64,000 nucleotides of DNA from Arthrobacter antibioticus (GTDB taxonomy: Bacteria; Actinomycetota; Actinomycetes; Actinomycetales; Micrococcaceae): assembly GCF_030063205.1 (NCBI RefSeq), contig NZ_JASISQ010000001.1, positions 609,152-673,151 of the forward strand, read 5' to 3'. Under the pieces are notes generated by a model. That model was not told the DNA's origin. It worked only from the letters and a program-made list of their open reading frames with translations, and searched no databases. Positions 1-64,000 of this stretch are shown here, one piece after another. The stretch's first letter is position 1; the number at the start of each line of letters is the position of its first letter. The position numbers and the translations under genes are program-made.

Positions 1-256
1 TCAATGCCGCCCCCACGCACAACATCACGGTGGTGGTGATAACGGCCACAGGTGTTGTTCGGGCCAGGATGAACAACGGGTTGCGAATCAGTACCGAACT
101 GCTGGCCAACCAGCCAACTCCAAAGGATCCCAAGAGCAACAGCAGTGAACCGGCAAATCCCTGCCACATGGCTGATGCAGCCGTGCCAGTACGGAAAGGC
201 AGTTTACTGAACAACTTGTGCTTCACCTCCGGCAGGGCCGCGCGCGTACTGGTCAA
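1..256 (-). CDS. MptB-like mannosyltransferase, N-terminal part (gene runs off the window)
   Basis: Only about 85 N-terminal codons are present; the rest lies left of position 1. The frame opens after a TAG at 260-262, and a TTG at 256 sits seven bases after an AGGAG (264-268), so I take that as the start. The peptide contains WQGFAGSLLLLLGSFGVGWL followed by IRNPL, which matches in layout the MptB-type protein at 3243-4742 (VQGFIGSLMITVGSVGVGWI, then IRNPL). MptB and MptA are membrane GT-C enzymes that extend the alpha-1,6-mannan core of lipomannan using polyprenol-phosphate mannose. The gene is divergent from the GT87 pair at 535-3178. Family assignment rests on the first two membrane segments only, so MptA versus MptB cannot be decided. 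Confidence 0.6.
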   Translation of the reverse strand, partial: MTSTRAALPEVKHKLFSKLPFRTGTAASAMWQGFAGSLLLLLGSFGVGWLASSSVLIRNPLFILARTTPVAVITTTVMLCVGAAL

Positions 257-328
257 CAACTAACTCCTGAACTTTTGCCGCCCTGAACGCAGGGCAGATT
301 GGCGTGTACATGGCCGGGCAGATCCGGG

Positions 329-388
329 GCGCAGCAAACTGCTGCGCTAATATGTAGAATGCCAAGGACTCCGTCCTTGGCATTCTAC
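329..388. repeat. Two adjacent perfect inverted repeats in a divergent intergenic region
   Basis: The 278-bp gap between divergent mannosyltransferase genes holds two hairpins. The first is GCGCAGC-aaact-GCTGCGC at 329-347. The second is a perfect 16-bp stem with a 3-base loop, arms at 354-369 and 373-388 (GTAGAATGCCAAGGAC). Both flanking genes point away, so a terminator role is not expected; an operator, a bidirectional 5' leader structure or a palindromic repeat are the alternatives. No T-tract follows either hairpin. Confidence 0.75.
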
Positions 389-534
389 CCACTTCAGCCA
401 GAGCGTTCATTGGATCACCTAGAACCCACTGTGTCGTATCGAGGCTTGGCCTGGCCCAAGCTGGAACAATACCTGAGAAGGACAGCATCATCTCCACGGA
501 TACTTTTTTTGCCGCCCTCGCCCGATTCCGGGAC

Positions 535-1887
535 GTGCTGCTTCCCGCCCGCATCCAAAACTGGGTAAAAACACCTCGCGGCATGTGGAGTGTCTTTGCT
601 GGCGTTCACATACTTTTCTTGCTGTTGGCGGGCCTGCTCTCGCTTCGGGGCGAGGCGTTCAGTGACACTTTCATTTACCGCATCTGGGCATCGGTGGACT
701 TCAACGAAAACCTTGTAACCGGCCCCAGCCCGTGGGTTTACCCAATCCTTGCCCTCCTGCCCATGGCGGTTGCGTACCTTTTTGGCGGGGGCCCGTTCCT
801 GTTCATCTGGGTCCTGCTGATCACCGCCCTGAACACCTTGGCCATTGGCAAACTCACCCGCTGGGGTAAAAACTCTCAGGCTATTCCGGCAGCCCTATGG
901 TGGATTGGTTTCACTGCTTTGTTAGCGTGGCTTGGCTTTGCCCGCGTTGACGGGTTAACAGCCCCCGTGGTCCTGATCGCCCTGTCAATCGGTGTGGCAA
1001 GCCCGTTCCTGACCTCGCTGATCCTGAGTATCGCGACGTGGACAAAAGTCTGGCCGGCCGCCGTCGTACTTGCCCTTTTCACTGTAGTGAAGCAACGCGT
1101 CCAGGTGGTCCTGGCCGGGGTACTCGTCACAGCAGTTGTTGTTGCCTTAGCGCTGGGCATGGACGCGCTGCCCAAGTTGCTGAACTTTCTGCTCGAACAA
1201 GGCGATCGTGGCATGCAGCTCGAGGCAACGTTCACCATGCCCTGGCTCTGGATGAGTGTGCTTGGGCTTGGTGGTGCGCGCATGTACATGAATCAGGACA
1301 TTAACTCGATGCAGGTCGATGGCCCGGGATCTGGGCTCATGAGCTTTTTGATGCAGCCGCTGCTTATCGCCGCCGCACTACTGGTTGCGGCCCTGATTTT
1401 CTGGGCCCTGCATACAGGTAAGCGCAATGGTGGGGCCGATCGCACGGCGCTCCTGCTCTTTGGCTCCCTGGCACTTGTCACAGCCTTTGTGGTGTTCAAC
1501 AAGGTGGGCTCGCCGCAGTTCATGGTGTGGCTGGCACCTGCGGTGGCTGTTGGTCTGTCCTATCAGTGGAAGGCCTGGCGCGTCCCCGCCACCATGCTCA
1601 TCGGCGTCGCGGTGCTGACATTCCTTGTCTACCCACTCTTTTACGACGCACTCTCCCACAACAACCCCGCCATGGCCGCCGTTCTGACCTTACGTAACCT
1701 CCTGCTGGTGGTCTTGTTTGTGTGGAGTGTGCGCCAACTCTTCCTCATGGGCAAGAACCCTTCACTGATTCCTCGGCACGACGCCGTTGCCTCCTTAGCG
1801 GCCAGCTCGGCCCCCGCCGGGGCTACTTCTGCTGCGGCCGCTAGTCCCGCCGGGGCTACCGAGTCCCCGCTGACCAAGGAGCCCTGA
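535..1887 (+). CDS. GT87 (DUF2029-type) membrane mannosyltransferase, copy 1
   Basis: A 450-aa polytopic membrane protein. GT87 enzymes are GT-C glycosyltransferases that take mannose from polyprenol-phosphate mannose on the outer face of the membrane. Visible marks are an early extracytoplasmic acidic segment (FSDTFIYR near residue 43), SPWVYP, WTKVWPAAV and VFNKVGSPQF near the C-terminus. The C-terminal 35 residues are Ala/Ser-rich and cytoplasmic-looking. A near-identical layout recurs in the next gene, 28 bp downstream. The GTG at 535 has no clear ribosome binding site, and the frame stays open upstream, so the start is uncertain. With the MptB-type neighbours, a role in lipomannan or related cell-envelope mannan synthesis is inferred; the acceptor is unknown. 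Confidence 0.75.
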   Translation: MLLPARIQNWVKTPRGMWSVFAGVHILFLLLAGLLSLRGEAFSDTFIYRIWASVDFNENLVTGPSPWVYPILALLPMAVAYLFGGGPFLFIWVLLITALNTLAIGKLTRWGKNSQAIPAALWWIGFTALLAWLGFARVDGLTAPVVLIALSIGVASPFLTSLILSIATWTKVWPAAVVLALFTVVKQRVQVVLAGVLVTAVVVALALGMDALPKLLNFLLEQGDRGMQLEATFTMPWLWMSVLGLGGARMYMNQDINSMQVDGPGSGLMSFLMQPLLIAAALLVAALIFWALHTGKRNGGADRTALLLFGSLALVTAFVVFNKVGSPQFMVWLAPAVAVGLSYQWKAWRVPATMLIGVAVLTFLVYPLFYDALSHNNPAMAAVLTLRNLLLVVLFVWSVRQLFLMGKNPSLIPRHDAVASLAASSAPAGATSAAAASPAGATESPLTKEP

Positions 1888-1915
1888 CATTTCAGCTCCT
1901 TTCTCCGACCGGGTC

Positions 1916-3178
1916 TTGGAACGGGCCATCACTATCCGCACAAGATTCATCTCCCCGCAGGTACTGGCATGGTTCCGCACACTCGCTAGCGTGTGGTGGG
2001 GATTCGCCGCCGTTCATCTTTTCTTCCTGCTCTGGATGATGAGCTTCATTGTCCACGGCGATACTTTCAGTGACACCCAGCAGTACCGCCAGTGGGCGCT
2101 TCTTGGCTATAACCCAGAGGTTTTAGGTGATGCGATCAGTCCGTGGGTGTACCCGCTACTGGCACAGCTGCCGATCTTTGCCGCCAACGTGTTTGGCCCC
2201 TCGCTGTACCTCCTTGGCTGGACGCTGATCATCACAGTTCTCAACGCCGTGGGCCTGTATTTCTTGACCCGTGGCTCGCGGTCCCGGAGCGGGATAGCAC
2301 CGGCCTGGTTTTGGCTGTTCTTCACCATGTTCATGGGCTTTCTCAGCTTTGCCCGTGTAGAAGGCATCACCACCTCATTTGTTCTGGTTGCCCTCCTGTA
2401 CGCAGTTCAGCGCCCTGTTATCGCAGGGCTGCTCCTCTCCGTAGCCACGTGGATCAAGGTGTGGCCGGCTGCCGTTATTGCTCCCTTGCTCATTGCCAGC
2501 ACCAAACGGGTTCAGGTGTTGGTGACAGGCATTTTTGTCAGTGTGGCGGTGGCGGCCTTTGCCGTACTGACCGGGGCTGGTTCTCACCTGTTGGATTTTG
2601 CCATCAATCAGGGCGATAGAGGCATGCAGTTGGAAGCCACTTTCTCCACCCCATGGGTGTGGATGAGTGTGTTTAATGTGGGCGGATCCAAAATCGCGGA
2701 CAATTTGGCCATTAACTCCACCGAGGTTTACGGCCCGGGAGCGGAAGTTGCAGCCTGGTTAATGCAGCCGCTGTTGATCATGGCCGCCCTAACCGGTGCG
2801 GTGGTGATGATCTGGGCTCTAAGGCGAGGTGCCCAGCGCCACGAACTACTTCTTGAAGGATCACTGTTGATGGTCACGGCATTCATAGTGTTCAACAAAG
2901 TTGGTTCACCGCAGTTCATCATCTGGCTGCTGCCTGTTGTGGTGGCCGGACTAGTTCACGATTGGGACAGGTGGAAGGTTCCTGCCACTCTTTTGATGGG
3001 TATAGCGTTCACCACATTCATTATTTATCCGTTGTTCTACACACCCTTGATCCATGCAAACCCCATCATGGCTGCGGTGCTAACAAGCCGGAACGTACTG
3101 CTTGTGACACTTTTACTCTGGGCTGCCAAACGCACGGTTGAGCTGGGCCGCAACGCGATCCCCCACCCGCCGAGCTAA
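1916..3178 (+). CDS. GT87 (DUF2029-type) membrane mannosyltransferase, copy 2
   Basis: A 420-aa paralogue of the preceding gene. Shared blocks are FSDTQQYR, SPWVYPLLAQLP, WIKVWPAAV, NQGDRGMQLEATFSTPWVWM and VFNKVGSPQF, so the pair arose by tandem duplication. It lacks the Ala/Ser-rich tail of copy 1. The start is a TTG at 1916, 28 bp after the upstream stop, which fits co-transcription; no strong ribosome binding site is visible. Expected function is GT-C mannosyl transfer to a lipoglycan. It is convergent with the MptB-type gene at 3243. Assignment to GT87 is by conserved layout; exact linkage is not predictable. Confidence 0.75.
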   Translation: MERAITIRTRFISPQVLAWFRTLASVWWGFAAVHLFFLLWMMSFIVHGDTFSDTQQYRQWALLGYNPEVLGDAISPWVYPLLAQLPIFAANVFGPSLYLLGWTLIITVLNAVGLYFLTRGSRSRSGIAPAWFWLFFTMFMGFLSFARVEGITTSFVLVALLYAVQRPVIAGLLLSVATWIKVWPAAVIAPLLIASTKRVQVLVTGIFVSVAVAAFAVLTGAGSHLLDFAINQGDRGMQLEATFSTPWVWMSVFNVGGSKIADNLAINSTEVYGPGAEVAAWLMQPLLIMAALTGAVVMIWALRRGAQRHELLLEGSLLMVTAFIVFNKVGSPQFIIWLLPVVVAGLVHDWDRWKVPATLLMGIAFTTFIIYPLFYTPLIHANPIMAAVLTSRNVLLVTLLLWAAKRTVELGRNAIPHPPS

Positions 3179-3242
3179 CGAACCCGGAGCGGGTCCTGCC
3201 CTGATGCTAGGCACGGACCGAGTTTGACCGGCTGATTCACCA

Positions 3243-4742
3243 TCACACCAGCTGCTTCGAGTCAGCCTCGCGTGCGAACAGCAGCCTACGAGTGTGGACA
3301 TCCACAACCAGTAGGTAAATGACCACCACCCACGCAACGGTGATGGAAAGCACCTCTGAATCGATCGGAAGTTGCACAAAATTCCATACAAAAAGCTGGT
3401 CTTGGGCACCAAACACCACGAAGAACGCAATCACCACATAACAAACCTTCGTTTGCCAGTTATTACGGATCCCTGTCACGGCTAGAAACGGCAGGAACCA
3501 CAAAATGTACCAAGGTTGGATGATCGGGGCCAAAAGTACCACGGCGGCAAACGCCAGCCCCATCCGGCGGACAGCCTTTCGCGGGTCTCCAAAGAGCACT
3601 AACCAAGCCGCGATCCCAATGCTGGCAATTTTCAACACGGTTCGGAAGCCATCTCCTATGACCGCTCCGTTAAGACCCACCGTATTGGCGGCCAGTTCTA
3701 CCACCTGCCCACCGAAGCCCGAGGGCGAATAACCCGTGTAACCGGGCACGGTATCAGTGAGTGCCCAAGTCCAACCCAACCCCAAATTCTGTGGAATACC
3801 CATGAGCCACAAGAGAAGCAGACTCAACGAGGCAGTCCCGGCCCAGTAGAGGAAGCGCCTTCCCCAACCGGCAGCCTGCCCCGCCCACAACAAACCAATG
3901 AATGGCAACAGAACAATCGTGATTGGTTTTACGGCTATGGAAGCCGTCACAAGCACAACTCCCAGCAGTCCCCGCTTGGTAGCGGCGAAGTAGGTCCCTG
4001 CCACCGCCAGGCCAAGCATCAGGGAATCGTTGTGTGCACTGGCGATAAACGAGAGCAGAAATAACGGATTCGCCACAGAAATCCACAGTGCCCTGGCACC
4101 GTCGATGCCATGAAGGCGTGCAAGTTTAGGCACATAGAGAACACACAATGCCACCCCCACGCAGGCGATCACGCGGAAGAGCAGGACGGAAAAGTCAGGT
4201 TGCCCCCCGGTCAGGGCAACAACGCCTCGGCTCAGCCACAGGATAACTGGTCCGTATGGTGTCCGGTTCTCAGCCCATGAGGGATCCGTGCCAAGCATGA
4301 ACCAGTTACTCAAGGATGAAATCCCTGAAGTATAGGGGTCCAGTCCCTCTGCCATGAGCCGGCCTTGGCCTGTATAGGCGTAGACGTCGCGGGAGAAGAT
4401 AGGGACGGCTAGAACAAGTGGCGCTCCCCAAGCGATGATGGCAATCACCACGGTACGCAGCGAACCCGGCCCCCACTTGCAAAGTCGCTGCCCGAGCCGC
4501 AGCCAAGACCGCAGCAGGACCATGGCGCCAAGAGTCAGTAAAATTGTTGAGGTAATGACCCCGGCACCCTCGGTACGCATTGCTATCACCAGAGGATTGC
4601 GAATCATCGGGGAGCCGTTTGCGATCCAGCCCACCCCTACAGAGCCGACCGTGATCATGAGAGAACCAATGAATCCTTGCACTACGGCAATCCACGATCG
4701 ATGCAAGGCAACATCGTTCTCCACGGCAGGCGAGGCTGTCAT
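3243..4742 (-). CDS. mptB: Polyprenol-phosphate-mannose-dependent alpha-1,6-mannosyltransferase (MptB family)
   Basis: A 499-aa multi-pass membrane protein of the MptB/DUF2029-related GT-C class. The first extracytoplasmic loop carries SRDVYAYTGQGRLMAEGLDPY-like sequence (SRDVYAYTGQG then GLDPY), where the Asp is the expected catalytic/metal-binding acid of GT-C enzymes. TPYGPVILWLS and QPWYILWFLPF are further family blocks. In mycobacteria and corynebacteria MptB starts the alpha-1,6-mannan backbone of lipomannan. I chose the ATG at 4742 because GGAG lies seven bases upstream; an in-frame TTG at 4781 is possible. The gene ends convergently with the GT87 pair. Other MptB-like sequence begins at 256, so the cluster encodes at least two such enzymes. 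Confidence 0.85.
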   Translation of the reverse strand: MTASPAVENDVALHRSWIAVVQGFIGSLMITVGSVGVGWIANGSPMIRNPLVIAMRTEGAGVITSTILLTLGAMVLLRSWLRLGQRLCKWGPGSLRTVVIAIIAWGAPLVLAVPIFSRDVYAYTGQGRLMAEGLDPYTSGISSLSNWFMLGTDPSWAENRTPYGPVILWLSRGVVALTGGQPDFSVLLFRVIACVGVALCVLYVPKLARLHGIDGARALWISVANPLFLLSFIASAHNDSLMLGLAVAGTYFAATKRGLLGVVLVTASIAVKPITIVLLPFIGLLWAGQAAGWGRRFLYWAGTASLSLLLLWLMGIPQNLGLGWTWALTDTVPGYTGYSPSGFGGQVVELAANTVGLNGAVIGDGFRTVLKIASIGIAAWLVLFGDPRKAVRRMGLAFAAVVLLAPIIQPWYILWFLPFLAVTGIRNNWQTKVCYVVIAFFVVFGAQDQLFVWNFVQLPIDSEVLSITVAWVVVIYLLVVDVHTRRLLFAREADSKQLV

Positions 4743-4849
4743 CTCAAGTCTCCAGCCGTCGTCGTAAGTTTCCTGCAACAAAATATTGGGCGGTATCGGA
4801 ACCGCTGGAGTAGATTTTACCGCACGCGGCCACGGCAGCGCAGTTCCGG

Positions 4850-4855
4850 TACATT
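4850..4855 (+). promoter_or_regulatory. -10 box placing the transcript start at the orn start codon (leaderless)
   Basis: TACATT (TANNNT form) ends six bases before the GTG start of orn at 4862. That spacing puts transcription initiation on the start codon, so a leaderless mRNA is predicted. The GGGGAG between box and GTG abuts the start codon directly and would be badly spaced as a Shine-Dalgarno site. No convincing -35 is visible. Confidence 0.5.
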
Positions 4856-4861
4856 GGGGAG

Positions 4862-5458
4862 GTGGCTATTACTAATGAACGCATTGTGTGGATTGACTGT
4901 GAGATGACGGGTTTGGATGCCGTCAATGACGCCTTGATTGAGGTGGCAGCGCTCGTGACGGACTCCGAACTGAATATTTTGGGCGAGGGTGTTGACGTCG
5001 TCATCAAGCCCAGCGAGGAGGCTTTGGCGCAGATGGGTGACTTTGTCCGCAACATGCACACCACCTCGAAGCTGCTGGAGGAACTGGCCGGCGGCACCAC
5101 TATGGAGGACGCCCAAGCACAGGTACTCGCATACATTCGCAAGCACGTCCCCGTGGCCAACAAGGCTCCCCTCGCCGGAAATTCCATTGGCACTGACAAA
5201 GTGTTCCTTGCCCGTGACATGCCCGAACTCGTGGAGCATCTGCACTACCGCGTCATTGACGTCTCCACCATTAAAGAGCTCTCCCGCCGTTGGTACCCTC
5301 GCGCCTACTTCCAATCACCGGCAAAAACTGGTGGGCACCGCGCGCTGGGCGACATCATGGACAGTATCAAGGAACTCAAGTACTACAGGGAAGCAGTATT
5401 TGTCCCTGCTCCAGGTCCGGATTCCGCCACAGCCAAGAACATTTCAGCGGCTCTCTAA
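4862..5458 (+). CDS. orn: Oligoribonuclease
   Basis: A 198-aa DEDDh 3'-5' exoribonuclease that degrades di- to oligoribonucleotides, the last step of mRNA turnover. The first acidic motif is WIDCEMTGLD (residues 11-20), the second acidic residue lies in the AGNSIGTDKVFLARDMPEL region, and HRALGDIMDSI supplies the final His and Asp. Length is normal for the family. GTG is the only suitable start; the ATG a few bases later is out of frame. A -10 box six bases upstream suggests a leaderless transcript. It is divergent from the MptB gene and followed by tRNA-His. Confidence 0.95.
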   Translation: MAITNERIVWIDCEMTGLDAVNDALIEVAALVTDSELNILGEGVDVVIKPSEEALAQMGDFVRNMHTTSKLLEELAGGTTMEDAQAQVLAYIRKHVPVANKAPLAGNSIGTDKVFLARDMPELVEHLHYRVIDVSTIKELSRRWYPRAYFQSPAKTGGHRALGDIMDSIKELKYYREAVFVPAPGPDSATAKNISAAL

Positions 5459-5552
5459 CCCTCCTTGTGAACTTGTAAAATTCTCACAACACAATTTCCG
5501 CCGCCAAAATGCGATTTAACTCACAGAAAAGTCAAAAAGAGCCGCTTTGGTC

Positions 5553-5579
5553 TTGGCAACCTTTTTGATCGGGTAGACT
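5553..5579 (+). promoter_or_regulatory. Candidate promoter for tRNA-His
   Basis: TTGGCA at 5553-5558 and TAGACT at 5574-5579 are separated by 15 bases, 64 bp upstream of the tRNA. The spacing is shorter than the 17-base optimum, so this is tentative. Confidence 0.35.
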
Positions 5580-5643
5580 AGTCGTCGTTGCCATAAGCGC
5601 GGAAGACATCGAATAGATGTATTTCTGCACTTCGGCGGACATG

Positions 5644-5716
5644 GTGGGATTAGCTCAGTTGGCAGAGCGCCTGGTTGTGGTCCAGGAGGTCGCGGGTTCA
5701 ACCCCCGTATCTCACC
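5644..5716 (+). tRNA. tRNA-His(GTG)
   Basis: A complete cloverleaf. Acceptor GTGGGAT pairs with ATCTCAC, the D arm is GCTC/GAGC, the anticodon arm is CCTGG-TTGTGGT-CCAGG with anticodon GTG, and the T arm is GCGGG-TTCAACC-CCCGT. The discriminator at 5716 is C, and a G precedes the acceptor at 5643; the G-1:C73 pair is the identity element of tRNA-His. The 3' CCA is not encoded. Confidence 0.97.
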
Positions 5717-5722
5717 CCGAGT

Positions 5723-5773
5723 GTGATTCACAGGAATCACGAAACACCCCGGTCAATTGATCGGGGTGTTTTT
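5723..5773 (+). terminator. Tandem hairpins ending tRNA-His transcription
   Basis: A hairpin GTGATTC-acag-GAATCAC (5723-5740) is followed by AACACCCCG (5743-5751) paired with CGGGGTGTT (5762-5770), then a T-run. The second is a standard intrinsic terminator. Confidence 0.85.
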
Positions 5774-5870
5774 CATTCTCTCCCTTGCGTTGCCCCGGTG
5801 TCCGCACCTCCCGAATTTTGAACCACATAGTAAAATCTGATCTGATTTCCAGCCTGAAAAGGAAGCTGTC

Positions 5871-6443
5871 ATGACCATCCTGCCCGTGACCATCTTGGGT
5901 GAACCCGTTCTCCACCGCCGCGCTGATGAGGTTAAGACCTTTGACGAAGACCTCAAATCCCTTGTCGCAGATATGTATGAAACCATGGCGGCGGCCAACG
6001 GTGTTGGTCTGGCAGCACCGCAAATAGGAGTCGGTCTGCGGATCTTCACCTACAAGATGGAGAACGACGACGACGTCCCCTCCCTTGGGGTTGTGGTGAA
6101 TCCAACGCTGACAGTGGGTAAGATCTCTGGGAACGCTCCGGATCCTGAAGAAGAAGTTGAAGGCTGCCTGTCAGTACCCGGCATTGACTTTCCACTCAAA
6201 CGAGCCGAGTGGGTGCGTGTGCGCGGATTCGATGTAGATGGCAACCCCTTGGATTTTGAAGCCACGGGTTGGTTTGCCCGTTGCATGCAGCATGAATATG
6301 ACCACCTTGACGGCAAGCTCTACGTTGACAGGCTCAATGCACGTTTTTCCAAGAAAGCCAGGCGCTCCGCAAAGAGCAACGGTTGGGGCGTGCCTCATCT
6401 GACCTGGATGCCAGGGGTTGACCCGGACCCTTTCGGGCACTAA
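5871..6443 (+). CDS. def: Peptide deformylase
   Basis: A 190-aa metalloprotease that removes the N-formyl group from nascent proteins. All three family motifs are present: GVGLAAPQIG, EGCLSVPG (metal-ligand Cys) and QHEYDHLDG (two metal-ligand His and the catalytic Glu). The ATG has AAAGGAAG upstream. A C-terminal extension after the HEYDH motif of about 35 residues, rich in Arg/Lys and then Pro/Asp, is typical of actinobacterial forms. It lies between tRNA-His and the sugar transporter and appears to be monocistronic. Confidence 0.96.
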   Translation: MTILPVTILGEPVLHRRADEVKTFDEDLKSLVADMYETMAAANGVGLAAPQIGVGLRIFTYKMENDDDVPSLGVVVNPTLTVGKISGNAPDPEEEVEGCLSVPGIDFPLKRAEWVRVRGFDVDGNPLDFEATGWFARCMQHEYDHLDGKLYVDRLNARFSKKARRSAKSNGWGVPHLTWMPGVDPDPFGH

Positions 6444-6492
6444 TCCATTCCGGGCTCCGCTCCGGGCACTACTCCGCGCCAGCACCAATCCA

Positions 6493-6520
6493 CTCCGGCT
6501 CCGGCTCCGGCTCCGGCTCC
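6493..6520. repeat. Short tandem repeat, unit CTCCGG
   Basis: Nearly five head-to-tail copies of the 6-base unit CTCCGG in the spacer between def and the MFS transporter. Looser GGCTCCG/GCTCCGGGC copies occur just upstream. A replication-slippage repeat; no function is apparent. Confidence 0.8.
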
Positions 6521-6683
6521 GATGATGCTGGCGATGCGATGTTGTGAGTGGTTTCTCACGTGGAGTTTTCTGCGCAATATTACTGCGGAGCCAGCCTGCA
6601 TGGAGTAGCTTGGGCATACAGAAAGTATGTAAATTTTTACTCCGGCCGCTTCTTTCTTTACGACGTGGCCGCAAAGGGGAACA

Positions 6684-8129
6684 ATGTCCGACTCAAGCAC
6701 GACCAACCCAGCCCCGACAGGGATTCCCCGCAAAGTCATAGGCCTTGCAGTGGCCGGTGCCGTAGGCGGATTCCTGTTTGGCTTTGATTCCTCAGTAGTC
6801 AACGGCGCGGTAGACGCCATCCAGGGCCAGTTTGTTCTAGGGGACGCCCTGACCGGCTTCGCCGTAGCTGTTGCTCTTTTGGGCTGCGCGGTTGGCGCCT
6901 ACATGGCCGGAAAAATTGCGGACGCCAAGGGGCGCATCCCGGCCATGAAGCTCGGTGGCCTCCTCTTCTTCGTCAGTGCTTTGGGTACCGGTTTCGCGTT
7001 CAGCGTCTACGACTTGATTTTCTGGCGGCTCGTGGGCGGTCTCGGTATTGGGCTGGCCTCCGTTATTGCTCCTGCCTACATTTCCGAAATTTCACCACGC
7101 AAACACCGCGGACGTTTGGCTTCGTTGCAGCAGCTGGCTATCACGACAGGTATTTTTGCGGCACTTCTTTCCGATGCTTTGTTTGCAAATGCCGCCGGAG
7201 GCGCCGCCCAGACGCTGTGGTTTGGTTTGCCTGCTTGGCGTTGGATGTTCCTGGCCGCAGCAGTTCCGGCCGTGGCGTACTTCCTAATCGCTCTGGTACT
7301 GCCTGAATCCCCTCGCTTCCTTGTACTGCAAGGAAAAGAAGAGGAAGCCGCAAAGGTTTTCAAAACCATTGCCCCGCATGAGGACACCGAACGCAGCATC
7401 CGCGAAATTAAAGAGGCTGTTAAGGAAGATTCGCTTTCCGCTAAGAAAGGTTCCCTGCGTGGGAAACGCTTTGGTTTGATGCCCGTGGTGTGGATTGGCA
7501 TCATCCTCTCCATGCTCCAACAATTTGTGGGCATCAACGTCATCTTCTATTACTCCACAACTCTGTGGCAGGCGGTGGGATTCCAGGAGAAGGATTCACT
7601 GACTATCTCGGTGGTAACGGCGATCGTGAACATTCTTGTGACACTCGTCGCCATTGCTCTCGTGGACAGAATCGGTAGGCGTCCCATCCTGCTGACAGGG
7701 TCCATTGGTATGGCACTGTCCTTGGGCACCATGGCACTGGCTTTTGCCAATGCCACTGGCTCAGGTTCCGACATCAGTTTGCCCGGCTCCTGGGGACCTG
7801 TAGCGCTGGTTGCTGCCAACATCTTTGTGGTTAGTTTCGGCGCCTCGTGGGGACCGCTTGTCTGGGTCCTTCTGGGCGAGATCTTCCCTTCTCGCATCCG
7901 GGCCCGCGCGCTTGGGCTGGCAGCCGCAGCTCAGTGGATTGCCAACTTCATCATCACCTTGACGTTCCCCTCCATGGCTTCGGCTTCACTGCCGCTGACC
8001 TACGGAATCTACGCATTGTTCGCGGTGGGATCGTTCTTCTTTGTGATGTTCAAGATCCCGGAAACCAACGGCATGTCCTTGGAGCAGGCGGACACCCTGT
8101 TCGTAAAGAAGCCCAAGGCCGCCAAATAA
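6684..8129 (+). CDS. Sugar porter family MFS transporter
   Basis: A 481-aa 12-helix sugar:H+ symporter. N-terminal GFLFGFDSSVVNGA, the loop motif after TM2 (GKIADAKGRIP), PAYISEISPRKHRGRL in the first half, PESPRFL before the central loop, QQFVGINVIFYYSTTLW in TM7, and PETNG near the C-terminus are all standard for the family that includes XylE, GalP and GLUT. The start follows AAAGGGGAACA. The substrate cannot be told from sequence; a pentose, hexose or polyol is likely. It is followed by a 27-bp inverted repeat. Confidence 0.92.
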   Translation: MSDSSTTNPAPTGIPRKVIGLAVAGAVGGFLFGFDSSVVNGAVDAIQGQFVLGDALTGFAVAVALLGCAVGAYMAGKIADAKGRIPAMKLGGLLFFVSALGTGFAFSVYDLIFWRLVGGLGIGLASVIAPAYISEISPRKHRGRLASLQQLAITTGIFAALLSDALFANAAGGAAQTLWFGLPAWRWMFLAAAVPAVAYFLIALVLPESPRFLVLQGKEEEAAKVFKTIAPHEDTERSIREIKEAVKEDSLSAKKGSLRGKRFGLMPVVWIGIILSMLQQFVGINVIFYYSTTLWQAVGFQEKDSLTISVVTAIVNILVTLVAIALVDRIGRRPILLTGSIGMALSLGTMALAFANATGSGSDISLPGSWGPVALVAANIFVVSFGASWGPLVWVLLGEIFPSRIRARALGLAAAAQWIANFIITLTFPSMASASLPLTYGIYALFAVGSFFFVMFKIPETNGMSLEQADTLFVKKPKAAK

Positions 8130-8141
8130 CCACCTCTTTAG

Positions 8142-8205
8142 GTTGAGGTTGGAGGTGATGACACCCCGGAGGAATGAACGGGGTGTCATCACCTCCAACC
8201 TCAAC
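8142..8205. repeat. 27-bp perfect inverted repeat (long hairpin, copy A)
   Basis: Arms at 8142-8168 and 8179-8205 are perfectly complementary over 27 bases around a 10-base loop. It follows the sugar transporter and could terminate it, but no T-tract follows. The outer arm sequence (GAGGTTGGAGGTGATGAC) recurs with three transitions in the inverted repeat at 23667-23731, so the two are related copies rather than unrelated terminators. Confidence 0.9.
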
Positions 8206-8232
8206 TGCGGTGGTGTTCGGTAGGCTGGGAAA

Positions 8233-9087
8233 ATGACTTCCCGAACCACCCTCAGCCCAAACCTGGTCCTTGCCTACCTTGACATCGCCGAAGAAGATCG
8301 CAGTGGCTGTTTAATTTTGATTGAGGGACCCCCCACCCCGCCAGTATCCAGGGTTCTGACATATTTATCCGCCAGTTTGGGCAGCGCCGACGAGCCTGTC
8401 CCTGAACTTGGTACTGCAGAACTGGCCGTTAATGAGCAGGATTGGCTCAGTGCCATGATGCGTTTTGTTCCTCACCTTTTGGCTTGGCATCAGGGGCGGG
8501 CCATCCCCGACGCCATTTCGCGTGCCACCTTGGCTGATTTTGGTCGCAATTTGGTCATCAATCGCAGAGTCCACAACCGGTTCGGCATGGACACCTGGAA
8601 ATGGCTCAACCACGTGTTCTCGGGCCGTATATATCAGCTTGGTCGGCTCCAATATCTGATCCACCAACCAGCAAATCCCATCCCCGGTGTTTCCAGCGGA
8701 GAATGGATACTGGGGATCCATATCCCAGAAGGTGGTGGCTTAGCTGCCGAGAACGTGCGTGAAAGTTTGGCATGGGCTGGCAGCTTCTTTGCCAAACACT
8801 TCCCCGCACAGCCGGTAAAAATAGCCAACTGTGAGTCCTGGCTACTGGATCCTTATCTGCGGGATCATCTTGACCCAAGCTCCAATATTGCCAAATTCGC
8901 CGCCCGCTTCACTCCCTACGGGCAGCCTCGCAATGAACCAACGGATGCCGTGTACTTCACTTTCCGCACCCGCACTCTAGAAGAGTTGCACACGTTGCCA
9001 CGGAACACGACGTTAGAAAAGGTTGTTCTTGAGCGCATCGATGCCGGAGGCACCTGGCAGTTGGGCTTCGGTACCTTGGAGTTATGA
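8233..9087 (+). CDS. Acyltransferase-like protein with a GNAT_C-type C-terminal domain
   Basis: A 284-aa soluble protein. The C-terminal half has the pattern HIPEGGGLAAENVRESLAWA, a Phe-rich helix, ESWLLDPYL and SSNIAKFAARF, which I recognise as the GNAT-like domain of a two-domain acyltransferase family (NAT_N plus GNAT_C). Substrate and role are unknown. TAGGCT ends six bases before the ATG with no Shine-Dalgarno site, so a leaderless mRNA is likely. It stands alone between the long inverted repeat and prfC. Confidence 0.65.
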   Translation: MTSRTTLSPNLVLAYLDIAEEDRSGCLILIEGPPTPPVSRVLTYLSASLGSADEPVPELGTAELAVNEQDWLSAMMRFVPHLLAWHQGRAIPDAISRATLADFGRNLVINRRVHNRFGMDTWKWLNHVFSGRIYQLGRLQYLIHQPANPIPGVSSGEWILGIHIPEGGGLAAENVRESLAWAGSFFAKHFPAQPVKIANCESWLLDPYLRDHLDPSSNIAKFAARFTPYGQPRNEPTDAVYFTFRTRTLEELHTLPRNTTLEKVVLERIDAGGTWQLGFGTLEL

Positions 9088-9178
9088 TGCCAACAACACG
9101 CCGCCATGCTGCGGTAAACTTATTATTTGCTGTCCTGTCTTTGCCTGACAAAATTCTTCACCGCTAGAAAGTAGTCTT

Positions 9179-10789
9179 GTGTCCTCTCCGGCCCAGTCCC
9201 CCGTCCGCGCCACCGAAATTACCGGTCAGGCGCAGCGTCGCAGAACTTTTGCCGTCATCTCCCACCCGGATGCCGGTAAGTCAACGCTGACAGAAGCGTT
9301 GGCGCTGCATGCCAAAGTGATTGGTACCGCCGGGGCAACTAACGGCAAGTCCAACCGCCGGGACACAGTCTCTGACTGGCAACAGATGGAGAAGGACCGC
9401 GGGATTTCAATTAGCTCCGCAGCTCTTCAGTTCTCCTACCGCGACACTGTCATTAACTTGCTAGACACCCCCGGGCACGCTGACTTCTCAGAAGACACCT
9501 ACCGCGTATTGGCTGCTGTCGATTGCGCCGTTATGCTCATTGACGCTGGCAAGGGCTTGGAAACTCAGACCATGAAGCTCTTTGAGGTGTGCCGTCAGCG
9601 CAATCTACCCATCATCACCGTAATCAACAAGTGGGACCGGCCAGGACTTGACCCCCTTGAATTGATGGATGAGATCACCGAGCGCACCGGGCTGACCCCC
9701 ATGCCACTGACGTGGGCCATCGGCATTGCCGGTGACTTCCGTGGCGTGTGGGATATCCGACGCAACGAGTTTGCCAAGTTTGCCCGCAACAGCTCCGGCG
9801 CCCACATCGCCTTGACCCAGTACCTCACGCCCGAGCAGGCAGCCGAATCCGAAGGTGAAGCATGGGTTGAGTCCACCGATGAAGCCAGTCTGGTTGTTGA
9901 TGTCGATTCACCTTTGGACCTTGATGCGTTCTACGCTGGCAAAGCCACTCCCCTGCTGTTCTCCTCAGCAGCATTGAACTTTGGGGTCAAACAAATCCTG
10001 GACACTCTGGTGGACTTTGCCCCTCCGGCTTCCGCGCGCGCCGACATTTCCGGCACCACCCGCCCGGTAGAAGCCCCTTTCTCCGGCTTTGTGTTCAAGG
10101 TCCAGGCAGGCATGAACCAGGCACACCGCGACCACGTGGCTTTTGTCCGCGTCTGCTCTGGCATATTTGAACGAGGCATGGTTGTTACCCAGTCACGCAC
10201 AGGCAAGTCCTTCGCCACCAAGTATGCACAGCAAGTGTTTGGCCGCGAACGAGAGGTCATCGATACCGCGTTTCCTGGTGATGTAGTGGGGCTGGTAAAT
10301 GCTTCAGCTTTGCGAGTGGGCGACAGCCTTTACGTTGAGGAAGGCGTGGAATACCCTGCCATTCCGCTGTTCGCGCCGGAGCACTTCCAGGTGGCCCGAT
10401 CCAAGGATCCCAGCAAGTACAAGCAGTTCCGCCGGGGAATTGAACAACTGGAGCACGAAGGTGTTATTCAGGTGCTGCGCTCGGATTTACGCGGCGATCA
10501 GGCACCTGTGCTCGCTGCTGTTGGCCCCATGCAGTTTGAAGTTGTCGAGGACCGCATGCATCATGATTTCAACGCTCCTATGCGTTTGGAGCGTTTGCCG
10601 TATTCTCTCGCCAGATTGACCACGCAGGAGGCCACAGCCACGCTGAGCGCGGTTCATGGAGCTGAGGTACTTGAGCGAAGCGACGGGGAGTTCTTGGCCC
10701 TATTCAACGATATTTGGGCTATGCGTAGGGTGGAAAAGAACCACCCTGGCCTCTCACTGGCAGAAATCGGTACTTCCATGCAGAAGTAG
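9179..10789 (+). CDS. prfC: Peptide chain release factor 3
   Basis: A 536-aa translational GTPase that recycles release factors 1 and 2 from the ribosome. G motifs are SHPDAGKST (P-loop, residues 28-36), DTPGHADFSEDTYR (G3) and NKWD (G4). Length and the C-terminal RF3 region are normal. The start is a GTG at 9179 preceded by GAAAG. It converges on the HNH nuclease gene with a 47-bp gap. EF-G is excluded by the short length and the RF3-type G1 and G3 context. Confidence 0.95.
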   Translation: MSSPAQSPVRATEITGQAQRRRTFAVISHPDAGKSTLTEALALHAKVIGTAGATNGKSNRRDTVSDWQQMEKDRGISISSAALQFSYRDTVINLLDTPGHADFSEDTYRVLAAVDCAVMLIDAGKGLETQTMKLFEVCRQRNLPIITVINKWDRPGLDPLELMDEITERTGLTPMPLTWAIGIAGDFRGVWDIRRNEFAKFARNSSGAHIALTQYLTPEQAAESEGEAWVESTDEASLVVDVDSPLDLDAFYAGKATPLLFSSAALNFGVKQILDTLVDFAPPASARADISGTTRPVEAPFSGFVFKVQAGMNQAHRDHVAFVRVCSGIFERGMVVTQSRTGKSFATKYAQQVFGREREVIDTAFPGDVVGLVNASALRVGDSLYVEEGVEYPAIPLFAPEHFQVARSKDPSKYKQFRRGIEQLEHEGVIQVLRSDLRGDQAPVLAAVGPMQFEVVEDRMHHDFNAPMRLERLPYSLARLTTQEATATLSAVHGAEVLERSDGEFLALFNDIWAMRRVEKNHPGLSLAEIGTSMQK

Positions 10790-10836
10790 CACTTGGCCTG
10801 CTTTATCTGCAGCTGGCGTTGACAACAAGATTCTCT

Positions 10837-11643
10837 TCAATTCAGGTATCCAGATGGCAAGCTTTGCTGCTGCGGACACGGGCCAAGGACACGTTTCATG
10901 GCCGCTTTTTCTGCTGCCGTTACCCAGAGGTTGTAGGCGGCTTTGACGGAAATTTGGCGGGCAACATAGTGGCAGCGAAATTTTTTGGACGCTGGCAGCC
11001 ACGTGGCTGCGTCGCCATCAGATTTTTCTTGATTCGCCGGCCCATCTGCCGCCAGAAGGTTCAAGGGATCGTTGGCTAAACTTTGGCGTTGCAACCCCGA
11101 CAGCGCTGGTGCGCCGGTCTGCCACGCATTGCCAAGAGCCACCACATGGTCGATTTGAACTGCCCCGCTGCTGTCCTTGCCCCGTTGGAAGTGAACTTCC
11201 GCTCCTGTATATGGCTCAGCGAGAACACCGGAGGCCACTACGCAATGGGAACCGGCACTGAACGCAACCCCTTGAAGATCTCTTCGCAAGACATCGTTGC
11301 GAGTGTCGCAGCCGTTGGCGTCGGCGTCCATCCAGGCTTCACCGAAGGCGCTGCGTTGGTAGTCCTTGCCCGGAGCTTTCCCCTTAACCTCCAGAGTGTC
11401 CAGCAGCATCATGGCGCTTCCTGTCGATACTGCAATGACTGGCCCGCCCAGAACTGGCGTCGGTGTGCTGAACGATGGAGCCGGGCCGGCCTCTGGTACG
11501 AAAGGCCACCGCCCCGAACTGTGCAGCCAGCCGCTCAAGAGCACTAGAACCAGCAAGGCTAGAGCAATTGCGGCGCGCACGGGGGCACGGCATTGCGCCT
11601 GCGGTCGGTGCCGTTGGAGTTGGAGTTGTGTGTGGCGTGCCAT
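10837..11643 (-). CDS. Exported or membrane-anchored HNH-family (DUF1524-type) nuclease
   Basis: About 268 aa. An N-terminal basic stretch and a hydrophobic segment (AIALALLVLVLLSGW) form a signal anchor, followed by a Pro/Ser/Thr linker. The C-terminal domain has IDHVVALGNAW, NDPLNLLA, NQEKSDGDAATWLP and a CHYVARQISVK block, the usual pattern of DUF1524/HNH proteins in actinobacteria; IDHV supplies the catalytic His and NDPLNL the following Asn. It probably cuts DNA outside the cytoplasm. The ATG at 11643 is preferred over a GTG at 11670. It converges with prfC. Confidence 0.85.
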   Translation of the reverse strand: MARHTQLQLQRHRPQAQCRAPVRAAIALALLVLVLLSGWLHSSGRWPFVPEAGPAPSFSTPTPVLGGPVIAVSTGSAMMLLDTLEVKGKAPGKDYQRSAFGEAWMDADANGCDTRNDVLRRDLQGVAFSAGSHCVVASGVLAEPYTGAEVHFQRGKDSSGAVQIDHVVALGNAWQTGAPALSGLQRQSLANDPLNLLAADGPANQEKSDGDAATWLPASKKFRCHYVARQISVKAAYNLWVTAAEKAAMKRVLGPCPQQQSLPSGYLN

Positions 11644-11859
11644 GGCCCCTGCCCACCTTGATTCCCTCACCAGCGGCTGTGTCGTTGAATATGTCGTGCT
11701 GGAACAAGTCTAGAGACATAGCCGTTGGCGCGTTCTGAGTTATCCACAGGCCGATGTGGCGTGTGTATGAAGAATCTGGCAGCCGTTGTAACCCTCAGGC
11801 AGCAAAAAGGCCGGCCACCTAAAGTGACCGACCCATTTACAACTACTCATTCAGTGGTG

Positions 11860-12018
11860 CTATTTATTCAGGGCGTTTCGCCGGACCCAGCCGATAGCAG
11901 CCGTAGCCACGAACAGGACGATTCCAACGACCGCCAGCCAGAACAGGCCCTTGACCACAAAACCAAGGATCGAAAGGACAAGCCAAATGACAAGAAGTGC
12001 AATTATTATTCCAACCAT
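11860..12018 (-). CDS. Small hydrophobic membrane protein (52 aa)
   Basis: The minus strand encodes 52 residues with two hydrophobic helices: MVGIIIALLVIWLVLSILGF, then LFWLAVVGIVLFVATAAIGW, ending in VRRNALNK. A lone Lys-Gly turn separates the helices and the tail is basic, so both ends should be cytoplasmic. Small proteins of this shape are common in Arthrobacter but their role is unknown. The Shine-Dalgarno site is weak. It lies just downstream of rnpB on the same strand. Confidence 0.6.
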   Translation of the reverse strand: MVGIIIALLVIWLVLSILGFVVKGLFWLAVVGIVLFVATAAIGWVRRNALNK

Positions 12019-12123
12019 CGCATAAACTTACCGCACCATCGCCGCTAATGAAAAGTGACCCACAGCCGGGTAGGAAGTAGTGGTACATCTCGCGGTCGAT
12101 TCACGGATTGGGAAAGTTTAAGT

Positions 12124-12510
12124 GGATAGGGCAGCCGATACGCCGGGTTTTGTCATCCGCAACAGTTACCCGCTGCGGAGAGGCAACCATCCATCTACGA
12201 ACGCCGTTGCCGACGCCCTCTAGCGGCCTACCCAGACACTCGGGCGAACAGCCCTCAGTCATGCCCTGTCTGGCCTTGCTCCGGGCGGGGTTTACCGAGC
12301 TTCCCCAGTCACCTGGGGAACTGGTGGTCTCTTACACCACCGTTTCACCCTTACCTGCGCCGGCTCTTGCGAGCCGTGCGGGCGGTTTACTTTCTGTGGC
12401 ACTTTCCTGCGAGTTACCCCGAGTGGGCGTTACCCACCACCCTGTTCTGTGGAGCCCGGACGTTCCTCGAGTCACTTGCGTGGCTCGCGGTTGCCTAGCT
12501 GCCCTATCCA
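12124..12510 (-). ncRNA. rnpB: RNase P RNA, bacterial class A
   Basis: The minus strand reads GGATAGGGCAGC at the 5' end and GCTGCCCTATCC at the 3' end, which pair as helix P1. Shortly after the start comes GAGGAACGTCCGGGCTCCAC, the universal RNase P core, and near the middle CAGGTAAGGGTGAAACGGTG, the conserved P10/P11 region. At 387 nt the length is normal for an actinobacterial type A RNA. It matures the 5' ends of tRNAs. Long open frames on either strand across this interval are not genes. Confidence 0.96.
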
Positions 12511-12606
12511 GCAACTAAGTGTACAGGTCGCAGGGACACCGATCGAGCGGAGCAAGACTGGGCAGCTGGGTCTGGTCCAGAATTCTACCGGGGTGAGGTT
12601 AAAGCT

Positions 12607-12658
12607 AAAGGTGCCGGTCGGCGTCGTACTTTAAAGTACGACGCCGACCAGCACCTTT
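12607..12658 (-). terminator. 25-bp hairpin downstream of gapB
   Basis: Arms at 12607-12631 and 12634-12658 form an 8-bp outer and 16-bp inner helix with one C-A mismatch and a 2-base loop. It lies 14 bp past the gapB stop. The stem is far longer than needed for an intrinsic terminator, and the T-run is minimal. Confidence 0.75.
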
Positions 12659-12672
12659 GACACGCCGTTACG

Positions 12673-14160
12673 TTACGCCGGCAACAGTACCGGTGATTCT
12701 TCCACTGCGGGGAATTGACGCGGGTGGACCCCTGCCATCTCTTCCATCACGCGGACCACTTGGCAGCTGTAGCCGAATTCGTTGTCATACCAGACGTAGA
12801 GAACCAAATGCTTGTCATTGCTGATCGTTGCTAGACCATCCACAATTCCGGCCCTGCGTGAACCAATAAAATCGCTGGAAACCACTTCCGGAGAGTCAAT
12901 GAAATCGATCTGCTTGCGCAGCCCGGAATTCAAGGACATATCCCGCAAATATGTGTTGATTTCTTCTTTGGTAGTGCCGTTTTCAAGTGTCAAATTCAAG
13001 ATCGCCATCGACACATTCGGGGTAGGGACACGGATGGAGTTACCAGAGAGTTTACCGGCGAGCTCGGGCAGTGCCTTGGCTACGGCCTTTGCAGCTCCGG
13101 TTTCGGTCAAAACCATGTTCAGCGCTGCAGATCGCCCCCGGCGGTCTCCCTTATGGAAGTTATCCGTCAGGTTTTGATCATTCGTGAAGGAGTGCACAGT
13201 TTCAACATGCCCATGGACAATACCGTACTTGTCGTTGAGCGCCTTGAGCACCGGTGTGATGGCGTTGGTGGTACAGGAGGCGGCGGTGATGATCTTATCT
13301 TCATCCTTGATGGTGTCATGGTTGATTCCATGCACCACGTTCTTTAGCGCCCCTTTGCCTGGTGCGGTGAGCAACACCCGGGAGGCACCCTTGCTCTGCA
13401 GGTGCTGCGAGAGGCCTTCCTCATCGCGCCACCGGCCGGTGTTATCCACAATCAGGGCGTCGTGAATATTGAAAGCGGTGTAGTCGATGGCGGAAGGATC
13501 ATCCGAGTAGATAACCTGAATGGCTGTGCCATTGGCCTGGATGATGTTGCGCTCTTCATCAACGGTGATAGTGCCGTTGAAAGGCCCATGGACGGAGTCA
13601 CGGCGCAACAAGCTGGCACGTTTGGTCAGGTCAGATTCGCCACCATTGCGCACAACAATCGCCCGGAGCCGCAAGCCCTGACCGCCCCCGGCGTGTTCAA
13701 TGAGGATCCTGGCCAGCAGCCGGCCGATCCGCCCGAAACCGTAGAGGACTACATCCTTGCCTCGCCGCGGATCCTGCCCCTGGCGGTCCACGATCTCAGC
13801 TAGCTCAACGCGCAGGAATTCTTCGCGGCTCTGACCTACACCCTCTTGGGCGTATTTGAGATTCAACGTGGCCAGGTTAATCGACGCCGGGCCCAGACGA
13901 AGGGCTGTCAATGCAAGGAGCATGGGCAGTGTTTCTTCTGGACGGAGTAGAACTCCGTCAACATGGCGGGCAAAACGGTGCGCCTTCAGCAAGCTGACGG
14001 CGGACTGGTTGATCAGGCTGCGTCCATGTACTGAGAGAATCACGTTATTCTCACGATACAGGCGGCCAATAAGCGGAATCATAGCTTCCGCCATGGTTTC
14101 GCGTTCGATCCATGACTCTAGGACGGCTTCACTATTGTTTGCCGCGAGTTCTTGCACCAC
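12673..14160 (-). CDS. gapB: Glyceraldehyde-3-phosphate dehydrogenase, long GapB type
   Basis: About 495 aa, much longer than glycolytic GAPDH (about 335 aa). An N-terminal extension of roughly 125 residues precedes the Rossmann domain (YGFGRIGRLLARIL). The catalytic motif is ASCTTN, and WYDNEFGYS lies near the C-terminus. The architecture matches Corynebacterium glutamicum GapB, which works in the gluconeogenic direction and prefers NADP. I chose the GTG at 14160 because AGAGGA lies seven bases upstream; the frame stays open to 14223. A standard GapA should exist elsewhere in the genome. Confidence 0.88.
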   Translation of the reverse strand: MVQELAANNSEAVLESWIERETMAEAMIPLIGRLYRENNVILSVHGRSLINQSAVSLLKAHRFARHVDGVLLRPEETLPMLLALTALRLGPASINLATLNLKYAQEGVGQSREEFLRVELAEIVDRQGQDPRRGKDVVLYGFGRIGRLLARILIEHAGGGQGLRLRAIVVRNGGESDLTKRASLLRRDSVHGPFNGTITVDEERNIIQANGTAIQVIYSDDPSAIDYTAFNIHDALIVDNTGRWRDEEGLSQHLQSKGASRVLLTAPGKGALKNVVHGINHDTIKDEDKIITAASCTTNAITPVLKALNDKYGIVHGHVETVHSFTNDQNLTDNFHKGDRRGRSAALNMVLTETGAAKAVAKALPELAGKLSGNSIRVPTPNVSMAILNLTLENGTTKEEINTYLRDMSLNSGLRKQIDFIDSPEVVSSDFIGSRRAGIVDGLATISNDKHLVLYVWYDNEFGYSCQVVRVMEEMAGVHPRQFPAVEESPVLLPA

Positions 14161-14379
14161 GTAATCATCCTCTTCCAGCTCAAAACACCCTTGGTTCAAG
14201 CCACCTCTAGTGTGCCAGCGCACAGATGTTACTGGCGAGTTCAGTGAGACGGTTCACTAGACCGGTCTATCTAGAAATGAACTATACGGGATGACGTGAC
14301 GTCTCTACGCCGGAGCATCCCCTGATGACCTGGAGTCTTAGTGGAGATTGACCCACTCACCAACAGATAAGCTCGAACA

Positions 14380-15144
14380 GTGCTAATTTTGCTTCCCCCT
14401 TCTGAAGGTAAGACCCCGGCCCAGACCGGTTCCCCCGCTGACTTGGCTAATTTGAGCTTTCCCTCGCTGACCGCCGCCCGCCACGAGGTGGCAGTTGCGT
14501 TGGCCTCCGTGTCGGGACAAGATGATGCACTCCGTCAGCTGGGCGTAGGAGCAACCTTGGGGCATGAGGTCTCACGGAACATGCGCCTGATGAAAGAGCC
14601 AGCCGCACCGGCCCACAGCATCTACACCGGTGTGCTTTTTGACGCCCTAGGGTATTCAAACCTCACAACAACCCAAAAACGCAAAGCGGATGCCACAATC
14701 CTTGTGATCTCCGGTCTCTGGGGAGCCGTGGGATTCGCTGATAGCATCCCCGCCTATCGTCTCTCCATGTCCGTAGGCCTGCCAGGGCTGGGGAAGCTAG
14801 CCAGCTACTGGAAACCGCGGCTAGCCGCGGCGTTGGCGGAGCACGCCCAAGATCATCTCATGGTCGATTGCCGCTCCAGCAGTTACGCCGCCGCGTGGGT
14901 CCCTGACCCCGTGCGCACTGTGGCCATCAACGTTTTCACAGAACGTGACGGCACACGCAAAGTGGTCTCACACTTCGCCAAACACACCCGCGGGGAACTA
15001 GCCAGACACTTGCTGACTCGCCGTGGTGCGTCACCACAAAACCCGGAGCAGCTGGCCCGTGCCGCCGGAGAACGATGGACGGTTGAACTCGTGGCAGGAA
15101 CTTCGCGCAAAGCGCACGCCCTGAACATCATCCTCAGTGACTGA
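14380..15144 (+). CDS. yaaA: YaaA (UPF0246) family peroxide-stress protein
   Basis: A 254-aa protein with the family opening LILLPPSEGKT and internal blocks YTGVLFDALGY, VISGLWG and MVDCRSSSY. In E. coli YaaA lowers free iron and DNA damage during peroxide stress, and the fold binds DNA. TAAGCT (14368-14373) ends six bases before the GTG start, so the mRNA is probably leaderless; TTGACC lies 14 bases further upstream. It is divergent from gapB. Confidence 0.9.
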   Translation: MLILLPPSEGKTPAQTGSPADLANLSFPSLTAARHEVAVALASVSGQDDALRQLGVGATLGHEVSRNMRLMKEPAAPAHSIYTGVLFDALGYSNLTTTQKRKADATILVISGLWGAVGFADSIPAYRLSMSVGLPGLGKLASYWKPRLAAALAEHAQDHLMVDCRSSSYAAAWVPDPVRTVAINVFTERDGTRKVVSHFAKHTRGELARHLLTRRGASPQNPEQLARAAGERWTVELVAGTSRKAHALNIILSD

Positions 15145-15195
15145 GCTTTCCGACCACCGAAGCTCCAAATAGCCAAGCACCAGTGGGAATGCGGT

Positions 15196-15933
15196 CTAGC
15201 CCCAGTCCTCGGAACGGACCAGAATGGCACCTGAATCCGGGCAAAAGACAAGGGTCTCAGGCGTTGACTTTTTGATCTCAACCAGGTCGCCAGCGCTGAG
15301 CTGCATGCCTGAACCTTCTGATTTTCCGTGGAACAAGCGGGCAGCGCCAACACCGTATTTGCCCAGGGCCCTGTCGTAAATGGCCAGCAGGTCCGGGGCA
15401 AAGGTGGCGGCCAGCTCAGCCCGTTCGGCCAAAGTGGCGTCGCGCTCCATTTTCAGTGCACCCAATTTGCTGCGCAGCTCATCCAAAACCTCGTCAAGAA
15501 CAGATTGCATCTGTGCCACGAGGCCGTGCTGAGCCTCTTGCTTCGACGTTGCCTCCTCGAAGGCCTCCATAGCCTCCAGCTGGGTGTCCTCAAGATCGCC
15601 CCGGCGATGATTCAAGGATTCAATCTCACTCTGCAGCGCCATGAGATCTTTTGACAATCCACTGCCACTGTTCAATTTCGTCTCGTCGCGTTCAATCCGG
15701 GCAACTACAGCCGCCACATCATCTTCAGCCTTCGTTAGTGTCCTGTGAGCATCACTCACTGCCGTATCAAGGACTACAAGATCACTTTTAGCCACTGTTA
15801 CCCCAGCGTGTAAATCCGGAAGGCGAGGATCTTCTTTCAGCGCCTTAGCCTGAACATCAAGCCCGCGTAGTTTGCCGTCAAAGCCCTGAATCTCCAGCAA
15901 GCGCATTTGCTCGCCCGGTGCTGCCTTAGCCAT
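15196..15933 (-). CDS. Coiled-coil hairpin protein with a degenerate C4-type zinc ribbon
   Basis: 245 aa. Residues 20-170 are heptad-rich helix (KAEDDVAAVVARIERDE and on), the long coiled-coil hairpin of the CT398/zf-RING_7 type. The C-terminus should be a four-Cys ribbon (CxxC...CPxCG), but here reads GKSEGSGMQL...FCPDSGAILVR, keeping only one Cys, so it should not bind zinc. AGGAGG precedes the ATG. It lies 48 bp downstream of the nif3-like gene on the same strand, an arrangement common in actinobacteria. Biochemical role unknown. Confidence 0.8.
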   Translation of the reverse strand: MAKAAPGEQMRLLEIQGFDGKLRGLDVQAKALKEDPRLPDLHAGVTVAKSDLVVLDTAVSDAHRTLTKAEDDVAAVVARIERDETKLNSGSGLSKDLMALQSEIESLNHRRGDLEDTQLEAMEAFEEATSKQEAQHGLVAQMQSVLDEVLDELRSKLGALKMERDATLAERAELAATFAPDLLAIYDRALGKYGVGAARLFHGKSEGSGMQLSAGDLVEIKKSTPETLVFCPDSGAILVRSEDWG

Positions 15934-15981
15934 GTAAGTCCTCCTGCTACATCACGTGCGTGGTTATTCTCATGGGCAAGC

Positions 15982-17064
15982 CTAGTTCCCGGGGGTGAGA
16001 ATAAAGTCCCACGGGTCCGTGTTTGTCTGACTCACTGCCAATTCAGCCTCAAAGCCCTGGTCGCTCAGAACATTACCCAGGGCTTGGGCCGCGGCAGGAA
16101 GCCATAGCCATTCGCTGGCAAAGTGCGAGAGGTCGATGAGGAAAGGCTTTCCGTCCGCGCGTGCCTCACGGGCTTCCGAGGCCGGGTGATGACGCAGGTC
16201 CGCAGTGACGTATACATCGGCATCACTGGCACGAACAGCGTCAAACAAGCTATCTCCGGCCCCTCCGCACACCGCCACCTTATGGACAAGCGCGTTTTTA
16301 TCCCCCGCCACCCGCACACCTCCGGCAACGGCTGGCAGCGTTAAGAAGATCCGCGCGGCCAAGTCACCCAACTTTTCGGCTCCCGGCAGCATGCCAACAC
16401 GGCCAATTCCTTCTTCGACTAAACCGTGTTTGGCTGCCATAAGCGGTTGCGCATCGCTCAGGCCAAGAACGTCGGCAAGTACATCGGAGACGCCACCTAC
16501 AGCGCTATCGCCATTGGTATGGACAGTCAGCAGGGCACAACCACCTTCGATCAGCCTGTGGATTGCCCTGCCTTTCCCCGAGGTGGCGGCCACCGAGTTC
16601 ACGCCTTTAAGCAACAAGGGGTGGTGGGTGATCAACAGTTGCGCACCCCATTCCAACGCCTCATCAATGACCTCAAGTGTGGGGTCAACAGCGAACATGA
16701 TTCTGTCTACTTCCGCCTCAGGGCGGCCAACTACCAGACCCACACGGTCCCATTCTTCAGCCAAGGATTCCGGCCACAGCTCCTCAACAGCGACGAGAAT
16801 GTCTGAGAGTACCGGAGTCTCCAAGGCAAACAATGCATCCTCGCCCGGCCCTGAGACTTGATCCGGCCCTGAGTCCTGATCCGGAGCCTGGAGCGAATCT
16901 TGTTCCGGAAACGAATCTTGTTCCTGGTCTGGATTTTGTTCCTGGACTGGATCTTTTTCCTGATCTGGATCTTGTTCCTGATCTGTGCCGGTGACTGCCT
17001 CGGCGCCGTGGGCACCTGCGCCAGTTCCGTCGTCGTGCGTGGGAAGAAATGATTCCTTACTCAT
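15982..17064 (-). CDS. Nif3-like dinuclear metal centre protein with acidic repeat extension
   Basis: 360 aa, longer than the usual 250-290. From about residue 80 the Nif3/YbgI fold is clear: WDRVGLVVG, LLITHHPLLL (metal His pair), HTNGD, ADVYVTADLRHH and IDLSHFASEW. The first 75 residues are a low-complexity acidic extension with repeated D-Q-E-Q-D-P-like units (about 16860-17000). Nif3 proteins form metal-bearing hexamers of unsettled function; some are annotated as GTP cyclohydrolase 1 type 2. AGGACT precedes the ATG. It is probably co-transcribed with the zinc-ribbon gene. Confidence 0.88.
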   Translation of the reverse strand: MSKESFLPTHDDGTGAGAHGAEAVTGTDQEQDPDQEKDPVQEQNPDQEQDSFPEQDSLQAPDQDSGPDQVSGPGEDALFALETPVLSDILVAVEELWPESLAEEWDRVGLVVGRPEAEVDRIMFAVDPTLEVIDEALEWGAQLLITHHPLLLKGVNSVAATSGKGRAIHRLIEGGCALLTVHTNGDSAVGGVSDVLADVLGLSDAQPLMAAKHGLVEEGIGRVGMLPGAEKLGDLAARIFLTLPAVAGGVRVAGDKNALVHKVAVCGGAGDSLFDAVRASDADVYVTADLRHHPASEAREARADGKPFLIDLSHFASEWLWLPAAAQALGNVLSDQGFEAELAVSQTNTDPWDFILTPGN

Positions 17065-17150
17065 AGTCCTACCTTACTGGCGAGAGCGCCCAGTGGAGAC
17101 TTCAAAGCCGTTGGGGAATCTTGTGGCCACCAAATGACTTATAAATGAAC

Positions 17151-17675
17151 ATGAAGACTTTTGTATTGGGCGGTGGGTGCTTTTGGTGCCTCGATGCCGT
17201 CTACCAAATGACCAAAGGCGTGGAATCCGTAGTGTCCGGTTACACTGCCGGGGCCCTGCCAAATCCCACGTATGAACAAATCTGTACTGGCATGACAGGA
17301 CATGCGGAGGTGGTATCGGTGACTTTTGATGAAAGTATCATTCCCCCGGACGTCATCTTGGACATGTTCTTTGTGCAGCACGATCCCACCACGCTCAATC
17401 GGCAGGGGTACGACGCCGGAACCCAGTACCGCTCAGCCATGTACTACCGCGATGCTGAGGAAGAAGCAGCTTTCCATGCTGCTATTGAGCGCAACCAGCC
17501 GTTGTGGGATGACCCAATAGTTACGGAAGTCTCACCACTGGGGGTCATCTATCCTGCCACCGCAGATCACCAGGATTTCTATGCCCAGCGCCCGGAAGTC
17601 GGCTACTGCAGGGTCATTATCGACCCAAAAATCGCCAAAGTAAGAAAACATTACGCGAAGTGGCTTTCCGCGTAG
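17151..17675 (+). CDS. msrA: Peptide-methionine (S)-S-oxide reductase
   Basis: 174 aa. The N-terminus is [18 protein letters not shown] with catalytic Cys in [31 protein letters not shown] and [21 protein letters not shown] are family blocks, with the second redox Cys near the C-terminus (VGYCRVII). It repairs oxidised methionine. An in-frame ATG two codons upstream (17145) overlaps a TATAAA box at 17140-17145; initiation about six bases later would fall on the ATG at 17151, so I favour that one with a leaderless transcript. Confidence 0.94.
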
Positions 17676-17766
17676 GAACACCCCGCAGGAATCGCTACGC
17701 TGGCGAACATACCGAGCACCCCGAGACTGCAGCACACCGGTTCACGAAAGAATTGAAGGAGAAGTC

Positions 17767-18702
17767 ATGGCACGGATTTATGACAATGTTACCCAATTGG
17801 TGGGCGGCACACCCTTGGTGCGCCTCAACCGCCTAACTGAAGGCCTGGATGCCACGGTGGCTGTGAAGCTGGAGTTCTACAACCCTGCCAACAGCGTCAA
17901 GGACAGGATCGGTGTCGCCATTGTTGATGCAGCAGAGGCGTCGGGGGAACTCAAGCCCGGTGGCACTATTGTGGAGGGCACCTCAGGGAACACAGGCATC
18001 GCCTTGGCCATGGTTGGCGCTGCACGCGGCTACAAAGTTATCCTGACCATGCCAGAGACAATGTCCACTGAGCGGCGCGTCATGCTCCGTGCGTACGGTG
18101 CTGAGATTGTTTTGACGCCGGGTTCCGAGGGTATGCGCGGATCCCTAGACCGAGCGAAGGAAATCGTCGCCAACACGGAAAATGCTGTCTGGGCCCAACA
18201 ATTCGCCAATGTTGCAAACCCCGAGGCGCACCGGCGTACCACCGCCGAGGAAATCTGGAACGACACCGATGGGGCCGTTGATATCTTCGTTGCCGGAGTT
18301 GGTACCGGTGGAACCGTCACAGGTGTTGGCCAAGTCCTCAAGGAACGCAAGCCCGGCGTGCAGATTGTTGCCGTGGAGCCCCTAGATTCGGCCATCCTCA
18401 ACGGTGGGGCCCCTGGCCCCCACAAGATTCAGGGTCTGGGCGCCAACTTTATTCCTGAAATTCTGGATCAAGACATCTACGACGAAGTATTCGACGCCAC
18501 GCTAGAGGACTCCGTCCGGGTTGCCCGCGAACTCGGTGTCAAAGAAGGGATCTTGGGCGGCATTTCCTCCGGAGCGATCGTCTGGGCTGCCCTGGAACTG
18601 GCTAAACGCCCGGAAAACGCCGGCAAACTCATAGTCGCCATCATCTGCGATTTCGGCGAACGCTACATTTCCACAGTGCTTTACGACGACATCCGGGGCT
18701 AG
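17767..18702 (+). CDS. cysK: Cysteine synthase A (O-acetylserine sulfhydrylase)
   Basis: 311 aa, PLP-dependent fold II. The PLP lysine is in NSVKDRIG, the substrate loop is EGTSGNTGI, and the phosphate-binding glycines are [10 protein letters not shown]. It makes cysteine from O-acetylserine and sulfide. GAAGGAGAAGTC precedes the ATG. The next gene makes its substrate. The C-terminal ISSGA motif and lack of a CBS domain argue against cystathionine beta-synthase. Confidence 0.96.
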
Positions 18703-18725
18703 TAAGTATCCTTGGCGGAATATTT

Positions 18726-18762
18726 CCCGCATCAATGACGCTGTCGGTGTCAGTGATGCGGG
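18726..18762 (+). terminator. Hairpin between cysK and cysE
   Basis: CCCGCATCA (18726-18734) pairs with TGATGCGGG (18754-18762), with an inner helix TGACGC/GTGTCA. No T-run follows, so it may reduce rather than stop read-through into cysE. Confidence 0.6.
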
Positions 18763-18876
18763 TCTTGCCGTCTGGGGACTTTGTTTGTTCGAACGCTGCG
18801 TAGTGGGACGGCTCCTTTGCGCAGGCATGGCAAACCACGCCAAGAATTATCTGTGGCGCTCAACTGAAGGAAGTCT

Positions 18877-19464
18877 GTGGGATTTTTCAGCAGAATACAT
18901 GAAGACCTCGAGTCGGCCCGCTCGCATGATCCGGCTGCCCGCAGTTCGGCAGAAAACTTTTTCATATACTCGGGGCTCCATGCCATCTGGATGCATCGGC
19001 TAACCCACAAGATGTGGGCTAAACCGGGATTGCGGTTTCCTGCAAGGGCATTGTCACAGTTGGCGCGTTTTGTCACAGGAATCGAGATCCATCCGGGTGC
19101 CACCATTGGCAGGCGCTTCTTCATCGACCACGGCATGGGCGTTGTTATTGGCGAGACAAGCAACATTGGTGATGACGTCATGATCTATCACGGGGTAACC
19201 CTCGGGGGCCGTTCTCTGGCCAAGGTCAAGAGGCACCCAACCATCGGCGACCGTGTCACCATAGGTGCCGGTGCGAAGGTGCTGGGCCCCATCACCATTG
19301 GCAGTGACTCCGCCATTGGCGCCAACGCCGTCGTGGTCAAAGAGGCACCTTGTAACTCCATCATCACGGGCGTCCCAGCCACATGGCGGCATCGAGACGC
19401 TAAGCGTGAGATGGCTCCGGCCGTCGATCCAGCGGAGTACATCGACCCGGCCATGTGGATTTAG
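18877..19464 (+). CDS. cysE: Serine O-acetyltransferase (EpsC/CysE)
   Basis: 195 aa, the short form without the long N-terminal domain of E. coli CysE. The left-handed beta-helix has hexapeptide repeats ([51 protein letters not shown]) with the catalytic Asp-His pair in FIDHGMG. It acetylates serine to feed CysK. The start is a GTG after GAAGGAAG. It lies 174 bp downstream of cysK with a hairpin between. Confidence 0.95.
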
Positions 19465-19469
19465 TTCTT

Positions 19470-19900
19470 TCAGCTACCCACGTAGGCGCGGGCTATGGAG
19501 GAAAGTGCGGCTTCATTCGCATCCGTCCAGGCGTCCATGGACAGCCCCGCCCCCGAGAGCTCCAGACTGACGAGTCCGTGGACTTGCCCCCAGACTGCCA
19601 TGGCGACTGCGGCCGGAGGTCCAGCTGCAGGTGCGTTCTCAAGCAGTGCAGACACGGCAGCCACCAGTGGCGCCAGCGCTTCATGGAAAAAGTCCAGCGC
19701 TCCCTCACGGCGATCCCCTGATCCTTGCCAGCCGGCAAACATGAGCAAGTGAAGCACCGGTTGTCACAGTGCCCATTCCCGAAATGCCCGACCCAGCGCC
19801 AGCAAGCCCCGCGGTGCTGCCGCGGACGCAGACGCCGCGAGCATGCGAAATTCTTCTTTAACATCGGCTGCCACGCCTTAGACAGCCGCGTCCATGCGCC
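19470..19900 (-). pseudogene. TetR-family regulator remnant (WHG-type ligand domain)
   Basis: The minus strand encodes the C-terminal half of a TetR regulator: GLLALGRAFREWAL, then QPVLHLLMFAGWQ, and later AVWGQVHGLVSLELSG near the end. TGA interrupts the frame between REWAL and QPVLH (about 19765), and a TAA lies just before GVAADVKEEF. I could not find a helix-turn-helix N-terminus in the 200 bp upstream. The gene is decayed and should make no functional repressor. Confidence 0.7.
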
Positions 19901-20098
19901 TGATAAAAACTTTAGCGGTGTGCATAGGAGGTCTTGCCTTAGGCCCCACATTTTTCGCCTACTGGGAAAGCCCCGAGCATCGACAGGACTTTGCCGCCAG
20001 CGCTGGAGACCCCTTCACTTTGCCCCGTGGCGAGCGTTCATGAGGCAGAGCGCAGGAACGGCACGTCAGCGCTTGGGCCGCTGATCACCGCACCCCAG

Positions 20099-20149
20099 AA
20101 CGACGGCGGCGGGTAACCTTTTTTTCAAAGGTTACCCGCCGCCGTCGTT
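20099..20149 (-). terminator. 23-bp perfect hairpin downstream of gnd
   Basis: Arms at 20099-20121 and 20127-20149 pair perfectly around TTTTC, 13 bp past the gnd stop. Stem length is exceptional and no external T-run is present. It probably ends gnd transcription. Confidence 0.8.
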
Positions 20150-20161
20150 CGCCACCGTGGA

Positions 20162-21628
20162 TTAGTGAGTGTCTACGGCACTTACCTCGGATTTGTCCCC
20201 GCTCCACTGGGTGTGAAACGTACCTTCTTCGTCAACACGGTTGTACGTGTGGGCGCCGAAGAGGTCGCGCAGTCCCTGGGTCAGCGCGGCGGGCAGGCGC
20301 TTGCGGCGTAACCCGTCGTAGTACGCAAGCGAGGAAGAGAACACCGGAACCGGGATGCCAAGCTGAACGGCGGTGGACACCACGCGGCGCCAAGCTGGGA
20401 GAACCTCGGCAATTTCGGCTGCGAACGCCGGCGCGAACAACAGGTTCGCCGGCTTCTCTTCTGCCGCGTAGGCCTTTGTGATGTCCTTGAGCAGCTCTGC
20501 ACGGATGATGCAGCCGCCGCGCCATAGGGAAGCGATCTCGTCAAGCTTCAGATCCCAGTTGTACTCGGTGGCCGCGGAGGTCAACATGTCGATGCCTTGG
20601 GCGTAGCTAATCAGTTTGGACGCATAGAGAGCCTGGCGGACATCTTCAACAAAGTCCGCGCCTAGTTCCACGGAAACCTCATGGCCGGTCAGGACCTCTT
20701 GGCCAATGGCACGCTGGTTGCGCTGGGAAGACAGTCCGCGAGCAAACACGGACTCGGCGATCGCCGAGGTGGGTGAGCCAAGATCAAGGGCTGACTGGAC
20801 AGTCCAGCGGCCCGTGCCTTTCTGGCCTGCCGAGTCAACAATGACATCAACCAGCGGCTTGCCGGTCTTGGCATCAACATGACCCAGCACCTCGGCTGTG
20901 ATTTCAATCAGGAATGAGGCCAGCTGCCCCTCGTTCCACTTCTTGAAGATCTCTGCCTGCTCAGCCGGTTCGATGCCGGCGGCGCTGCGGAGGAGGTCGT
21001 AGGCCTCACCGATGACCTGCATGTCCGCATACTCAATACCGTTATGGACCATTTTCACAAAGTGGCCGGCACCGTCAGTTCCAATCCATGCACAGCAAGG
21101 CTGGCCGTCCACCTTGGCGGAGATCTTTTCCAGCAGCGGACCCAGGGCGTCGTAGGATTCCTTGGAGCCACCGGGCATGATGGACGGGCCCAGCAGGGCA
21201 CCTTCTTCACCTCCGGATACGCCAACACCTACGAAGTGCAAGTCTTTTTTGGCTAAGGCGGCTTCACGGCGGCGGGTGTCCTGGAAGTTGGAGTTGCCGC
21301 CATCTATGATGATGTCTCCGGCCTCCATGAGCGGCACGAGGGCATCGATCACCGAGTCAACGGGAGCGCCGGCCTTAACCATCATGAGCACGCGGCGCGG
21401 TTTCTCCAACGACTCTACAAGTTCGGCGAGCGTCTGGGTGCGCACGAAGTTTCCTTCGGTGCCGTGGGCATCCAACAACGCGTCGGTTTTTTCAACCGAG
21501 CGGTTGTGCAGCGCCACTGTATATCCGTTGCGGGCCAGGTTGCGGGCCAAGTTGGCGCCCATGACGGCTAGGCCAGTGACGCCCATCTGTGCTGTGCCAG
21601 TTTGTGCAGTGTCATTTTGTGCAGACAT
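20162..21628 (-). CDS. gnd: 6-phosphogluconate dehydrogenase, decarboxylating
   Basis: 488 aa. The oxidative pentose-phosphate enzyme that converts 6-phosphogluconate to ribulose-5-phosphate with NADP. GLAVMGANLARNLARNGY is the dinucleotide fold, IIDGGNSNFQDTRRRE, HFVGVGVSGGEEGA and KMVHNGIEYADMQ form the substrate site, and KGTGRWTVQSALDLG lies in the helical domain. I chose the ATG at 21628 because TCTGGAGGTAGC precedes it; the frame is open further upstream without family sequence. The gene is monocistronic and divergent from the dehydrogenase at 21866. Confidence 0.96.
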   Translation of the reverse strand: MSAQNDTAQTGTAQMGVTGLAVMGANLARNLARNGYTVALHNRSVEKTDALLDAHGTEGNFVRTQTLAELVESLEKPRRVLMMVKAGAPVDSVIDALVPLMEAGDIIIDGGNSNFQDTRRREAALAKKDLHFVGVGVSGGEEGALLGPSIMPGGSKESYDALGPLLEKISAKVDGQPCCAWIGTDGAGHFVKMVHNGIEYADMQVIGEAYDLLRSAAGIEPAEQAEIFKKWNEGQLASFLIEITAEVLGHVDAKTGKPLVDVIVDSAGQKGTGRWTVQSALDLGSPTSAIAESVFARGLSSQRNQRAIGQEVLTGHEVSVELGADFVEDVRQALYASKLISYAQGIDMLTSAATEYNWDLKLDEIASLWRGGCIIRAELLKDITKAYAAEEKPANLLFAPAFAAEIAEVLPAWRRVVSTAVQLGIPVPVFSSSLAYYDGLRRKRLPAALTQGLRDLFGAHTYNRVDEEGTFHTQWSGDKSEVSAVDTH

Positions 21629-21865
21629 GCTACCTCCAGAGTGAATTGAACAGTTTCCTCCAGCATATCGGTGACGACTCAGGTTCCCCAGTTGGTTACA
21701 GGATTTTTCGGGCGGACAGGTGCGCGAACATGCTGGTGGTGCGCGGCTGAGCGGGCATACAGATGCTTGTCTCATTTGAGACTGGCTTTATAAAAATTTA
21801 CGGGTCTGGAGCCGGACCCGAGTTTCTATGGACGTGGTTCAGTATTTTGTGTGCACTTCATTACG

Positions 21866-22927
21866 ATGAAGATTATGAGCCCTAAAAATATTACGATTGC
21901 GATTGCTGTTCCACTCAGCTCCGAGCTTGTGGAGCGCATCAAGTCGGCGCATCCAACCGTGACCGTTCGCTATGAACCCGAACTGCTGCCACCGGAGCGG
22001 TTCCCGGCCGACCACGCAGGGGATCCGGCGTTCAAACGAACAGCCGAACAGGAAGCGCGCTATTGGAAAATGCTCCGCAGCGCCGATGTGCTCTACGGTT
22101 TTCCCAATGAAGATGCTCAGGGGCTGGCTAGCATCTCCTCAAGCCCGAAGCTGCGGTGGATTCAAGCCATGGCAGCCGGCGCAGGTGGCACCGTCAAGGC
22201 GGCCAACCTGTCCCCCTCAGACCTAGCGCGTATAACTGTCACCAGCTCTGCTGGCGTCCACGCCTTGCCACTAGCTGAATTTGCCATGCTAGGCATCCTG
22301 AACGGCTTCAAAGGCACAGTAGCGCTTGCCGCCGATCAGGCCGCGAAGCACTGGCCGGAGCTCCGGAGCCCTACACGTTTGCTCAGTGGCTCCAACGTAG
22401 TCATTGCCGGACTTGGCGAGATTGGTCTTGAAACTGCGCGCCTGGCCCGGGCACTAGGCATGAACGTCAGCGGCACCAAACGCAACGTAGAAGCCATCGA
22501 CGGTATAGACGTAGTCACCGACACCGCCGGACTTCCCGATCTTGTGGCCACAGCCGACGTTCTCATCAACACTCTCCCTGGAACGCCCTATACGGAAAAA
22601 CTAATCAATTCAAAAATCTTCAACGCCATGAAACCGGGCACGATTCTGATCAATGTGGGCCGTGGCACGGTTGTTGACGAGGAGGATCTCTTGGCAGCAC
22701 TGAACAATGGCCAGCTCTCATACGCTTGCCTCGATGTCTTCGCCGAGGAGCCGTTGCCAACGAACAGTGAACTATGGTCGCACCCACTTGTGTTGGTCTC
22801 ACCCCACTGCTCAGCCTTGAGTGCAGCGGAGAACCGTCTCATTGCCGAGCGTTTCATCGAGAACCTCACGCGCTTTCAGGCCGACGAGGAGCTATTGCAC
22901 CCTGTGGATTCTGTCTACTTCTACTAG
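21866..22927 (+). CDS. D-2-hydroxyacid dehydrogenase
   Basis: About 353 aa, NAD(P)-dependent. The Rossmann motif is GLGEIGLETARLARALGM, the substrate Arg is in INVGRGTVVDEEDL, the Glu in DVFAEEPLP, and the catalytic His in SPHCSALS. The layout is that of glyoxylate/hydroxypyruvate reductase-like members; the substrate is unknown. Possible starts are a GTG at 21851 and ATGs at 21866 and 21875; none has a clear Shine-Dalgarno site. It is divergent from gnd. Confidence 0.85.
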   Translation: MKIMSPKNITIAIAVPLSSELVERIKSAHPTVTVRYEPELLPPERFPADHAGDPAFKRTAEQEARYWKMLRSADVLYGFPNEDAQGLASISSSPKLRWIQAMAAGAGGTVKAANLSPSDLARITVTSSAGVHALPLAEFAMLGILNGFKGTVALAADQAAKHWPELRSPTRLLSGSNVVIAGLGEIGLETARLARALGMNVSGTKRNVEAIDGIDVVTDTAGLPDLVATADVLINTLPGTPYTEKLINSKIFNAMKPGTILINVGRGTVVDEEDLLAALNNGQLSYACLDVFAEEPLPTNSELWSHPLVLVSPHCSALSAAENRLIAERFIENLTRFQADEELLHPVDSVYFY

Positions 22928-22977
22928 CTCACAGCTGCCACCACAGGGCCTCCACCGCAGAGGTAGAACGTCCGTTG

Positions 22978-23006
22978 TTGTGTTTTTCCCCTAGGAGAGG
23001 TATATT
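22978..23006 (+). promoter_or_regulatory. Promoter of the first C-rich-loop RNA locus
   Basis: TTGTGT (22978-22983), a 17-base spacer and TATATT (23001-23006). Initiation about seven bases later falls on the foot of the hairpin at 23014. Confidence 0.6.
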
Positions 23007-23012
23007 TTCTCC

Positions 23013-23108
23013 AGGCCTTCCCCTGTGGCGTCCCCCAATAGCCACAGTGGAAGGTCCACCAATTTAAGTGCCCGTTTTGAGAGTTTCTCCGGTGCTGCGG
23101 ATTTTTTT
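23013..23108 (+). ncRNA. Candidate small RNA 1 with C-rich apical loop
   Basis: A 43-nt hairpin (23014-23056) has a 7-bp inner helix CTGTGGC/GCCACAG, a single C-T mismatch and an outer helix GGCCTTCC/GGAAGGTC. Its 11-base loop is GTCCCCCAATA. A weak hairpin (TCCG/CGGA, 23088-23101) with seven Ts follows, giving a transcript of about 96 nt. The same architecture and identical loop recur 205 bp downstream with different stem bases. No open frame fits. The C-rich loop recalls the actinobacterial 6C RNA, but I cannot equate them. Confidence 0.55.
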
Positions 23109-23180
23109 GCCTCAAGTTTCAGCATGTGAAACTTCTTCTTGACCCCAAGCTGTGAACATCTGGCAATGGAGTGTGTCAGT

Positions 23181-23209
23181 TTGCATCTGGCCGTGCCAGT
23201 TGTTATATT
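23181..23209 (+). promoter_or_regulatory. Promoter of the second C-rich-loop RNA locus
   Basis: TTGCAT (23181-23186), a 17-base spacer and TATATT (23204-23209), the same -10 and spacing as the first locus. Initiation falls next to the hairpin base at 23219. Confidence 0.6.
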
Positions 23210-23216
23210 TTTAGTA

Positions 23217-23270
23217 CTGGTTCCCCACCACAGCGTCCCCCAATAGCTGTGGCGGGGAGCCTTTTATTTT
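23217..23270 (+). ncRNA. Candidate small RNA 2 with C-rich apical loop
   Basis: A 43-nt hairpin (23219-23261), the same length as in copy 1: outer helix GGTTCCCC/GGGGAGCC, one A-C mismatch, 7-bp inner helix CCACAGC/GCTGTGG and the identical 11-base loop GTCCCCCAATA. TTTTATTTT follows at once, so the hairpin doubles as a terminator and the transcript would be about 50-55 nt. The helices differ from copy 1 at most positions yet stay paired, which indicates selection on structure and loop. Confidence 0.55.
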
Positions 23271-23317
23271 AAGCAGCAGCTTGGGCCACTGCGGTCATTT
23301 GCAATCATTGGCCCCCA

Positions 23318-23650
23318 TCAACTTGCCATCTGCAGTGGACCGCGAACCCGCCATGGCGCGCCATCAGCGTCACGCTCTAATTCCATGGTGACCAGCTCAC
23401 TGCGCAGGTTACGCCCAAGACGAGCCTGTAAGCGCCACACCTGCACATCCACGCGCCCCTGCCCCTTGGGCATGCGCTGCGCATGTTTCCACCATTCAAC
23501 CCGCTCATACCAACGCACAGGCTCGGCGCCCACCAGCCAGACCCGGCCATCTCGGTGAACAGCGGCAGGAACCCCTGCCGCGGTCATTGTTACCGTCACT
23601 TCTTCCACACCCGTTTTCATGTCACAGATGCTACGGACAGGGACTGACAT
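23318..23650 (-). CDS. DUF6504-type small protein
   Basis: 110 aa with several Trp/Arg-rich blocks: DGRVWLVGAEPVRWYERVEWW and a C-terminal R-Y-W-like half (VDVQVWRLQARLGR, then LVTMELERDADGAPWRVRG). I assign it to DUF6504 by this pattern; function unknown. Proteins of this type often sit beside DNA repair genes in actinobacteria. An ATG at 23620 is an alternative start. It lies downstream of the exonuclease gene on the same strand, separated by a long inverted repeat. Confidence 0.55.
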   Translation of the reverse strand: MSVPVRSICDMKTGVEEVTVTMTAAGVPAAVHRDGRVWLVGAEPVRWYERVEWWKHAQRMPKGQGRVDVQVWRLQARLGRNLRSELVTMELERDADGAPWRVRGPLQMAS

Positions 23651-23666
23651 TGGTGCCTGCCCATAG

Positions 23667-23731
23667 CGTGAGGTTGGAGATAATGACGCCTCCGCCGGGT
23701 CGGCGGTGGCGTCATTATCTCCAACCTCACG
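23667..23731. repeat. 30-bp inverted repeat with one mismatch (long hairpin, copy B)
   Basis: Arms of 24 bp (23667-23690 and 23708-23731), then a T-T mismatch and 6 more pairs around a GGT loop. It lies between the exonuclease and DUF6504 genes. The arm (GAGGTTGGAGATAATGAC) matches copy A at 8142 except for paired transitions, so the two are homologous palindromes. No T-tract follows on the minus strand. Confidence 0.9.
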
Positions 23732-23744
23732 AAGAGGGGGCCAG

Positions 23745-24647
23745 CTACTTGAAGGCGAGCAGGCGCAGAAACTTCAGCTCCCCGATGACCGCAATATCCT
23801 GCCCGGTCGCAGCGAGCTCGTAGGCCCGCTTGACCTTGGCGCTGGGGCGCCCGCCCCGCTCCAACTCGGCACAGACAACCAGGGTAACTTTTTTCGTTGT
23901 GCTGTTGGCAATGGAGGCACCCCTGGCTGCCGCAGCGTCCTGGGCTTCCACCCTCGGCATGGCCGCCAGGTCTCCGCTAAATACTATTGTTTGACCAAAA
24001 AGGGGACCATAGGCATTTGCATTAGGGTTAGCCTGCGGTAGATCGGCCAGTTTTCTTGTGTAGCCCGCAGCGTAGTAGCTGGGCGTTTGCGGGGCGGCAC
24101 TGCCGCCACCAGGCCAGAGAGCGGCCAGACTGGACACATCGTTGCGCCGGGCCAGTTCCAGGGCTATCAGGGCACTCGCCCGGGCGTCGTCACCGGCATC
24201 GTGGTGGTTGAAGGCCGGAAGTTCTAAGGCATCCACAACATCTGAAAGTGCGTAATGCTCCAGTTTCAAGAACTTGCGGGCGAGAGCCAGCGTGCAATGA
24301 AAATCCAGTGTGGGCGCTGGGAGCCCACACACCTCATTTGCCTTGGAAATCACTGACTTCTCAAAGCTAACGTTGTGGCCCACCAACGCATCGCCAGCAA
24401 TAAAGTCCATCATGGGTCCGTGAATGCCACTCCAGCTAGGCATGTTGCGCACTTGAGTTGCGGTTATGCCGTGGATTGCCACATTGACAGGGTGGAACTC
24501 GTTGTAACCGGGCAGCGGATTCATCAACCACGTTGCCTGTTCAACAACAACTCCTGCCCGAACCTTCGTCAGACCGACTGCGCAAGCCGATGCCCGGAAG
24601 TTATTGGCTGTCTCAAAATCAATAGCTGTGAAAGATATCCCCTGCAT
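23745..24647 (-). CDS. DEDDh exonuclease with C-terminal BRCT domain
   Basis: 300 aa. The N-terminal 170 residues are a DnaQ-like 3'-5' exonuclease: FTAIDFETAN (first acidic pair), DALVGHNVSFE (third acidic region) and NHHDAGDDARA (catalytic His and Asp). After a linker, FGQTIVFSGDLAAMPR and NSTTKKVTLVVCAE form a BRCT domain. This fusion is widespread in actinobacteria and presumed to act in DNA repair. AGGGAAGC precedes the ATG. It follows the tRNA-Val terminator. Confidence 0.88.
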   Translation of the reverse strand: MQGISFTAIDFETANNFRASACAVGLTKVRAGVVVEQATWLMNPLPGYNEFHPVNVAIHGITATQVRNMPSWSGIHGPMMDFIAGDALVGHNVSFEKSVISKANEVCGLPAPTLDFHCTLALARKFLKLEHYALSDVVDALELPAFNHHDAGDDARASALIALELARRNDVSSLAALWPGGGSAAPQTPSYYAAGYTRKLADLPQANPNANAYGPLFGQTIVFSGDLAAMPRVEAQDAAAARGASIANSTTKKVTLVVCAELERGGRPSAKVKRAYELAATGQDIAVIGELKFLRLLAFK

Positions 24648-24712
24648 GAGCTTCCCTAGTCAGTACTCGATAATGCCCAACACGTACAAAATTTGCTCAG
24701 CTCTCAACGAAC

Positions 24713-24760
24713 AAAAAACCCCGTGGATTCTTAGCTTTCGCCTTGAATTCACGGGGTTTT
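24713..24760 (-). terminator. Terminator downstream of tRNA-Val
   Basis: CACGGGGTTTT (24750-24760) pairs with AAAACCCCGTG (24715-24725), and on the minus strand the stem runs into a T-tract. It lies just past the tRNA 3' end. Confidence 0.85.
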
Positions 24761-24763
24761 CTT

Positions 24764-24839
24764 TGGTGGGTCCTACCGGGATCGAACCGATGACATCCAC
24801 GGTGTAAACGTGGCGCTCTACCAGCTGAGCTAAAGACCC
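24764..24839 (-). tRNA. tRNA-Val(TAC)
   Basis: On the minus strand the acceptor GGGTCTT pairs with AGGACCC, the D arm is GCTC/GAGC, the anticodon arm is CCACG-TTTACAC-CGTGG with anticodon TAC, and the T arm is ATCGG-TTCGATC-CCGGT. The discriminator is A and the terminal CCA is encoded (24764-24766), unlike in the tRNA-His of this window. Confidence 0.96.
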
Positions 24840-24910
24840 ATTCATTGCTTAAGGCTTACAAGCATTGCGCTTGTTGGCCTGACCAACGAGAAACTACTGT
24901 ACATCATGTT

Positions 24911-25858
24911 TTAGTGATTGCGCCAATCGAGCCCCAGCTCATCTGCCAAGTAACCCAGAGCCTCTCCCACACCAATATCCAACTTCACGTCAGCCAGCGG
25001 ATCCCCCCTTGTTATACCCCGGTTGATAATCACCACGTGCTTGCCATCTTTGGCGGCTTTTTTTACAAAACGCAAGCCGCTCATGACTGTCAATGACGAG
25101 CCTGCAACAATCAGCAGCTCGGCCGAATCAACCATCCCAAAGGAGCGCAGCACCCTTTCCTTGGGTACGTTTTCACCAAAGAAAACGAAATCTGGCTTCA
25201 GCATGCCACCGCACAGAGGACACCTGGCAACTTGGAACTCGGAGATGAGCTTCTCGCCCTCCAGGTCAGCGTCAGCATCGGGCGCCGCCGAAACTCCGCC
25301 GGCGGCCACCACAGCGTCCAGGAAACCAGGATTGAGTTCAGTCAGGATGCCGGCAAGAAAAGTCCTGGAATACGTGTTGTTGCACCCCATGCACACAACC
25401 TGGTCAAACCGGCCATGCAGGTCAACCACATTGGTGGCTCCGGCGTCTTCGTGCAGACCATCAACATTTTGAGTGATGATGCCACTTGAGTACCCGCCAC
25501 GCTCCAGCGCAGCCGCGGCATAGTGACCTAAGTTAGGAACGGCATGATGCATGTGGGTCCAGCCCACATGGTTCCTTGCCCAATATCTCTGCCGCAAGAG
25601 GGTGTCCCCCACGAACTCTTGGTAAGTCACGGGTTTACGCACCGGGGCATCAGGACCACGGTAGTCAGGTATGCCCGAATCGGTGCTCAGACCTGCCCCT
25701 GTCAGAAACGCAGCAGGGGATTCGCGCAGCAGTACCGTGAGGCTATCCAAGGCCTCGATGTCAGTAGCGGTCAACCCTGTACTGGTTGCTACGGCGCTCC
25801 TCACGGAATCAGGGCGCACGAAGCCTGTTTGACCGATTCCTGGGCGCACGCTGTCCAT
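24911..25858 (-). CDS. NAD-dependent protein deacylase, sirtuin family
   Basis: 315 aa. NAD-site motifs GAGLSTDSGIPDYRG and ITQNVDGLHEDAG, the catalytic His in VDLHGRFDQ, and two zinc pairs (VCMGC and RCPLCGG) are all present. It removes acyl groups from protein lysines using NAD. The zinc insert is enlarged by an acidic Ala-rich segment. It starts two bases after the stop of the peroxiredoxin gene, so the two are translationally linked. GGAGCGG precedes the ATG. Confidence 0.93.
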   Translation of the reverse strand: MDSVRPGIGQTGFVRPDSVRSAVATSTGLTATDIEALDSLTVLLRESPAAFLTGAGLSTDSGIPDYRGPDAPVRKPVTYQEFVGDTLLRQRYWARNHVGWTHMHHAVPNLGHYAAAALERGGYSSGIITQNVDGLHEDAGATNVVDLHGRFDQVVCMGCNNTYSRTFLAGILTELNPGFLDAVVAAGGVSAAPDADADLEGEKLISEFQVARCPLCGGMLKPDFVFFGENVPKERVLRSFGMVDSAELLIVAGSSLTVMSGLRFVKKAAKDGKHVVIINRGITRGDPLADVKLDIGVGEALGYLADELGLDWRNH

Positions 25859-25860
25859 GG

Positions 25861-26337
25861 TCAGAGCCGCTCCATCGCCCGCCGGTACCGCGCAAGCTCA
25901 CGGCCTTCTGCCGTAGGGGTGCTAAAAATATCGGCAATGACACCCTCAGCATTGATCAGGAACGTGCTGCGTCCAGCCATGCCACGGACAGAATCAAATA
26001 CCTGATACGCGCTGGCAACTTCACCGTGCGGCCAGAAGTCAGCCAGGAGCTCAAAGTTGTAATCTTCGGCTTGCGCGTAGGCACGCAAGGTGTACTTGCT
26101 ATCAACGGACACAGCCAGTACCCGCACACCAGCTTCGGTAAAATCAGCTAAATTATCGCGCAGTTCAGCCAATTCACTGGTACAAATACCAGAGAAAGCA
26201 AAGGGATAAAACACTAGGGCGACGGCGGTGCCACGCAACCCGGTGAGTGAAACTGGCTCACCAAACTGGTTTGGCAGGCAAAAGTCGGGGGAAGTGTCCC
26301 CCACTTGCAGACCTGGGTGCGTGACGCCGTCGTACAT
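25861..26337 (-). CDS. Peroxiredoxin, AhpE type
   Basis: 158 aa, thioredoxin fold. PFAFSGICTSE carries the peroxidatic Cys with the upstream family Thr/Ser position, and VLAVSVDSKYTLRAYA and GRSTFLINAEG follow. No second conserved Cys is visible near the usual resolving position, so it resembles one-Cys AhpE of mycobacteria. It reduces peroxides, including organic and peroxynitrite substrates in the family. Its start overlaps the stop of the DUF3052 gene by one base. Confidence 0.9.
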   Translation of the reverse strand: MYDGVTHPGLQVGDTSPDFCLPNQFGEPVSLTGLRGTAVALVFYPFAFSGICTSELAELRDNLADFTEAGVRVLAVSVDSKYTLRAYAQAEDYNFELLADFWPHGEVASAYQVFDSVRGMAGRSTFLINAEGVIADIFSTPTAEGRELARYRRAMERL

Positions 26338-26756
26338 TACTGACGCTTGCGCGGAGCCAAGCGTGTTGCGGCCCAGTCAGTAGAGGCACCTGCCGTCGTT
26401 GTCACATGCAACCCTGCTGTGGGTGCGGCTTCCGCAATGTCCGCCGGTTCGACGAAACCTGCACGGCCCGGCTTGGGTGTAAGCACCCAAACAATCCCAC
26501 CCTCATCCAGAGTGGTCAGTGAATCCACCAGGGCATCCACTAGGTCTCCGTCGTTTGCGCGCCACCAAAGGATGACCGCGTCTACAACGTCGTGATCATG
26601 CTCATCGAACATTGCAGACCCAATCAGGTCCTCAATGCTGTCGCGCAAGTCAAAATCAACGTCGTCGTCGTATCCGAGTTCTTGGACAAGATCCTCGTCC
26701 TTGAACCCCAATTTGTCTGCCACCTTGGCAACAGTGCCGGCGTCGGCCTCGCTCAC
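26337..26756 (-). CDS. DUF3052 family protein
   Basis: 139 aa, strongly acidic in the first 60 residues (FKDEDLVQELGYDDDVDFDL). ILWWRANDGDLVDALVDSL and IVWVLTPKPGRAGFVEPADI are typical of DUF3052, an actinobacterial family with a SAM-methyltransferase-like appearance but no proven role. It commonly lies next to ahpE, as here. It is the first gene of a three-gene minus-strand unit and is divergent from aceE. Confidence 0.88.
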   Translation of the reverse strand: MSEADAGTVAKVADKLGFKDEDLVQELGYDDDVDFDLRDSIEDLIGSAMFDEHDHDVVDAVILWWRANDGDLVDALVDSLTTLDEGGIVWVLTPKPGRAGFVEPADIAEAAPTAGLHVTTTAGASTDWAATRLAPRKRQ

Positions 26757-27078
26757 GTTTTTCCTCCTGGGGTCAGCACCTGCGTGCCGGGTTGTTGATA
26801 TGTATCCCCAGTCTAGGGGGGACAGCCCATATTGCCTCTATTTAAGGATCATTGACAATGCCTATCCTGCGAAAAACCAGTAAATAAGCCGATTTGGGTG
26901 TGATTTATATTACTCGCACAGCTTTGAGTTCCCTGCGCTGGTGAGCATGGTGCGGGTTCGGGCCGTAGTCATCCAATAGGCACAGCTACGCACAACCGCT
27001 AACGGCGGTCTAGAGTGTTTATACACGCCCATGGCCACAGCTTTGGGCCCCCCACACTGCTTTTAAGAGAGGTTGGAC
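26757..27078. other. Intergenic region between DUF3052 and aceE
   Basis: A 322-bp divergent spacer with no gene. On the minus strand TTGTCA followed after 18 bases by CAATAT (about 26825-26855) could serve DUF3052. Upstream of aceE I see TTATAC about 40 bp before the start but no good -35. No clear operator is visible. Confidence 0.4.
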
Positions 27079-29823
27079 GTGGCTGCTGGAGACGAGAACA
27101 ACTCCCATATCCTTAGCGGGTTGACTAATCAGCTCCCTGATCGTGATCCGGAAGAGACTGCTGAATGGCTTGAGTCTTTGGATTCGTTGATTCAGGAGCG
27201 TGGCACTGAGCGTGCCCAGTACATTATGCGTAGTTTGCTCCAGCGTGCTGGTGCGCAGAGTGTTGGTGTGCCGATGGTGACTACGACTGATTATGTTAAT
27301 ACGATTCCTGCTGATCAGGAGCCTGTTTTTCCTGGTAATGAGGAGATCGAGCGTAAGTATCGTGCGTGGTTGCGGTGGAATGCTGCTGTGATGGTGCATC
27401 GTGCGCAGGCTCCTGAGATTGGTGTGGGCGGGCATATTTCTACTTATGCTGGTGCTGCGACGTTGTACGAGGTGGGTTTCAATCACTTCTTCCGTGGCAA
27501 GGATCATGCGGGTGGTGGAGACCAGATTTTCTTCCAGGGTCATGCCTCGCCTGGTATGTACGCTCGTGCTTTCCTTGAGGGGCGTTTGAGTGAGGAAGAC
27601 ATGGATGGTTTCCGTCAGGAGAAATCCAAGGAAGGCCACGCGCTGTCGTCTTACCCCCACCCACGGTTAATGCCGGAGTTCTGGGAATTCCCTACGGTCT
27701 CGATGGGTATCGGGCCGATGCACGCTATTTATCAGGCGCAATCGAACCGGTATTTACATAACCGTGGCATTAAAGACACCTCTGAGCAGCAGGTCTGGGC
27801 GTTTTTAGGTGATGGTGAAATGGACGAGCCTGAATCGCGTGGGCTGCTGCAACTGGCCGCTAATGACAAGTTGGATAACTTAACGTTTGTTATTAACTGC
27901 AACTTACAGCGCTTGGATGGTCCGGTTCGTGGAAACGGGAAGATCGTTCAAGAACTCGAAGCGTTCTTCCGTGGTGCTGGCTGGAACGTGATCAAGGTTT
28001 TGTGGGGTCGTGAGTGGGATGACCTCCTTGCCCGTGATGAAGATGGTTCCTTGGTCAAGGTCATGAATGACACTGTTGATGGTGACTACCAAACGTACAA
28101 GGCAGAATCTGGCGGGTTCGTTCGGGAGCATTTCTTCGGGCAAACACCCCAGACTAAAGAACTCGCCGCGCATCTTTCTGATGACGAGGTTTGGAACCTC
28201 AAGCGTGGCGGCCATGACTACCACAAGGTCTACGCCGCGTATAAAGCTGCAAGCGAGTTCAAGGGCAAGCCCACCGTGATCCTGGCCCACACCGTGAAGG
28301 GTTACGGACTCGGGACACACTTCGAGGCACGTAACTCCACGCACCAGATGAAGAAGCTCACGCTCTCGGACTTGAAAGATTTCCGTACTCACCTGCGTCT
28401 GCCGATCTCTGATGAAGTCCTTGAAGCGGACCCGTACCGTCCCCCGTATTACCATCCCGGGATGGATACCCCGGAAATTCAGTACATGATGGAACGCCGC
28501 CGGGTCCTGGGCGGGTTCGTGCCCGAGCGCCGCTCTGAACACACCGCGTTAGAACTCCCCGGGGATAAAACCTACGAAGTCGCTAATCGTGGCTCGGGTA
28601 AGCAACATGCCGCGACCACGATGGCGTTCGTGCGTTTACTTAAAGACCTCATGCGCGATAAGGGTATTGGTCAGCGTATTGTCCCGATCATCCCGGATGA
28701 AGCACGGACCTTCGGTATCGATGCGTTCTTCCCGACCGCGAAGATCTACAACCCCAACGGGCAGAACTACCTCTCCGTGGACCGTGATCTTGTCTTAGCG
28801 TATAAAGAGTCCATTTCCGGGCAGATCGTTCATGCCGGTATTAACGAAGCAGGCTCCGTCGCGGCGTTTACCGCTGCCGGTACCGCGTACGCCACCCACG
28901 GGGAACCATTGATCCCGGTCTACGTGTTTTACTCCATGTTTGGTTTCCAACGCACCGGGGATCAGTTCTGGGCTGCCGGGGATCAAATGACGCGCGGGTT
29001 CATTATTGGTGCCACCGCCGGGCGGACTACCCTCACCGGTGAAGGCCTCCAACACGCTGATGGGCACTCCCCCCTCCTGGCCTCTACCAATACGGCAGTG
29101 ATCACCTACGATCCCGCCTACGGGTATGAGATCGGGGTGATTATCCGCACCGGTCTAGAGCGGATGTACGGTAAAGACTCCACGGATCCTAACGTGATGT
29201 ACTACATCACTGTTTATAACGAGCCGATCATTCAACCTAAAGCACCCGAAGATATCGATGTTGAAGGGATCACCCGCGGGATCTATCTGCTCAAGAAAAG
29301 CGAGCATGACGGGCCCCGTACCCAGCTCCTGGCTTCAGGAGTCTCCGTGCCCTGGGCCCTAGAAGCACAGCAAATCCTTGCCGATGAATGGGGGGTCGCA
29401 GCCGATGTCTGGTCAGTAACATCCTGGACCGAGCTCCGTCGCGATGGCCTCGCGGCTGAAGAAGACGCGTTCCTACACCCGGAAAAAGACCCACGCACCC
29501 CGTACATCACAGCGAAAATGGCTAACGCGCACGGACCCATCATCGCCGTGAGTGACTTCATGAAAGCAGTCCCGGATCAAATCCGTCAATTCCTGCCTAA
29601 TGACTTCGCGACCCTCGGCGCAGACGGCTTCGGTTTCTCCGATACCCGCGCAGCAGCACGACGCTACTTCAAAATCGACTCTCACTCCATAGTGGTACGC
29701 ACCCTACAAATGCTCGCTAAAAACGGTGACATCGACACCAACACACCACAACAAGCAGCCCAAAAATACGACCTCCTCAACATCAACGCAGGAACCACCG
29801 GCAACACCGGCGGCGACAGCTAA
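27079..29823 (+). CDS. aceE: Pyruvate dehydrogenase E1 component, homodimeric type
   Basis: About 914 aa, thiamine-diphosphate enzyme that decarboxylates pyruvate and acetylates E2. [10 protein letters not shown] followed by the downstream NCN is the ThDP motif; [33 protein letters not shown] and [16 protein letters not shown] are standard for homodimeric AceE. I prefer the GTG at 27079 (AGAGAGG six bases upstream) over a TTG at 27073. Codon use changes along the gene: the first 500 bp are rich in T-ending codons, the second half in C-ending ones. A long hairpin follows. Confidence 0.96.
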
Positions 29824-29841
29824 CCAACAAGAGTTCGTTAC

Positions 29842-29890
29842 CGGGTGCCTGATGTTGCTGTAGAGGTTCTACAGCAACACCAGGCACCCG
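29842..29890 (+). terminator. 22-bp hairpin after aceE
   Basis: CGGGTGCCTG and TGTTGCTGTAGA pair with TCTACAGCAACA and CAGGCACCCG around GGT, with one A-C mismatch. It starts 18 bp past the aceE stop. No T-run follows. Confidence 0.8.
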
Positions 29891-30000
29891 CTGTACGTTA
29901 AGCCCCAGAAACACGCTACCTACAGGCAGGGCGACTAATTCTTGAGTTGTTGGGTTCACACAAATAACCTCTTCGAGCACTAAAGACATATCCTCTAGAT

Positions 30001-31350
30001 ATGGCAGTTACTAACAAGCCGGCGGGATCCCCCTCGGATAGTAAACCCGCCAAGAATTCAGCCAGCACAACAGGCAGTAAAAACGCACTACAACACAGGA
30101 GCCCTGGAATCAAGGACACGTCGGAGACTTTGGAGCGGTTGCGGGCCAATGTTGGCACTCTGTCAACAATGATGCGCCAAGAGCTTGAAAATACTTTGCC
30201 CTGGTACAGGAAACTCAGCGCTGATGAACGCTCGGCGCTTGGCCTGGTGGCACAGAATGGCATCACTGCATTTGTCTCTTGGTATGAGCACCCGTCCTCA
30301 CCAAGCTGGGTTCTCTCCGATGTGTTTGGCACAGCACCCACTGAACTGACCCGTTCCATCAGCCTTCAACGTGCCCTGCAATTGATCCGCACAGTGGTCC
30401 AAGTCGTTGAAGACAGGGTCCCGGAAATAGCCGCCCCCGAAGAACAAGTGGATTTGCGCGAGGCAGTACTGCGCTATTCCAGAGAAGTGGCCTTCGCGGC
30501 AGCCGATGTCTATGCCCGGGCAGCAGAAAATCGTGGCGCTTGGGACACGCGCTTGGAAGCCCTCGCCGTTGACGGCATCCTGCGTGGGGAAAACACCGAC
30601 GCACTGCAATCACGGATCTCCGCGCTTGGCTGGACCTCACACGGACACTTCACCATCATGGTGGGCGCCGCACCCCAGGAAGCCAACGCCTTATTCTTAG
30701 CCACCCTCCGCAGGGCCGCCGGGCGTTTTTCCGAGGATGTGATGGTGGGTATCCAAGGTGACAAACTCATTTTGGTGCTCGGAAATGTCACCGATCCGGA
30801 ATCTGCCTACATCCGCCTGAGCGAACTTTTCGCACCCGGCCCTGTTGTTTACGGCCCGCTGGCCCCCACGTTGGCTGAGGCCACGGGATCGGCCAAGGCT
30901 GCTTTTGCCGGTATCTCCGTGGCTAAGGGATGGTCCTCTGCCCCACGCCCAGTTTCCGCGGATGACCTTCTGCCTGAGCGAGTGATCGGTGGCGATGAAT
31001 CCGCCAGACGCGCACTGTTGCTGAGCATCTACCGGCCACTTGTGGCCGCCTCCAATGGTTTGATCGAAACGCTCATTAGCTATCTCCAAGGCGGGCATTC
31101 ACTGGAAGCCGCCGCCCGGGAACTCTTTGTGCACTCCAACACGGTCCGTTACCGCTTGCGACGCGTCTGCGACGTCACTGGCTGGGATCCGCTGGTTCCG
31201 CGTGAAGCGTTTGTCTTGCAGACAGCGATCATCGTGGGCAGACTTGCCACGCCCGCCAAAGTCATCTCTTCTAAGCCGGTGCCAAAGGCAGCGACCAAGT
31301 CGTTGCCGGGCAAACAGGGCCTGCCCACGCACCGCGAAGGATCCGGATGA
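30001..31350 (+). CDS. fasR: PucR/CdaR-type regulator of fatty acid synthesis (FasR-like)
   Basis: 449 aa. The last 80 residues before the tail hold the PucR-type helix-turn-helix: GHSLEAAARELFVHSNTVRYRLRRV. The middle is a GGDEF-like CdaR regulatory domain. In Streptomyces coelicolor a protein of this class, FasR, lies directly upstream of fabD-fabH-acpP-fabF and activates it; the same gene order is present here. TATCCT (29989-29994) ends six bases before the ATG, so the mRNA is probably leaderless. The N-terminal 35 residues are a basic, Ser/Pro-rich extension. Confidence 0.85.
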   Translation: MAVTNKPAGSPSDSKPAKNSASTTGSKNALQHRSPGIKDTSETLERLRANVGTLSTMMRQELENTLPWYRKLSADERSALGLVAQNGITAFVSWYEHPSSPSWVLSDVFGTAPTELTRSISLQRALQLIRTVVQVVEDRVPEIAAPEEQVDLREAVLRYSREVAFAAADVYARAAENRGAWDTRLEALAVDGILRGENTDALQSRISALGWTSHGHFTIMVGAAPQEANALFLATLRRAAGRFSEDVMVGIQGDKLILVLGNVTDPESAYIRLSELFAPGPVVYGPLAPTLAEATGSAKAAFAGISVAKGWSSAPRPVSADDLLPERVIGGDESARRALLLSIYRPLVAASNGLIETLISYLQGGHSLEAAARELFVHSNTVRYRLRRVCDVTGWDPLVPREAFVLQTAIIVGRLATPAKVISSKPVPKAATKSLPGKQGLPTHREGSG

Positions 31351-31407
31351 GAATTTAGTTCTTTTCGCCTAAAAGAAGACTGAGATAGCACAGCAGAGGC
31401 ACCACCA

Positions 31408-31424
31408 TTGTAGACTTCCTACAA
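31408..31424. promoter_or_regulatory. Candidate operator upstream of fabD
   Basis: A perfect inverted repeat TTGTAG-acttc-CTACAA lies 69 bp before the fabD start in the fasR-fabD spacer. Size and placement suit a dimeric regulator such as FasR. A related half site, TTTGTAGGAAA, occurs just after fabF. Binding is inferred only. Confidence 0.35.
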
Positions 31425-31492
31425 ATTGTGGAGAAGAGCTTGGTGCAAGAAAATACCCTGAAAATGCGGTTTAGTTTGGAAAGCTGGTTAAT

Positions 31493-32461
31493 GTGCTTGC
31501 AATAGTCTGCCCTGGACAGGGCTCCCAATCCCCCGGTTTCCTCTCACCATGGCTGGAACGCCCAGGTGTGCGGGAACAACTGCTCACCCTGAGCGAGGCC
31601 GCTGGAATTGATCTGCTGGCCCACGGCACCACATCAGATGCCGAAACCATCAAAGACACCGCCGTAGCGCAACCCCTGATTGTTGCTGCCGGGCTCATTA
31701 CAGCTCAGGCACTGCTCGGCACTGAAGGTGCCACACTCGATGTTGCCAGCAAGCTGGCCCAACGCTCAGTGGTGGTTGCCGGACACTCGGTGGGTGAAAT
31801 CACCGCCGCCGCCATCACAGGGACCCTTTCCAACTCTGACGCCATGGCTTTTGTGCGCGAACGTGCCAACCGCATGGCCGACGCCGCCGCCGCAACACCC
31901 ACAGGGATGGCGGCAGTTGTTGGTGGAGACCCAGAGGAGGTCTTGGCAGCCATCGCAGCTACCGGCCTGACCCCGGCCAACATCAACTCCAAAGGACAGA
32001 CGGTCGCTGCCGGAACCTTGGAACAAATCGCCGCTCTCATGGCTGCCCCGCCAGCCAAAGCCCGGGTAATCCCTCTCCAGGTAGCTGGTGCGTTCCACAC
32101 CCACCACATGTCTCCTGCCGTTTCGGCTCTGGAAGCACTTTCCCCGTCTCTGACCCCTCACACGCCTCAGGTTGCGCTGCTATCAAACTACGACGGCGCC
32201 GTGGTACGTTCCGGAGCAGACGCCCTTGAATCCTTGATCGCCCAAGTCTCGCGACCGGTACGCTGGGATCTTTGCATGGAAACCATGACCGCTATGGGCG
32301 TGACCGCTTTGATAGAGCTTGCCCCTGCCGGAACGTTGACGGGTCTGGCCAAGCGAGCCATGCCCGGAATTGCTACCGTTGCTGTGAAAACACCCGATGA
32401 TCTTCAGGCTGCCCAGGACTTGCTGGCAGCACACTCCGCGCACCAAGAAGGAACATTGTGA
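31493..32461 (+). CDS. fabD: Malonyl CoA-ACP transacylase
   Basis: 322 aa. VCPGQGSQSPGFLSPW at the N-terminus, the nucleophile Ser in AGHSVGEITAA, Arg in FVRERANRMADAA and the His in GAFHTHHMSPA are the expected active-site elements. It loads malonyl groups onto ACP. GGAAAG lies nine bases before the GTG start. Its stop overlaps the start of fabH. Confidence 0.96.
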   Translation: MLAIVCPGQGSQSPGFLSPWLERPGVREQLLTLSEAAGIDLLAHGTTSDAETIKDTAVAQPLIVAAGLITAQALLGTEGATLDVASKLAQRSVVVAGHSVGEITAAAITGTLSNSDAMAFVRERANRMADAAAATPTGMAAVVGGDPEEVLAAIAATGLTPANINSKGQTVAAGTLEQIAALMAAPPAKARVIPLQVAGAFHTHHMSPAVSALEALSPSLTPHTPQVALLSNYDGAVVRSGADALESLIAQVSRPVRWDLCMETMTAMGVTALIELAPAGTLTGLAKRAMPGIATVAVKTPDDLQAAQDLLAAHSAHQEGTL

Positions 32462-33519
32462 GTACACCTACTCTGAAGCAAAGTACGCTCCGTGCCGGAT
32501 CAGCCATCTTAGGCATTGGCGCCTACCGCCCCACCACGATCGTCACCAATGACGATGTGTGCCAGTGGATCGATTCCTCCGACGAGTGGATCCAGCAACG
32601 CACAGGCATCATCACCCGCCACCGCGCCCCCAAAGATGTCTCGGTGGTGGATATGGCCGTGGCTGCAGGCGCCGAAGCCATCAAGCATGCCGGGATAGAC
32701 GCCACACAAATTGGCGCCGTCCTTGTCTCCACAGTGACTCACCCCTACGCCACGCCATCAGCGGCTGCCTTGATTGCCGAACGGCTCGGGGCCTCACCCG
32801 CTCCCGCCTTTGACATCTCCGCTGCCTGCGCAGGCTACTGCTACGGCGTGGCCCAAGGAGACGCCCTGGTGCGTTCCGGTACTGCAGAATACGTTTTGGT
32901 TGTTGGAGTGGAGAAACTCTCCGACGTTATTGACAACCATGAGCGGACCATTTCATTTTTGCTCGGTGACGGGGCTGGCGCGGTTATTATCGGGCCCTCG
33001 GACGAGCCCGGCATCAGCCCCACCGTTTGGGGCTCCGACGGCAGTAAGTGGGACACCATTGGTATGACCCACTCCCAGCTGGACATCCGCGACTTCAGCG
33101 AGCAGGCAATGAAGGGCGACGGCGTTGCTCACGCCGCCGCAGATGAGGCTCACTCAACGCTGTGGCCAACCCTTCGCCAGGACGGACAGACCGTGTTCCG
33201 ATGGGCCGTGTGGGAGATGGCGAAGATGGCCAAGAAGGCGCTTGAGGACGCAGGTATAACTGCTGCCGACCTTGGCGCGTTCGTTCCCCACCAAGCCAAT
33301 ATGCGCATCATTGATGAACTCGCCAAGCAGCTGAAGTTACCTGAGCACGTCATTATTGGTCGAGACATTGCCGACGCCGGAAACACCTCGGCTGCCTCCA
33401 TCCCCTTGGCAACACACCGACTGCTCGCTGAGAACCCGGAGCTTTCCGGTAAACTTTCGCTGCAGATCGGCTTTGGTGCCGGACTGGTGTTTGGCGCTCA
33501 AGTAGTGCGCCTGCCCTAA
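32458..33519 (+). CDS. fabH: Beta-ketoacyl-ACP synthase III
   Basis: 353 aa. It condenses a starter acyl-CoA with malonyl-ACP. The active-site Cys is in DISAACAGYCYG, the His in FVPHQANMRIID and the Asn in DIADAGNTSAASIP. SDEWIQQRTGIITRH is the usual N-terminal block. The GTG start overlaps the fabD stop by four bases, giving coupled translation. Actinobacterial FabH enzymes generally use branched starters, which would fit the family's branched lipids. Confidence 0.96.
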   Translation: MSTPTLKQSTLRAGSAILGIGAYRPTTIVTNDDVCQWIDSSDEWIQQRTGIITRHRAPKDVSVVDMAVAAGAEAIKHAGIDATQIGAVLVSTVTHPYATPSAAALIAERLGASPAPAFDISAACAGYCYGVAQGDALVRSGTAEYVLVVGVEKLSDVIDNHERTISFLLGDGAGAVIIGPSDEPGISPTVWGSDGSKWDTIGMTHSQLDIRDFSEQAMKGDGVAHAAADEAHSTLWPTLRQDGQTVFRWAVWEMAKMAKKALEDAGITAADLGAFVPHQANMRIIDELAKQLKLPEHVIIGRDIADAGNTSAASIPLATHRLLAENPELSGKLSLQIGFGAGLVFGAQVVRLP

Positions 33520-33610
33520 TTAAACGTATCTCTCCACATCCGTGGTTTGATCAACATGCTATTAAACGATCAAGTCCTTGATCACAGCACAAGAAGAAAA
33601 GGAGCCGTCA

Positions 33611-33856
33611 ATGGCTAGCAACGAAGAAATCCTGGCTGGTTTGGCCGAAATCGTCAATGAAGAGACCGGCCTTGCCCCTGAGGCCGTTGAGCTGGACAAG
33701 TCCTTCACGGATGACCTGGATATTGATTCCATCTCCATGATGACGATTGTTGTCAACGCTGAAGAGAAGTTCGACGTGAAGATCCCGGACGAGGAAGTCA
33801 AGAACCTCAAGACCGTTGGCGACGCTGTCAGCTTCATTGCAGGCGCACAGGCTTAA
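33611..33856 (+). CDS. acpP: Acyl carrier protein
   Basis: 81 aa, acidic helical protein. The phosphopantetheine serine is in DDLDIDSISMMTIV. AAAGGAGCCGTCA precedes the ATG at 33611; an ATC-led or longer frame upstream has no support. It carries the growing chain for FabF and FabH. A 12-bp hairpin lies between it and fabF. Confidence 0.96.
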   Translation: MASNEEILAGLAEIVNEETGLAPEAVELDKSFTDDLDIDSISMMTIVVNAEEKFDVKIPDEEVKNLKTVGDAVSFIAGAQA

Positions 33857-33905
33857 GCAGCCCTTGTGCATTAGTCTCATACCCGCGTCAGCGAAAAGAG
33901 ACATG

Positions 33906-33940
33906 GTGGTTGGCCGGAAAGCAGGACGCCGGCCAACCAC
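33906..33940 (+). terminator. Hairpin between acpP and fabF (possible attenuator)
   Basis: GTGGTTGGCCGG (33906-33917) pairs with CCGGCCAACCAC (33929-33940) around an 11-base loop. No T-run follows. It may lower transcription of fabF relative to acpP or protect the acpP 3' end. Confidence 0.55.
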
Positions 33941-33989
33941 AATAATCATCTTCGAGTCCTGCCCCATAATTTTTGTAGAGAGTTGAACC

Positions 33990-35249
33990 ATGGCCCGCAA
34001 AGTAGTCATCACCGGACTGGGTGCCACCACACCCATTGGCGGCGACGTCCCGACCATGTGGAAGAATGCCCTCAAGGGCGTCTCCGGCGCACACACCCTG
34101 AAAGATCAATGGGTACAAAAGTACGATCTTCCCGTTCATTTCGCAGCCAAGGCTTCAACTCCCGCCACCGAAGTGCTCAGCCGTGTCGAGGCCAAACGCA
34201 TGGACCCCTCCACCCAGTTCGCTGTGGTGGCTGCACGTGAAGCATGGAAGGATTCCGGCATTGAGGAGGTGGACCACGACCGCCTGGCCGTAGCCTTTGC
34301 CACCGGCATTGGTGGTGTCTGGACTCTCCTGGATGCCTGGGACACCCTGCGTGAAAAGGGCCCCCGCCGCGTGCTGCCCATGACCGTTCCCATGCTCATG
34401 CCCAACGGCCCGGCCGCGGCTGTCAGCCTGGACCTGGGCGCCCGTGCCGGCGCACACACCCCCGTTTCCGCGTGTGCTTCAGGAACCGAGGCACTGCACA
34501 TCGCCCTGGAGCTGATCCGTTCCGGCAAGGCCGACGTGGTCGTGGCTGGCGGCGCCGAAGCCGCCATCCACCCCATGCCGTTGGCTTCCTTCGCCGCCAT
34601 GCAGGCCCTGTCCAAGCGCAACGACTCCCCCGAGACGGCATCACGTCCGTACGACATCAGCCGCGACGGATTCGTCATGGGTGAAGGCGCCGGCGCGTTG
34701 GTGCTCGAGGCTGAAGAGCATGCGCTGGCCCGTGGCGCACGCATTTACGGTGAATTGGCCGGCACCGCAGTAACCGCCGATGCCTACCACATCACCGCAC
34801 CGGACCCCCAGGGTCTGGGTGCCACCCGCGCGTTGAAGGCGGCCCTCTTTGATGCTCGCGCACTGCCTGAAGACGTATCCCACGTCAACGCGCATGCCAC
34901 CTCAACCCCCGTGGGCGACAAGCCCGAATACACCGCGCTCAGGGCCGCCCTGGGTGAGCACGTGAACAATGTGTGCGTGTCGGCCACGAAGTCACAGATG
35001 GGGCACCTGTTGGGTGCTTCGGGCGCCGTTGAGTCGGTCCTGACGGTGCTGGCTGTTTACCACCGCCTGGCCCCGGTCACCATCAACTTGGAGAACCAGG
35101 ACCCGGAGATCCCCCTCGACGTTGTCACCGGCACACCCCGCAAACTGCCCGAAGGCGAGGTCCTGGCGCTGAACAACTCCTTCGGCTTTGGTGGACACAA
35201 TGCCGTTGTGGCCATCCGCAGCACAGGCCCCAAGGTTGACATGGCCTAG
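33990..35249 (+). CDS. fabF: Beta-ketoacyl-ACP synthase II
   Basis: 419 aa. The Cys-His-His triad is in VSACASGTEAL, NAHATSTPVGD and GHLLGASGAVE. It elongates fatty acids with malonyl-ACP. GSGMG-type oxyanion sequence near NNSFGFGGHN is present. AGAGAGTTGAACC precedes the ATG. It is the last gene of the fab operon and is followed by a strong terminator. Confidence 0.96.
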   Translation: MARKVVITGLGATTPIGGDVPTMWKNALKGVSGAHTLKDQWVQKYDLPVHFAAKASTPATEVLSRVEAKRMDPSTQFAVVAAREAWKDSGIEEVDHDRLAVAFATGIGGVWTLLDAWDTLREKGPRRVLPMTVPMLMPNGPAAAVSLDLGARAGAHTPVSACASGTEALHIALELIRSGKADVVVAGGAEAAIHPMPLASFAAMQALSKRNDSPETASRPYDISRDGFVMGEGAGALVLEAEEHALARGARIYGELAGTAVTADAYHITAPDPQGLGATRALKAALFDARALPEDVSHVNAHATSTPVGDKPEYTALRAALGEHVNNVCVSATKSQMGHLLGASGAVESVLTVLAVYHRLAPVTINLENQDPEIPLDVVTGTPRKLPEGEVLALNNSFGFGGHNAVVAIRSTGPKVDMA

Positions 35250-35264
35250 TCTTTGTAGGAAAAC

Positions 35265-35333
35265 TGACCCGCAGCAAACAAGCGAAAAACACCTTTCAAG
35301 TGTTTTTAAGCAGTTGCTGCGGGTCATTTTTTT
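35265..35333 (+). terminator. Nested hairpin terminator of the fab operon
   Basis: TGACCCGCAGCAA (35265-35277) pairs with TTGCTGCGGGTCA (35314-35326), enclosing a second hairpin AAAAACAC/GTGTTTTT. Seven Ts follow. This is the clearest rho-independent terminator of the window. Confidence 0.92.
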
Positions 35334-35429
35334 CACGGGTGAGACTTGGGATGCTGTGAACAGCCCAAGCGATCAAAGCTGGGGGAGATACGCGAGGCAC
35401 TGGTCACTTCTGGGATGTTCTGGGCTGCT

Positions 35430-35933
35430 TTAGCCAACGTGGTGTAGCCAGCGCACAGGTGCTCCGGCTGCCGCGTGGCGGAAGGGCTCGAGTTCTTCGT
35501 CCCATGCCTCCCCCAAAGCCAGTGAAAGCTCCTGGTAGACAAGTGAAGGGTCACCCTTGCCTGTCTCATAGGCGTAGCGGATCCTGTCTTCGGAAACCAT
35601 AATGTTCCCGTGCACATCCGCGATCGCGTGAAAAATACCCAGTTCTGGAGTGTGGGACCAGCGGGAGCCGTCCGTTCCCGGGCTCGGATCCTCAGTCACC
35701 TCGTAACGCAAATTGGCCCATCCGCGCAAAGCGGAGGCAAGGCGGGCGCCGGTTCCGGCAGGCCCACGCCAGCTAAGTTCAGTGCGCAGCACATTAGGCG
35801 CCGCGGGCTGTGCAGTCCACTGCAAGTCCGTGCGCTGATCCATCACCCCAGCAATGGATGACTCAATATGCGGGCACATGACAGCCGGGGCTGAGTGCAC
35901 AAACAAAACACCGCGCGTGTGTTCAACCTTCAT
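35430..35933 (-). CDS. DUF3145 family protein
   Basis: 167 aa. Opening MKVEHTRGVLFVHSAPAVMC and later RGWANLRYEVTEDPSPGTDG and GIFHAIADVHGNIMVSEDRI are typical of DUF3145, an actinobacterial family of unknown role. The ATG at 35933 follows GGAGGA at a good distance, so I prefer it to the ATG at 35945. It converges with fabF, as is common in this group. Confidence 0.88.
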   Translation of the reverse strand: MKVEHTRGVLFVHSAPAVMCPHIESSIAGVMDQRTDLQWTAQPAAPNVLRTELSWRGPAGTGARLASALRGWANLRYEVTEDPSPGTDGSRWSHTPELGIFHAIADVHGNIMVSEDRIRYAYETGKGDPSLVYQELSLALGEAWDEELEPFRHAAAGAPVRWLHHVG

Positions 35934-36147
35934 TCCATCCTCCATTGCAGTAGGTGCGTCTTCCCCAACGACCTTCTTTGGATGGAACTGGTGTTACGCG
36001 ATTCTGATGTGAACCGTCCCTAAATGTCTAGGTTATAAACCCGGGATTCGCTATCAAAAGATAACTTATTATCATTGTGCCGTAGCGGGGCAGATAACGC
36101 CACTAAGGTGAGCACTTATGACAAGCATGTCCCTATTTTTTATGCGG

Positions 36148-36183
36148 TTTTCTGGTTTTCTGGCTTTCCGGCTTTCTGGCTGG
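36148..36183. repeat. 8-bp tandem repeat, unit YTTTCYGG
   Basis: Four and a half head-to-tail copies: TTTTCTGG twice, CTTTCCGG, CTTTCTGG, then CTGG. It lies just past the 3' end of xerC in the 284-bp spacer to DUF3145. No gene is visible in that spacer. Confidence 0.8.
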
Positions 36184-36217
36184 ATCCTTACGTTCACTAT
36201 GTTCAGAGAGCGAAGTG

Positions 36218-37153
36218 TCAGGCGCGTGGGTGTGCTGTGCGGTAGCTTTCTCTCAGCCGTTCCACCGAGACATGAGTGTATAACTGTGTGGTAGCCAAGG
36301 AGCTGTGCCCCAGAATCTCTTGCACAGCGCGTAGGTCCGCGCCACCGTCCAGGAGATGAGTGGCAGCCGAATGCCGCAAAGTATGAGGCCCGGTTGCAGA
36401 GGTATCACCGAGAGAAGCCAAGTGTTTATCTACCACTGAGCGCACTGTGCGCTGGTCAATACGTCCGCCGCGCTGTCCAAGGAAGAGTGCCTCACCAGCC
36501 TGATGCTTGTGTATTTTGGGCCGGCCGGCGTTCATCCACTGGCTCAGTGCCGTATCCGCTGGCACACCGAAGGGCACAGTTCGCTCTTTGTTACCTTTGC
36601 CCACCACAGTCACAGTGCGCCGCTCTTGATTGATGTCAGTGAGGTTCAAAGTTGTCAGTTCACCGACACGAATTCCGGTTCCGTAGAGAAGTTCAACCAT
36701 TGCAAGATCGCGGAGGGCAACCGGATCCTGCGCCTGGGCCGCCTTGACCATTTCTTCAAGCATCCGCCGTACTTGCTGCTGCTGCAACACAGCCGGCAGG
36801 CTCTTCCCGCGCGCGGGAGCCTTCAACCGCACCGCCGGGTCTACTTCAATGAGCTCCTCCCGCAGCGCCCATGCCGTAAAGCTGCGTGCCGTGGCAGCCC
36901 TCCTAGCCAGTGTTGAACGTGCCAGTCCGGCCTCGCTCTGCTCCCCCAGCCAACGCCGCAGCGAGCCCAAGTCCAACTCCGCCAAAGAAGTGTTGCCCTC
37001 GGCAACGGCGTGAATCAACAATGCGTCAAGGTCCCCGCGGTATGCCCTGATGGTGTGTTCTGAACGGCCCCGTTCCGTGCGTAAGTAGCGCTCAAAGGCG
37101 TTCGCTGCCCCGGCTAGAGCAGGAGGCAGGGAGGAGCGTTCTGTTGAATCCAC
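36218..37153 (-). CDS. xerC: Tyrosine recombinase XerC
   Basis: About 311 aa from the GTG at 37153, the normal size. The catalytic set is GTGIRVGEL (Arg), VVGKGNKERTVP (Lys), HTLRHSAATHLL (His-x-x-Arg), LGHSSLATTQLYTH (His and Tyr). It resolves chromosome dimers at dif with XerD. The frame remains open to 37408, but that stretch is Cys/Pro-rich and unlike the family. Gene order xerC-dprA-comM-yraN is normal for actinobacteria, so it is not an integrase of the nearby element. Confidence 0.9.
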   Translation of the reverse strand: MDSTERSSLPPALAGAANAFERYLRTERGRSEHTIRAYRGDLDALLIHAVAEGNTSLAELDLGSLRRWLGEQSEAGLARSTLARRAATARSFTAWALREELIEVDPAVRLKAPARGKSLPAVLQQQQVRRMLEEMVKAAQAQDPVALRDLAMVELLYGTGIRVGELTTLNLTDINQERRTVTVVGKGNKERTVPFGVPADTALSQWMNAGRPKIHKHQAGEALFLGQRGGRIDQRTVRSVVDKHLASLGDTSATGPHTLRHSAATHLLDGGADLRAVQEILGHSSLATTQLYTHVSVERLRESYRTAHPRA

Positions 37154-37453
37154 ACACTCACTGTGCGCTGAACAACCCCCGGGTTCAAGCTCCCCCGCCG
37201 GTCCATCTGTTTTTGGTTTATCCCAACCCTTTGCTTTCAAGGGTAGACACAGACGCCGACACCGGTGAGAGCTTGGGCAAGGGCGGCCAGTGTTTGGCCA
37301 CCAGTGAACTTTTGGGCTCCCGCCATCATGATGTAGTTCTGCGGCATGGTGATGTACCTCCGAGACAGATGGATGGGAGATGTTCATCCATCTCAGCAAC
37401 GCGCTCATCCTGTGCCCGCGCTGCCGTTAGCCGCTGCAGTTCGCGCACCGAGG

Positions 37454-38725
37454 TCATTGAGCCTGGCGCTTCCAGCCACCTGCCAGTCTTTCTGCCAGCC
37501 CCAATGCCTCAAGTCGGCCCAACCCGGATAAGACTGTGGCAGCGCTGAGCCCCGCAACTACACACAGTTTTTCCAACGTAGTGGCTGCGCGCAACGGCAA
37601 AGCATCCAGAAGCAGCAGGTCTTGAGTGCACAAACCGTCATACAGTGCTTCCTGCACCAGTGGTTCGCTCACAAGGTGTTCCCCCATAACACCCGCCAGT
37701 TCAGCAATATCCGCTGCGTCAGTGACACACACAGCCGAGCCTTCTTTGAGTAACCTGTGGCAACCAGCAGAATTCGCCGAGTATACGGATCCCGGCACCG
37801 CCCCCACAACCCGGCTGAGCGCCTCAGCGTGATGAGCTGTATTCAGCGCACCTGAACGCCATCTGGCCTCCACTACAACGGTGACCCCGCACAAGGCAGC
37901 GATGAGGCGGTTACGTTGCAAGAACCTGTAGCGTGTGGGGTTCGTGCCAGGAGGCACCTCAGCCACGACAAGACCGCGGTCAGCAATGCTCCGCAACAGG
38001 TCCTCATTTCCGGATGGGTAGAATCTGTCCACTCCCCCAGCCATGACAGCGATTGTTGGTGGCTGCTCGTTAGCCGGGTCGTTCTCCACCGTGACGGTTC
38101 GGCCTTCGGTGTGCCTTGTCAGTGGTACCGGCATGGCGGCGCTCAAGGCTCCACGGTGCGCGTGGGCATCGATCCCGTAGGCGCCTCCACTGATAATCGT
38201 AAAATTGCGTTGCACCAGGGAACTGGTAATTTCCGCACTGACATTAGCCCCGTAACTGGTGCTGTCACGGGATCCCACCACCGCGATGCAGCTTGACTGT
38301 GGCGGAATCCTGTTGCCTTTGCCCCTACACCAGAGTGCTATGGGCGCGTTCAGTTCCAAATCTTCTAAAGCTCGTGGCCATTGTGTGTCTTCAGGGATCA
38401 GTAAGTTCCCGCCCAATCGTTGAATGGTGGCTAGGTCCCGTTCCGGCGCAACATCGCCCAGCCGTGGCCGCCAACGCCCCAATGCCTCTGCCAGACCTGT
38501 CCACCGCTCGGTGCCTGCAAAGCCCAGTATTTCAGTGATCTGGCGTTCAACCGCAGAACTCGACCAGGCGCTGGTAGCAATCAAAGCCATCGCCTCTTGT
38601 GGCCCCAGTACCTGGATCAGCGCCAGCCCCGGCAGATCTGAAGGTTCCATCAACCGAGTCAGAGCAGCACGCGCTATGCGCAGTTCAGAATAATCCGGCG
38701 TTCTTTCTGCCTTACTTATATTCAC
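37454..38725 (-). CDS. dprA: DNA-processing protein DprA
   Basis: 423 aa. The Rossmann-like core has VVGSRDSTSYG, IISGGAYGIDAHAHRGAL and MAGGVDRFYPSGN. DprA loads RecA on incoming single-stranded DNA in transformation. A C-terminal winged-helix-like segment (LPLRAATTLEKLCVVAGLS) is present. Its start overlaps the comM stop by four bases, so dprA would normally be translated with comM, which is now split. Confidence 0.93.
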   Translation of the reverse strand: MNISKAERTPDYSELRIARAALTRLMEPSDLPGLALIQVLGPQEAMALIATSAWSSSAVERQITEILGFAGTERWTGLAEALGRWRPRLGDVAPERDLATIQRLGGNLLIPEDTQWPRALEDLELNAPIALWCRGKGNRIPPQSSCIAVVGSRDSTSYGANVSAEITSSLVQRNFTIISGGAYGIDAHAHRGALSAAMPVPLTRHTEGRTVTVENDPANEQPPTIAVMAGGVDRFYPSGNEDLLRSIADRGLVVAEVPPGTNPTRYRFLQRNRLIAALCGVTVVVEARWRSGALNTAHHAEALSRVVGAVPGSVYSANSAGCHRLLKEGSAVCVTDAADIAELAGVMGEHLVSEPLVQEALYDGLCTQDLLLLDALPLRAATTLEKLCVVAGLSAATVLSGLGRLEALGLAERLAGGWKRQAQ

Positions 38726-39330
38726 AATCCCTCACCTCGTTGCCGCAATGTCAACGCCAACCCCACATCATCGCTGCCGGGTCGCTCACGTCCTTGAAGA
38801 TCTGCCACCGTCCACGCCAATCTCAAAACGCGGTCATAACCCCGTGCGCTGAGTACCCCCGTCCCCATCGCCCTGTCCAAAAGCGCTGTGTCATGGCCAC
38901 CCAACCGCAGAGGACCACGCAGCACCCGGCCCGTGAGATCAGCGTTGTGAACCAAGCCCCACTTTTTTAGTCTCTCGCCAGCAATGTCGCGGGCCATCTC
39001 TACCCGTTTTGCCACCTGGGCGCTTGATTCACGCTGTGCAGAATCGGACAGCTGTGAGAGCTGTACCTTATTGACCTGCAGCTGAATGTCCACCCGGTCA
39101 AGCAGAGGACCCGAAAGCCGACCAAAATAGCGCCTACGTGCCATGGGTGTGCATTCGCAATTGATTCCTTTGCCCGTTGCCTTTCCGCAAGGACAGGGGT
39201 TGGCGGCCATGACAAGTTGGAAACGGGCGGGGTAAGATGCCGTTCCGGCGGAGCGATGGAGCACAAGCTCCCCACTTTCCAGAGGCTGCCGCAGTGCATC
39301 CAATACACGTTTATCAAACTCGGGCGCCTC
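38722..39330 (-). pseudogene. comM: ComM (YifB-type AAA ATPase), C-terminal fragment
   Basis: The last 202 codons of comM: EAPEFDKRVLDALRQPLESG, AANPCPCGKATGKG with CxC metal-binding Cys, then LSGPLLDRVDIQLQV and the lid region with a terminal GRERPGSDDVGLAL. ComM is a helicase-like ATPase for branch migration in natural transformation. The fragment begins at the GAG codon of the Walker B motif, where the 17.8-kb element joins. The N-terminal part is at 57137-58086. It lacks Walker A and B, so it cannot hydrolyse ATP. Confidence 0.92.
39326..39330. repeat. Left copy of the 5-bp target duplication of the comM element
   Basis: GCCTC, identical to 57137-57141. Deleting 39331-57136 plus one copy rejoins codons GAT GAG GCG CCC GAG (Asp-Glu-Ala-Pro-Glu) of comM. 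Confidence 0.85.
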
Positions 39331-39371
39331 TACAAATAATATACCTCCCCGTGTTTCCGCGGTTGAGCCGC
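39331..39371. repeat. Left terminal inverted repeat of the comM element
   Basis: Begins TACAAATAATATACC, then GTTTCCG (39353-39359) and GGTTGAGCCGC (39361-39371). The same three blocks occur inverted at 57093-57136. Confidence 0.65.
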
Positions 39372-40003
39372 GTCAGCAGCAATGCTGGCCAAGATCGTTG
39401 TGCTCCTCCGCTATGACCTTAATGGTTGACAGTCTGACGGACCGTAGTGAATCGATATCCAGTCGAGTCCGCATGTCCGACTGAACAAGGAACGAAAACT
39501 TTCGAGGCGAGGTTCGTTGCCCCGAATCCTCGGCTCAATATGTGGGTTTTAGCGCTTCATGCCGGTGTTCTACGAACGCTCAGTGTGTCAGTCCCATAGT
39601 TTGCGGTGTGGTACATCGCATGGGTGCAGGATAACTGTGTGGAGAGTGGAACTGTCCAGCGTGAACTGCTTTAATGTGACGATGCCCTGACCACTTGGAC
39701 TTAGCATTCCAATACCTTCGTCGTTGTACATGAAGACGAACGATTAGTACACCTCAGTCGACCGAAGTACTTACGTTAAGCGTATACATAGTTGGGTACG
39801 ATAGCGCATCTCACAGGCCCCGCTTGGCTCTGTCACGACTTCAACGAGGGATGAAGGTTTTCTGAAAGTCGATGTGCCGCTGGTGAGAGCTGGTGACATT
39901 CGCTGGCGCGCTGTGGCATACACACCTAGCACCAGAGTCTCATCGAGTGGACGGACTCAAGGGGCCGGTACGACTCTGATTGGTTTCCTGTCGGCGAGAT
40001 CAA
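39372..40003. other. Gene-free left arm of the comM element
   Basis: About 630 bp with stops in all frames. I see no gene, RNA fold or IS end. Decayed transposition genes might lie here, but I could not recognise any by translation. Confidence 0.5.
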
Positions 40004-40042
40004 GCGCACCGCTAAAGAGACTGAGGACCCGTAGCGGTGCGC
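40004..40042 (-). terminator. Hairpin downstream of the winged-helix-like gene
   Basis: GCGCACCGCTA (40004-40014) pairs perfectly with TAGCGGTGCGC (40032-40042), 10 bp past the stop of the minus-strand gene at 40053. Confidence 0.65.
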
Positions 40043-40052
40043 ATGACTCTGG

Positions 40053-40997
40053 TTAGCCGAGGGAGGTCATCATTCCTGTGCCCAGAGTGACAAGGGCGTT
40101 CACCAAGCCAGTTGCAGTGCCGGTAACAGCGATGTCTACTACCTTGCTAACGAGCTCCTTCATCTTGCTCTGGCTGGGCACGGGAGCCGCTACCTCTGCC
40201 TCAAGTTGATCAACTAGTTGACCGGCTAGGACTTGCCCATCTTCCGGGAGCCCCAGGAGCGGAACGAGTGACCTGGCGCTTTCAACGAATTGCGTTGTTT
40301 GACTGATCTGCTCGATGGTCAGCGTGTTGGACTGGCTGACATGTGAGCTTCCTGCAGCTACGTTCAACGAATGCGAGTCTTTGATGTTGATGTTGTTGTT
40401 GTGCACGGTTGTTCCTCCATTGCCACTCTGTGCGTTCACAGACTCTCCGCTCTCGACAACTCTGGTGCCCTTGTTTGTGATGTTTGGCCGGGGAATCGGT
40501 CCACCCCACGTTTTAGTTCCCGCGATCAACTCTTCATCATGCAACCAGTTACAAGCACGCTCAAGCTCTGTCTCTGAAAACGGTGTTCCATAGTAGTTTG
40601 CATGGCCACTTTCAAAAAACCGATCGATGACGGGCGAAGAGATACCAGCTAGGTCGCTGTCGTACAGCCAGTGAAGAACCCGGTCTCGCGCAGCCTTCAC
40701 TCGTTCGCGAGGCGAGTCCCTCAATACGCCAAATTCTTCGGCTATGTCGTTGCCAGGCTGAGTCAATACGACTTCATCAATGCCTACGATTGATTTCTCA
40801 AACCAGAGCCAGCCCTTCTCTTGAAGAGTCTCAAAGTCACCCGTCAGTTGTGCAGCATCACGGGTCGTATCTCCTGCATTCTGATAGAACCAGTCAGTTG
40901 AGACTTGATTTCCTTGAGCCCGCTTAGCCAACGCAGCCATTAGCATCAGATGCCGCAGCCCCACCTGTGAGTCGGCCAACACTTGAACATCAACCAT
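40053..40997 (-). CDS. Uncharacterised protein: winged-helix-like N-terminus, Asn/Ser-rich linker, hydrophobic C-terminus
   Basis: 314 aa, no family I can name. Residues 1-165 are helical with winged-helix character (RHLMLMAALAKRAQGNQVST, later a second LERACNWLHDEELI unit). Residues 185-230 are a low-complexity linker with TTVHNNNINIKDSHSLNVAAG, a type of Asn-rich beta linker often seen in bacterial conflict proteins. The last 40 residues (VSKVVDIAVTGTATGLVNAL, then VTLGTGMM) are small and hydrophobic and could enter a membrane. It stands alone at the left end of the element. A sensor-effector protein is a guess from architecture and context. Confidence 0.6.
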   Translation of the reverse strand: MVDVQVLADSQVGLRHLMLMAALAKRAQGNQVSTDWFYQNAGDTTRDAAQLTGDFETLQEKGWLWFEKSIVGIDEVVLTQPGNDIAEEFGVLRDSPRERVKAARDRVLHWLYDSDLAGISSPVIDRFFESGHANYYGTPFSETELERACNWLHDEELIAGTKTWGGPIPRPNITNKGTRVVESGESVNAQSGNGGTTVHNNNINIKDSHSLNVAAGSSHVSQSNTLTIEQISQTTQFVESARSLVPLLGLPEDGQVLAGQLVDQLEAEVAAPVPSQSKMKELVSKVVDIAVTGTATGLVNALVTLGTGMMTSLG

Positions 40998-41236
40998 TTA
41001 GATCCGCACCTGTCCCCTAGACATGAATCGCACTGTTGCGATGCCCTAAGCCTAGACGGAGGCACTGACACTCAAGACTAGAGTCATCTCAGCAGTTGCC
41101 GCCAGCTGGTGGAGGAGCCCGCCAATGTCGGCTTGGGTCATTGGAGCAAAGATGATGGACATGCTCCGACCCTATCCCTATCGGCAGTCACGAAGACTGC
41201 CCCAGATGCGGATCCCTTACCGGGCAGGAAAGGGAT

Positions 41237-41497
41237 TTATGCAAATCCGGCTTCCAAGACCGTCAGGGCACGAAAATAAACAAATTTGCTGACCATTTTC
41301 CCGGACTGAAACCTTTTTTTGGGGGCAGCCAAGGAGAGCCGTTGCTTGAAATACTCGATCATCGCACTCACAAGCGGCTGAGCTTCCGCCCCACGAGCCT
41401 CGTCGTCAAAATCCAAATCTAGACAGAACACCTGACGTACCTCGTATATGTCCGCGACAGGTGCGCACCCTTCCAGCGGAAGCAGCACCCTGAGCAA
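41237..41497 (-). CDS. Small open frame of unknown coding status
   Basis: 86 codons from a TTG, divergent from the large gene at 41554. The product has a mixed acidic and basic composition (FCLDLDFDDEARGAEAQPLV, then FKQRLSLAAPKKRFQSG) and resembles nothing I know. There is no clear ribosome binding site. It may be a fragment of an older gene. Confidence 0.25.
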   Translation of the reverse strand: MLRVLLPLEGCAPVADIYEVRQVFCLDLDFDDEARGAEAQPLVSAMIEYFKQRLSLAAPKKRFQSGKMVSKFVYFRALTVLEAGFA

Positions 41498-41553
41498 GTT
41501 CGTGGCACGCGGTGAAGTCAGGTTCTAGCTGTCAGATAGGGCAGGATAGACGA

Positions 41554-44500
41554 ATGGTTACCCGTATAGAAACCGAGACGTTCATTCGTTTCCAGTTGGA
41601 TCAGCTTGGCGCGCAAAACCGACACCACGAGTTCGAGAACATTTGCTTTCGGATTGCCCAGCGGCGAATCAGCAGCAACATCCTCCCGGCAACCGGACCT
41701 GTCAGCAGCGGCGGGGACCAAGGGCGGGACGGAGAAACGTTCTTCTCTGCCCTGCCCGAAGAACTCCCCAGAGCCGGTGGATTCGTCGGCAGGTCCACTA
41801 CAGAACCCCTAGTCCTTGCCTGCACGATTCAGCGAACCGACCTGAGTTCCAAAGTCAAAGGGGATCTCAAAAAAATCACCTCCCAAGGGCAGCCTGTCGC
41901 CAGGGTCGCCTACTTTCTGACACAAAACCTGCCCGTGAGCACCCGGCACAACCTTCAAGAGTACGCGCGCCAACAGCATGACGTTGATCTTGAGGTCTTT
42001 GACGCAATGGCAATATCAACTCTTTTGGCCGAGCCTGACCTAGTCTGGGTCGCCGAAAAGATGCTCGATCTGCCCTCAAACCTGGTACCGACGAATGCCC
42101 CGGATCTTCCCCAGTGGTACCAAGACCTGCTGCGGCGGATCAGGGAATCTGGTGAACCGCTTACCACCCCGGGCGACTTTGCCGCGGTCAGAACTGGACT
42201 CCGCCACGCTACACAAGACGCTGAGGCCCAGAACGACTTGGCTGAATGGCTTCAATACACGCGCGCCTTCCTAAGTTCAGACCCTGAAAACCTCCAACCC
42301 GCAGACGTACAGATGAAAGCTCGATACGAAATCGTAGTTGCCACTCTTCGCGGGATGGAAACCCTGGCGAATGTGGAAGAGTACATCGATCAGTTCATTG
42401 ACTACGCGGCCGAGAGCTCCGCATCGAGCGACCTTGTCGATGCAAGCGTCCTCATCTCCTATTGGCAAGGAGCCTGGGCGGCTGGGATCGCCACAACCAC
42501 TTCGGAACATCTAATGGCCCAACTACAGCGCATCTTGAATCGTGTCGATGCACTGATAGCTGGCACTGACCGGAGTGTTTACCCGAATGCGACAGCGCAC
42601 CTGCTCGCAGCTCGAGCGCATATCCTGTTCCACCCCGACGTCACCGGCATGACGCGAAATCCAAATGCTCCCGCTAGGACTGCAGATACAGCAGACACGA
42701 CCTTGCAGGAGATCCTCAGTAAGGCGGGATCCGCTGAAGCAGTGAAAATCAGGCTGGACCCGCTGATGATCGCACTCGCAGATCTTGCTGAGCTCCTGCC
42801 CATCGCCCGTACTTTTCCAGTGCAGACAACCTGCGACCTCTTTGAGGCTTACAGCCCAGTTCTTGCAGCACACGAACACTACGAGAAGGTCAGGAATGCA
42901 CTGGATGAGGCGATAGGCTCGATTGAAGGCGACAACGCCGTCGCCGAGCGCTGCAGAAACAGGGCCTTATCCTTTATCAAGTCAGAAAAGCCCCTCCTGG
43001 CTCTCCGGGAGTTTCATAAGGCAAAGATCAACTGGTTCCACGGCGATACGCTTCGTGGCTCAGTTCTGGCTATGCTCATGATCTCCAGCGTTTACTCCAA
43101 CTTGAAGCTCCCCCACGCCGCCAAGAAGTATGCTCTCACTGCCTCCTCTATCGCAATTTCTTCCCCGGATTCAGACGTCATCGATTTGGTCGGCACTAGC
43201 CTGATCCAAGCATTCCAGAATTGCTACTACGCCGGGGCGTGGCTGGACGCCACGGCCTTGAGCCAGCTGGCAATTCAAGCACATGGAATATATGCAGAGG
43301 ATGCCTTCGATCGCGAGAAGCACCCAGATCTAGTCGGCATGGACTTTCACCAGACCATGATCTGCATGGCCGCCAGGAAGTTCAGGCCGGAGCTGGTGGG
43401 AACACTCACAGACCGCCTTGCGGAGACGGACTACGACAAAACGATCTGGCAATTCGTTGACCATTTTGAAGATTCCTTCGCACACGACGAAGTGAGTTTT
43501 ACTAAAGCTTCCGTTGAACAGCTTGGGGGTCGCCCCTATAGCGACACCGGGCCAACGCGTTCATTGAGCTTCTCGGCTCTTGGTACGCACTGGAACATAA
43601 GCTGCCCAAATGACAGAGTATCGGTGCTTGCCGCTGAAAGGTTTGCAGCAGCCGCGCAGATTCTTCTGTGCAAGCTTGCAACGGAGGATCCGGTACTCCT
43701 AGACGAAAGCGTCTCGGTAGAGATCCAACTGGCGGGTTGTGAGTATAAGGAACGAGTGGAGTTCGCACCTGACAACCATCAGCTAAAGGCCCTAGTTACT
43801 CTTCTGCCCTACACGGACCAGTCAGATGCCGAAGTGCTGGAACTTGAGATTGTAGGAGCCGTAGGGCTGCTACTCATGAGGCTGAGCGCTCTATCGCAGG
43901 AAGAAGTCCTAGAGATGCTTGACAGGGCATTTGCCAGGGGTTTTCTCAACCAAATCTCGTTCGGTCGGCCATACGACGAAACAGCAGGACTGCTCGACGA
44001 AGCCCACTACCGCCAGACGGCTAAAGTCGGTCGCCAAGTCATCGGCACCTGCGACTACGCGCCACTCACAAGCATCTCTTTGGAGCAGCCGAAATCCTAC
44101 GGCCCTGGTTTCTCGGAGAGTGAATGGCATCAGATGATCAAAGAACGCTACGAGGTCTCAACTCTCGTAGGATTCACATTGGCCCGAATACTCCGAAACA
44201 ACACATGCCGCAGGATTCTTTCCGAACTCCGGGAAGAGGGCTGGCTGGATTGGCACTTGCTTCTGGCAATATTCAATGTCGCTACCAACTACCGCATACG
44301 GCGTGAGCTCGGCCCAGACAGTTCATCACCCCAGATGCTCCGACAAACTGCTCCGGATTTGGTCCATAAAGGTGAAACGCCAGAATCTCCAAACATCCCC
44401 CTCCACCACTTCTCTAAGGAAAACCTGCGTCAAGCCTTTGACCTCGCGACGCTAAGTGTGGCCAAGCGTCTAGGGCTCCACATCGACCGTGACACTCCAA

Positions 44501-44589
44501 ACATCATCGGAGTTCGGCAATTACTAGATCGAAGATATGGGTTCTTGCAAGACGTCCCGCACACGGACCTTCTGGCATCCCAGTCGTAG
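41554..44589 (+). CDS. Large protein with PD-(D/E)xK-like nuclease N-terminus and helical-repeat body
   Basis: 1011 aa from the ATG at 41554, which follows GCAGGATAGACG; a GTG at 41512 is also open. Residues 10-140 look like a restriction-endonuclease fold: HHEFENICFRIAQRR (helix with Glu), TGPVSSGGDQGRDGETFF (acidic motif), LVLACTIQRTDLSSKVKGDL (core strand with Gln in the second acidic position, then Lys). From about 200 to 1011 the chain is nearly all helix pairs of TPR-like spacing (ALREFHKAKINWF, AAKKYALTASSIA, LDATALSQLAIQAHGIYAED). Defence proteins often join a nuclease to repeats that sense a trigger. The exact family is not recognised, and catalytic competence is unproven because the usual E-x-K is not obvious. 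Confidence 0.65.
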   Translation: MVTRIETETFIRFQLDQLGAQNRHHEFENICFRIAQRRISSNILPATGPVSSGGDQGRDGETFFSALPEELPRAGGFVGRSTTEPLVLACTIQRTDLSSKVKGDLKKITSQGQPVARVAYFLTQNLPVSTRHNLQEYARQQHDVDLEVFDAMAISTLLAEPDLVWVAEKMLDLPSNLVPTNAPDLPQWYQDLLRRIRESGEPLTTPGDFAAVRTGLRHATQDAEAQNDLAEWLQYTRAFLSSDPENLQPADVQMKARYEIVVATLRGMETLANVEEYIDQFIDYAAESSASSDLVDASVLISYWQGAWAAGIATTTSEHLMAQLQRILNRVDALIAGTDRSVYPNATAHLLAARAHILFHPDVTGMTRNPNAPARTADTADTTLQEILSKAGSAEAVKIRLDPLMIALADLAELLPIARTFPVQTTCDLFEAYSPVLAAHEHYEKVRNALDEAIGSIEGDNAVAERCRNRALSFIKSEKPLLALREFHKAKINWFHGDTLRGSVLAMLMISSVYSNLKLPHAAKKYALTASSIAISSPDSDVIDLVGTSLIQAFQNCYYAGAWLDATALSQLAIQAHGIYAEDAFDREKHPDLVGMDFHQTMICMAARKFRPELVGTLTDRLAETDYDKTIWQFVDHFEDSFAHDEVSFTKASVEQLGGRPYSDTGPTRSLSFSALGTHWNISCPNDRVSVLAAERFAAAAQILLCKLATEDPVLLDESVSVEIQLAGCEYKERVEFAPDNHQLKALVTLLPYTDQSDAEVLELEIVGAVGLLLMRLSALSQEEVLEMLDRAFARGFLNQISFGRPYDETAGLLDEAHYRQTAKVGRQVIGTCDYAPLTSISLEQPKSYGPGFSESEWHQMIKERYEVSTLVGFTLARILRNNTCRRILSELREEGWLDWHLLLAIFNVATNYRIRRELGPDSSSPQMLRQTAPDLVHKGETPESPNIPLHHFSKENLRQAFDLATLSVAKRLGLHIDRDTPNIIGVRQLLDRRYGFLQDVPHTDLLASQS

Positions 44590-44879
44590 TCAGAGGTCCT
44601 AGCGCAGTGCGGGCATTCGATGGGTTCCAAGTCGTCAGAGTTGACGGTAACCCGCACTGTTAGATCAGGCCTGTCCCCCGCCCGGCGGTGAGGGAGGGAC
44701 GGGACTGCCCCAGGCGCCGGCGACAGTCGTGCCGTAAGCTGGTCGCTTATCGGCGCGTGTGCGGAAAACTTCGGAAATTTTCGAGATTGCGTGTTTCTGC
44801 AGTTGCCGTATCCCCCTGTACTTGCCCGGGGGGAAAGCCCGGTGAAGGGGTGAAAGGTGCACTCTAAACCATCTCCGGA

Positions 44880-45436
44880 CTCTTTATTGGATACGCCCGC
44901 GTATCCAATAAAGACCAAGAGCTCACGGCCTGAAAGAACTCCTTTCTTACCCTAGGAGTGTCGTCAGGCAAGACCTTCACCGACACGAACAGGACGCGGC
45001 CTGGTCTTAGATAAGCACTGGCCGCCTGTCGGGGCGGAGACACCCTGGTCGTGACCAAGCTCGACCACCCAGCCCTGTCACGGCGCGATGCAAAGGACAT
45101 CGTCGATGGACTCACCCGCCGCGAGGTCAGGCCGAGCATCGGCGGCTCGGTCCACGACCCACCGATCCCGTGGCAGGCTTCTTTTCAATGTTCTGGCTAT
45201 GGTTGCCGAGTTTGAAGCAGACCTGATCCGCGCACGCACTCGTTAAGGGATGGCTGTCGCCAAAGCAAAGTGCAAGCTGCGCGTGAAGCAGCCCAAGATC
45301 TCCAAGGCACAGGAAGCACACTTGCCTTCAGTGCACCGGGCGGGTGAGCGCAACTCTTGAAATTACTGAGCCTTTCGGTGAGGCCCTTTCCACCATCCAG
45401 CGTGCAATCAAACGCGGCGGCCAAGCCGCAGCTTAG
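44880..45436 (+). pseudogene. Serine resolvase/invertase remnant
   Basis: Read across frames, the plus strand gives FIGYARVSNKDQELTA (catalytic Ser in ARVS), GGDTLVVTKLDHPALSRRDA, then NVLAMVAEFEADLIRARTR and a C-terminal helix-turn-helix TIQRAIKRGGQAAA. Frameshifts and stops (for example after QELTA and after GMAVAKAK) break it. It belongs with Tn3-type transposon resolvases. No matching TnpA is present. The first 34 bases of the frame are a perfect palindrome (44881-44914). Confidence 0.8.
44881..44914. repeat. 34-bp perfect palindrome in the resolvase remnant
   Basis: Arms TCTTTATTGGATACGC (44881-44896) and GCGTATCCAATAAAGA (44899-44914) flank CC. Because of it, both strands encode the resolvase opening FIGYA-VSNK. 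Confidence 0.9.
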
Positions 45437-45599
45437 CGCGGCAGGATTGCACCGTCTACGCCGAGATTAACGACGGAACGTTATTAGCTCTAATTACCGG
45501 CCAGGTCTTCCCCAGTCCCCGGTTCAGCGAAGGTCCGAGGAAGCTGCGGTCTGACGAGACAATGATGACACCGCATGTTCGCCGATGTCCGCACCCGAT

Positions 45600-46345
45600 T
45601 AGCGAGGCGATTCGTCGTCATGAAGCTACTGACGTAGGCTGTGGAGTGTTTGCAATTTGGTGCCTCGGCACCGGGGTCCAGGCGGCGCTCACTGACCTCA
45701 AAACACTCGGACGAACACTGAGCCGGCGAGCTGAAGACGTGGTGGCATAATTCGACCGGCCAGGGACCTCCAATAGCCCTACTGAAGCGATTCAATGCCG
45801 ACATCGGCATTGAATTGCTTATGCCGATGCCGATGCCTGGGTTATCCCGACATCGGCAATTTTGGGCTGGCTTTGGGCCTTGGCCATTGGAGACGTGTCG
45901 GCATAATCAACATGCCTCGAGGCATATGGACGTCGCGCATACGGAGTGCAAAGCAGCAGTTGGCGTACAAGCCATCCCAGATCACGGACATCAAAGTTCA
46001 TTGCCGGATTCATACATTCCAGCCACAAACACACGATAGTAAGCGCGTCCACTGTCAAAACCGGTTCCTGAATGAGTAGTGGGCAACTCATGACCACCCT
46101 GCTTCGCCTTTGAGAGAGACAGGGTTTCCCAGGGCACTTATGCCGACAAGTAGAGGGCCCAACCGTCCAAGAACATGCTATTTCTCAACATTGTAGGCAT
46201 AACCCAAACATCGGCATAAGCGATCAATGGCCGGCTGGAACACCTTCGAGGATCCGCCCTCGGCTTCCGGAACCTCACCAACTATGTCGCCAGATCGCTC
46301 CTGGAATCCGGCGGATTCAGATCGAAACTACACTCTGGATTCTGA
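45600..46345 (+). pseudogene. ISL3-family transposase remnant 1, interrupted by a small element
   Basis: Two pieces of one gene: 45600-45791 (ISEAIRRHEATDVGCG, LGRTLSRRAEDVVA, FDRPGTSNSPTEAI) and 46220-46345 (NGRLEHLRGSALGFRNLTNY, VARSLLESGGFRSKLHSGF). They join in frame when 45792-46219 is removed with one GCGAT. A TAA before FDRPG and missing N-terminal domains mark it as dead even before the insertion. No inverted repeats of this IS are visible. Confidence 0.75.
45792..46219. mobile_element. 428-bp non-autonomous element in the ISL3 remnant
   Basis: Flanked by a 5-bp duplication GCGAT (45787-45791 and 46220-46224). Its left end opens with a near-perfect 32-nt palindrome around ATGCCGACATCGGCAT, followed by TTATGCCGATG...TGGGTTAT; the right end, read inward, is TTATGCCGATGTTTGGGTTA. 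It has no coding capacity beyond short frames. A Tn3-like or MITE-type element fits the 5-bp duplication; the parent is unknown. Confidence 0.65.
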
Positions 46346-46349
46346 AGAG

Positions 46350-46720
46350 CCAGGAAACTCAAGGCAGCGTGGGAAGTGAAGGAACAAGTCCGGGTCTTGT
46401 TGCGAACTGGCTCCTTAGAAGATGCCGAGCTGGCCAAAGAACACCTCGAAGAGTTGGTACAAGCATCGAAGCAACCGGAGACGACTAGGCTGTGGCGTAC
46501 CATTTGCCGGTGGTGGAACGAAATCGAGGTTCTCATAGTCACCGGTGCTAACACCGGAAAAGTCGAAGCGAACAACACCAGCATCAAGCACATCAAACGA
46601 ACAGCACGTGGCTACCGCAACCCCAACAACTACACATCAGTTATTCTCTTGAGAAGTGCCGCCCGAACAACGGCATGACACTCACCCGGGAATCCGAATC
46701 CCCACGAACCACCAAGAGCC
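46350..46720 (+). mobile_element. ISL3-family element remnant 2 (3' end of transposase and right inverted repeat)
   Basis: Codes for the last 109 residues of a transposase (KEQVRVLLRTGSLEDAEL, RWWNEIEVLIVTGANTGKVE, IKHIKRTARGYRNPNNYTS), stop at 46676-46678. The right inverted repeat ends in CACGAACCACCAAGAGCC at 46720. The protein fragment is close to the C-terminus of the element at 48095-49539, but the two differ enough to be separate arrivals. The 5' part has been lost. Confidence 0.8.
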
Positions 46721-46908
46721 AGTTTGAGACAATAAGCAAGACCACTCAATCGGTCGCCGAAATATCAACCCAACCTGCCACTAAATCTTGGGCAGACCCC
46801 AGCTATCCGGCAAAATGCTCAAGAACATCAGCGTTGGCGCTTGCAATGCTGGAGGGCGCCTCAACATCATCCACGAAGAATCTCTGCGCGGAACACCTAC
46901 CCAGCCGC

Positions 46909-47814
46909 CTAGTCGCCATCCAGAGGTCTGAAATTCCTCGTCGGGTAGCCAGCGATGTATAAATTCTTCATTTGATGGTGCCTAGATTCTAAAATTACGA
47001 AATTATGATACGAGGCAAGCCACTCATACTTACCTGCGACCGCCGTACCCTTGAATGCTTGGAGCATACTGATGATATGATCTCGATGTTTTTCTAGACC
47101 CGAAATAGGGCTTAGTGCACCTTTTATATTTTCATCTTCGAATACAAGCGGAAGGTAATTAACGAACACTTTCTTGTCATCGTCGACAAGCAGAATATCC
47201 GAAAACACTGATTCATTCGGCTTGTCATCAGTTATCGCTTCTTTTGCAATCTTGACCGCTTCAGAATCAAGTAGGATACGGGGAACTTCAGCTTGCGTTT
47301 CTTCGAGTAAAACTGCTGAAAGGTGCGCTGGTCCGGTAACAAAATTTCCATCAGCATACGCATTACCTATTGCAATTCCACCCCGTAGAACGCGACCGGT
47401 AATGGCGAGATTTAATTGGTAGATCGCCGCGCAAATAGTTTGGGCAAGGAGGGTAGGATTTGGTCCAGTAAAAGTATCTTCCCCTATAGGTTCTACGACC
47501 ACGACATTATCACTGAAATATAGCGACCGCTGGGAATCTTGGTCATTCGTTGCCTCACTGTGAAGAATGTCACGGGTGCGATCGTATACATCAATGTCCT
47601 GGCGAAGCATTTCGTTATCATAATTAGACAGACGTGCGCTTGTGCCCAGTTCATCAAGGTACATTACGCAAGAACGCCGTAAAATAGGTAGCCCATCATC
47701 GTCTGCGTATAATTTCCTTTCTGTTTTCAGCTTGAGTTTGCGATTCTCAAGCCGTTCCTCCCATTTTAATCTAAAATTCTCATTTGATATATCAAAATTA
47801 AAATCCATTGCCAT
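46909..47814 (-). CDS. Uncharacterised protein with class III nucleotidyl cyclase-like pattern
   Basis: 301 aa in visibly AT-richer DNA than its neighbours. The order of motifs is that of a class III cyclase fold: a first strand with Asp (CVMYLDELGTS, about residue 50), a second acidic strand (LYFSDNVVVVEP, about 100), and a conserved turn with RVLRGGIAIGNAYADGNFVTG followed by GPAHLSAVLLEE and VPRILLD. The two Asp would bind metal. Cyclases of this sort make the signal in Pycsar defence systems, whose effectors include TIR proteins; a TIR gene lies upstream on the same strand beyond an IS. The assignment is by pattern only, and substrate specificity cannot be predicted. No adjacent effector is intact. 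Confidence 0.45.
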   Translation of the reverse strand: MAMDFNFDISNENFRLKWEERLENRKLKLKTERKLYADDDGLPILRRSCVMYLDELGTSARLSNYDNEMLRQDIDVYDRTRDILHSEATNDQDSQRSLYFSDNVVVVEPIGEDTFTGPNPTLLAQTICAAIYQLNLAITGRVLRGGIAIGNAYADGNFVTGPAHLSAVLLEETQAEVPRILLDSEAVKIAKEAITDDKPNESVFSDILLVDDDKKVFVNYLPLVFEDENIKGALSPISGLEKHRDHIISMLQAFKGTAVAGKYEWLASYHNFVILESRHHQMKNLYIAGYPTRNFRPLDGD

Positions 47815-48086
47815 TGCCTATCTTTTCAATTGATGTTCATTCTGGGACTCAAAGGTAATACATCTCGAAATACGTGAGTTTTACTTCCAGCATTAGGGCA
47901 TCGATACAATGACAATCAGAACTTATTTAATTTCTCTTAACATTTCGTGCTGTTATATCTCAAAGAATTGTGGTATTACTGCGTTAGAAACACGTAACGG
48001 TTTAGTCCGATGGTTCCAATACTACTGAAGTCGAATGACGAGAAAACGAAACTTCCGGACTGCAAAAAATCCTATGCCTGATACAT
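47815..48086. other. AT-rich spacer upstream of the cyclase-like gene
   Basis: About 270 bp of AT-rich sequence with no gene. It should hold the promoter of the minus-strand gene at 46909 and has been cut off from upstream DNA by the ISL3 insertion at 48095. Confidence 0.4.
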
Positions 48087-48094
48087 GGTAATCC

Positions 48095-49539
48095 GGCTCT
48101 CCGTGGTTCGTGGTGAATTCTGGTTTCGTGTCCTTGAACAGAGGTGGCGCGTAGCCCTGTTGTGATGGATGTTCTGACGCATTCATCTTTGACAGGACTA
48201 CGAGCCTTGAACGAGCTTACTTTGGTGCAACTTGATGCTGCCACCACGATCTTCAATCTGGACGATTACCGTGTACTTGAAACCCAGATCCTGAGTTTTG
48301 GCCAACGAAGAATTCAGATAGCAAGCACCGCCGAATCCGGGTGTCCTGGCTGCGGGGTCATTGGCACCCGTCGCCATTCTGGCCGGCAGCAACGAGTCAA
48401 GGACATCCCCATCGCCGGTCCGGTGGAGGTTGTTTGGGCCAAGCGGCGACTGTTCTGCGACGAAACATTGTGCCCTCGCAAAACGTTCTTTGAAGCCACG
48501 ATCGAGGTCCCGGCCAGGGCACGCACCACGAGCCGACTCCGTAGTGCTCTCGTGCGAGCAGTCATTGACTCTGGCCGCGCCGCAACGGAAACCGCCACTG
48601 CCCACGGGGTGTCGTGGTGGTTGGTTCAGAAGGCGTTGAGTGTGGCAGCAACCAAACTTCCCAACGTCGATCTGCTGCGGCCAAGGATGCTCGGCATTGA
48701 TGAACACCGCTTCCGATCCGTCCGCTTCTTCAAGAACACAGAGACCAACGCGTGGCAGCGGATTGAACCGTGAATGACGACGATTGTTGACCTGGATACC
48801 GGGCAGATCCTTGGTGTTGTTGACGGCCGAGACCACACCGGGGTCGGTGCATGGCTCATCCAGCGGCCCCTGGAGTGGCGCCTCGGCGTTCAAGTTGTCG
48901 CGATCGATCCCTCAGCAGCTTTTAGAAAAGCGCTGCGGATGTGGCTGCCCCGCACCGCCGTTTCCGTGGATCATTTCCACCTCATCCAGCTCGCCAACCA
49001 GGCGTTGACAGAAGTCAGGCAGCAGCTTTCCCATCAGGTGCGTGGGCGTCGTGGCCGAGCCGTGGACCCAGCCTGGGCACACCGAATGCTGCTCCTACGA
49101 GCCGGTGATTCACTTTCCGAGCCAGCCCGGGTGCGGTTGGAGAAGGTCTTCGCCACCGACGATCCGACAGGGAAACTCAAGACCGCGTGGGACGTAAAAG
49201 AACAAGTGCGAACACTGCTGCGCACGGGGTCGTTGGAGGACGCCGAGATCGCTAAAGACCACCTTGAACGCCTCGTCAAGGAATCCAACCAACCTGAGAC
49301 GACTAGGCTTTGGCGGACCATTTGCAGGTGGTGGAAAGAGATCGAAGTCCTCATCGTCACCGGCGCCACCACGGGAAAAGTAGAAGCCAACAACACCAGC
49401 ATCAAACACATCAAGCGGACCGGCCGCGGCTTCGTCAATAGCGCCAACTACACGACTCGTATTATGCTCAGGAGCGCCGCCAGAACAGCGGTGAATCATC
49501 CATGACAATAGTGGATTTCACCACGAACCGCGGAGAGCC
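48095..49539 (+). mobile_element. Complete ISL3-family insertion sequence A
   Basis: 1445 bp. Terminal inverted repeats start GGCTCTCCG and end GGTTCGTGGTGAA, matching at 23 of 24 positions. The 8-bp duplication GGTAATCC flanks it (48087-48094 and 49540-49547), as expected for ISL3. It separates the cyclase-like gene from the EcsC/TIR genes. Confidence 0.93.
48144..49505 (+). pseudogene. ISL3-family transposase with internal stop
   Basis: Two same-frame parts, 48144-48773 and 48774-49505, are divided by a TGA. The homologue at 51864 reads YEPWMSTIVDVDTG where this one reads IEP-stop-MTTIVDLDTG, so a Trp codon TGG became TGA. The N-terminal zinc motif CPGCG, a DDE pattern (GIDEHRFRS; AIDPSAAFRKAL and SVDHFHLIQLAN; KVEANNTSIKHIKR) is otherwise intact. 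Translation restart at the ATG right after the stop is possible but would lose the DNA-binding half. Confidence 0.88.
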
Positions 49540-49824
49540 GGTAATCCACCAACATGTTCTGCCCCATTACTAATGACACGTAAATATTACAAGCTCCCCC
49601 AGGGTGTTGCAATTATACCCCTATGCGGAGTGGGCTGAGTCACAGATCATACGTCTAGACCGGCTCATCGCAAACGACGGTGTATAGATGCTCGCTGCTC
49701 CGTGGAGAACTGATTGAGCAAAGATTTGCTGCCATGATCGCCCCACGGACCCGGCTGTGGGCAAAGATTCCATAGGAATCTTCCCGATCCACTTAGAGCT
49801 CTTCGGCGGGAAGTATGCCCTCGG

Positions 49825-50666
49825 TCAGCTCTGACCGCTCGGCTCTTGCCATGGGAGTTCCTCGACAACCGCCAGAGTGATGACTTCGGCGTCGATGCTC
49901 TCGGCCTATTCGGTCCGGTGCCCTGGCTTGGTCAGCTCCAAGCTGGCCAAGTGCTTCTGCAGCCGCTTGGACATCGGAAGGAACGTGCCAAGGGTGAGAC
50001 CGCCCGAGAGAAATGCACCGACTACCGGGATTGCCTTCGCGATGCCGCTGGCAAAGAGCTTCTTGACCATACTCACACCAAGATGGGCAGCAAGCCTTTT
50101 CACGATCGGGAAGATGATCCCCTTGTGAGTGCCTGCTGCGGTAGTCTCCTGGCAACATTAGTGGCGATCATGCCCGCAACTCTTGCAACGCCACCCTGAG
50201 CGATCTGCACGCCGAACATCACACCGACGAACCGGATCAGCATGCTCTCCGTAGCCTCATCAATATCTTCGCCCTCATCGGCGAACAAATCAGGCCAACT
50301 GTAGATATAGGCAAGCTTCTGGCCAATTCGAAGCGTATGCCCCATATATTGCGCGAGGTCAGCTGGCACAGTGCCAAGCACTGCCAGACCGCCGGGGATA
50401 CCTGCGAGGGTCGACAGGCCAGTGACCTTACTCGCCTCATAAGCGATCGAGTTGCTTGCGACCTCAGCGATGACCTTGAGCGGGATGCCCGCTGCTGCTG
50501 GACTGTTAGCGATTGCCCTCGCTTTCTGATCCGCAGTGCAGTGGCGCTTGAGCGCTGTACGGAGGTAGGCGGCCATGCTGATCCTCAATCCCGGCAGCTT
50601 CGCCGCAGCTTCCAGCACCTGAGTGAAATTCGAGCCAGTCTTCTAGACATCTTGTGTTTCGGTCAT
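49825..50666 (-). pseudogene. EcsC-like membrane-associated protein, decayed
   Basis: Minus strand: MTETQDV, a TAG, then LEAAAKLPGLRISMAAYL, GIPGGLAVLGTVPADLAQYM, HTLRIGQKLAYIYSWPDLF and MLIRFVGVMFGVQIA. A one-base deletion near 50115-50130 shifts the frame; the continuation reads IIFPIVKRLAAHLGVSMVKK and IPVVGAFLSGGLTLGTFLPM. A second TAG lies before AESIDAEVITLAVVEELPW. I relate it to EcsC-type proteins by the glycine-rich hydrophobic hairpins; this is tentative. Three lesions make it inactive unless the shift is a sequencing error and suppression occurs. It is next to the TIR gene on the same strand and may once have been in its operon. Confidence 0.6.
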
Positions 50667-50760
50667 GGGTAGATCATATCGGTGGGATCCGAACTACACG
50701 CTCAAAATCTGTAAGCCAGATAACAATTGTCTATACACGCAATTTTTCGTGGTCACCGAG

Positions 50761-51705
50761 CTACAGTTTAGGTCTGACTTGGAAATCAATCGAATGATTA
50801 GGATGATTCCGGGCAATAGAATTTACGACCAAACGTCTAATATTGTCGGGGAGCTCAATATCAGACTTGAACGTAACCGCGTCGTCCATCATCGAGACCC
50901 CGAGATCTCCCCATTCACCCAAATGGGAGACATCCTCCATGATTCCCATAATTTTCGCGTTGAATCCGTCACGATTCTTGCGGATCTGATCTTTACCCGA
51001 AAGGGCCAATTGATCATCCGAGTGAGGGCTCGTCATCCATTTTCGAAGACTGCGCGCAAATACGGGATCAGAACCTACCAGGTCAAATACGTCACGGTGT
51101 GAAACTTTCTGGTGCTGAAGTTGCAATTCATCGCCAAGGGAAGCTTCGACGGCTTTAACGAGACCCAAGATCTCATCAAGCTTCTCGTCAGGTGATTTTG
51201 GCGGCAAAACAGGCCCCACAGTTCCGCCAGCCTTGACTTCCGTGACGGCGGTCTCTACGTCCGGCCAAGCCGAAGCAATACGCTTACTTAGGGTTCCCTC
51301 TTTCAGATTTGGGCCCAATTCGTTCAGCGATGTCATCAACTCAGTGAGGCCCTCGAAGGTAGCCATCTTGCATTGAAATATATTCATTGGACTGTTAACC
51401 TCGTCAACATCACCAAAATCGACTAGAAAAACGCCCATCCTCTTCCGCTTGTCCGCCACTTGACGCGACAGTGCGCCAGCTTCGTAGTTAATCCACTGTT
51501 CAGTCTGATTAGATCGCGTGAGGCAAATTATGCCAAAGTCCGTATCGTTCAACTCCGCGTCGATCGCTTCGAGCCCTCGTGAGCCCGCTTGAATTTCCTG
51601 GCTGATGAATGTATCTACAACTGGGTCGAAAATTTCCCTTACAGCCGCAGCGACGGCGCTCCCGACACCACGACTGTTTTTTGACCAGCTTACAAATACT
51701 TTCAA
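50761..51705 (-). CDS. TIR-domain protein 1
   Basis: 314 aa. Residues 1-150 are a bacterial TIR domain: KVFVSWSKNSRGVG, FGIICLTRSNQTEQWINYEA and GALSR, where the Glu of YEAGAL is the expected NADase catalytic residue. The C-terminal half (from about 180) is helical, begins EKLDEILGLVKAVEASLG and matches nothing I know; it may sense the trigger or oligomerise. The start is a TTG with GGGGAG six bases upstream, a pattern shared by the second TIR gene. TIR effectors deplete NAD during phage infection. The small disrupted frame at 51773-54782 ends 67 bp upstream. Confidence 0.82.
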   Translation of the reverse strand: MKVFVSWSKNSRGVGSAVAAAVREIFDPVVDTFISQEIQAGSRGLEAIDAELNDTDFGIICLTRSNQTEQWINYEAGALSRQVADKRKRMGVFLVDFGDVDEVNSPMNIFQCKMATFEGLTELMTSLNELGPNLKEGTLSKRIASAWPDVETAVTEVKAGGTVGPVLPPKSPDEKLDEILGLVKAVEASLGDELQLQHQKVSHRDVFDLVGSDPVFARSLRKWMTSPHSDDQLALSGKDQIRKNRDGFNAKIMGIMEDVSHLGEWGDLGVSMMDDAVTFKSDIELPDNIRRLVVNSIARNHPNHSIDFQVRPKL

Positions 51706-51807
51706 GACGCTCCCCTAGCTCACGATGATGATCAGGTAAGCCTACCAACGCCGACAGGACACGGGCGCCTAGTCAGGCTTCGGGATCTACCCTGACTGGG
51801 TCATGCC

Positions 51808-53256
51808 GGCTCTTCGCGGTTGGTGGTGAATCCGGGGTTGGTGTCGTAGCAAGTTAGGGGCCCGTGGCCCTGCTGAGATGGATGTGTCTAGCATTCTTCC
51901 CAGGTCAGGAACCACGAGCCTTGAATCAGCCTACCCAGTCGTGCCCGAATGAGGCCACGACACTCTTCAATCTCCCCGATTACCAGGTCATTTCCGTCAT
52001 CAATGACGACGACGCCGGCATCCGTGTAGTGACCGTCGCTGCGGACTTCCCGCAAGCATGCCCCGCCTGCGCTGTCCTGTCGGTGCGGGTGCATTCGCGC
52101 CGAATCCAGCGGGTCCGGGACATCCTTGTCGCTGGCCCTGTCCGGCTCCTGTGGTTCAAGCGCCGGTTCTTCTGCAACGAGGCTGCCTGCGTCCGGAAGA
52201 CCTTTGCTGAATCCACCCCGCAGGTGCCGCGCTTCGCCCGTTCCACCGTACGGTTGAAGGAAACCCTCATGGATGCCGTCATCAGCTCCGGCCGGGCCGC
52301 GTCCGAGGTTGCCATCGCGTTTGGGGTGTCCTGGTGGTTGGTCAACACGGCCGTGGTCGCCGCCGCCATGGCGCTGCCTTCCGTGGACCTGCTGGCCCCG
52401 ACACGGCTGGGCATCGATGAACACCGCTACCGCAGTGTGCGGTGGTTCAAGAACGAGACCACGGGCAAGTGGTCCCGGTATGAGCCATGGATGTCAACGA
52501 TCGTAGACGTCGACACCGGCCAGGTGTTGGGCATCGTTGACGGCCGCGACAGCCGGGGCGTGGGTGCCTGGCTCAAGGCCCGGCCCGCCATTTGGCTTTC
52601 CTGTATTGAGACCGTCGGCATCGACCCGTCAGCGGCGTTCCGCAAGGCCCTGCGCGAGAACCTGCCCGATGCCGCCGTTTCCGTGGATCACTTCCATTTG
52701 GTGCAGCTCGGAAATGACATGCTCACCAAGGTCCGCCAACGCGTGTCCCGTGAGCAGAACGGGCGCCGTGGCCTGAAAACGGACAAGGCCTGGGCGCACC
52801 GACAGCTGCTGCGCGGCTACGACACGCTCTCGGAGAACGGCAAGAAACGCTTAGACGAGGTCTTTGCCACTGACGACCCGACGCAAGAACTCGTCGCCGC
52901 TTGGGGTGTCAAGGAAGCCCTGCGGCTGCTGCTTTCGGCCACCAACCCGGCCAACGTGGACCAGCGGAAAGCGTTCTTTGAACGACAAGTGAAAGCGGCA
53001 GCCATGAAAGAAACCGACCGGCTGCTGACGGCGGTGTCAACAAATGGTGGCCGGAGATCCAAACCCTGCTCGCCACCCGCGTCACCACAGCGAAGGTCGA
53101 GGCAGCCAACACCATGATCAAAAACATCAAAAGGATCGCCCGCGGGTTCCGCAACCCAACCAACTACCAATCACGTATCCTACTAAGAAGTGCCGCCCGG
53201 ACGGTGGCATGAATTCATCTTAGCGGGCTGGTATTCACCACGAAACGCGAAGAGCC
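51808..53256 (+). mobile_element. Complete ISL3-family insertion sequence B
   Basis: 1449 bp with inverted repeats beginning GGCTCTTCGCG and ending GTGGTGAAT at both ends. The 8-bp duplication GTCATGCC is at 51800-51807 and 53257-53264. It is a different but related element to copy A. Confidence 0.93.
51864..53212 (+). pseudogene. ISL3-family transposase with late frameshift
   Basis: The frame runs from 51864 with CPACAVLSVRVHSRRI (zinc motif), GIDEHRYRSVRWF, GIDPSAAFRKAL and SVDHFHLVQL. At about 53035 (after DRLLTAVS) it shifts; the correct continuation is KWWPEIQTLLATRVTTAKVE, NTMIKNIKRIARGFRNPTN, ending at 53212. Without the shift the protein would be about 445 aa. The last catalytic acidic residue lies in the shifted part. 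Confidence 0.88.
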
Positions 53257-53421
53257 GTCATGCCCCTCAGCGGACTCCAGATAGCGCTGCATGAGTCGGT
53301 CGTAGGTAAGACGGTCCATCTTACTCATGTTGCCTCCACCGTGCTCTAAAGAGAACCGTGCAGCGTCTACGGCCGGCGCACTCCAGGCCTTGTGCTCTGG
53401 TCTCTCGCCCATGCAATCCGG

Positions 53422-54718
53422 CAGGGTGATTGCAAAGTCGTTTGTGCGAATTGTGCGTCTTAAAATATGAGATGGATCCACCCTGGCTTTTAATCAGAGA
53501 GAACCCCTCTTAAGCATGTGATTGTTCAGTCCCACATGTTGCCCAGGAGTTCTCGTATGCCATCGTCTTATCTTGCGGCGTTCATCGACGAATTCGCAAC
53601 GAAGGAGCCTGTGGGGATTGACCCAGGTAAGGTGCTGGCCGGGTTGTGTGAGCTGCCGGATCCGCGGAAGAAGGGCGGGATCCGGTATCCTTTCGCGCAT
53701 CTGCTGGTCATCATAGTCTGCTCAGTTCTGTCGGGGGCGAAGTCGTTGGTAGAAATGGCTGAATGGGCCACCGATACGGCACGGGTTCCTCTTGCTGGGC
53801 TCGGTATTCGTGCACCGCACGCAACCACATTGGCCAGGGTTCTGCAGCGTCTAGATGCTGATGCCCTGGACCGACTGGCCGGGGCATGGGCCCAATCCAT
53901 GACCGAGGTGACGGCCATCGCCATTGACGGGAAGGAAGTCCGTGGCGCCAAGAACGGCGGCGGCACCAAAGTCCACCTCCTGGCCGGCATCGACCAAGCT
54001 ACCGGGGCCGTGCTCGTGCAACAGAACGTGTCGGCGAAGCATAATGAGATCACCTATTTCAAGCCGTTGCTGGAAGAGATCGCGGCCATTGACGGCATGG
54101 TCGTCACTGCCGATGCGTTGCATACCCAGCGTGAGCACGCCCAGTACCTCCATTTCCGTGGCGCCCACTATGTGCTGACTGTGAAAGGCAACCAGCCCAA
54201 ACTTCACGAGCAATTGTGCGCCCTGCCATGGAAGCAGGTCCGTGCCGGGCCCAAGGCCCACACAACCGCCAACGGGCGTGAAATCCAGCGGACCGTCAAA
54301 TGCGTAACCGTGGCAGCCGGGATCAACTTCCCCCACGCCGCTCAAGGCGCCCAAATCACCCGTAAGTCGCGGCCACTCGGGACCAGGAAGTGGTCAACCG
54401 AGACCGTCTACGTTGTCACTTCTCTAACTCCAGCTCAAGGAAAGCCAGAGCTCATCGGCAACTTGATCCACGGCCATTGGGGCATCGAAAACGGTTTGCA
54501 CTACCGCCGGGACGTGACCTGGCGGGAAGACTCCAGCCAGATCCGAAAAGACAACGCACCCCGAGTCGTGGCCTCTCTCAGGATATCGCTATCACGATTA
54601 TGTCTCTGGCAGGCGAACGCAACCACGCCAAAGCCACCCGAGCCCCCACAACTACCCGCACCGCGCACTCTAACTCGCTGGCCTAGATATCAGCTAAACG
54701 GACTTTGCAATCGCCCTG
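53422..54718 (+). mobile_element. Complete ISAs1-family insertion sequence
   Basis: 1297 bp. Inverted repeats begin CAGGGTGATTGCAAAGTC on the left and CAGGGCGATTGCAAAGTC on the right. The 10-bp duplication TGCAATCCGG is at 53412-53421 and 54719-54728, fitting the 8-10 bp of ISAs1. Confidence 0.93.
53557..54686 (+). pseudogene. ISAs1-family transposase with late frameshift
   Basis: From ATG 53557: PDPRKKGGIRYPFAHLL, IAIDGKEVRGAKNGGGTKVH (first catalytic Asp), VVTADALHTQREHA (second) and HWGIENGLHYRRDVTWRED (Glu). About 54585, after RVVASLR, the frame shifts; the normal C-terminus IAITIMSLAGERNHAKATRA continues in another frame to 54686. All three catalytic acids precede the shift, so partial activity is conceivable. 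Confidence 0.85.
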
Positions 54719-54931
54719 TGCAATCCGGCCTAGCTTTTCTGCTGCGTAGGAGTTTCAACAAAAAGCCCTCCCCAACTTTCACACATGTATTGATACAATT
54801 ACAGCAGATATTTGAGTCTTTTAATCTCATTACTACGTGAACGGGTCGGCTGCTTTAAGCGGAGTTCCAAAGCGCATCCAATATAAAGCCGCAGTGTCCC
54901 ATATCTCTAAGTTAGATCGTGGCTGGACAAC

Positions 54932-55825
54932 TTAGTCATCTGGCCCATCTTCCGAATATGTCAACATATAAGAGAAATCAATCAAATATGGGACTTGGGC
55001 GTTGATTTCTTCGGCCGCTGCCTTGACCTCGTCAGGAATTCGATGGGCAGAATAGACCACATAGTGTCGCTTGTCAATTCTCTTGACGTGGGCACGGTCG
55101 ATGCTTCCCCGAGCTATCAGGCTGTCGTTGATGATCTTTTCAAACCGACTCTCGCGAGTTCCGGAAGATTCCCTGCCGCGACCCTCGCCGCCCTCATTAT
55201 GGTCATGGTCCAGAATTTGCTCCACACCAGTGAGCGTAGCCCTTGAACTCTGATCGAGCTTAAGTACTAGCTGTTGAATGTCCTCGAGCCGAAGGTCCGT
55301 CGAGGTCATCTCAGGTTTATATGCGTAATCATTCGTCTCGATCCGCTTGAATATAGCTTCCATCTTGCTCCAATGGTTCTCGAAGGACTCATCGAGAACA
55401 TGCTGCGCAAGTGGGTACGGGCGTGCGTTGTTCAGAGAAATGACCAGTTTCTTGAATTCAGACTTACGATCGTCGTGTTTCTTGAACTGCCGAAGCTGGA
55501 AATTCTTGAGCGGGCTAGTAAGGTCTGCTAAGTCTAGGTCGAGAAGAATCGGCACAACTTTATTTACTACGTCGATGGACTTCCACAGAGCTCCGGCTTC
55601 GTAGTTGATCCACGAACGAGCCTGGTTTTCAGAAGTCGTTACGATGATGCCGTAGGCAGTGTCCGAAAGCTGGGCGTGGATCTCTGCCATTGACAACGTC
55701 CCCGAGTCGATATCCATGTCGCTGACCCAGGGCCGTAAATCCTGCAGCACAAAGGGGAGCCAACCACGCAACTGATTCGCAAAGTCTTTAGATTTCGCTC
55801 CAGACCAGCTGATAAAGACCTTCAA
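54932..55825 (-). CDS. TIR-domain protein 2
   Basis: 297 aa. The TIR domain fills residues 1-150: KVFISWSGAKSKDFANQL, RPWVSDMDIDSG, YGIIVTTSENQARSWINYEA and GALWK, with the catalytic Glu in YEAGAL. The rest has a helical stretch (LEDIQQLVLKLDQSSRATL), an acidic/Arg linker (EGGEGRGRESSGTRESR) and a final alpha/beta segment (HYVVYSAHRIPDEVKAAAEE). It shares the domain order with TIR protein 1, but the C-termini differ. The start is TTG after GGGAG. It lies 214 bp downstream of the AlbA-type gene on the same strand. Confidence 0.85.
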   Translation of the reverse strand: MKVFISWSGAKSKDFANQLRGWLPFVLQDLRPWVSDMDIDSGTLSMAEIHAQLSDTAYGIIVTTSENQARSWINYEAGALWKSIDVVNKVVPILLDLDLADLTSPLKNFQLRQFKKHDDRKSEFKKLVISLNNARPYPLAQHVLDESFENHWSKMEAIFKRIETNDYAYKPEMTSTDLRLEDIQQLVLKLDQSSRATLTGVEQILDHDHNEGGEGRGRESSGTRESRFEKIINDSLIARGSIDRAHVKRIDKRHYVVYSAHRIPDEVKAAAEEINAQVPYLIDFSYMLTYSEDGPDD

Positions 55826-56039
55826 GACACTCCCTTACTCCAACTAGATACCCAAGCAAGCCTACCAACCCATGCCATCACCCAAGCCCATTTACGTTTC
55901 AAATGTCATCAGAAGATGAACCCTGCCGCTCAGCACACTCCTGGACGCCCTGCATGAGTATGTAGCACGTATGATTGTGAACCGACCTCACCATTCTTGC
56001 AAGTCCTGTTAGCCAGCAAATCGTGTCTAGGCCGAACCG

Positions 56040-57071
56040 CTAATCGAGTCCGTGATGCGAGAAATTCCAGTTCCCAAGAATTTCCTGATAAGCGCTTTTC
56101 AGATTGTCTCCATATTTGTTCTTCATCTCATATGGGCCAACCCTGCCCATCTGCGCAGTTGCTATGAGAGGCCTGACCGCACCTAGGACGTGGAGTTCTA
56201 GATCAAATCCTAGTTGCGACGCATCCCGAAAAAATCTTTTGTCTTCGGGACTAACAGCGGGCAGCTTCAATGCAAGAATCGCTGATCCGGGACCTGTCAA
56301 GGTAATCCCGTCACGAGTTACGTGTACTCCATACTCTTGATGAACTTCGGTCGGCTTAGTTGCATGCGGAGTGACACTAACATTGAACGTCCTGTTATCA
56401 ACATGAACCTTGCCTTGCATTCCGTGCGTAGGAATTGTCGTAAGTACATTACCGGAATGCTCGAAATAGACTCTAAGGTTCCCCTGGCACCTAATGCCCT
56501 CTACTTGGCCATGACCACCGCCCATTTCTTCCCGAGGAGCTCGGACGCTCGGATAGTACTCGGCATAGAAATCTCCACTCAAGGTCACCGCAGGCGGCAC
56601 TTTGATCGTTGGGATCAAGAGTCGAAGTAGCTCGTCGCGCTTGGCTGACCTGGTGCCGGTTCCTTCCCTCATTGGAACTTCGAGAATCGGGGTCTTTGTC
56701 TTCACAACGTAGGGTGAGCGGTCAGAAGCGAAGGCTATGGCTATCACAAACTCACCGTCAGCGCCGATCGGCACATTCACTTGCCGAATCATTTCAGGCG
56801 GGGTCTGGTCAAATTTTGGCGTGATTTGAGCCCACCAATCAAGGACATCTGTCCCGGAAAGATCGTGGATAGCACCGTTCGTCTCGTCGATTCCGATGAT
56901 GTAAATGACGGGATCGCCACCCGCACGGTTCAGGCTTCCAGCAAGCTGACGTGCTTTGTCGCCCTGCGGCCATTCTCGCTTGCACTCGATGAAATCATCC
57001 TCAACCTTTTGGCCAGATTGGATCCGATCTACGGCAAAAATTACTTTGGTCTCAAGGTCGATAACGCGCAT
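56040..57071 (-). CDS. AlbA_2/Schlafen-type N-terminal domain protein
   Basis: 343 aa. Residues 20-120 carry EDDFIECKREWPQGDKARQ, LAGSLNRAGGDPVIYIIGID and a following Gly-rich turn, the pattern of the Schlafen AlbA_2 (divergent AAA_4) domain. The C-terminal 200 residues are beta-rich with no recognised motif. AlbA_2 proteins recur in defence islands and as regulators. The ATG at 57071 lies 65 bp inside the right end of the element, and the residual comM frame overlaps its first 20 bases. Confidence 0.7.
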   Translation of the reverse strand: MRVIDLETKVIFAVDRIQSGQKVEDDFIECKREWPQGDKARQLAGSLNRAGGDPVIYIIGIDETNGAIHDLSGTDVLDWWAQITPKFDQTPPEMIRQVNVPIGADGEFVIAIAFASDRSPYVVKTKTPILEVPMREGTGTRSAKRDELLRLLIPTIKVPPAVTLSGDFYAEYYPSVRAPREEMGGGHGQVEGIRCQGNLRVYFEHSGNVLTTIPTHGMQGKVHVDNRTFNVSVTPHATKPTEVHQEYGVHVTRDGITLTGPGSAILALKLPAVSPEDKRFFRDASQLGFDLELHVLGAVRPLIATAQMGRVGPYEMKNKYGDNLKSAYQEILGNWNFSHHGLD

Positions 57072-57092
57072 CTGCCAACCTTACCGAAACGG

Positions 57093-57136
57093 GCGGCTGA
57101 ACTTGACGGAAACTTGAGGAGTCTTGTACATTTTTA
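57093..57136. repeat. Right terminal inverted repeat of the comM element
   Basis: Reading toward the end: GCGGCTGAAC (57093-57102), CGGAAAC (57107-57113), GAGGAG, then CTTGTACATTTTTA. It mirrors the left end at 39331-39371. Confidence 0.65.
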
Positions 57137-58086
57137 GCCTCATCTAAGAAGAGCACGCCTCGATGAGCGCGGGTAGCGGCACCAGGACGCGGTATGCCGC
57201 TACCCCCACCAATAATGGCTGCTGTGCTAGCGGAATGATGCGGCCGCTCATAAGGCGGGCGCCGTATAAGCCCAACAAGTCCAGATGCTCTATGTTCAAG
57301 GGAATGAATGGCAGTGACTTCCATGGCCTGGGCATCGTTGAGATCCGGTAGTAGTCCGGGCAGCCGCTCGGCCAGCATGGTTTTTCCTGAGCCGGGTGGT
57401 CCTATCATCATCAGATGGTGCCCACCCGCGGCCGCGATCTCCAACGCAAGACGCGCCACTGTTTGGCCTGCTACCTCGGACAAATCCACTTTCTCGTGGT
57501 TTGCCACTACACCGCTTACCGGCTGAGCGGTTTCAATGCCGGCCGCAGTGACGCCTTCAAGGCCTATGAGTTCTTGGGGGTTGGCGTCAAAGTCAGCGAC
57601 CACCTGTGCCAAGCAGTCGTAGCCGCGAACCTTGGCTCCACTTACTAGCTGTGCTTCAGCGAGATTGGCACCTGCCACAACAAATTCCTTGTACCCGGCA
57701 GACAACGCGGCAAGAACTGCGGGCAGGACTCCCCGGACCGCCCGCAACCGTCCATCAAGTCCGAGTTCAGCAAGGAAGACAGTGCTGCCGGTTCGCCGAA
57801 CATCGCCCGCAGCGTTGAGGGCAGCCATAACAATGGCCAAGTCAAAGCCAGAGCCCTTTTTAGGTAGAGAAGCTGGTACTAAATTGACAGTTATTTTACG
57901 CCGACTCAATGGAATCCCAGAGTTTTGCGCCGCCGATCGAATCCGCTCCCGTGCTTCTGATAATGAGGCATCTGGGAGTCCTAGGAGAATAAAGTTGGGC
58001 AGGGTCTGGCCAATGTCGGCTTCAACTTCTATGACGTGGCCATTTAAACCAACCAGGGCCACGGCAAGGGCACGCCCCATCCCCAT
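57137..58086 (-). pseudogene. comM: ComM (YifB-type AAA ATPase), N-terminal fragment
   Basis: The first 316 codons of comM. The Lon-protease-like N-terminal domain (LLGLPDASLSEARERIRSA, NLVPASLPKKGSGFDLA) and Walker A (MIGPPGSGKTMLAERLPGLL) are intact. The fragment ends within Walker B (RGVLFLDEA), where the element begins. The frame then runs 28 codons into the element and stops at 57052. Without Walker B, sensor and lid it should not work as an ATPase. TGATGGGG couples its start to the yraN stop. Confidence 0.93.
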
Positions 58087-58442
58087 CAGGCCACGCCCTT
58101 GAGATGGTCAATGCTGGGTGGGCCCGAGTGGTCCATGATGATGCCAACAGCGTCAATTCGCACGGTACCAATGACGTGTTGGTGTTCGCGCGCCCACAAC
58201 ACCGCCAAAGTTCGTAGGCGCAACAGTTTAATCCGTGTCAACGCTTCAAGCGGATCCCCATACCGCCGCGACCTGCGTGTCTTGACTTCAACTATGACGA
58301 GTTCATTTCCATCAAGGGCAACAAGGTCAATCTCACCGCTGGCACACCGCCAGTTACTATCAATCACCCGGATACCGCGGTCCTCCAGATAATCAGCTGC
58401 CACCCGTTCACCGGACTGACCCAACGCATCTTTTGCTCTCAT
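58086..58442 (-). CDS. yraN: YraN family (UPF0102) nuclease-fold protein
   Basis: 118 aa. GQSGERVAADYLEDRGI, NWRCASGEIDLVALD and LVIVEVKTRRSRRYGDP form a compact PD-(D/E)xK fold (Glu, Asp, E-V-K). It typically lies next to comM and dprA; role unknown, possibly in DNA handling. GGAGG precedes the ATG at 58442. Its stop overlaps the comM start. Confidence 0.92.
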   Translation of the reverse strand: MRAKDALGQSGERVAADYLEDRGIRVIDSNWRCASGEIDLVALDGNELVIVEVKTRRSRRYGDPLEALTRIKLLRLRTLAVLWAREHQHVIGTVRIDAVGIIMDHSGPPSIDHLKGVA

Positions 58443-58560
58443 AACAGCCTCCAATGTCAGCTTGGCTCGCATTGGATGCCAGCAACAGTGCCAGGACACC
58501 GATTGTGGATAGTCTCACCAATCGCAGCCCCCTGTGGGGGAACAAATCACCCCAGAACGC

Positions 58561-58596
58561 ACGAAGCCGGTGACCCGCCCACCAAGGCAAGTCACC
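58561..58596 (-). terminator. Hairpin between codA and yraN
   Basis: GCCGGTGAC pairs with GTCACCGGC, extended by ACGA/TCGT with a one-base bulge on each side. It lies about 50 bp past the codA stop and should end the choline operon. Confidence 0.7.
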
Positions 58597-58642
58597 GGCG
58601 TCGTACTCGGGTTTAGTGAACCAGAGTTAAGCGAGTCAGAAT

Positions 58643-60235
58643 CTAGTTAACAGCGCTCGCCCGGACAAGCTCGACACAGCGCTCCCCAATCATCATGGTG
58701 GTGATGTTGGGGTTAACGCTAGTCAGCTCCGGCATGACAGAACCGTCAGCCACGCGCAGCCCTGTGACACCCTTGACCCGCAACTCCGAATCTACCGGGG
58801 CCAGTGCGTCATCATTAGCACCCATGCGCACGCTTCCGGCCGGGTGGTAAACAGTGTTGTGCGTGCGGCGGATGTAATCTGCAATCTCTTCATCGCTTTG
58901 CACATCCTTGCCCGGGTAGAGCTCAGTTCCCGCCCACTCGGACATGGCCGGCTGAGAAATAATGTCTCGGGCCCGGCGGATACCCGCGATCATGACGGTC
59001 ATGTCATGGCCCGCCTCATCCGTGAAATAGCGCGGATCCACCTTGGGTTTGTCGCGGAAATCCCGGCTCGCCAACTTGACAGTGCCCCGCGATTTAGCGT
59101 GAGTGACGTTTGGAGTGAGGCAGAATCCGTTCTCAGTCGTGGGGTAGCCCTGACGCAGTGTGTGCATATCGAACGGTACGGAACCATAGTGCATCATCAA
59201 ATCCGGCCGGTCCAACCCACTGCGCGTCTGTGAGAAGATGCCAATCTCCCACCACTGTGTGGATTCCTCCACCATGGGCTTCTTCGCCTCCCACTGGATG
59301 ACAGCTTCGGGGTGGTCCTGCAGGTTCTCGCCAACTCCCGGCGCGTCCACGCGCACTGCGATGCCGTGCTCACGCAGTTGCTCGCGCGGGCCAATGCCTG
59401 AGAGCATCAACAATTTCGGTGTGTCAATGGCCCCGGCGGAGACAATAACCTCGCGGTTGGCTTTCAACGTGTGAGTGCGGCCAAAAGCCGAATCCACCAC
59501 ATTGACACCCGTGCACTTGTTCGCCTCGTCAAAGGTTAGTTCGCGGGCCCGCAGATCAGTGAGCAACGTAAAATTCTTCCGGTCCATGATCGGATGAATG
59601 TAAGAAACGGAGCTGGATGCGCGCGTTCCATCTGGCTGACGGTTGATTTGGAAGAAGTTCGCACCATTGACAACAGTGACATCATTATTGAACTTCGCCC
59701 GAGGAATTCCGGCTTGTTCACACGCATCCAGCAGCGCGACCCCACACGGATCAGCTGCGGGGACATTCATAATCTTTACCGGTCCGCTGTCTCCATGGTG
59801 CGCGGCGTCGGGGCCAGCATCCTCATTGCTTTCAAGCTGCTTGAACAGACGGTAGCCCATCTTCGCATTCCAACCTTTGGCACCGTACACCCTCTCCCAG
59901 TCATCCAAATCTTCACGCGGTGCCCAAAAAGCGATGCAGGAGTTATGGCTGGAACAACCGCCCATGACCCGTGCACGGGCATGGCGCATAAAGGAATTGC
60001 CGTTCTCCTGTTTCTCAATGGGGTAATCCCAGTCAAGCCCGGATTCCAAAAGCTCCATCCACCGATCAAGTTGGAGGATCTCAGGCAGTTCGCGGTCGTC
60101 AGGACCTGCCTCCACTAGAGCCACCTCGACGGCGGGATCTTCGCTAAGGCGGGCTGCCACAGCGGCTCCGGCCGAACCACCACCAATGACAATGTAGTCA
60201 AAGTCGCGGTTGGCTGCATCTTCAATCATGCTCAT
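58643..60235 (-). CDS. codA: Choline oxidase (GMC flavoprotein)
   Basis: 530 aa. Opening FDYIVIGGGSAGAAVAARLS is the FAD site; VMGGCSSHNSCIAFWAPRED contains the His that binds FAD covalently in choline oxidase and the nearby active-site Ser. NTVYHPAGSVRMG and SVNPNITTMMIGE give the catalytic His and Asn. The sequence follows the Arthrobacter globiformis enzyme very closely in my memory, more so than E. coli BetA. It oxidises choline to glycine betaine with O2, producing H2O2. It is the last gene of the betT-betB-codA unit, three bases after betB. Confidence 0.9.
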   Translation of the reverse strand: MSMIEDAANRDFDYIVIGGGSAGAAVAARLSEDPAVEVALVEAGPDDRELPEILQLDRWMELLESGLDWDYPIEKQENGNSFMRHARARVMGGCSSHNSCIAFWAPREDLDDWERVYGAKGWNAKMGYRLFKQLESNEDAGPDAAHHGDSGPVKIMNVPAADPCGVALLDACEQAGIPRAKFNNDVTVVNGANFFQINRQPDGTRASSSVSYIHPIMDRKNFTLLTDLRARELTFDEANKCTGVNVVDSAFGRTHTLKANREVIVSAGAIDTPKLLMLSGIGPREQLREHGIAVRVDAPGVGENLQDHPEAVIQWEAKKPMVEESTQWWEIGIFSQTRSGLDRPDLMMHYGSVPFDMHTLRQGYPTTENGFCLTPNVTHAKSRGTVKLASRDFRDKPKVDPRYFTDEAGHDMTVMIAGIRRARDIISQPAMSEWAGTELYPGKDVQSDEEIADYIRRTHNTVYHPAGSVRMGANDDALAPVDSELRVKGVTGLRVADGSVMPELTSVNPNITTMMIGERCVELVRASAVN

Positions 60236-60238
60236 TGT

Positions 60239-61825
60239 CTAGTTCTCCTCCTGGCTGGGGCTCGAGCCGTGGTCAGCGAACCAACCGGTGACTTGCGGGT
60301 CAAGGTTCTGGTAAATATGCTTTGCTTCCTGGTACTCGCCCATGCCTGTGGGGCCAAGTTCGCGGCCCACTCCGGACTGGCCAAAGCCACCCCATTCAGC
60401 CTGCGGGAGGTACGGATGAAAGTCGTTGATCCAGATAGTTCCGTGACGCAGACGCCCAGCAATACGTTGAGCCCTGCTGGCGTCTTGTGTCCAGACTGCC
60501 CCGGCCAGGCCGTAGATGGTGTCGTTACCTAGGGCTACTGCCTCGTCCTCAGTGCGGAAAGTTTCAACGGTGATGGTGGGTCCAAACGCCTCATCAGTGA
60601 GCACAGACATACCGGAAGTGACCTGGTCAATGACAGTGGGCAGGTAGTAGTGCCCCTCGGCCTTGGGCCCTTCGATGCCGGTGTCCTTCACCGCACCGCG
60701 TGCAGCACCGACCTCGGCAGCCGTAGCGGGGCGTCCACCGCAGCGGATTCGAGCACCTTCTTCTCGGCCCTTGCGTACGTAGCCATCAACTTTTTCCAGG
60801 TGAGCTGCCGAGATGAGCGGACCGGTTTCGGCGTCCTCATCATAGGGTCCGCCTAGGCGGATGCCGTTTGCACGACGCACCAGTTCAGTCACGAAGTCTT
60901 CGGCTATGGATTCCTCCACCAGCAGGCGGGCGCCAGCTGAGCATACTTGCCCTGAGTGAACAAAGGCCCCGTTGAGCGCGTTATCCAGTGCAGCATCAAA
61001 GTCTGCATCTGCGAAGATCACGTTCGGGTTCTTGCCGCCGAGCTCCAGCGCAACCTTTTTTACGGTTCCAGCAGCGGAAGCAGCAATGCCGCGTCCTGTG
61101 ATCAATCCGCCGGTGAAGGAGACCATGTCTACATCCGGGTGGCTTGACAGCGGTGGGCCAACGTCAGCACCGGCTCCGGTGACGAGGTTGGCAACCCCTG
61201 CCGGCAGTCCAAGTTCATCCAGAACATCCAGCATCAAGATTGCTGTGGATGGGGTCAGTTCGGCTGGCTTGAGAACAAAGGAACATCCGGCCGCCAAGGC
61301 CGGAGCAATCTTCCATGCCGCCTGAAGCAGCGGGTAATTCCAGGGTGTGATCATGGTGCACACACCGACGGGTTCGTACACAATACGTGAAAGTACGTTG
61401 TTATCCGAAGCATCGACAATGCGCCCGGCATCTTGGCCTGCCAACCGTCCGAAGTACTCGAAGCATGCGGCAATGTCATCCATGTCCAGACGGCTTTCGA
61501 GGATCCGTTTGCCTGTATCTTCGGATTCGGCGCGAGCAAATTCTTCCTTCCGCTCCCGAAGCCGAGTGGCTACTTTGAGCAGGAAGTCTCCGCGTTGCGG
61601 TGCAGGCACTGAAGACCACACGCCGGAGTCAAATGAAGTGCGGGCTGCTGCAATAGCCCGTTCGGAGTCTTCTGCCGTTCCTTCCGAAACGCTCGCCACC
61701 AGCCGTCCATCAGCGGGGCAGAAAATTTCGCGGGTCCCGCCGGCGGCGGCAGGTGCCCAGGCGCCTCCGATGAACATGCTTTTGGCCCTAGTGTTGGTCG
61801 GCTCCACATGGTTTTTTTCGGTCAT
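60239..61825 (-). CDS. betB: Betaine aldehyde dehydrogenase
   Basis: 528 aa NAD(P)-dependent aldehyde dehydrogenase. ITPWNYPLLQAAWKIAPALA, SFTGGLITGRGI, the catalytic Glu in LELGGKNP and the Cys in HSGQVCSAGARL are all present. A roughly 30-residue insert (RPATAAEVGAARGAVKDTGI) precedes the HYYLPTVI block. It oxidises betaine aldehyde to glycine betaine. Its start overlaps the betT stop and codA follows three bases later, so the three are one transcript. Confidence 0.92.
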   Translation of the reverse strand: MTEKNHVEPTNTRAKSMFIGGAWAPAAAGGTREIFCPADGRLVASVSEGTAEDSERAIAAARTSFDSGVWSSVPAPQRGDFLLKVATRLRERKEEFARAESEDTGKRILESRLDMDDIAACFEYFGRLAGQDAGRIVDASDNNVLSRIVYEPVGVCTMITPWNYPLLQAAWKIAPALAAGCSFVLKPAELTPSTAILMLDVLDELGLPAGVANLVTGAGADVGPPLSSHPDVDMVSFTGGLITGRGIAASAAGTVKKVALELGGKNPNVIFADADFDAALDNALNGAFVHSGQVCSAGARLLVEESIAEDFVTELVRRANGIRLGGPYDEDAETGPLISAAHLEKVDGYVRKGREEGARIRCGGRPATAAEVGAARGAVKDTGIEGPKAEGHYYLPTVIDQVTSGMSVLTDEAFGPTITVETFRTEDEAVALGNDTIYGLAGAVWTQDASRAQRIAGRLRHGTIWINDFHPYLPQAEWGGFGQSGVGRELGPTGMGEYQEAKHIYQNLDPQVTGWFADHGSSPSQEEN

Positions 61826-64000
61826 GGTGTTTCCTCATCCAATCCGTTGTTCGGTGGTGTGGTTGCGACATTTGCGGGAAGGTCATCAACAGTGTCAAAG
61901 TCTCCCTCCCAGTCCGTCTTAGCTTCGCTGGCTTCAGCAATTTTGCTGACACCGGTGGCTCCGCCGCTTTGGTGCAGGAAGGCCACATGTACTTCATAGT
62001 GGTCAAGGACATCAGCAATGACCTGTTCCCTGTTGGAGCCAAAGAGGTTATAACCATGGCTGCCTTCAAGGGAGAACACTTCCATACGGTAGTAGTGCTC
62101 CGTTTTTACGGAGGACTTGGCATAGGAAGGCACTTCTTGCTGGACAGGATAGACCTGGTACTTGAAAGCCCTCTCCTCGCCAAGATGAATAACCAGGTCT
62201 GCTGTCCCAATACCTGTTGGTTCCACGGTCCCGAAGTCCAACGTGGCTTCAATGCCCTGGGCAGTAAATTCATCCCGAACCTCAGCCAGAGCCGGGCGGG
62301 CAACCTCCTCCATGAATTTGTGTGCTTGCCGCCTGCCGGGATAGTTGACTGCTCGTGCCAACCGTTGTTTCCAGCTTCTGCGGTTCTCGGGGCCTGAGCC
62401 ACCGGCTCTGGAAGAGAGCACACCATGAAGTCCGGCGCGGTAGCTGCCTGCTAGCGCACTCTCCACCCGAAGCGCCTTGAATAGACCCAGCATGATGAAC
62501 AGCAACACCACGGAGAAAGGCAGGCCCATGATGACCGTAGCGCTTTGCAGCGTGCTGACACCACCCACCAGAAGCATCGATAGCGTCAGTAGCCCGGTGG
62601 CCATTGACCAAAAGACACGAACCCATTTGGCGCCGTCGGCCTCTGGATTTTTCAATCTCGAAGTGAAGTTAGCCATGACCAGGGCCCCGGAGTCGGCACT
62701 TGTGACATAGAAAAGCAGGCCGGTAAACGTTGCTATGGCCGCCGTGAAAGTCACCCCGGGGTATTGGTCAAGCATCGTGTAGAAGCCGCGCTCGGGAGTA
62801 TTCATGGCTAGTTCGCCAAATGCTGTGTTGCCACTACGAACTACGTCCAGGGCACTGTTACCGAAGATTGAAATCCACAGCAGGATGAAGGCGAAAGGCA
62901 CCACAAGTACTCCACCAACGAATTGGCGAATGGTGCGTCCGCGTGAGATACGTGCCAGGAACAGGCCTACAAACGGGGCCCAGGCAATCCACCAGGCCCA
63001 GAAGAACAAGGTCCAGCCGTTAAGCCACTCATCCGGACGGTCGTAGGCAAACGTGTTCAGCGCCATGCTCGGGAAGCGGGAGATGCTGTCACCAATGTTC
63101 AGTACGATCCCATCGAGCAGGTAGCCGGTCTTGCCTGCGATGAGAACAAACACCATCAAAGCAATACACAAGATCACGTTGAGTTCAGAGAGCCGGCGAA
63201 TTCCCTTTTCCACTCCGGTCAGTACGGAGATGGTTGCCATAATGACGGCAACGGCGATCAAGACTATTTGGATACCAGTATTTTCCGGGATGCCGAACAT
63301 GAAGTACAACCCAAAGTTCAGCTGTGCAACACCGATTCCCAAGGAAGTGGCGATACCAAAAATTGTGCCCAGCACCGCAGCAATGTCAACGGCATCACCT
63401 ATGCGGCCGTGAATACGTTTGCCGAGGATAGGAAATAGCGCCGAACGGATGCTCAACGGCAGGTTGTGACGGTAGGCGAAATAGCCCAAGGCCAGGCCCA
63501 TCAGTGCGTACAGCCCCCATCCGAGGATGCCGTAGTGAAACAGGGTCCAGGCCAAGGCTTGACGGGCAGCCTCAACGGTGCCACCCTCTCCAGCCGGCGG
63601 CGCCAGAAATTGTGCAACAGGCTCTGAGACCGAGAAGAACATCAGGTCGATCCCAATGCCGGCGGCAAACAACATTGCTGTCCATGTGAACAGGTTGAAA
63701 GTTGGCCTCGAGTGGTCAGGCCCTAGCCGGGTCTTGCCAACCTTGCTGACGGCTACGGCAATCACGAAGGCCAACACCAGGACAATCACTAACGAGTAGT
63801 ACCAGCCGAACGTGGAACCGACCCATCCCACCACGCTGTTAATGATGTAATCGGCGCCCTCCTGATCAATGATGGCCCAGAGAGCGATGGCCAGCACACC
63901 ACCTGCGGCCCCAAAAAAGACTACTTTGTTGATGCGGTCTCCGCTATCACCATCGTCCGTATTTTCAGTGGATACAGCACCTGTGCTCTTGGGCGGGGAT
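61822..64000 (-). CDS. betT: BCCT-family choline/betaine transporter (5' end outside window)
   Basis: The frame is open to the right edge, so the true start lies beyond 64000; at least 725 codons are present. Twelve membrane segments with the BCCT signature WTLFFWAWWIAWAPFVGLF and GIDLMFFSVSEPVAQF in the first half. After the last helix comes a long soluble C-terminus of about 190 residues (RPALAEVRDEFTAQGIEATL, FKYQVYPVQQEVPSYA), as in BetT-type choline transporters that sense osmolarity. Coupled to betB and codA, choline is the expected substrate. Confidence 0.9.
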   Translation of the reverse strand, partial: SPPKSTGAVSTENTDDGDSGDRINKVVFFGAAGGVLAIALWAIIDQEGADYIINSVVGWVGSTFGWYYSLVIVLVLAFVIAVAVSKVGKTRLGPDHSRPTFNLFTWTAMLFAAGIGIDLMFFSVSEPVAQFLAPPAGEGGTVEAARQALAWTLFHYGILGWGLYALMGLALGYFAYRHNLPLSIRSALFPILGKRIHGRIGDAVDIAAVLGTIFGIATSLGIGVAQLNFGLYFMFGIPENTGIQIVLIAVAVIMATISVLTGVEKGIRRLSELNVILCIALMVFVLIAGKTGYLLDGIVLNIGDSISRFPSMALNTFAYDRPDEWLNGWTLFFWAWWIAWAPFVGLFLARISRGRTIRQFVGGVLVVPFAFILLWISIFGNSALDVVRSGNTAFGELAMNTPERGFYTMLDQYPGVTFTAAIATFTGLLFYVTSADSGALVMANFTSRLKNPEADGAKWVRVFWSMATGLLTLSMLLVGGVSTLQSATVIMGLPFSVVLLFIMLGLFKALRVESALAGSYRAGLHGVLSSRAGGSGPENRRSWKQRLARAVNYPGRRQAHKFMEEVARPALAEVRDEFTAQGIEATLDFGTVEPTGIGTADLVIHLGEERAFKYQVYPVQQEVPSYAKSSVKTEHYYRMEVFSLEGSHGYNLFGSNREQVIADVLDHYEVHVAFLHQSGGATGVSKIAEASEAKTDWEGDFDTVDDLPANVATTPPNNGLDEETP

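Follow-up and report, generated by a model that had tools for sequence, protein, structure and literature searches.

What kind of element split the comM gene of Arthrobacter antibioticus, and which class of recombinase placed it there? The window analysed here, a stretch of 64,000 nucleotides of the genome, contains comM in two parts on the minus strand: a 5' part with the N-terminal ~317 codons (57137–58086) and a 3' part (38722–39330). Between them lies an element of 17,806 bp (39331–57136) with GCCTC flanking each end. In comM sense this repeat reads GAGGC (minus strand), with the first copy at 57137–57141, in the crossover region (GA at 57141–57140), and the second at 39326–39330. A preliminary description of this DNA had proposed exactly these boundaries and a single inserted unit, and both are borne out by the junction sequence and by an empty site in a genome labelled as the same species (G019). 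The joined flanks align with that site gap-free over 5,189 bp at 99.69% identity, with exactly one GCCTC. Removing one GCCTC from the joined flanks rebuilds, as had been claimed, an open frame of 517 codons plus stop with LFLDEAPEF intact, and the rebuilt protein is 100% identical to that encoded by the whole comM of G019. The suggested search for uninterrupted comM in relatives found a single open frame, covering at least residues 1–500, in 21 of the 22 other genomes of the genus; in the remaining one, G022, comM is interrupted by a different insert at codon ~84. ComM function has likely been lost through the insertion, as was anticipated.

The repeat was previously read as the target duplication of a transposon family with GCGGCT/CGGAAAC ends, and the two ends are indeed partly symmetrical. 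The terminal 7-mers abutting the repeat are alike (TACAAAT and TAAAAAT) and form a short inverted core, ATTTGTA-GAGGC-TAAAAAT, and the symmetry centre of the C-rich motifs of both ends is the middle of GAGGC, not GA. The three inverted blocks reported earlier are real but modest: the best score of the inverted end-versus-end alignment, 19, is reached by 0.75% of shuffles for the first 60 bp, 3.5% for 100 bp, 8.5% for 150 bp and 12% for 200 bp. Searching the DNA of 23 genus genomes for the same ends returned only two weak matches, of 27 and 36–37 bp (E 0.007 and 0.004), and the left 722 bp had no relative at the DNA level among plasmids and phages. An end-pattern scan of the genome contig collection gave 112 stretches, none with a comM match by tblastn (0/112), and no actinobacterial title among the 80 of them that were listed. 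One end pattern had no match in the viral contigs; a 19-bp match to the other is intergenic in a viral contig and seems fortuitous. Because no relative with these ends was found in the searches, such a transposon family is now less likely. The same holds for the repeat as a transposition duplication, since GAGGC starts at GA, the dinucleotide at which the elements of relatives probably cross over.

The evidence for this dinucleotide comes from other members of the family. Ten genomes were fetched, and the junction at the same comM codon was read in nine. A large serine recombinase (LSR) gene adjoins the junction in five of these nine; the LSRs of G212, G277 and G378 form one lineage (52–61% identical), and those of G298 and G160 another. 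Where both attL and attR junctions were read, the common stretch contains GA, and inspection by eye of G298, G277, G212 and G378 shows arms that mirror each other across it. The junctions of the relatives fit crossover at this one dinucleotide, with which the GAGGC of the window begins. The same codon and the same GA thus serve as a fixed attB for LSR-encoding elements of relatives. Cargo is shared as well: four of the nine (G378, G165, G194 and G212) have TIR homologues at a distance of 0.3–2.1 kb from the comM-N junction, and in G212 and G378 an LSR gene is also near the junction. G309 has unlike arms, on separate contigs, and its comM-N arm is a weak fit (3.9 bits, P 0.003). At the order level, comM codon 317 was found within the 1.5-kb flank of none of the 30 loci with LSR relatives that were taken from 49 places; comM lay within the flank in three of the 30, at codon ~84 twice and near the C-terminus once. 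An LSR encoded in the window's own genome (G000:C17:45921) was considered as a link; it lies away from comM and its flanks gave no connection. Strong matches of an over-long G212 query in G194 proved to be comM read backwards, not LSR.

The right end of the element resembles the attP arms of these relatives. Counted from GA, the right-end arm GGCTAAAAATGTACAAGACTCCTCA (57115–57139, minus strand), which was kept out of the training of the arm scoring, reaches 11.7 bits at offset 0, exactly the GA offset, and at most 3.8 bits at the other 25 offsets tried. The corresponding P is 9e-5 in the window and 6e-4 without the three bases shared with comM. With 14 arms the score is 11.5 bits (P 3.7e-5 among 54,195 GA sites from other DNA of the family), and omission of any one of five arm groups gives 7.5–13.2 bits. 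Three of 7,861 GA sites in the window, the right arm included, score as high. As judged from sequence, the right end appears to be an LSR attP half-site. The left-end arm (39331–39355, plus strand) is not an attP half-site: its P-arm score is −16.7 bits at offset 0, with a best value over 26 offsets of 4.2 at +8, and P 0.013 when gaps are allowed. Together, the two ends therefore do not make up a normal attP. In spacing and sequence the left arm is nearer to a comM-type, attB-like half-site, a weak likeness (−21.0 bits as a comM arm; P 0.012 at offset 0 and 0.004 at +1).

The gene adjoining the right end (56040–57071, minus strand) encodes a 343-aa protein that is AlbA_2/Schlafen-like by eye and has no Pfam match. 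Homologues occur in three of 389 other genomes (G377, G013 and G083). In G377 and G013, away from intact comM, the homologue comes immediately after a comM Walker-B half-site that is joined through GA to an attP-like arm (9.1 bits in G377, 7.0 bits in G013). G083 has no such site (−11.4 bits). A sequence conserved among the three genomes was expected on the upstream side of the comM half-site but was not found. Plasmids yielded two records with homologues (27% and 35% identity), and none was confirmed among viral contigs.

The cargo was described as dominated by candidate anti-phage genes. This stands in part: four of eight element proteins submitted to PADLOC have matches, but insertion sequence DNA makes up 4.6 of the 17.8 kb by coordinates, or roughly one quarter. 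Minus-strand genes encode two TIR-domain proteins assigned to TIR-TM (54932–55825, and 50761–51705 with Pfam TIR_2 below cut-off), a PDC-S30 candidate defence protein that is probably truncated (50100–50618; positions 16–182 of 268 matched), a 314-aa protein with a weak PDC-M14B match and homologues inside the comM elements of G212 and G194 (40053–40997), and a 301-aa protein, cyclase-like by eye, with no family match above cut-off (46909–47814). A 1025-aa protein without family match is encoded on the plus strand (41512–44589). Also on the plus strand are an ISAs1-family insertion sequence (53422–54718, delimited by inverted repeats 53422–53439/54701–54718, with a transposase frame, 53518–54840, extending beyond the right repeat), two ISL3-family insertion sequences (51798–53266, and 48093–49541 with the transposase in two frames), an ISL3-family fragment (46360–46725) and the relic of a small serine recombinase, or resolvase (45015–45360), broken into pieces in different frames, two of the three matching PF00239 (E 4.5e-5 and 0.017). 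Single-sequence structure predictions for two cargo proteins were too low for use (mean pLDDT 30.6 and 32.4). Part of the cargo likely acts in phage defence. Apart from the resolvase relic, no recombinase of the sought kinds was recognised: the element has no LSR gene by tblastn with LSR queries (the best E values were 1.1 and 0.44), and Pfam detected no tyrosine recombinase, GIY-YIG or Tns/Tni match among 19 element reading frames. The earlier statement that no transposase for the whole element is recognisable is thus confirmed.

Because the element occupies the same base pairs as integrase-carrying elements of relatives, it is most likely related to those elements in a stripped-down form and not a new transposon. 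We consider it probable, at about two chances in three, that it is an island of an LSR-integrating family with the comM Walker B codons as attB, the window copy having kept the right half-site and TIR genes and being integrase-less. An LSR would have recombined site-specifically into these codons, with the crossover dinucleotide GA in LFLDEA, and the 5-bp repeat would stem from shared crossover sequence and not from a target duplication by a transposon. The right half-site and the defence cargo would have been retained while the integrase gene was lost. The left end has probably been lost or replaced, because the left half-site, which corresponds to the integrase side in G212, G277 and G378, is not a normal attP arm. 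Such an island would now be non-autonomous and could move only with an integrase supplied by another element. Of the two options put forward earlier, a non-autonomous or decayed element and an unfamiliar recombinase, the first agrees with this reading, but the recombinase would belong to a familiar class, lost or acting from outside.

The action of an LSR in this particular insertion is our inference, and several observations count against it: the lack of an LSR gene, the abnormal left arm, symmetry about GAGGC as expected of a DDE transposon that duplicates 5 bp, G083 without a site, the weak G309 arm, the order-level loci without codon 317 and the equal-scoring GA sites. Within the LSR reading, a version that we hold possible but doubtful has at least two LSR elements stacked at the comM attB and then eroded, with the ends stemming from different elements. 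The different types of the two ends fit this version, as do the unlike arms of G309 and a possible internal attP-like arm (45640–45669, minus strand, 13.9 bits), a lead that has the same orientation as the right arm and lies beside the serine recombinase relic. However, that internal site may be chance, because the DNA outside the element also has an arm of 12.5 bits, at 37012.

Position alone is no proof of an LSR, because Tn6022 (DDE) and Tsy (tyrosine recombinase) elements also target comM Walker B, as described in PMC10293859. The main rival for this reason is a decayed or non-autonomous Tn7-like element of the Tn6022/AbaR kind, pasted into comM Walker B with a 5-bp duplication and since deprived of its transposition genes. 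We regard this origin as unlikely, at somewhat under one chance in five. It would account for the exact repeat and empty site, the similar terminal 7-mers and the symmetry of the motifs, which centres on the repeat. TnsF of Tn6022 targets comM Walker B (PMC10293859), and TniQ was found in 53 of the 395 genomes of the family, among them 7 of the 23 genus genomes (one of these 7 below cut-off). However, the ends read TACAAAT.../...ATTTTTA and not TGT...ACA, TniQ had no match in the window genome (9 of 15 candidates scored) or in G019 (9 of 13), a BLAST comparison of the element ends with 12 TniQ-bearing regions had a best E of 0.39, and the right arm resembles LSR attP sites at just the offset that was predicted. 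A Tsy-like element (YRec, HTH and TnsF) aimed at the same motif, its genes now gone, is very improbable, since for all the agreement in target (PMC10293859) and the short inverted core around the repeat, the 19 frames lack a tyrosine recombinase or GIY-YIG match, that paper describes no inverted repeats for Tsy, and the comM flanks are unlike core arms by eye.

In a more tentative reading, which we hold possible but doubtful, three unrelated recombinase classes would have converged on comM Walker B as a widely used docking site: DDE enzymes with TnsF, tyrosine recombinases, and LSRs of two or more lineages. In this actinobacterial family the motif would host a class of integrase-less defence satellites with a hybrid site, half comM and half attP, which would be mobilised in trans by LSR elements that share this attB. 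If true, LSR elements and their defence satellites would land at one and the same conserved ATPase motif of a DNA-uptake gene, and an exact 5-bp repeat could pass for a transposon duplication. The comM site would then be a place to seek mobile defence genes in these bacteria, and comM islands would offer a test of whether islands benefit from turning transformation off.

Among known systems, prophages and islands of the phiC31, Bxb1 and A118 type are integrated by LSRs. The window element is like them in its fixed attB in a coding gene, its dinucleotide core, the 25-bp attP-like half-site in its right end and the use of its site by LSR-bearing elements in relatives; it differs in having no integrase gene, an abnormal left half-site and defence-island-like rather than phage cargo. 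With the Tn7-like Tn6022/AbaR elements it shares the gene and motif, a 5-bp repeat, the disruption of comM and island cargo, whereas its ends, the absence of a Tns/Tni match and a position at the LSR core of relatives set it apart. Tsy elements share the comM Walker B target, but the window has no tyrosine recombinase match and the relatives at the site encode LSRs. Cis-mobilizable elements (CIMEs) are remnants of integrative elements; like them, the island retains an att-like half-site and has no integrase, and unlike them its left half-site is not a normal att arm and its movement in trans is putative.

The preliminary description had comM of Arthrobacter antibioticus cut in two by a precise insert, and the window bears this out in full: the two halves (58086-57137, comM-N, and 39330-38722, comM-C), two GCCTC copies and an insert of 17,806 bp are all present, and excising 39331-57136 with one GCCTC rebuilds 517 codons with LFLDEAPEF. 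An empty comM site was sought in related genomes and was found in G019, a genome labelled as the same species. There, the joined window flanks match over 5,189 bp (99.69%, zero gaps) around a single GCCTC, showing that the element either entered one lineage or was lost precisely from the other. In AAA+ ATPases, a break at Walker B is an established ground for expecting loss of function, and a probable loss of ComM follows from the interruption at this motif. Immediately downstream of comM lies a second DNA-uptake gene, a dprA-like open frame (37454-38725, by eye).

Across the family, 395 genomes were protein-searched and 40 re-examined, and comM breaks were detected at codons ~84, ~235 and ~317; because the 40 were mostly picked for a second or weak comM match, all break counts are lower bounds. 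Ten genomes were taken for codon ~317, and the junction is readable in nine (G212, G277, G298, G378, G160, G165, G309, G390 and G194), the contig of G090 stopping at that point. comM pieces ending near this codon also occur in G392, G111, G076 and G159, outside those ten. In five of the nine, a large serine recombinase (LSR) gene adjoins the junction, on the comM-C side in G212, G277 and G378 (52-61% identical to each other) and on the comM-N side in G298 and G160 (91% identical, ~25% like the former three). Searches with five LSR queries against the examined parts of G165, G194, G309 and G390 gave a best E of only 0.12. The codon ~317 stretch of comM is uninterrupted on another contig of G390, and full comM adjoins the element in G165 and G194. 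In G165, the first part of comM is duplicated over 1,011 bp at 99.5% identity (L045:831-1841 and 17661-18671); the copy lies at the element's far side and joins the remaining comM, which restores a complete gene beyond the island. In G194 (C1:784865-818202; L053, L054), whole comM lies beside a decayed second comM divided by a 30-kb TIR-bearing element. The codon ~84 break was seen in G022 (L033:13346-15031), G243, G389, G067, G315 and G059, and in stretches L218 and L221. In G022, an LSR reads straight on from the beginning of comM and is followed by phage-like genes, so comM seems to have a second LSR attachment site at this codon.

The bases common to attL and attR, read by eye, are TGAG in G298, CGA in G277, GAGGCA in G212, GACGAGGCG in G378 and about GACGA in G309, with GA at an identical position in all five. 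In the first four, the arms mirror each other about GA over ~25 bp (by eye), as an LSR attP should (PMC3783163). Arms of the same form surround GA in a phage-contig relative (L239), and a phage-contig LSR relative (L242) adjoins sequence that resembles, by eye, another comM-like ATPase Walker B, with GA at the same position. The window's repeat, GAGGC in the comM sense, starts at the shared GA.

The ends of the window element were scored with a weight matrix built from 15 arms, none from the window, or from 14 (omitting G390) for the family-DNA and window GA-site tests; left-out true arms score 1.9-17.2. The right end (57136 side) scores 11.7 at offset 0, the top of 26 offsets, with P = 9e-5 over window positions, 6e-4 without its first three, comM-shared bases, 2e-3 against shuffled remaining bases and 3.7e-5 against 54,195 GA sites in other family DNA. 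Its score is reached at 3 of 7,861 window GA sites, the junction itself among them. The left end (39331 side) fails as an attP arm (-16.7). Its C-rich motif lies 4-5 bp closer to the GA core than that of the attP arms, and LSR attB and attP half-sites are described as differing by a 5-bp shift (PMC3783163). Its likeness to comM is weak (-21.0 bits; P 0.012 at offset 0, 0.004 at +1), and an attB-like left end is only a lead. A DDE transposon that makes 5-bp duplications would have ends of similar appearance: the C-rich motifs at either end mirror each other about the GAGGC midpoint, and six of the seven first bases agree between the ends. Of the inverted repeat claimed earlier, the presence stands, but it is modest.

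Cargo provides further links to this LSR-type family. In four of the nine genomes (G378, G165, G194, G212), homologues of the window's TIR proteins are encoded 0.3-2.1 kb away from the comM-N junction, and in the window the distance from that junction to the start of the closest TIR gene is 1.3 kb; by PADLOC family names, the window's TIR genes are candidate phage-defence genes. Relatives of the window's TIR protein (33-35%) are also encoded on two viral contigs (L289, L290). A 314-aa protein near the left end has homologues in 6 of 284 other genomes, in two of which (G212, G194) they lie inside comM elements. The 343-aa right-end gene has homologues in 3 of 389. In G377 and G013, the homologue directly follows a 29-31 bp comM Walker B half-site, GA and an attP-like arm (scores 9.1 and 7.0), with comM itself whole elsewhere in the genome. 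Of the 29 bases of the G377 half-site, 7 (counted by eye) do not match the comM of that genome, suggesting that the half-site arrived with the island. No such site was found beside the G083 homologue, and none of the sequence further upstream is shared among the homologues. Through the shared TIR, 314-aa and 343-aa homologues, the window element is linked to the LSR family in its content and not only in its position.

No LSR gene was found in the window element, its sole serine recombinase trace being a broken small resolvase, and TniQ had no match in the window's genome or G019. An ISL3 transposase occurs as two abutting reading frames (48144-49505). An LSR elsewhere in the window's genome (C17:45921-46775, L238) lies away from comM, beside tad-type genes (by eye). 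The integrase side of G212, G277 and G378 corresponds to the abnormal-looking left end, and the simplest account would be that the window element has lost its integrase end, perhaps via stacking of elements at the same comM site. Stacking would fit a possible internal attP-like arm at 45.65 kb, tempered by a similar-scoring site outside the element.

LSR insertion in comM or yifB was not reported in the literature searched, outside which most subscription papers lie, and LSR use of the comM Walker B motif appears unreported to that extent. In Acinetobacter, comM is reported to be disrupted not only by AbaR but by further IS and defence systems as well (PMC11472951), and both Tn6022 and Tsy have been shown to reach the comM Walker B motif via TnsF (PMC10293859).
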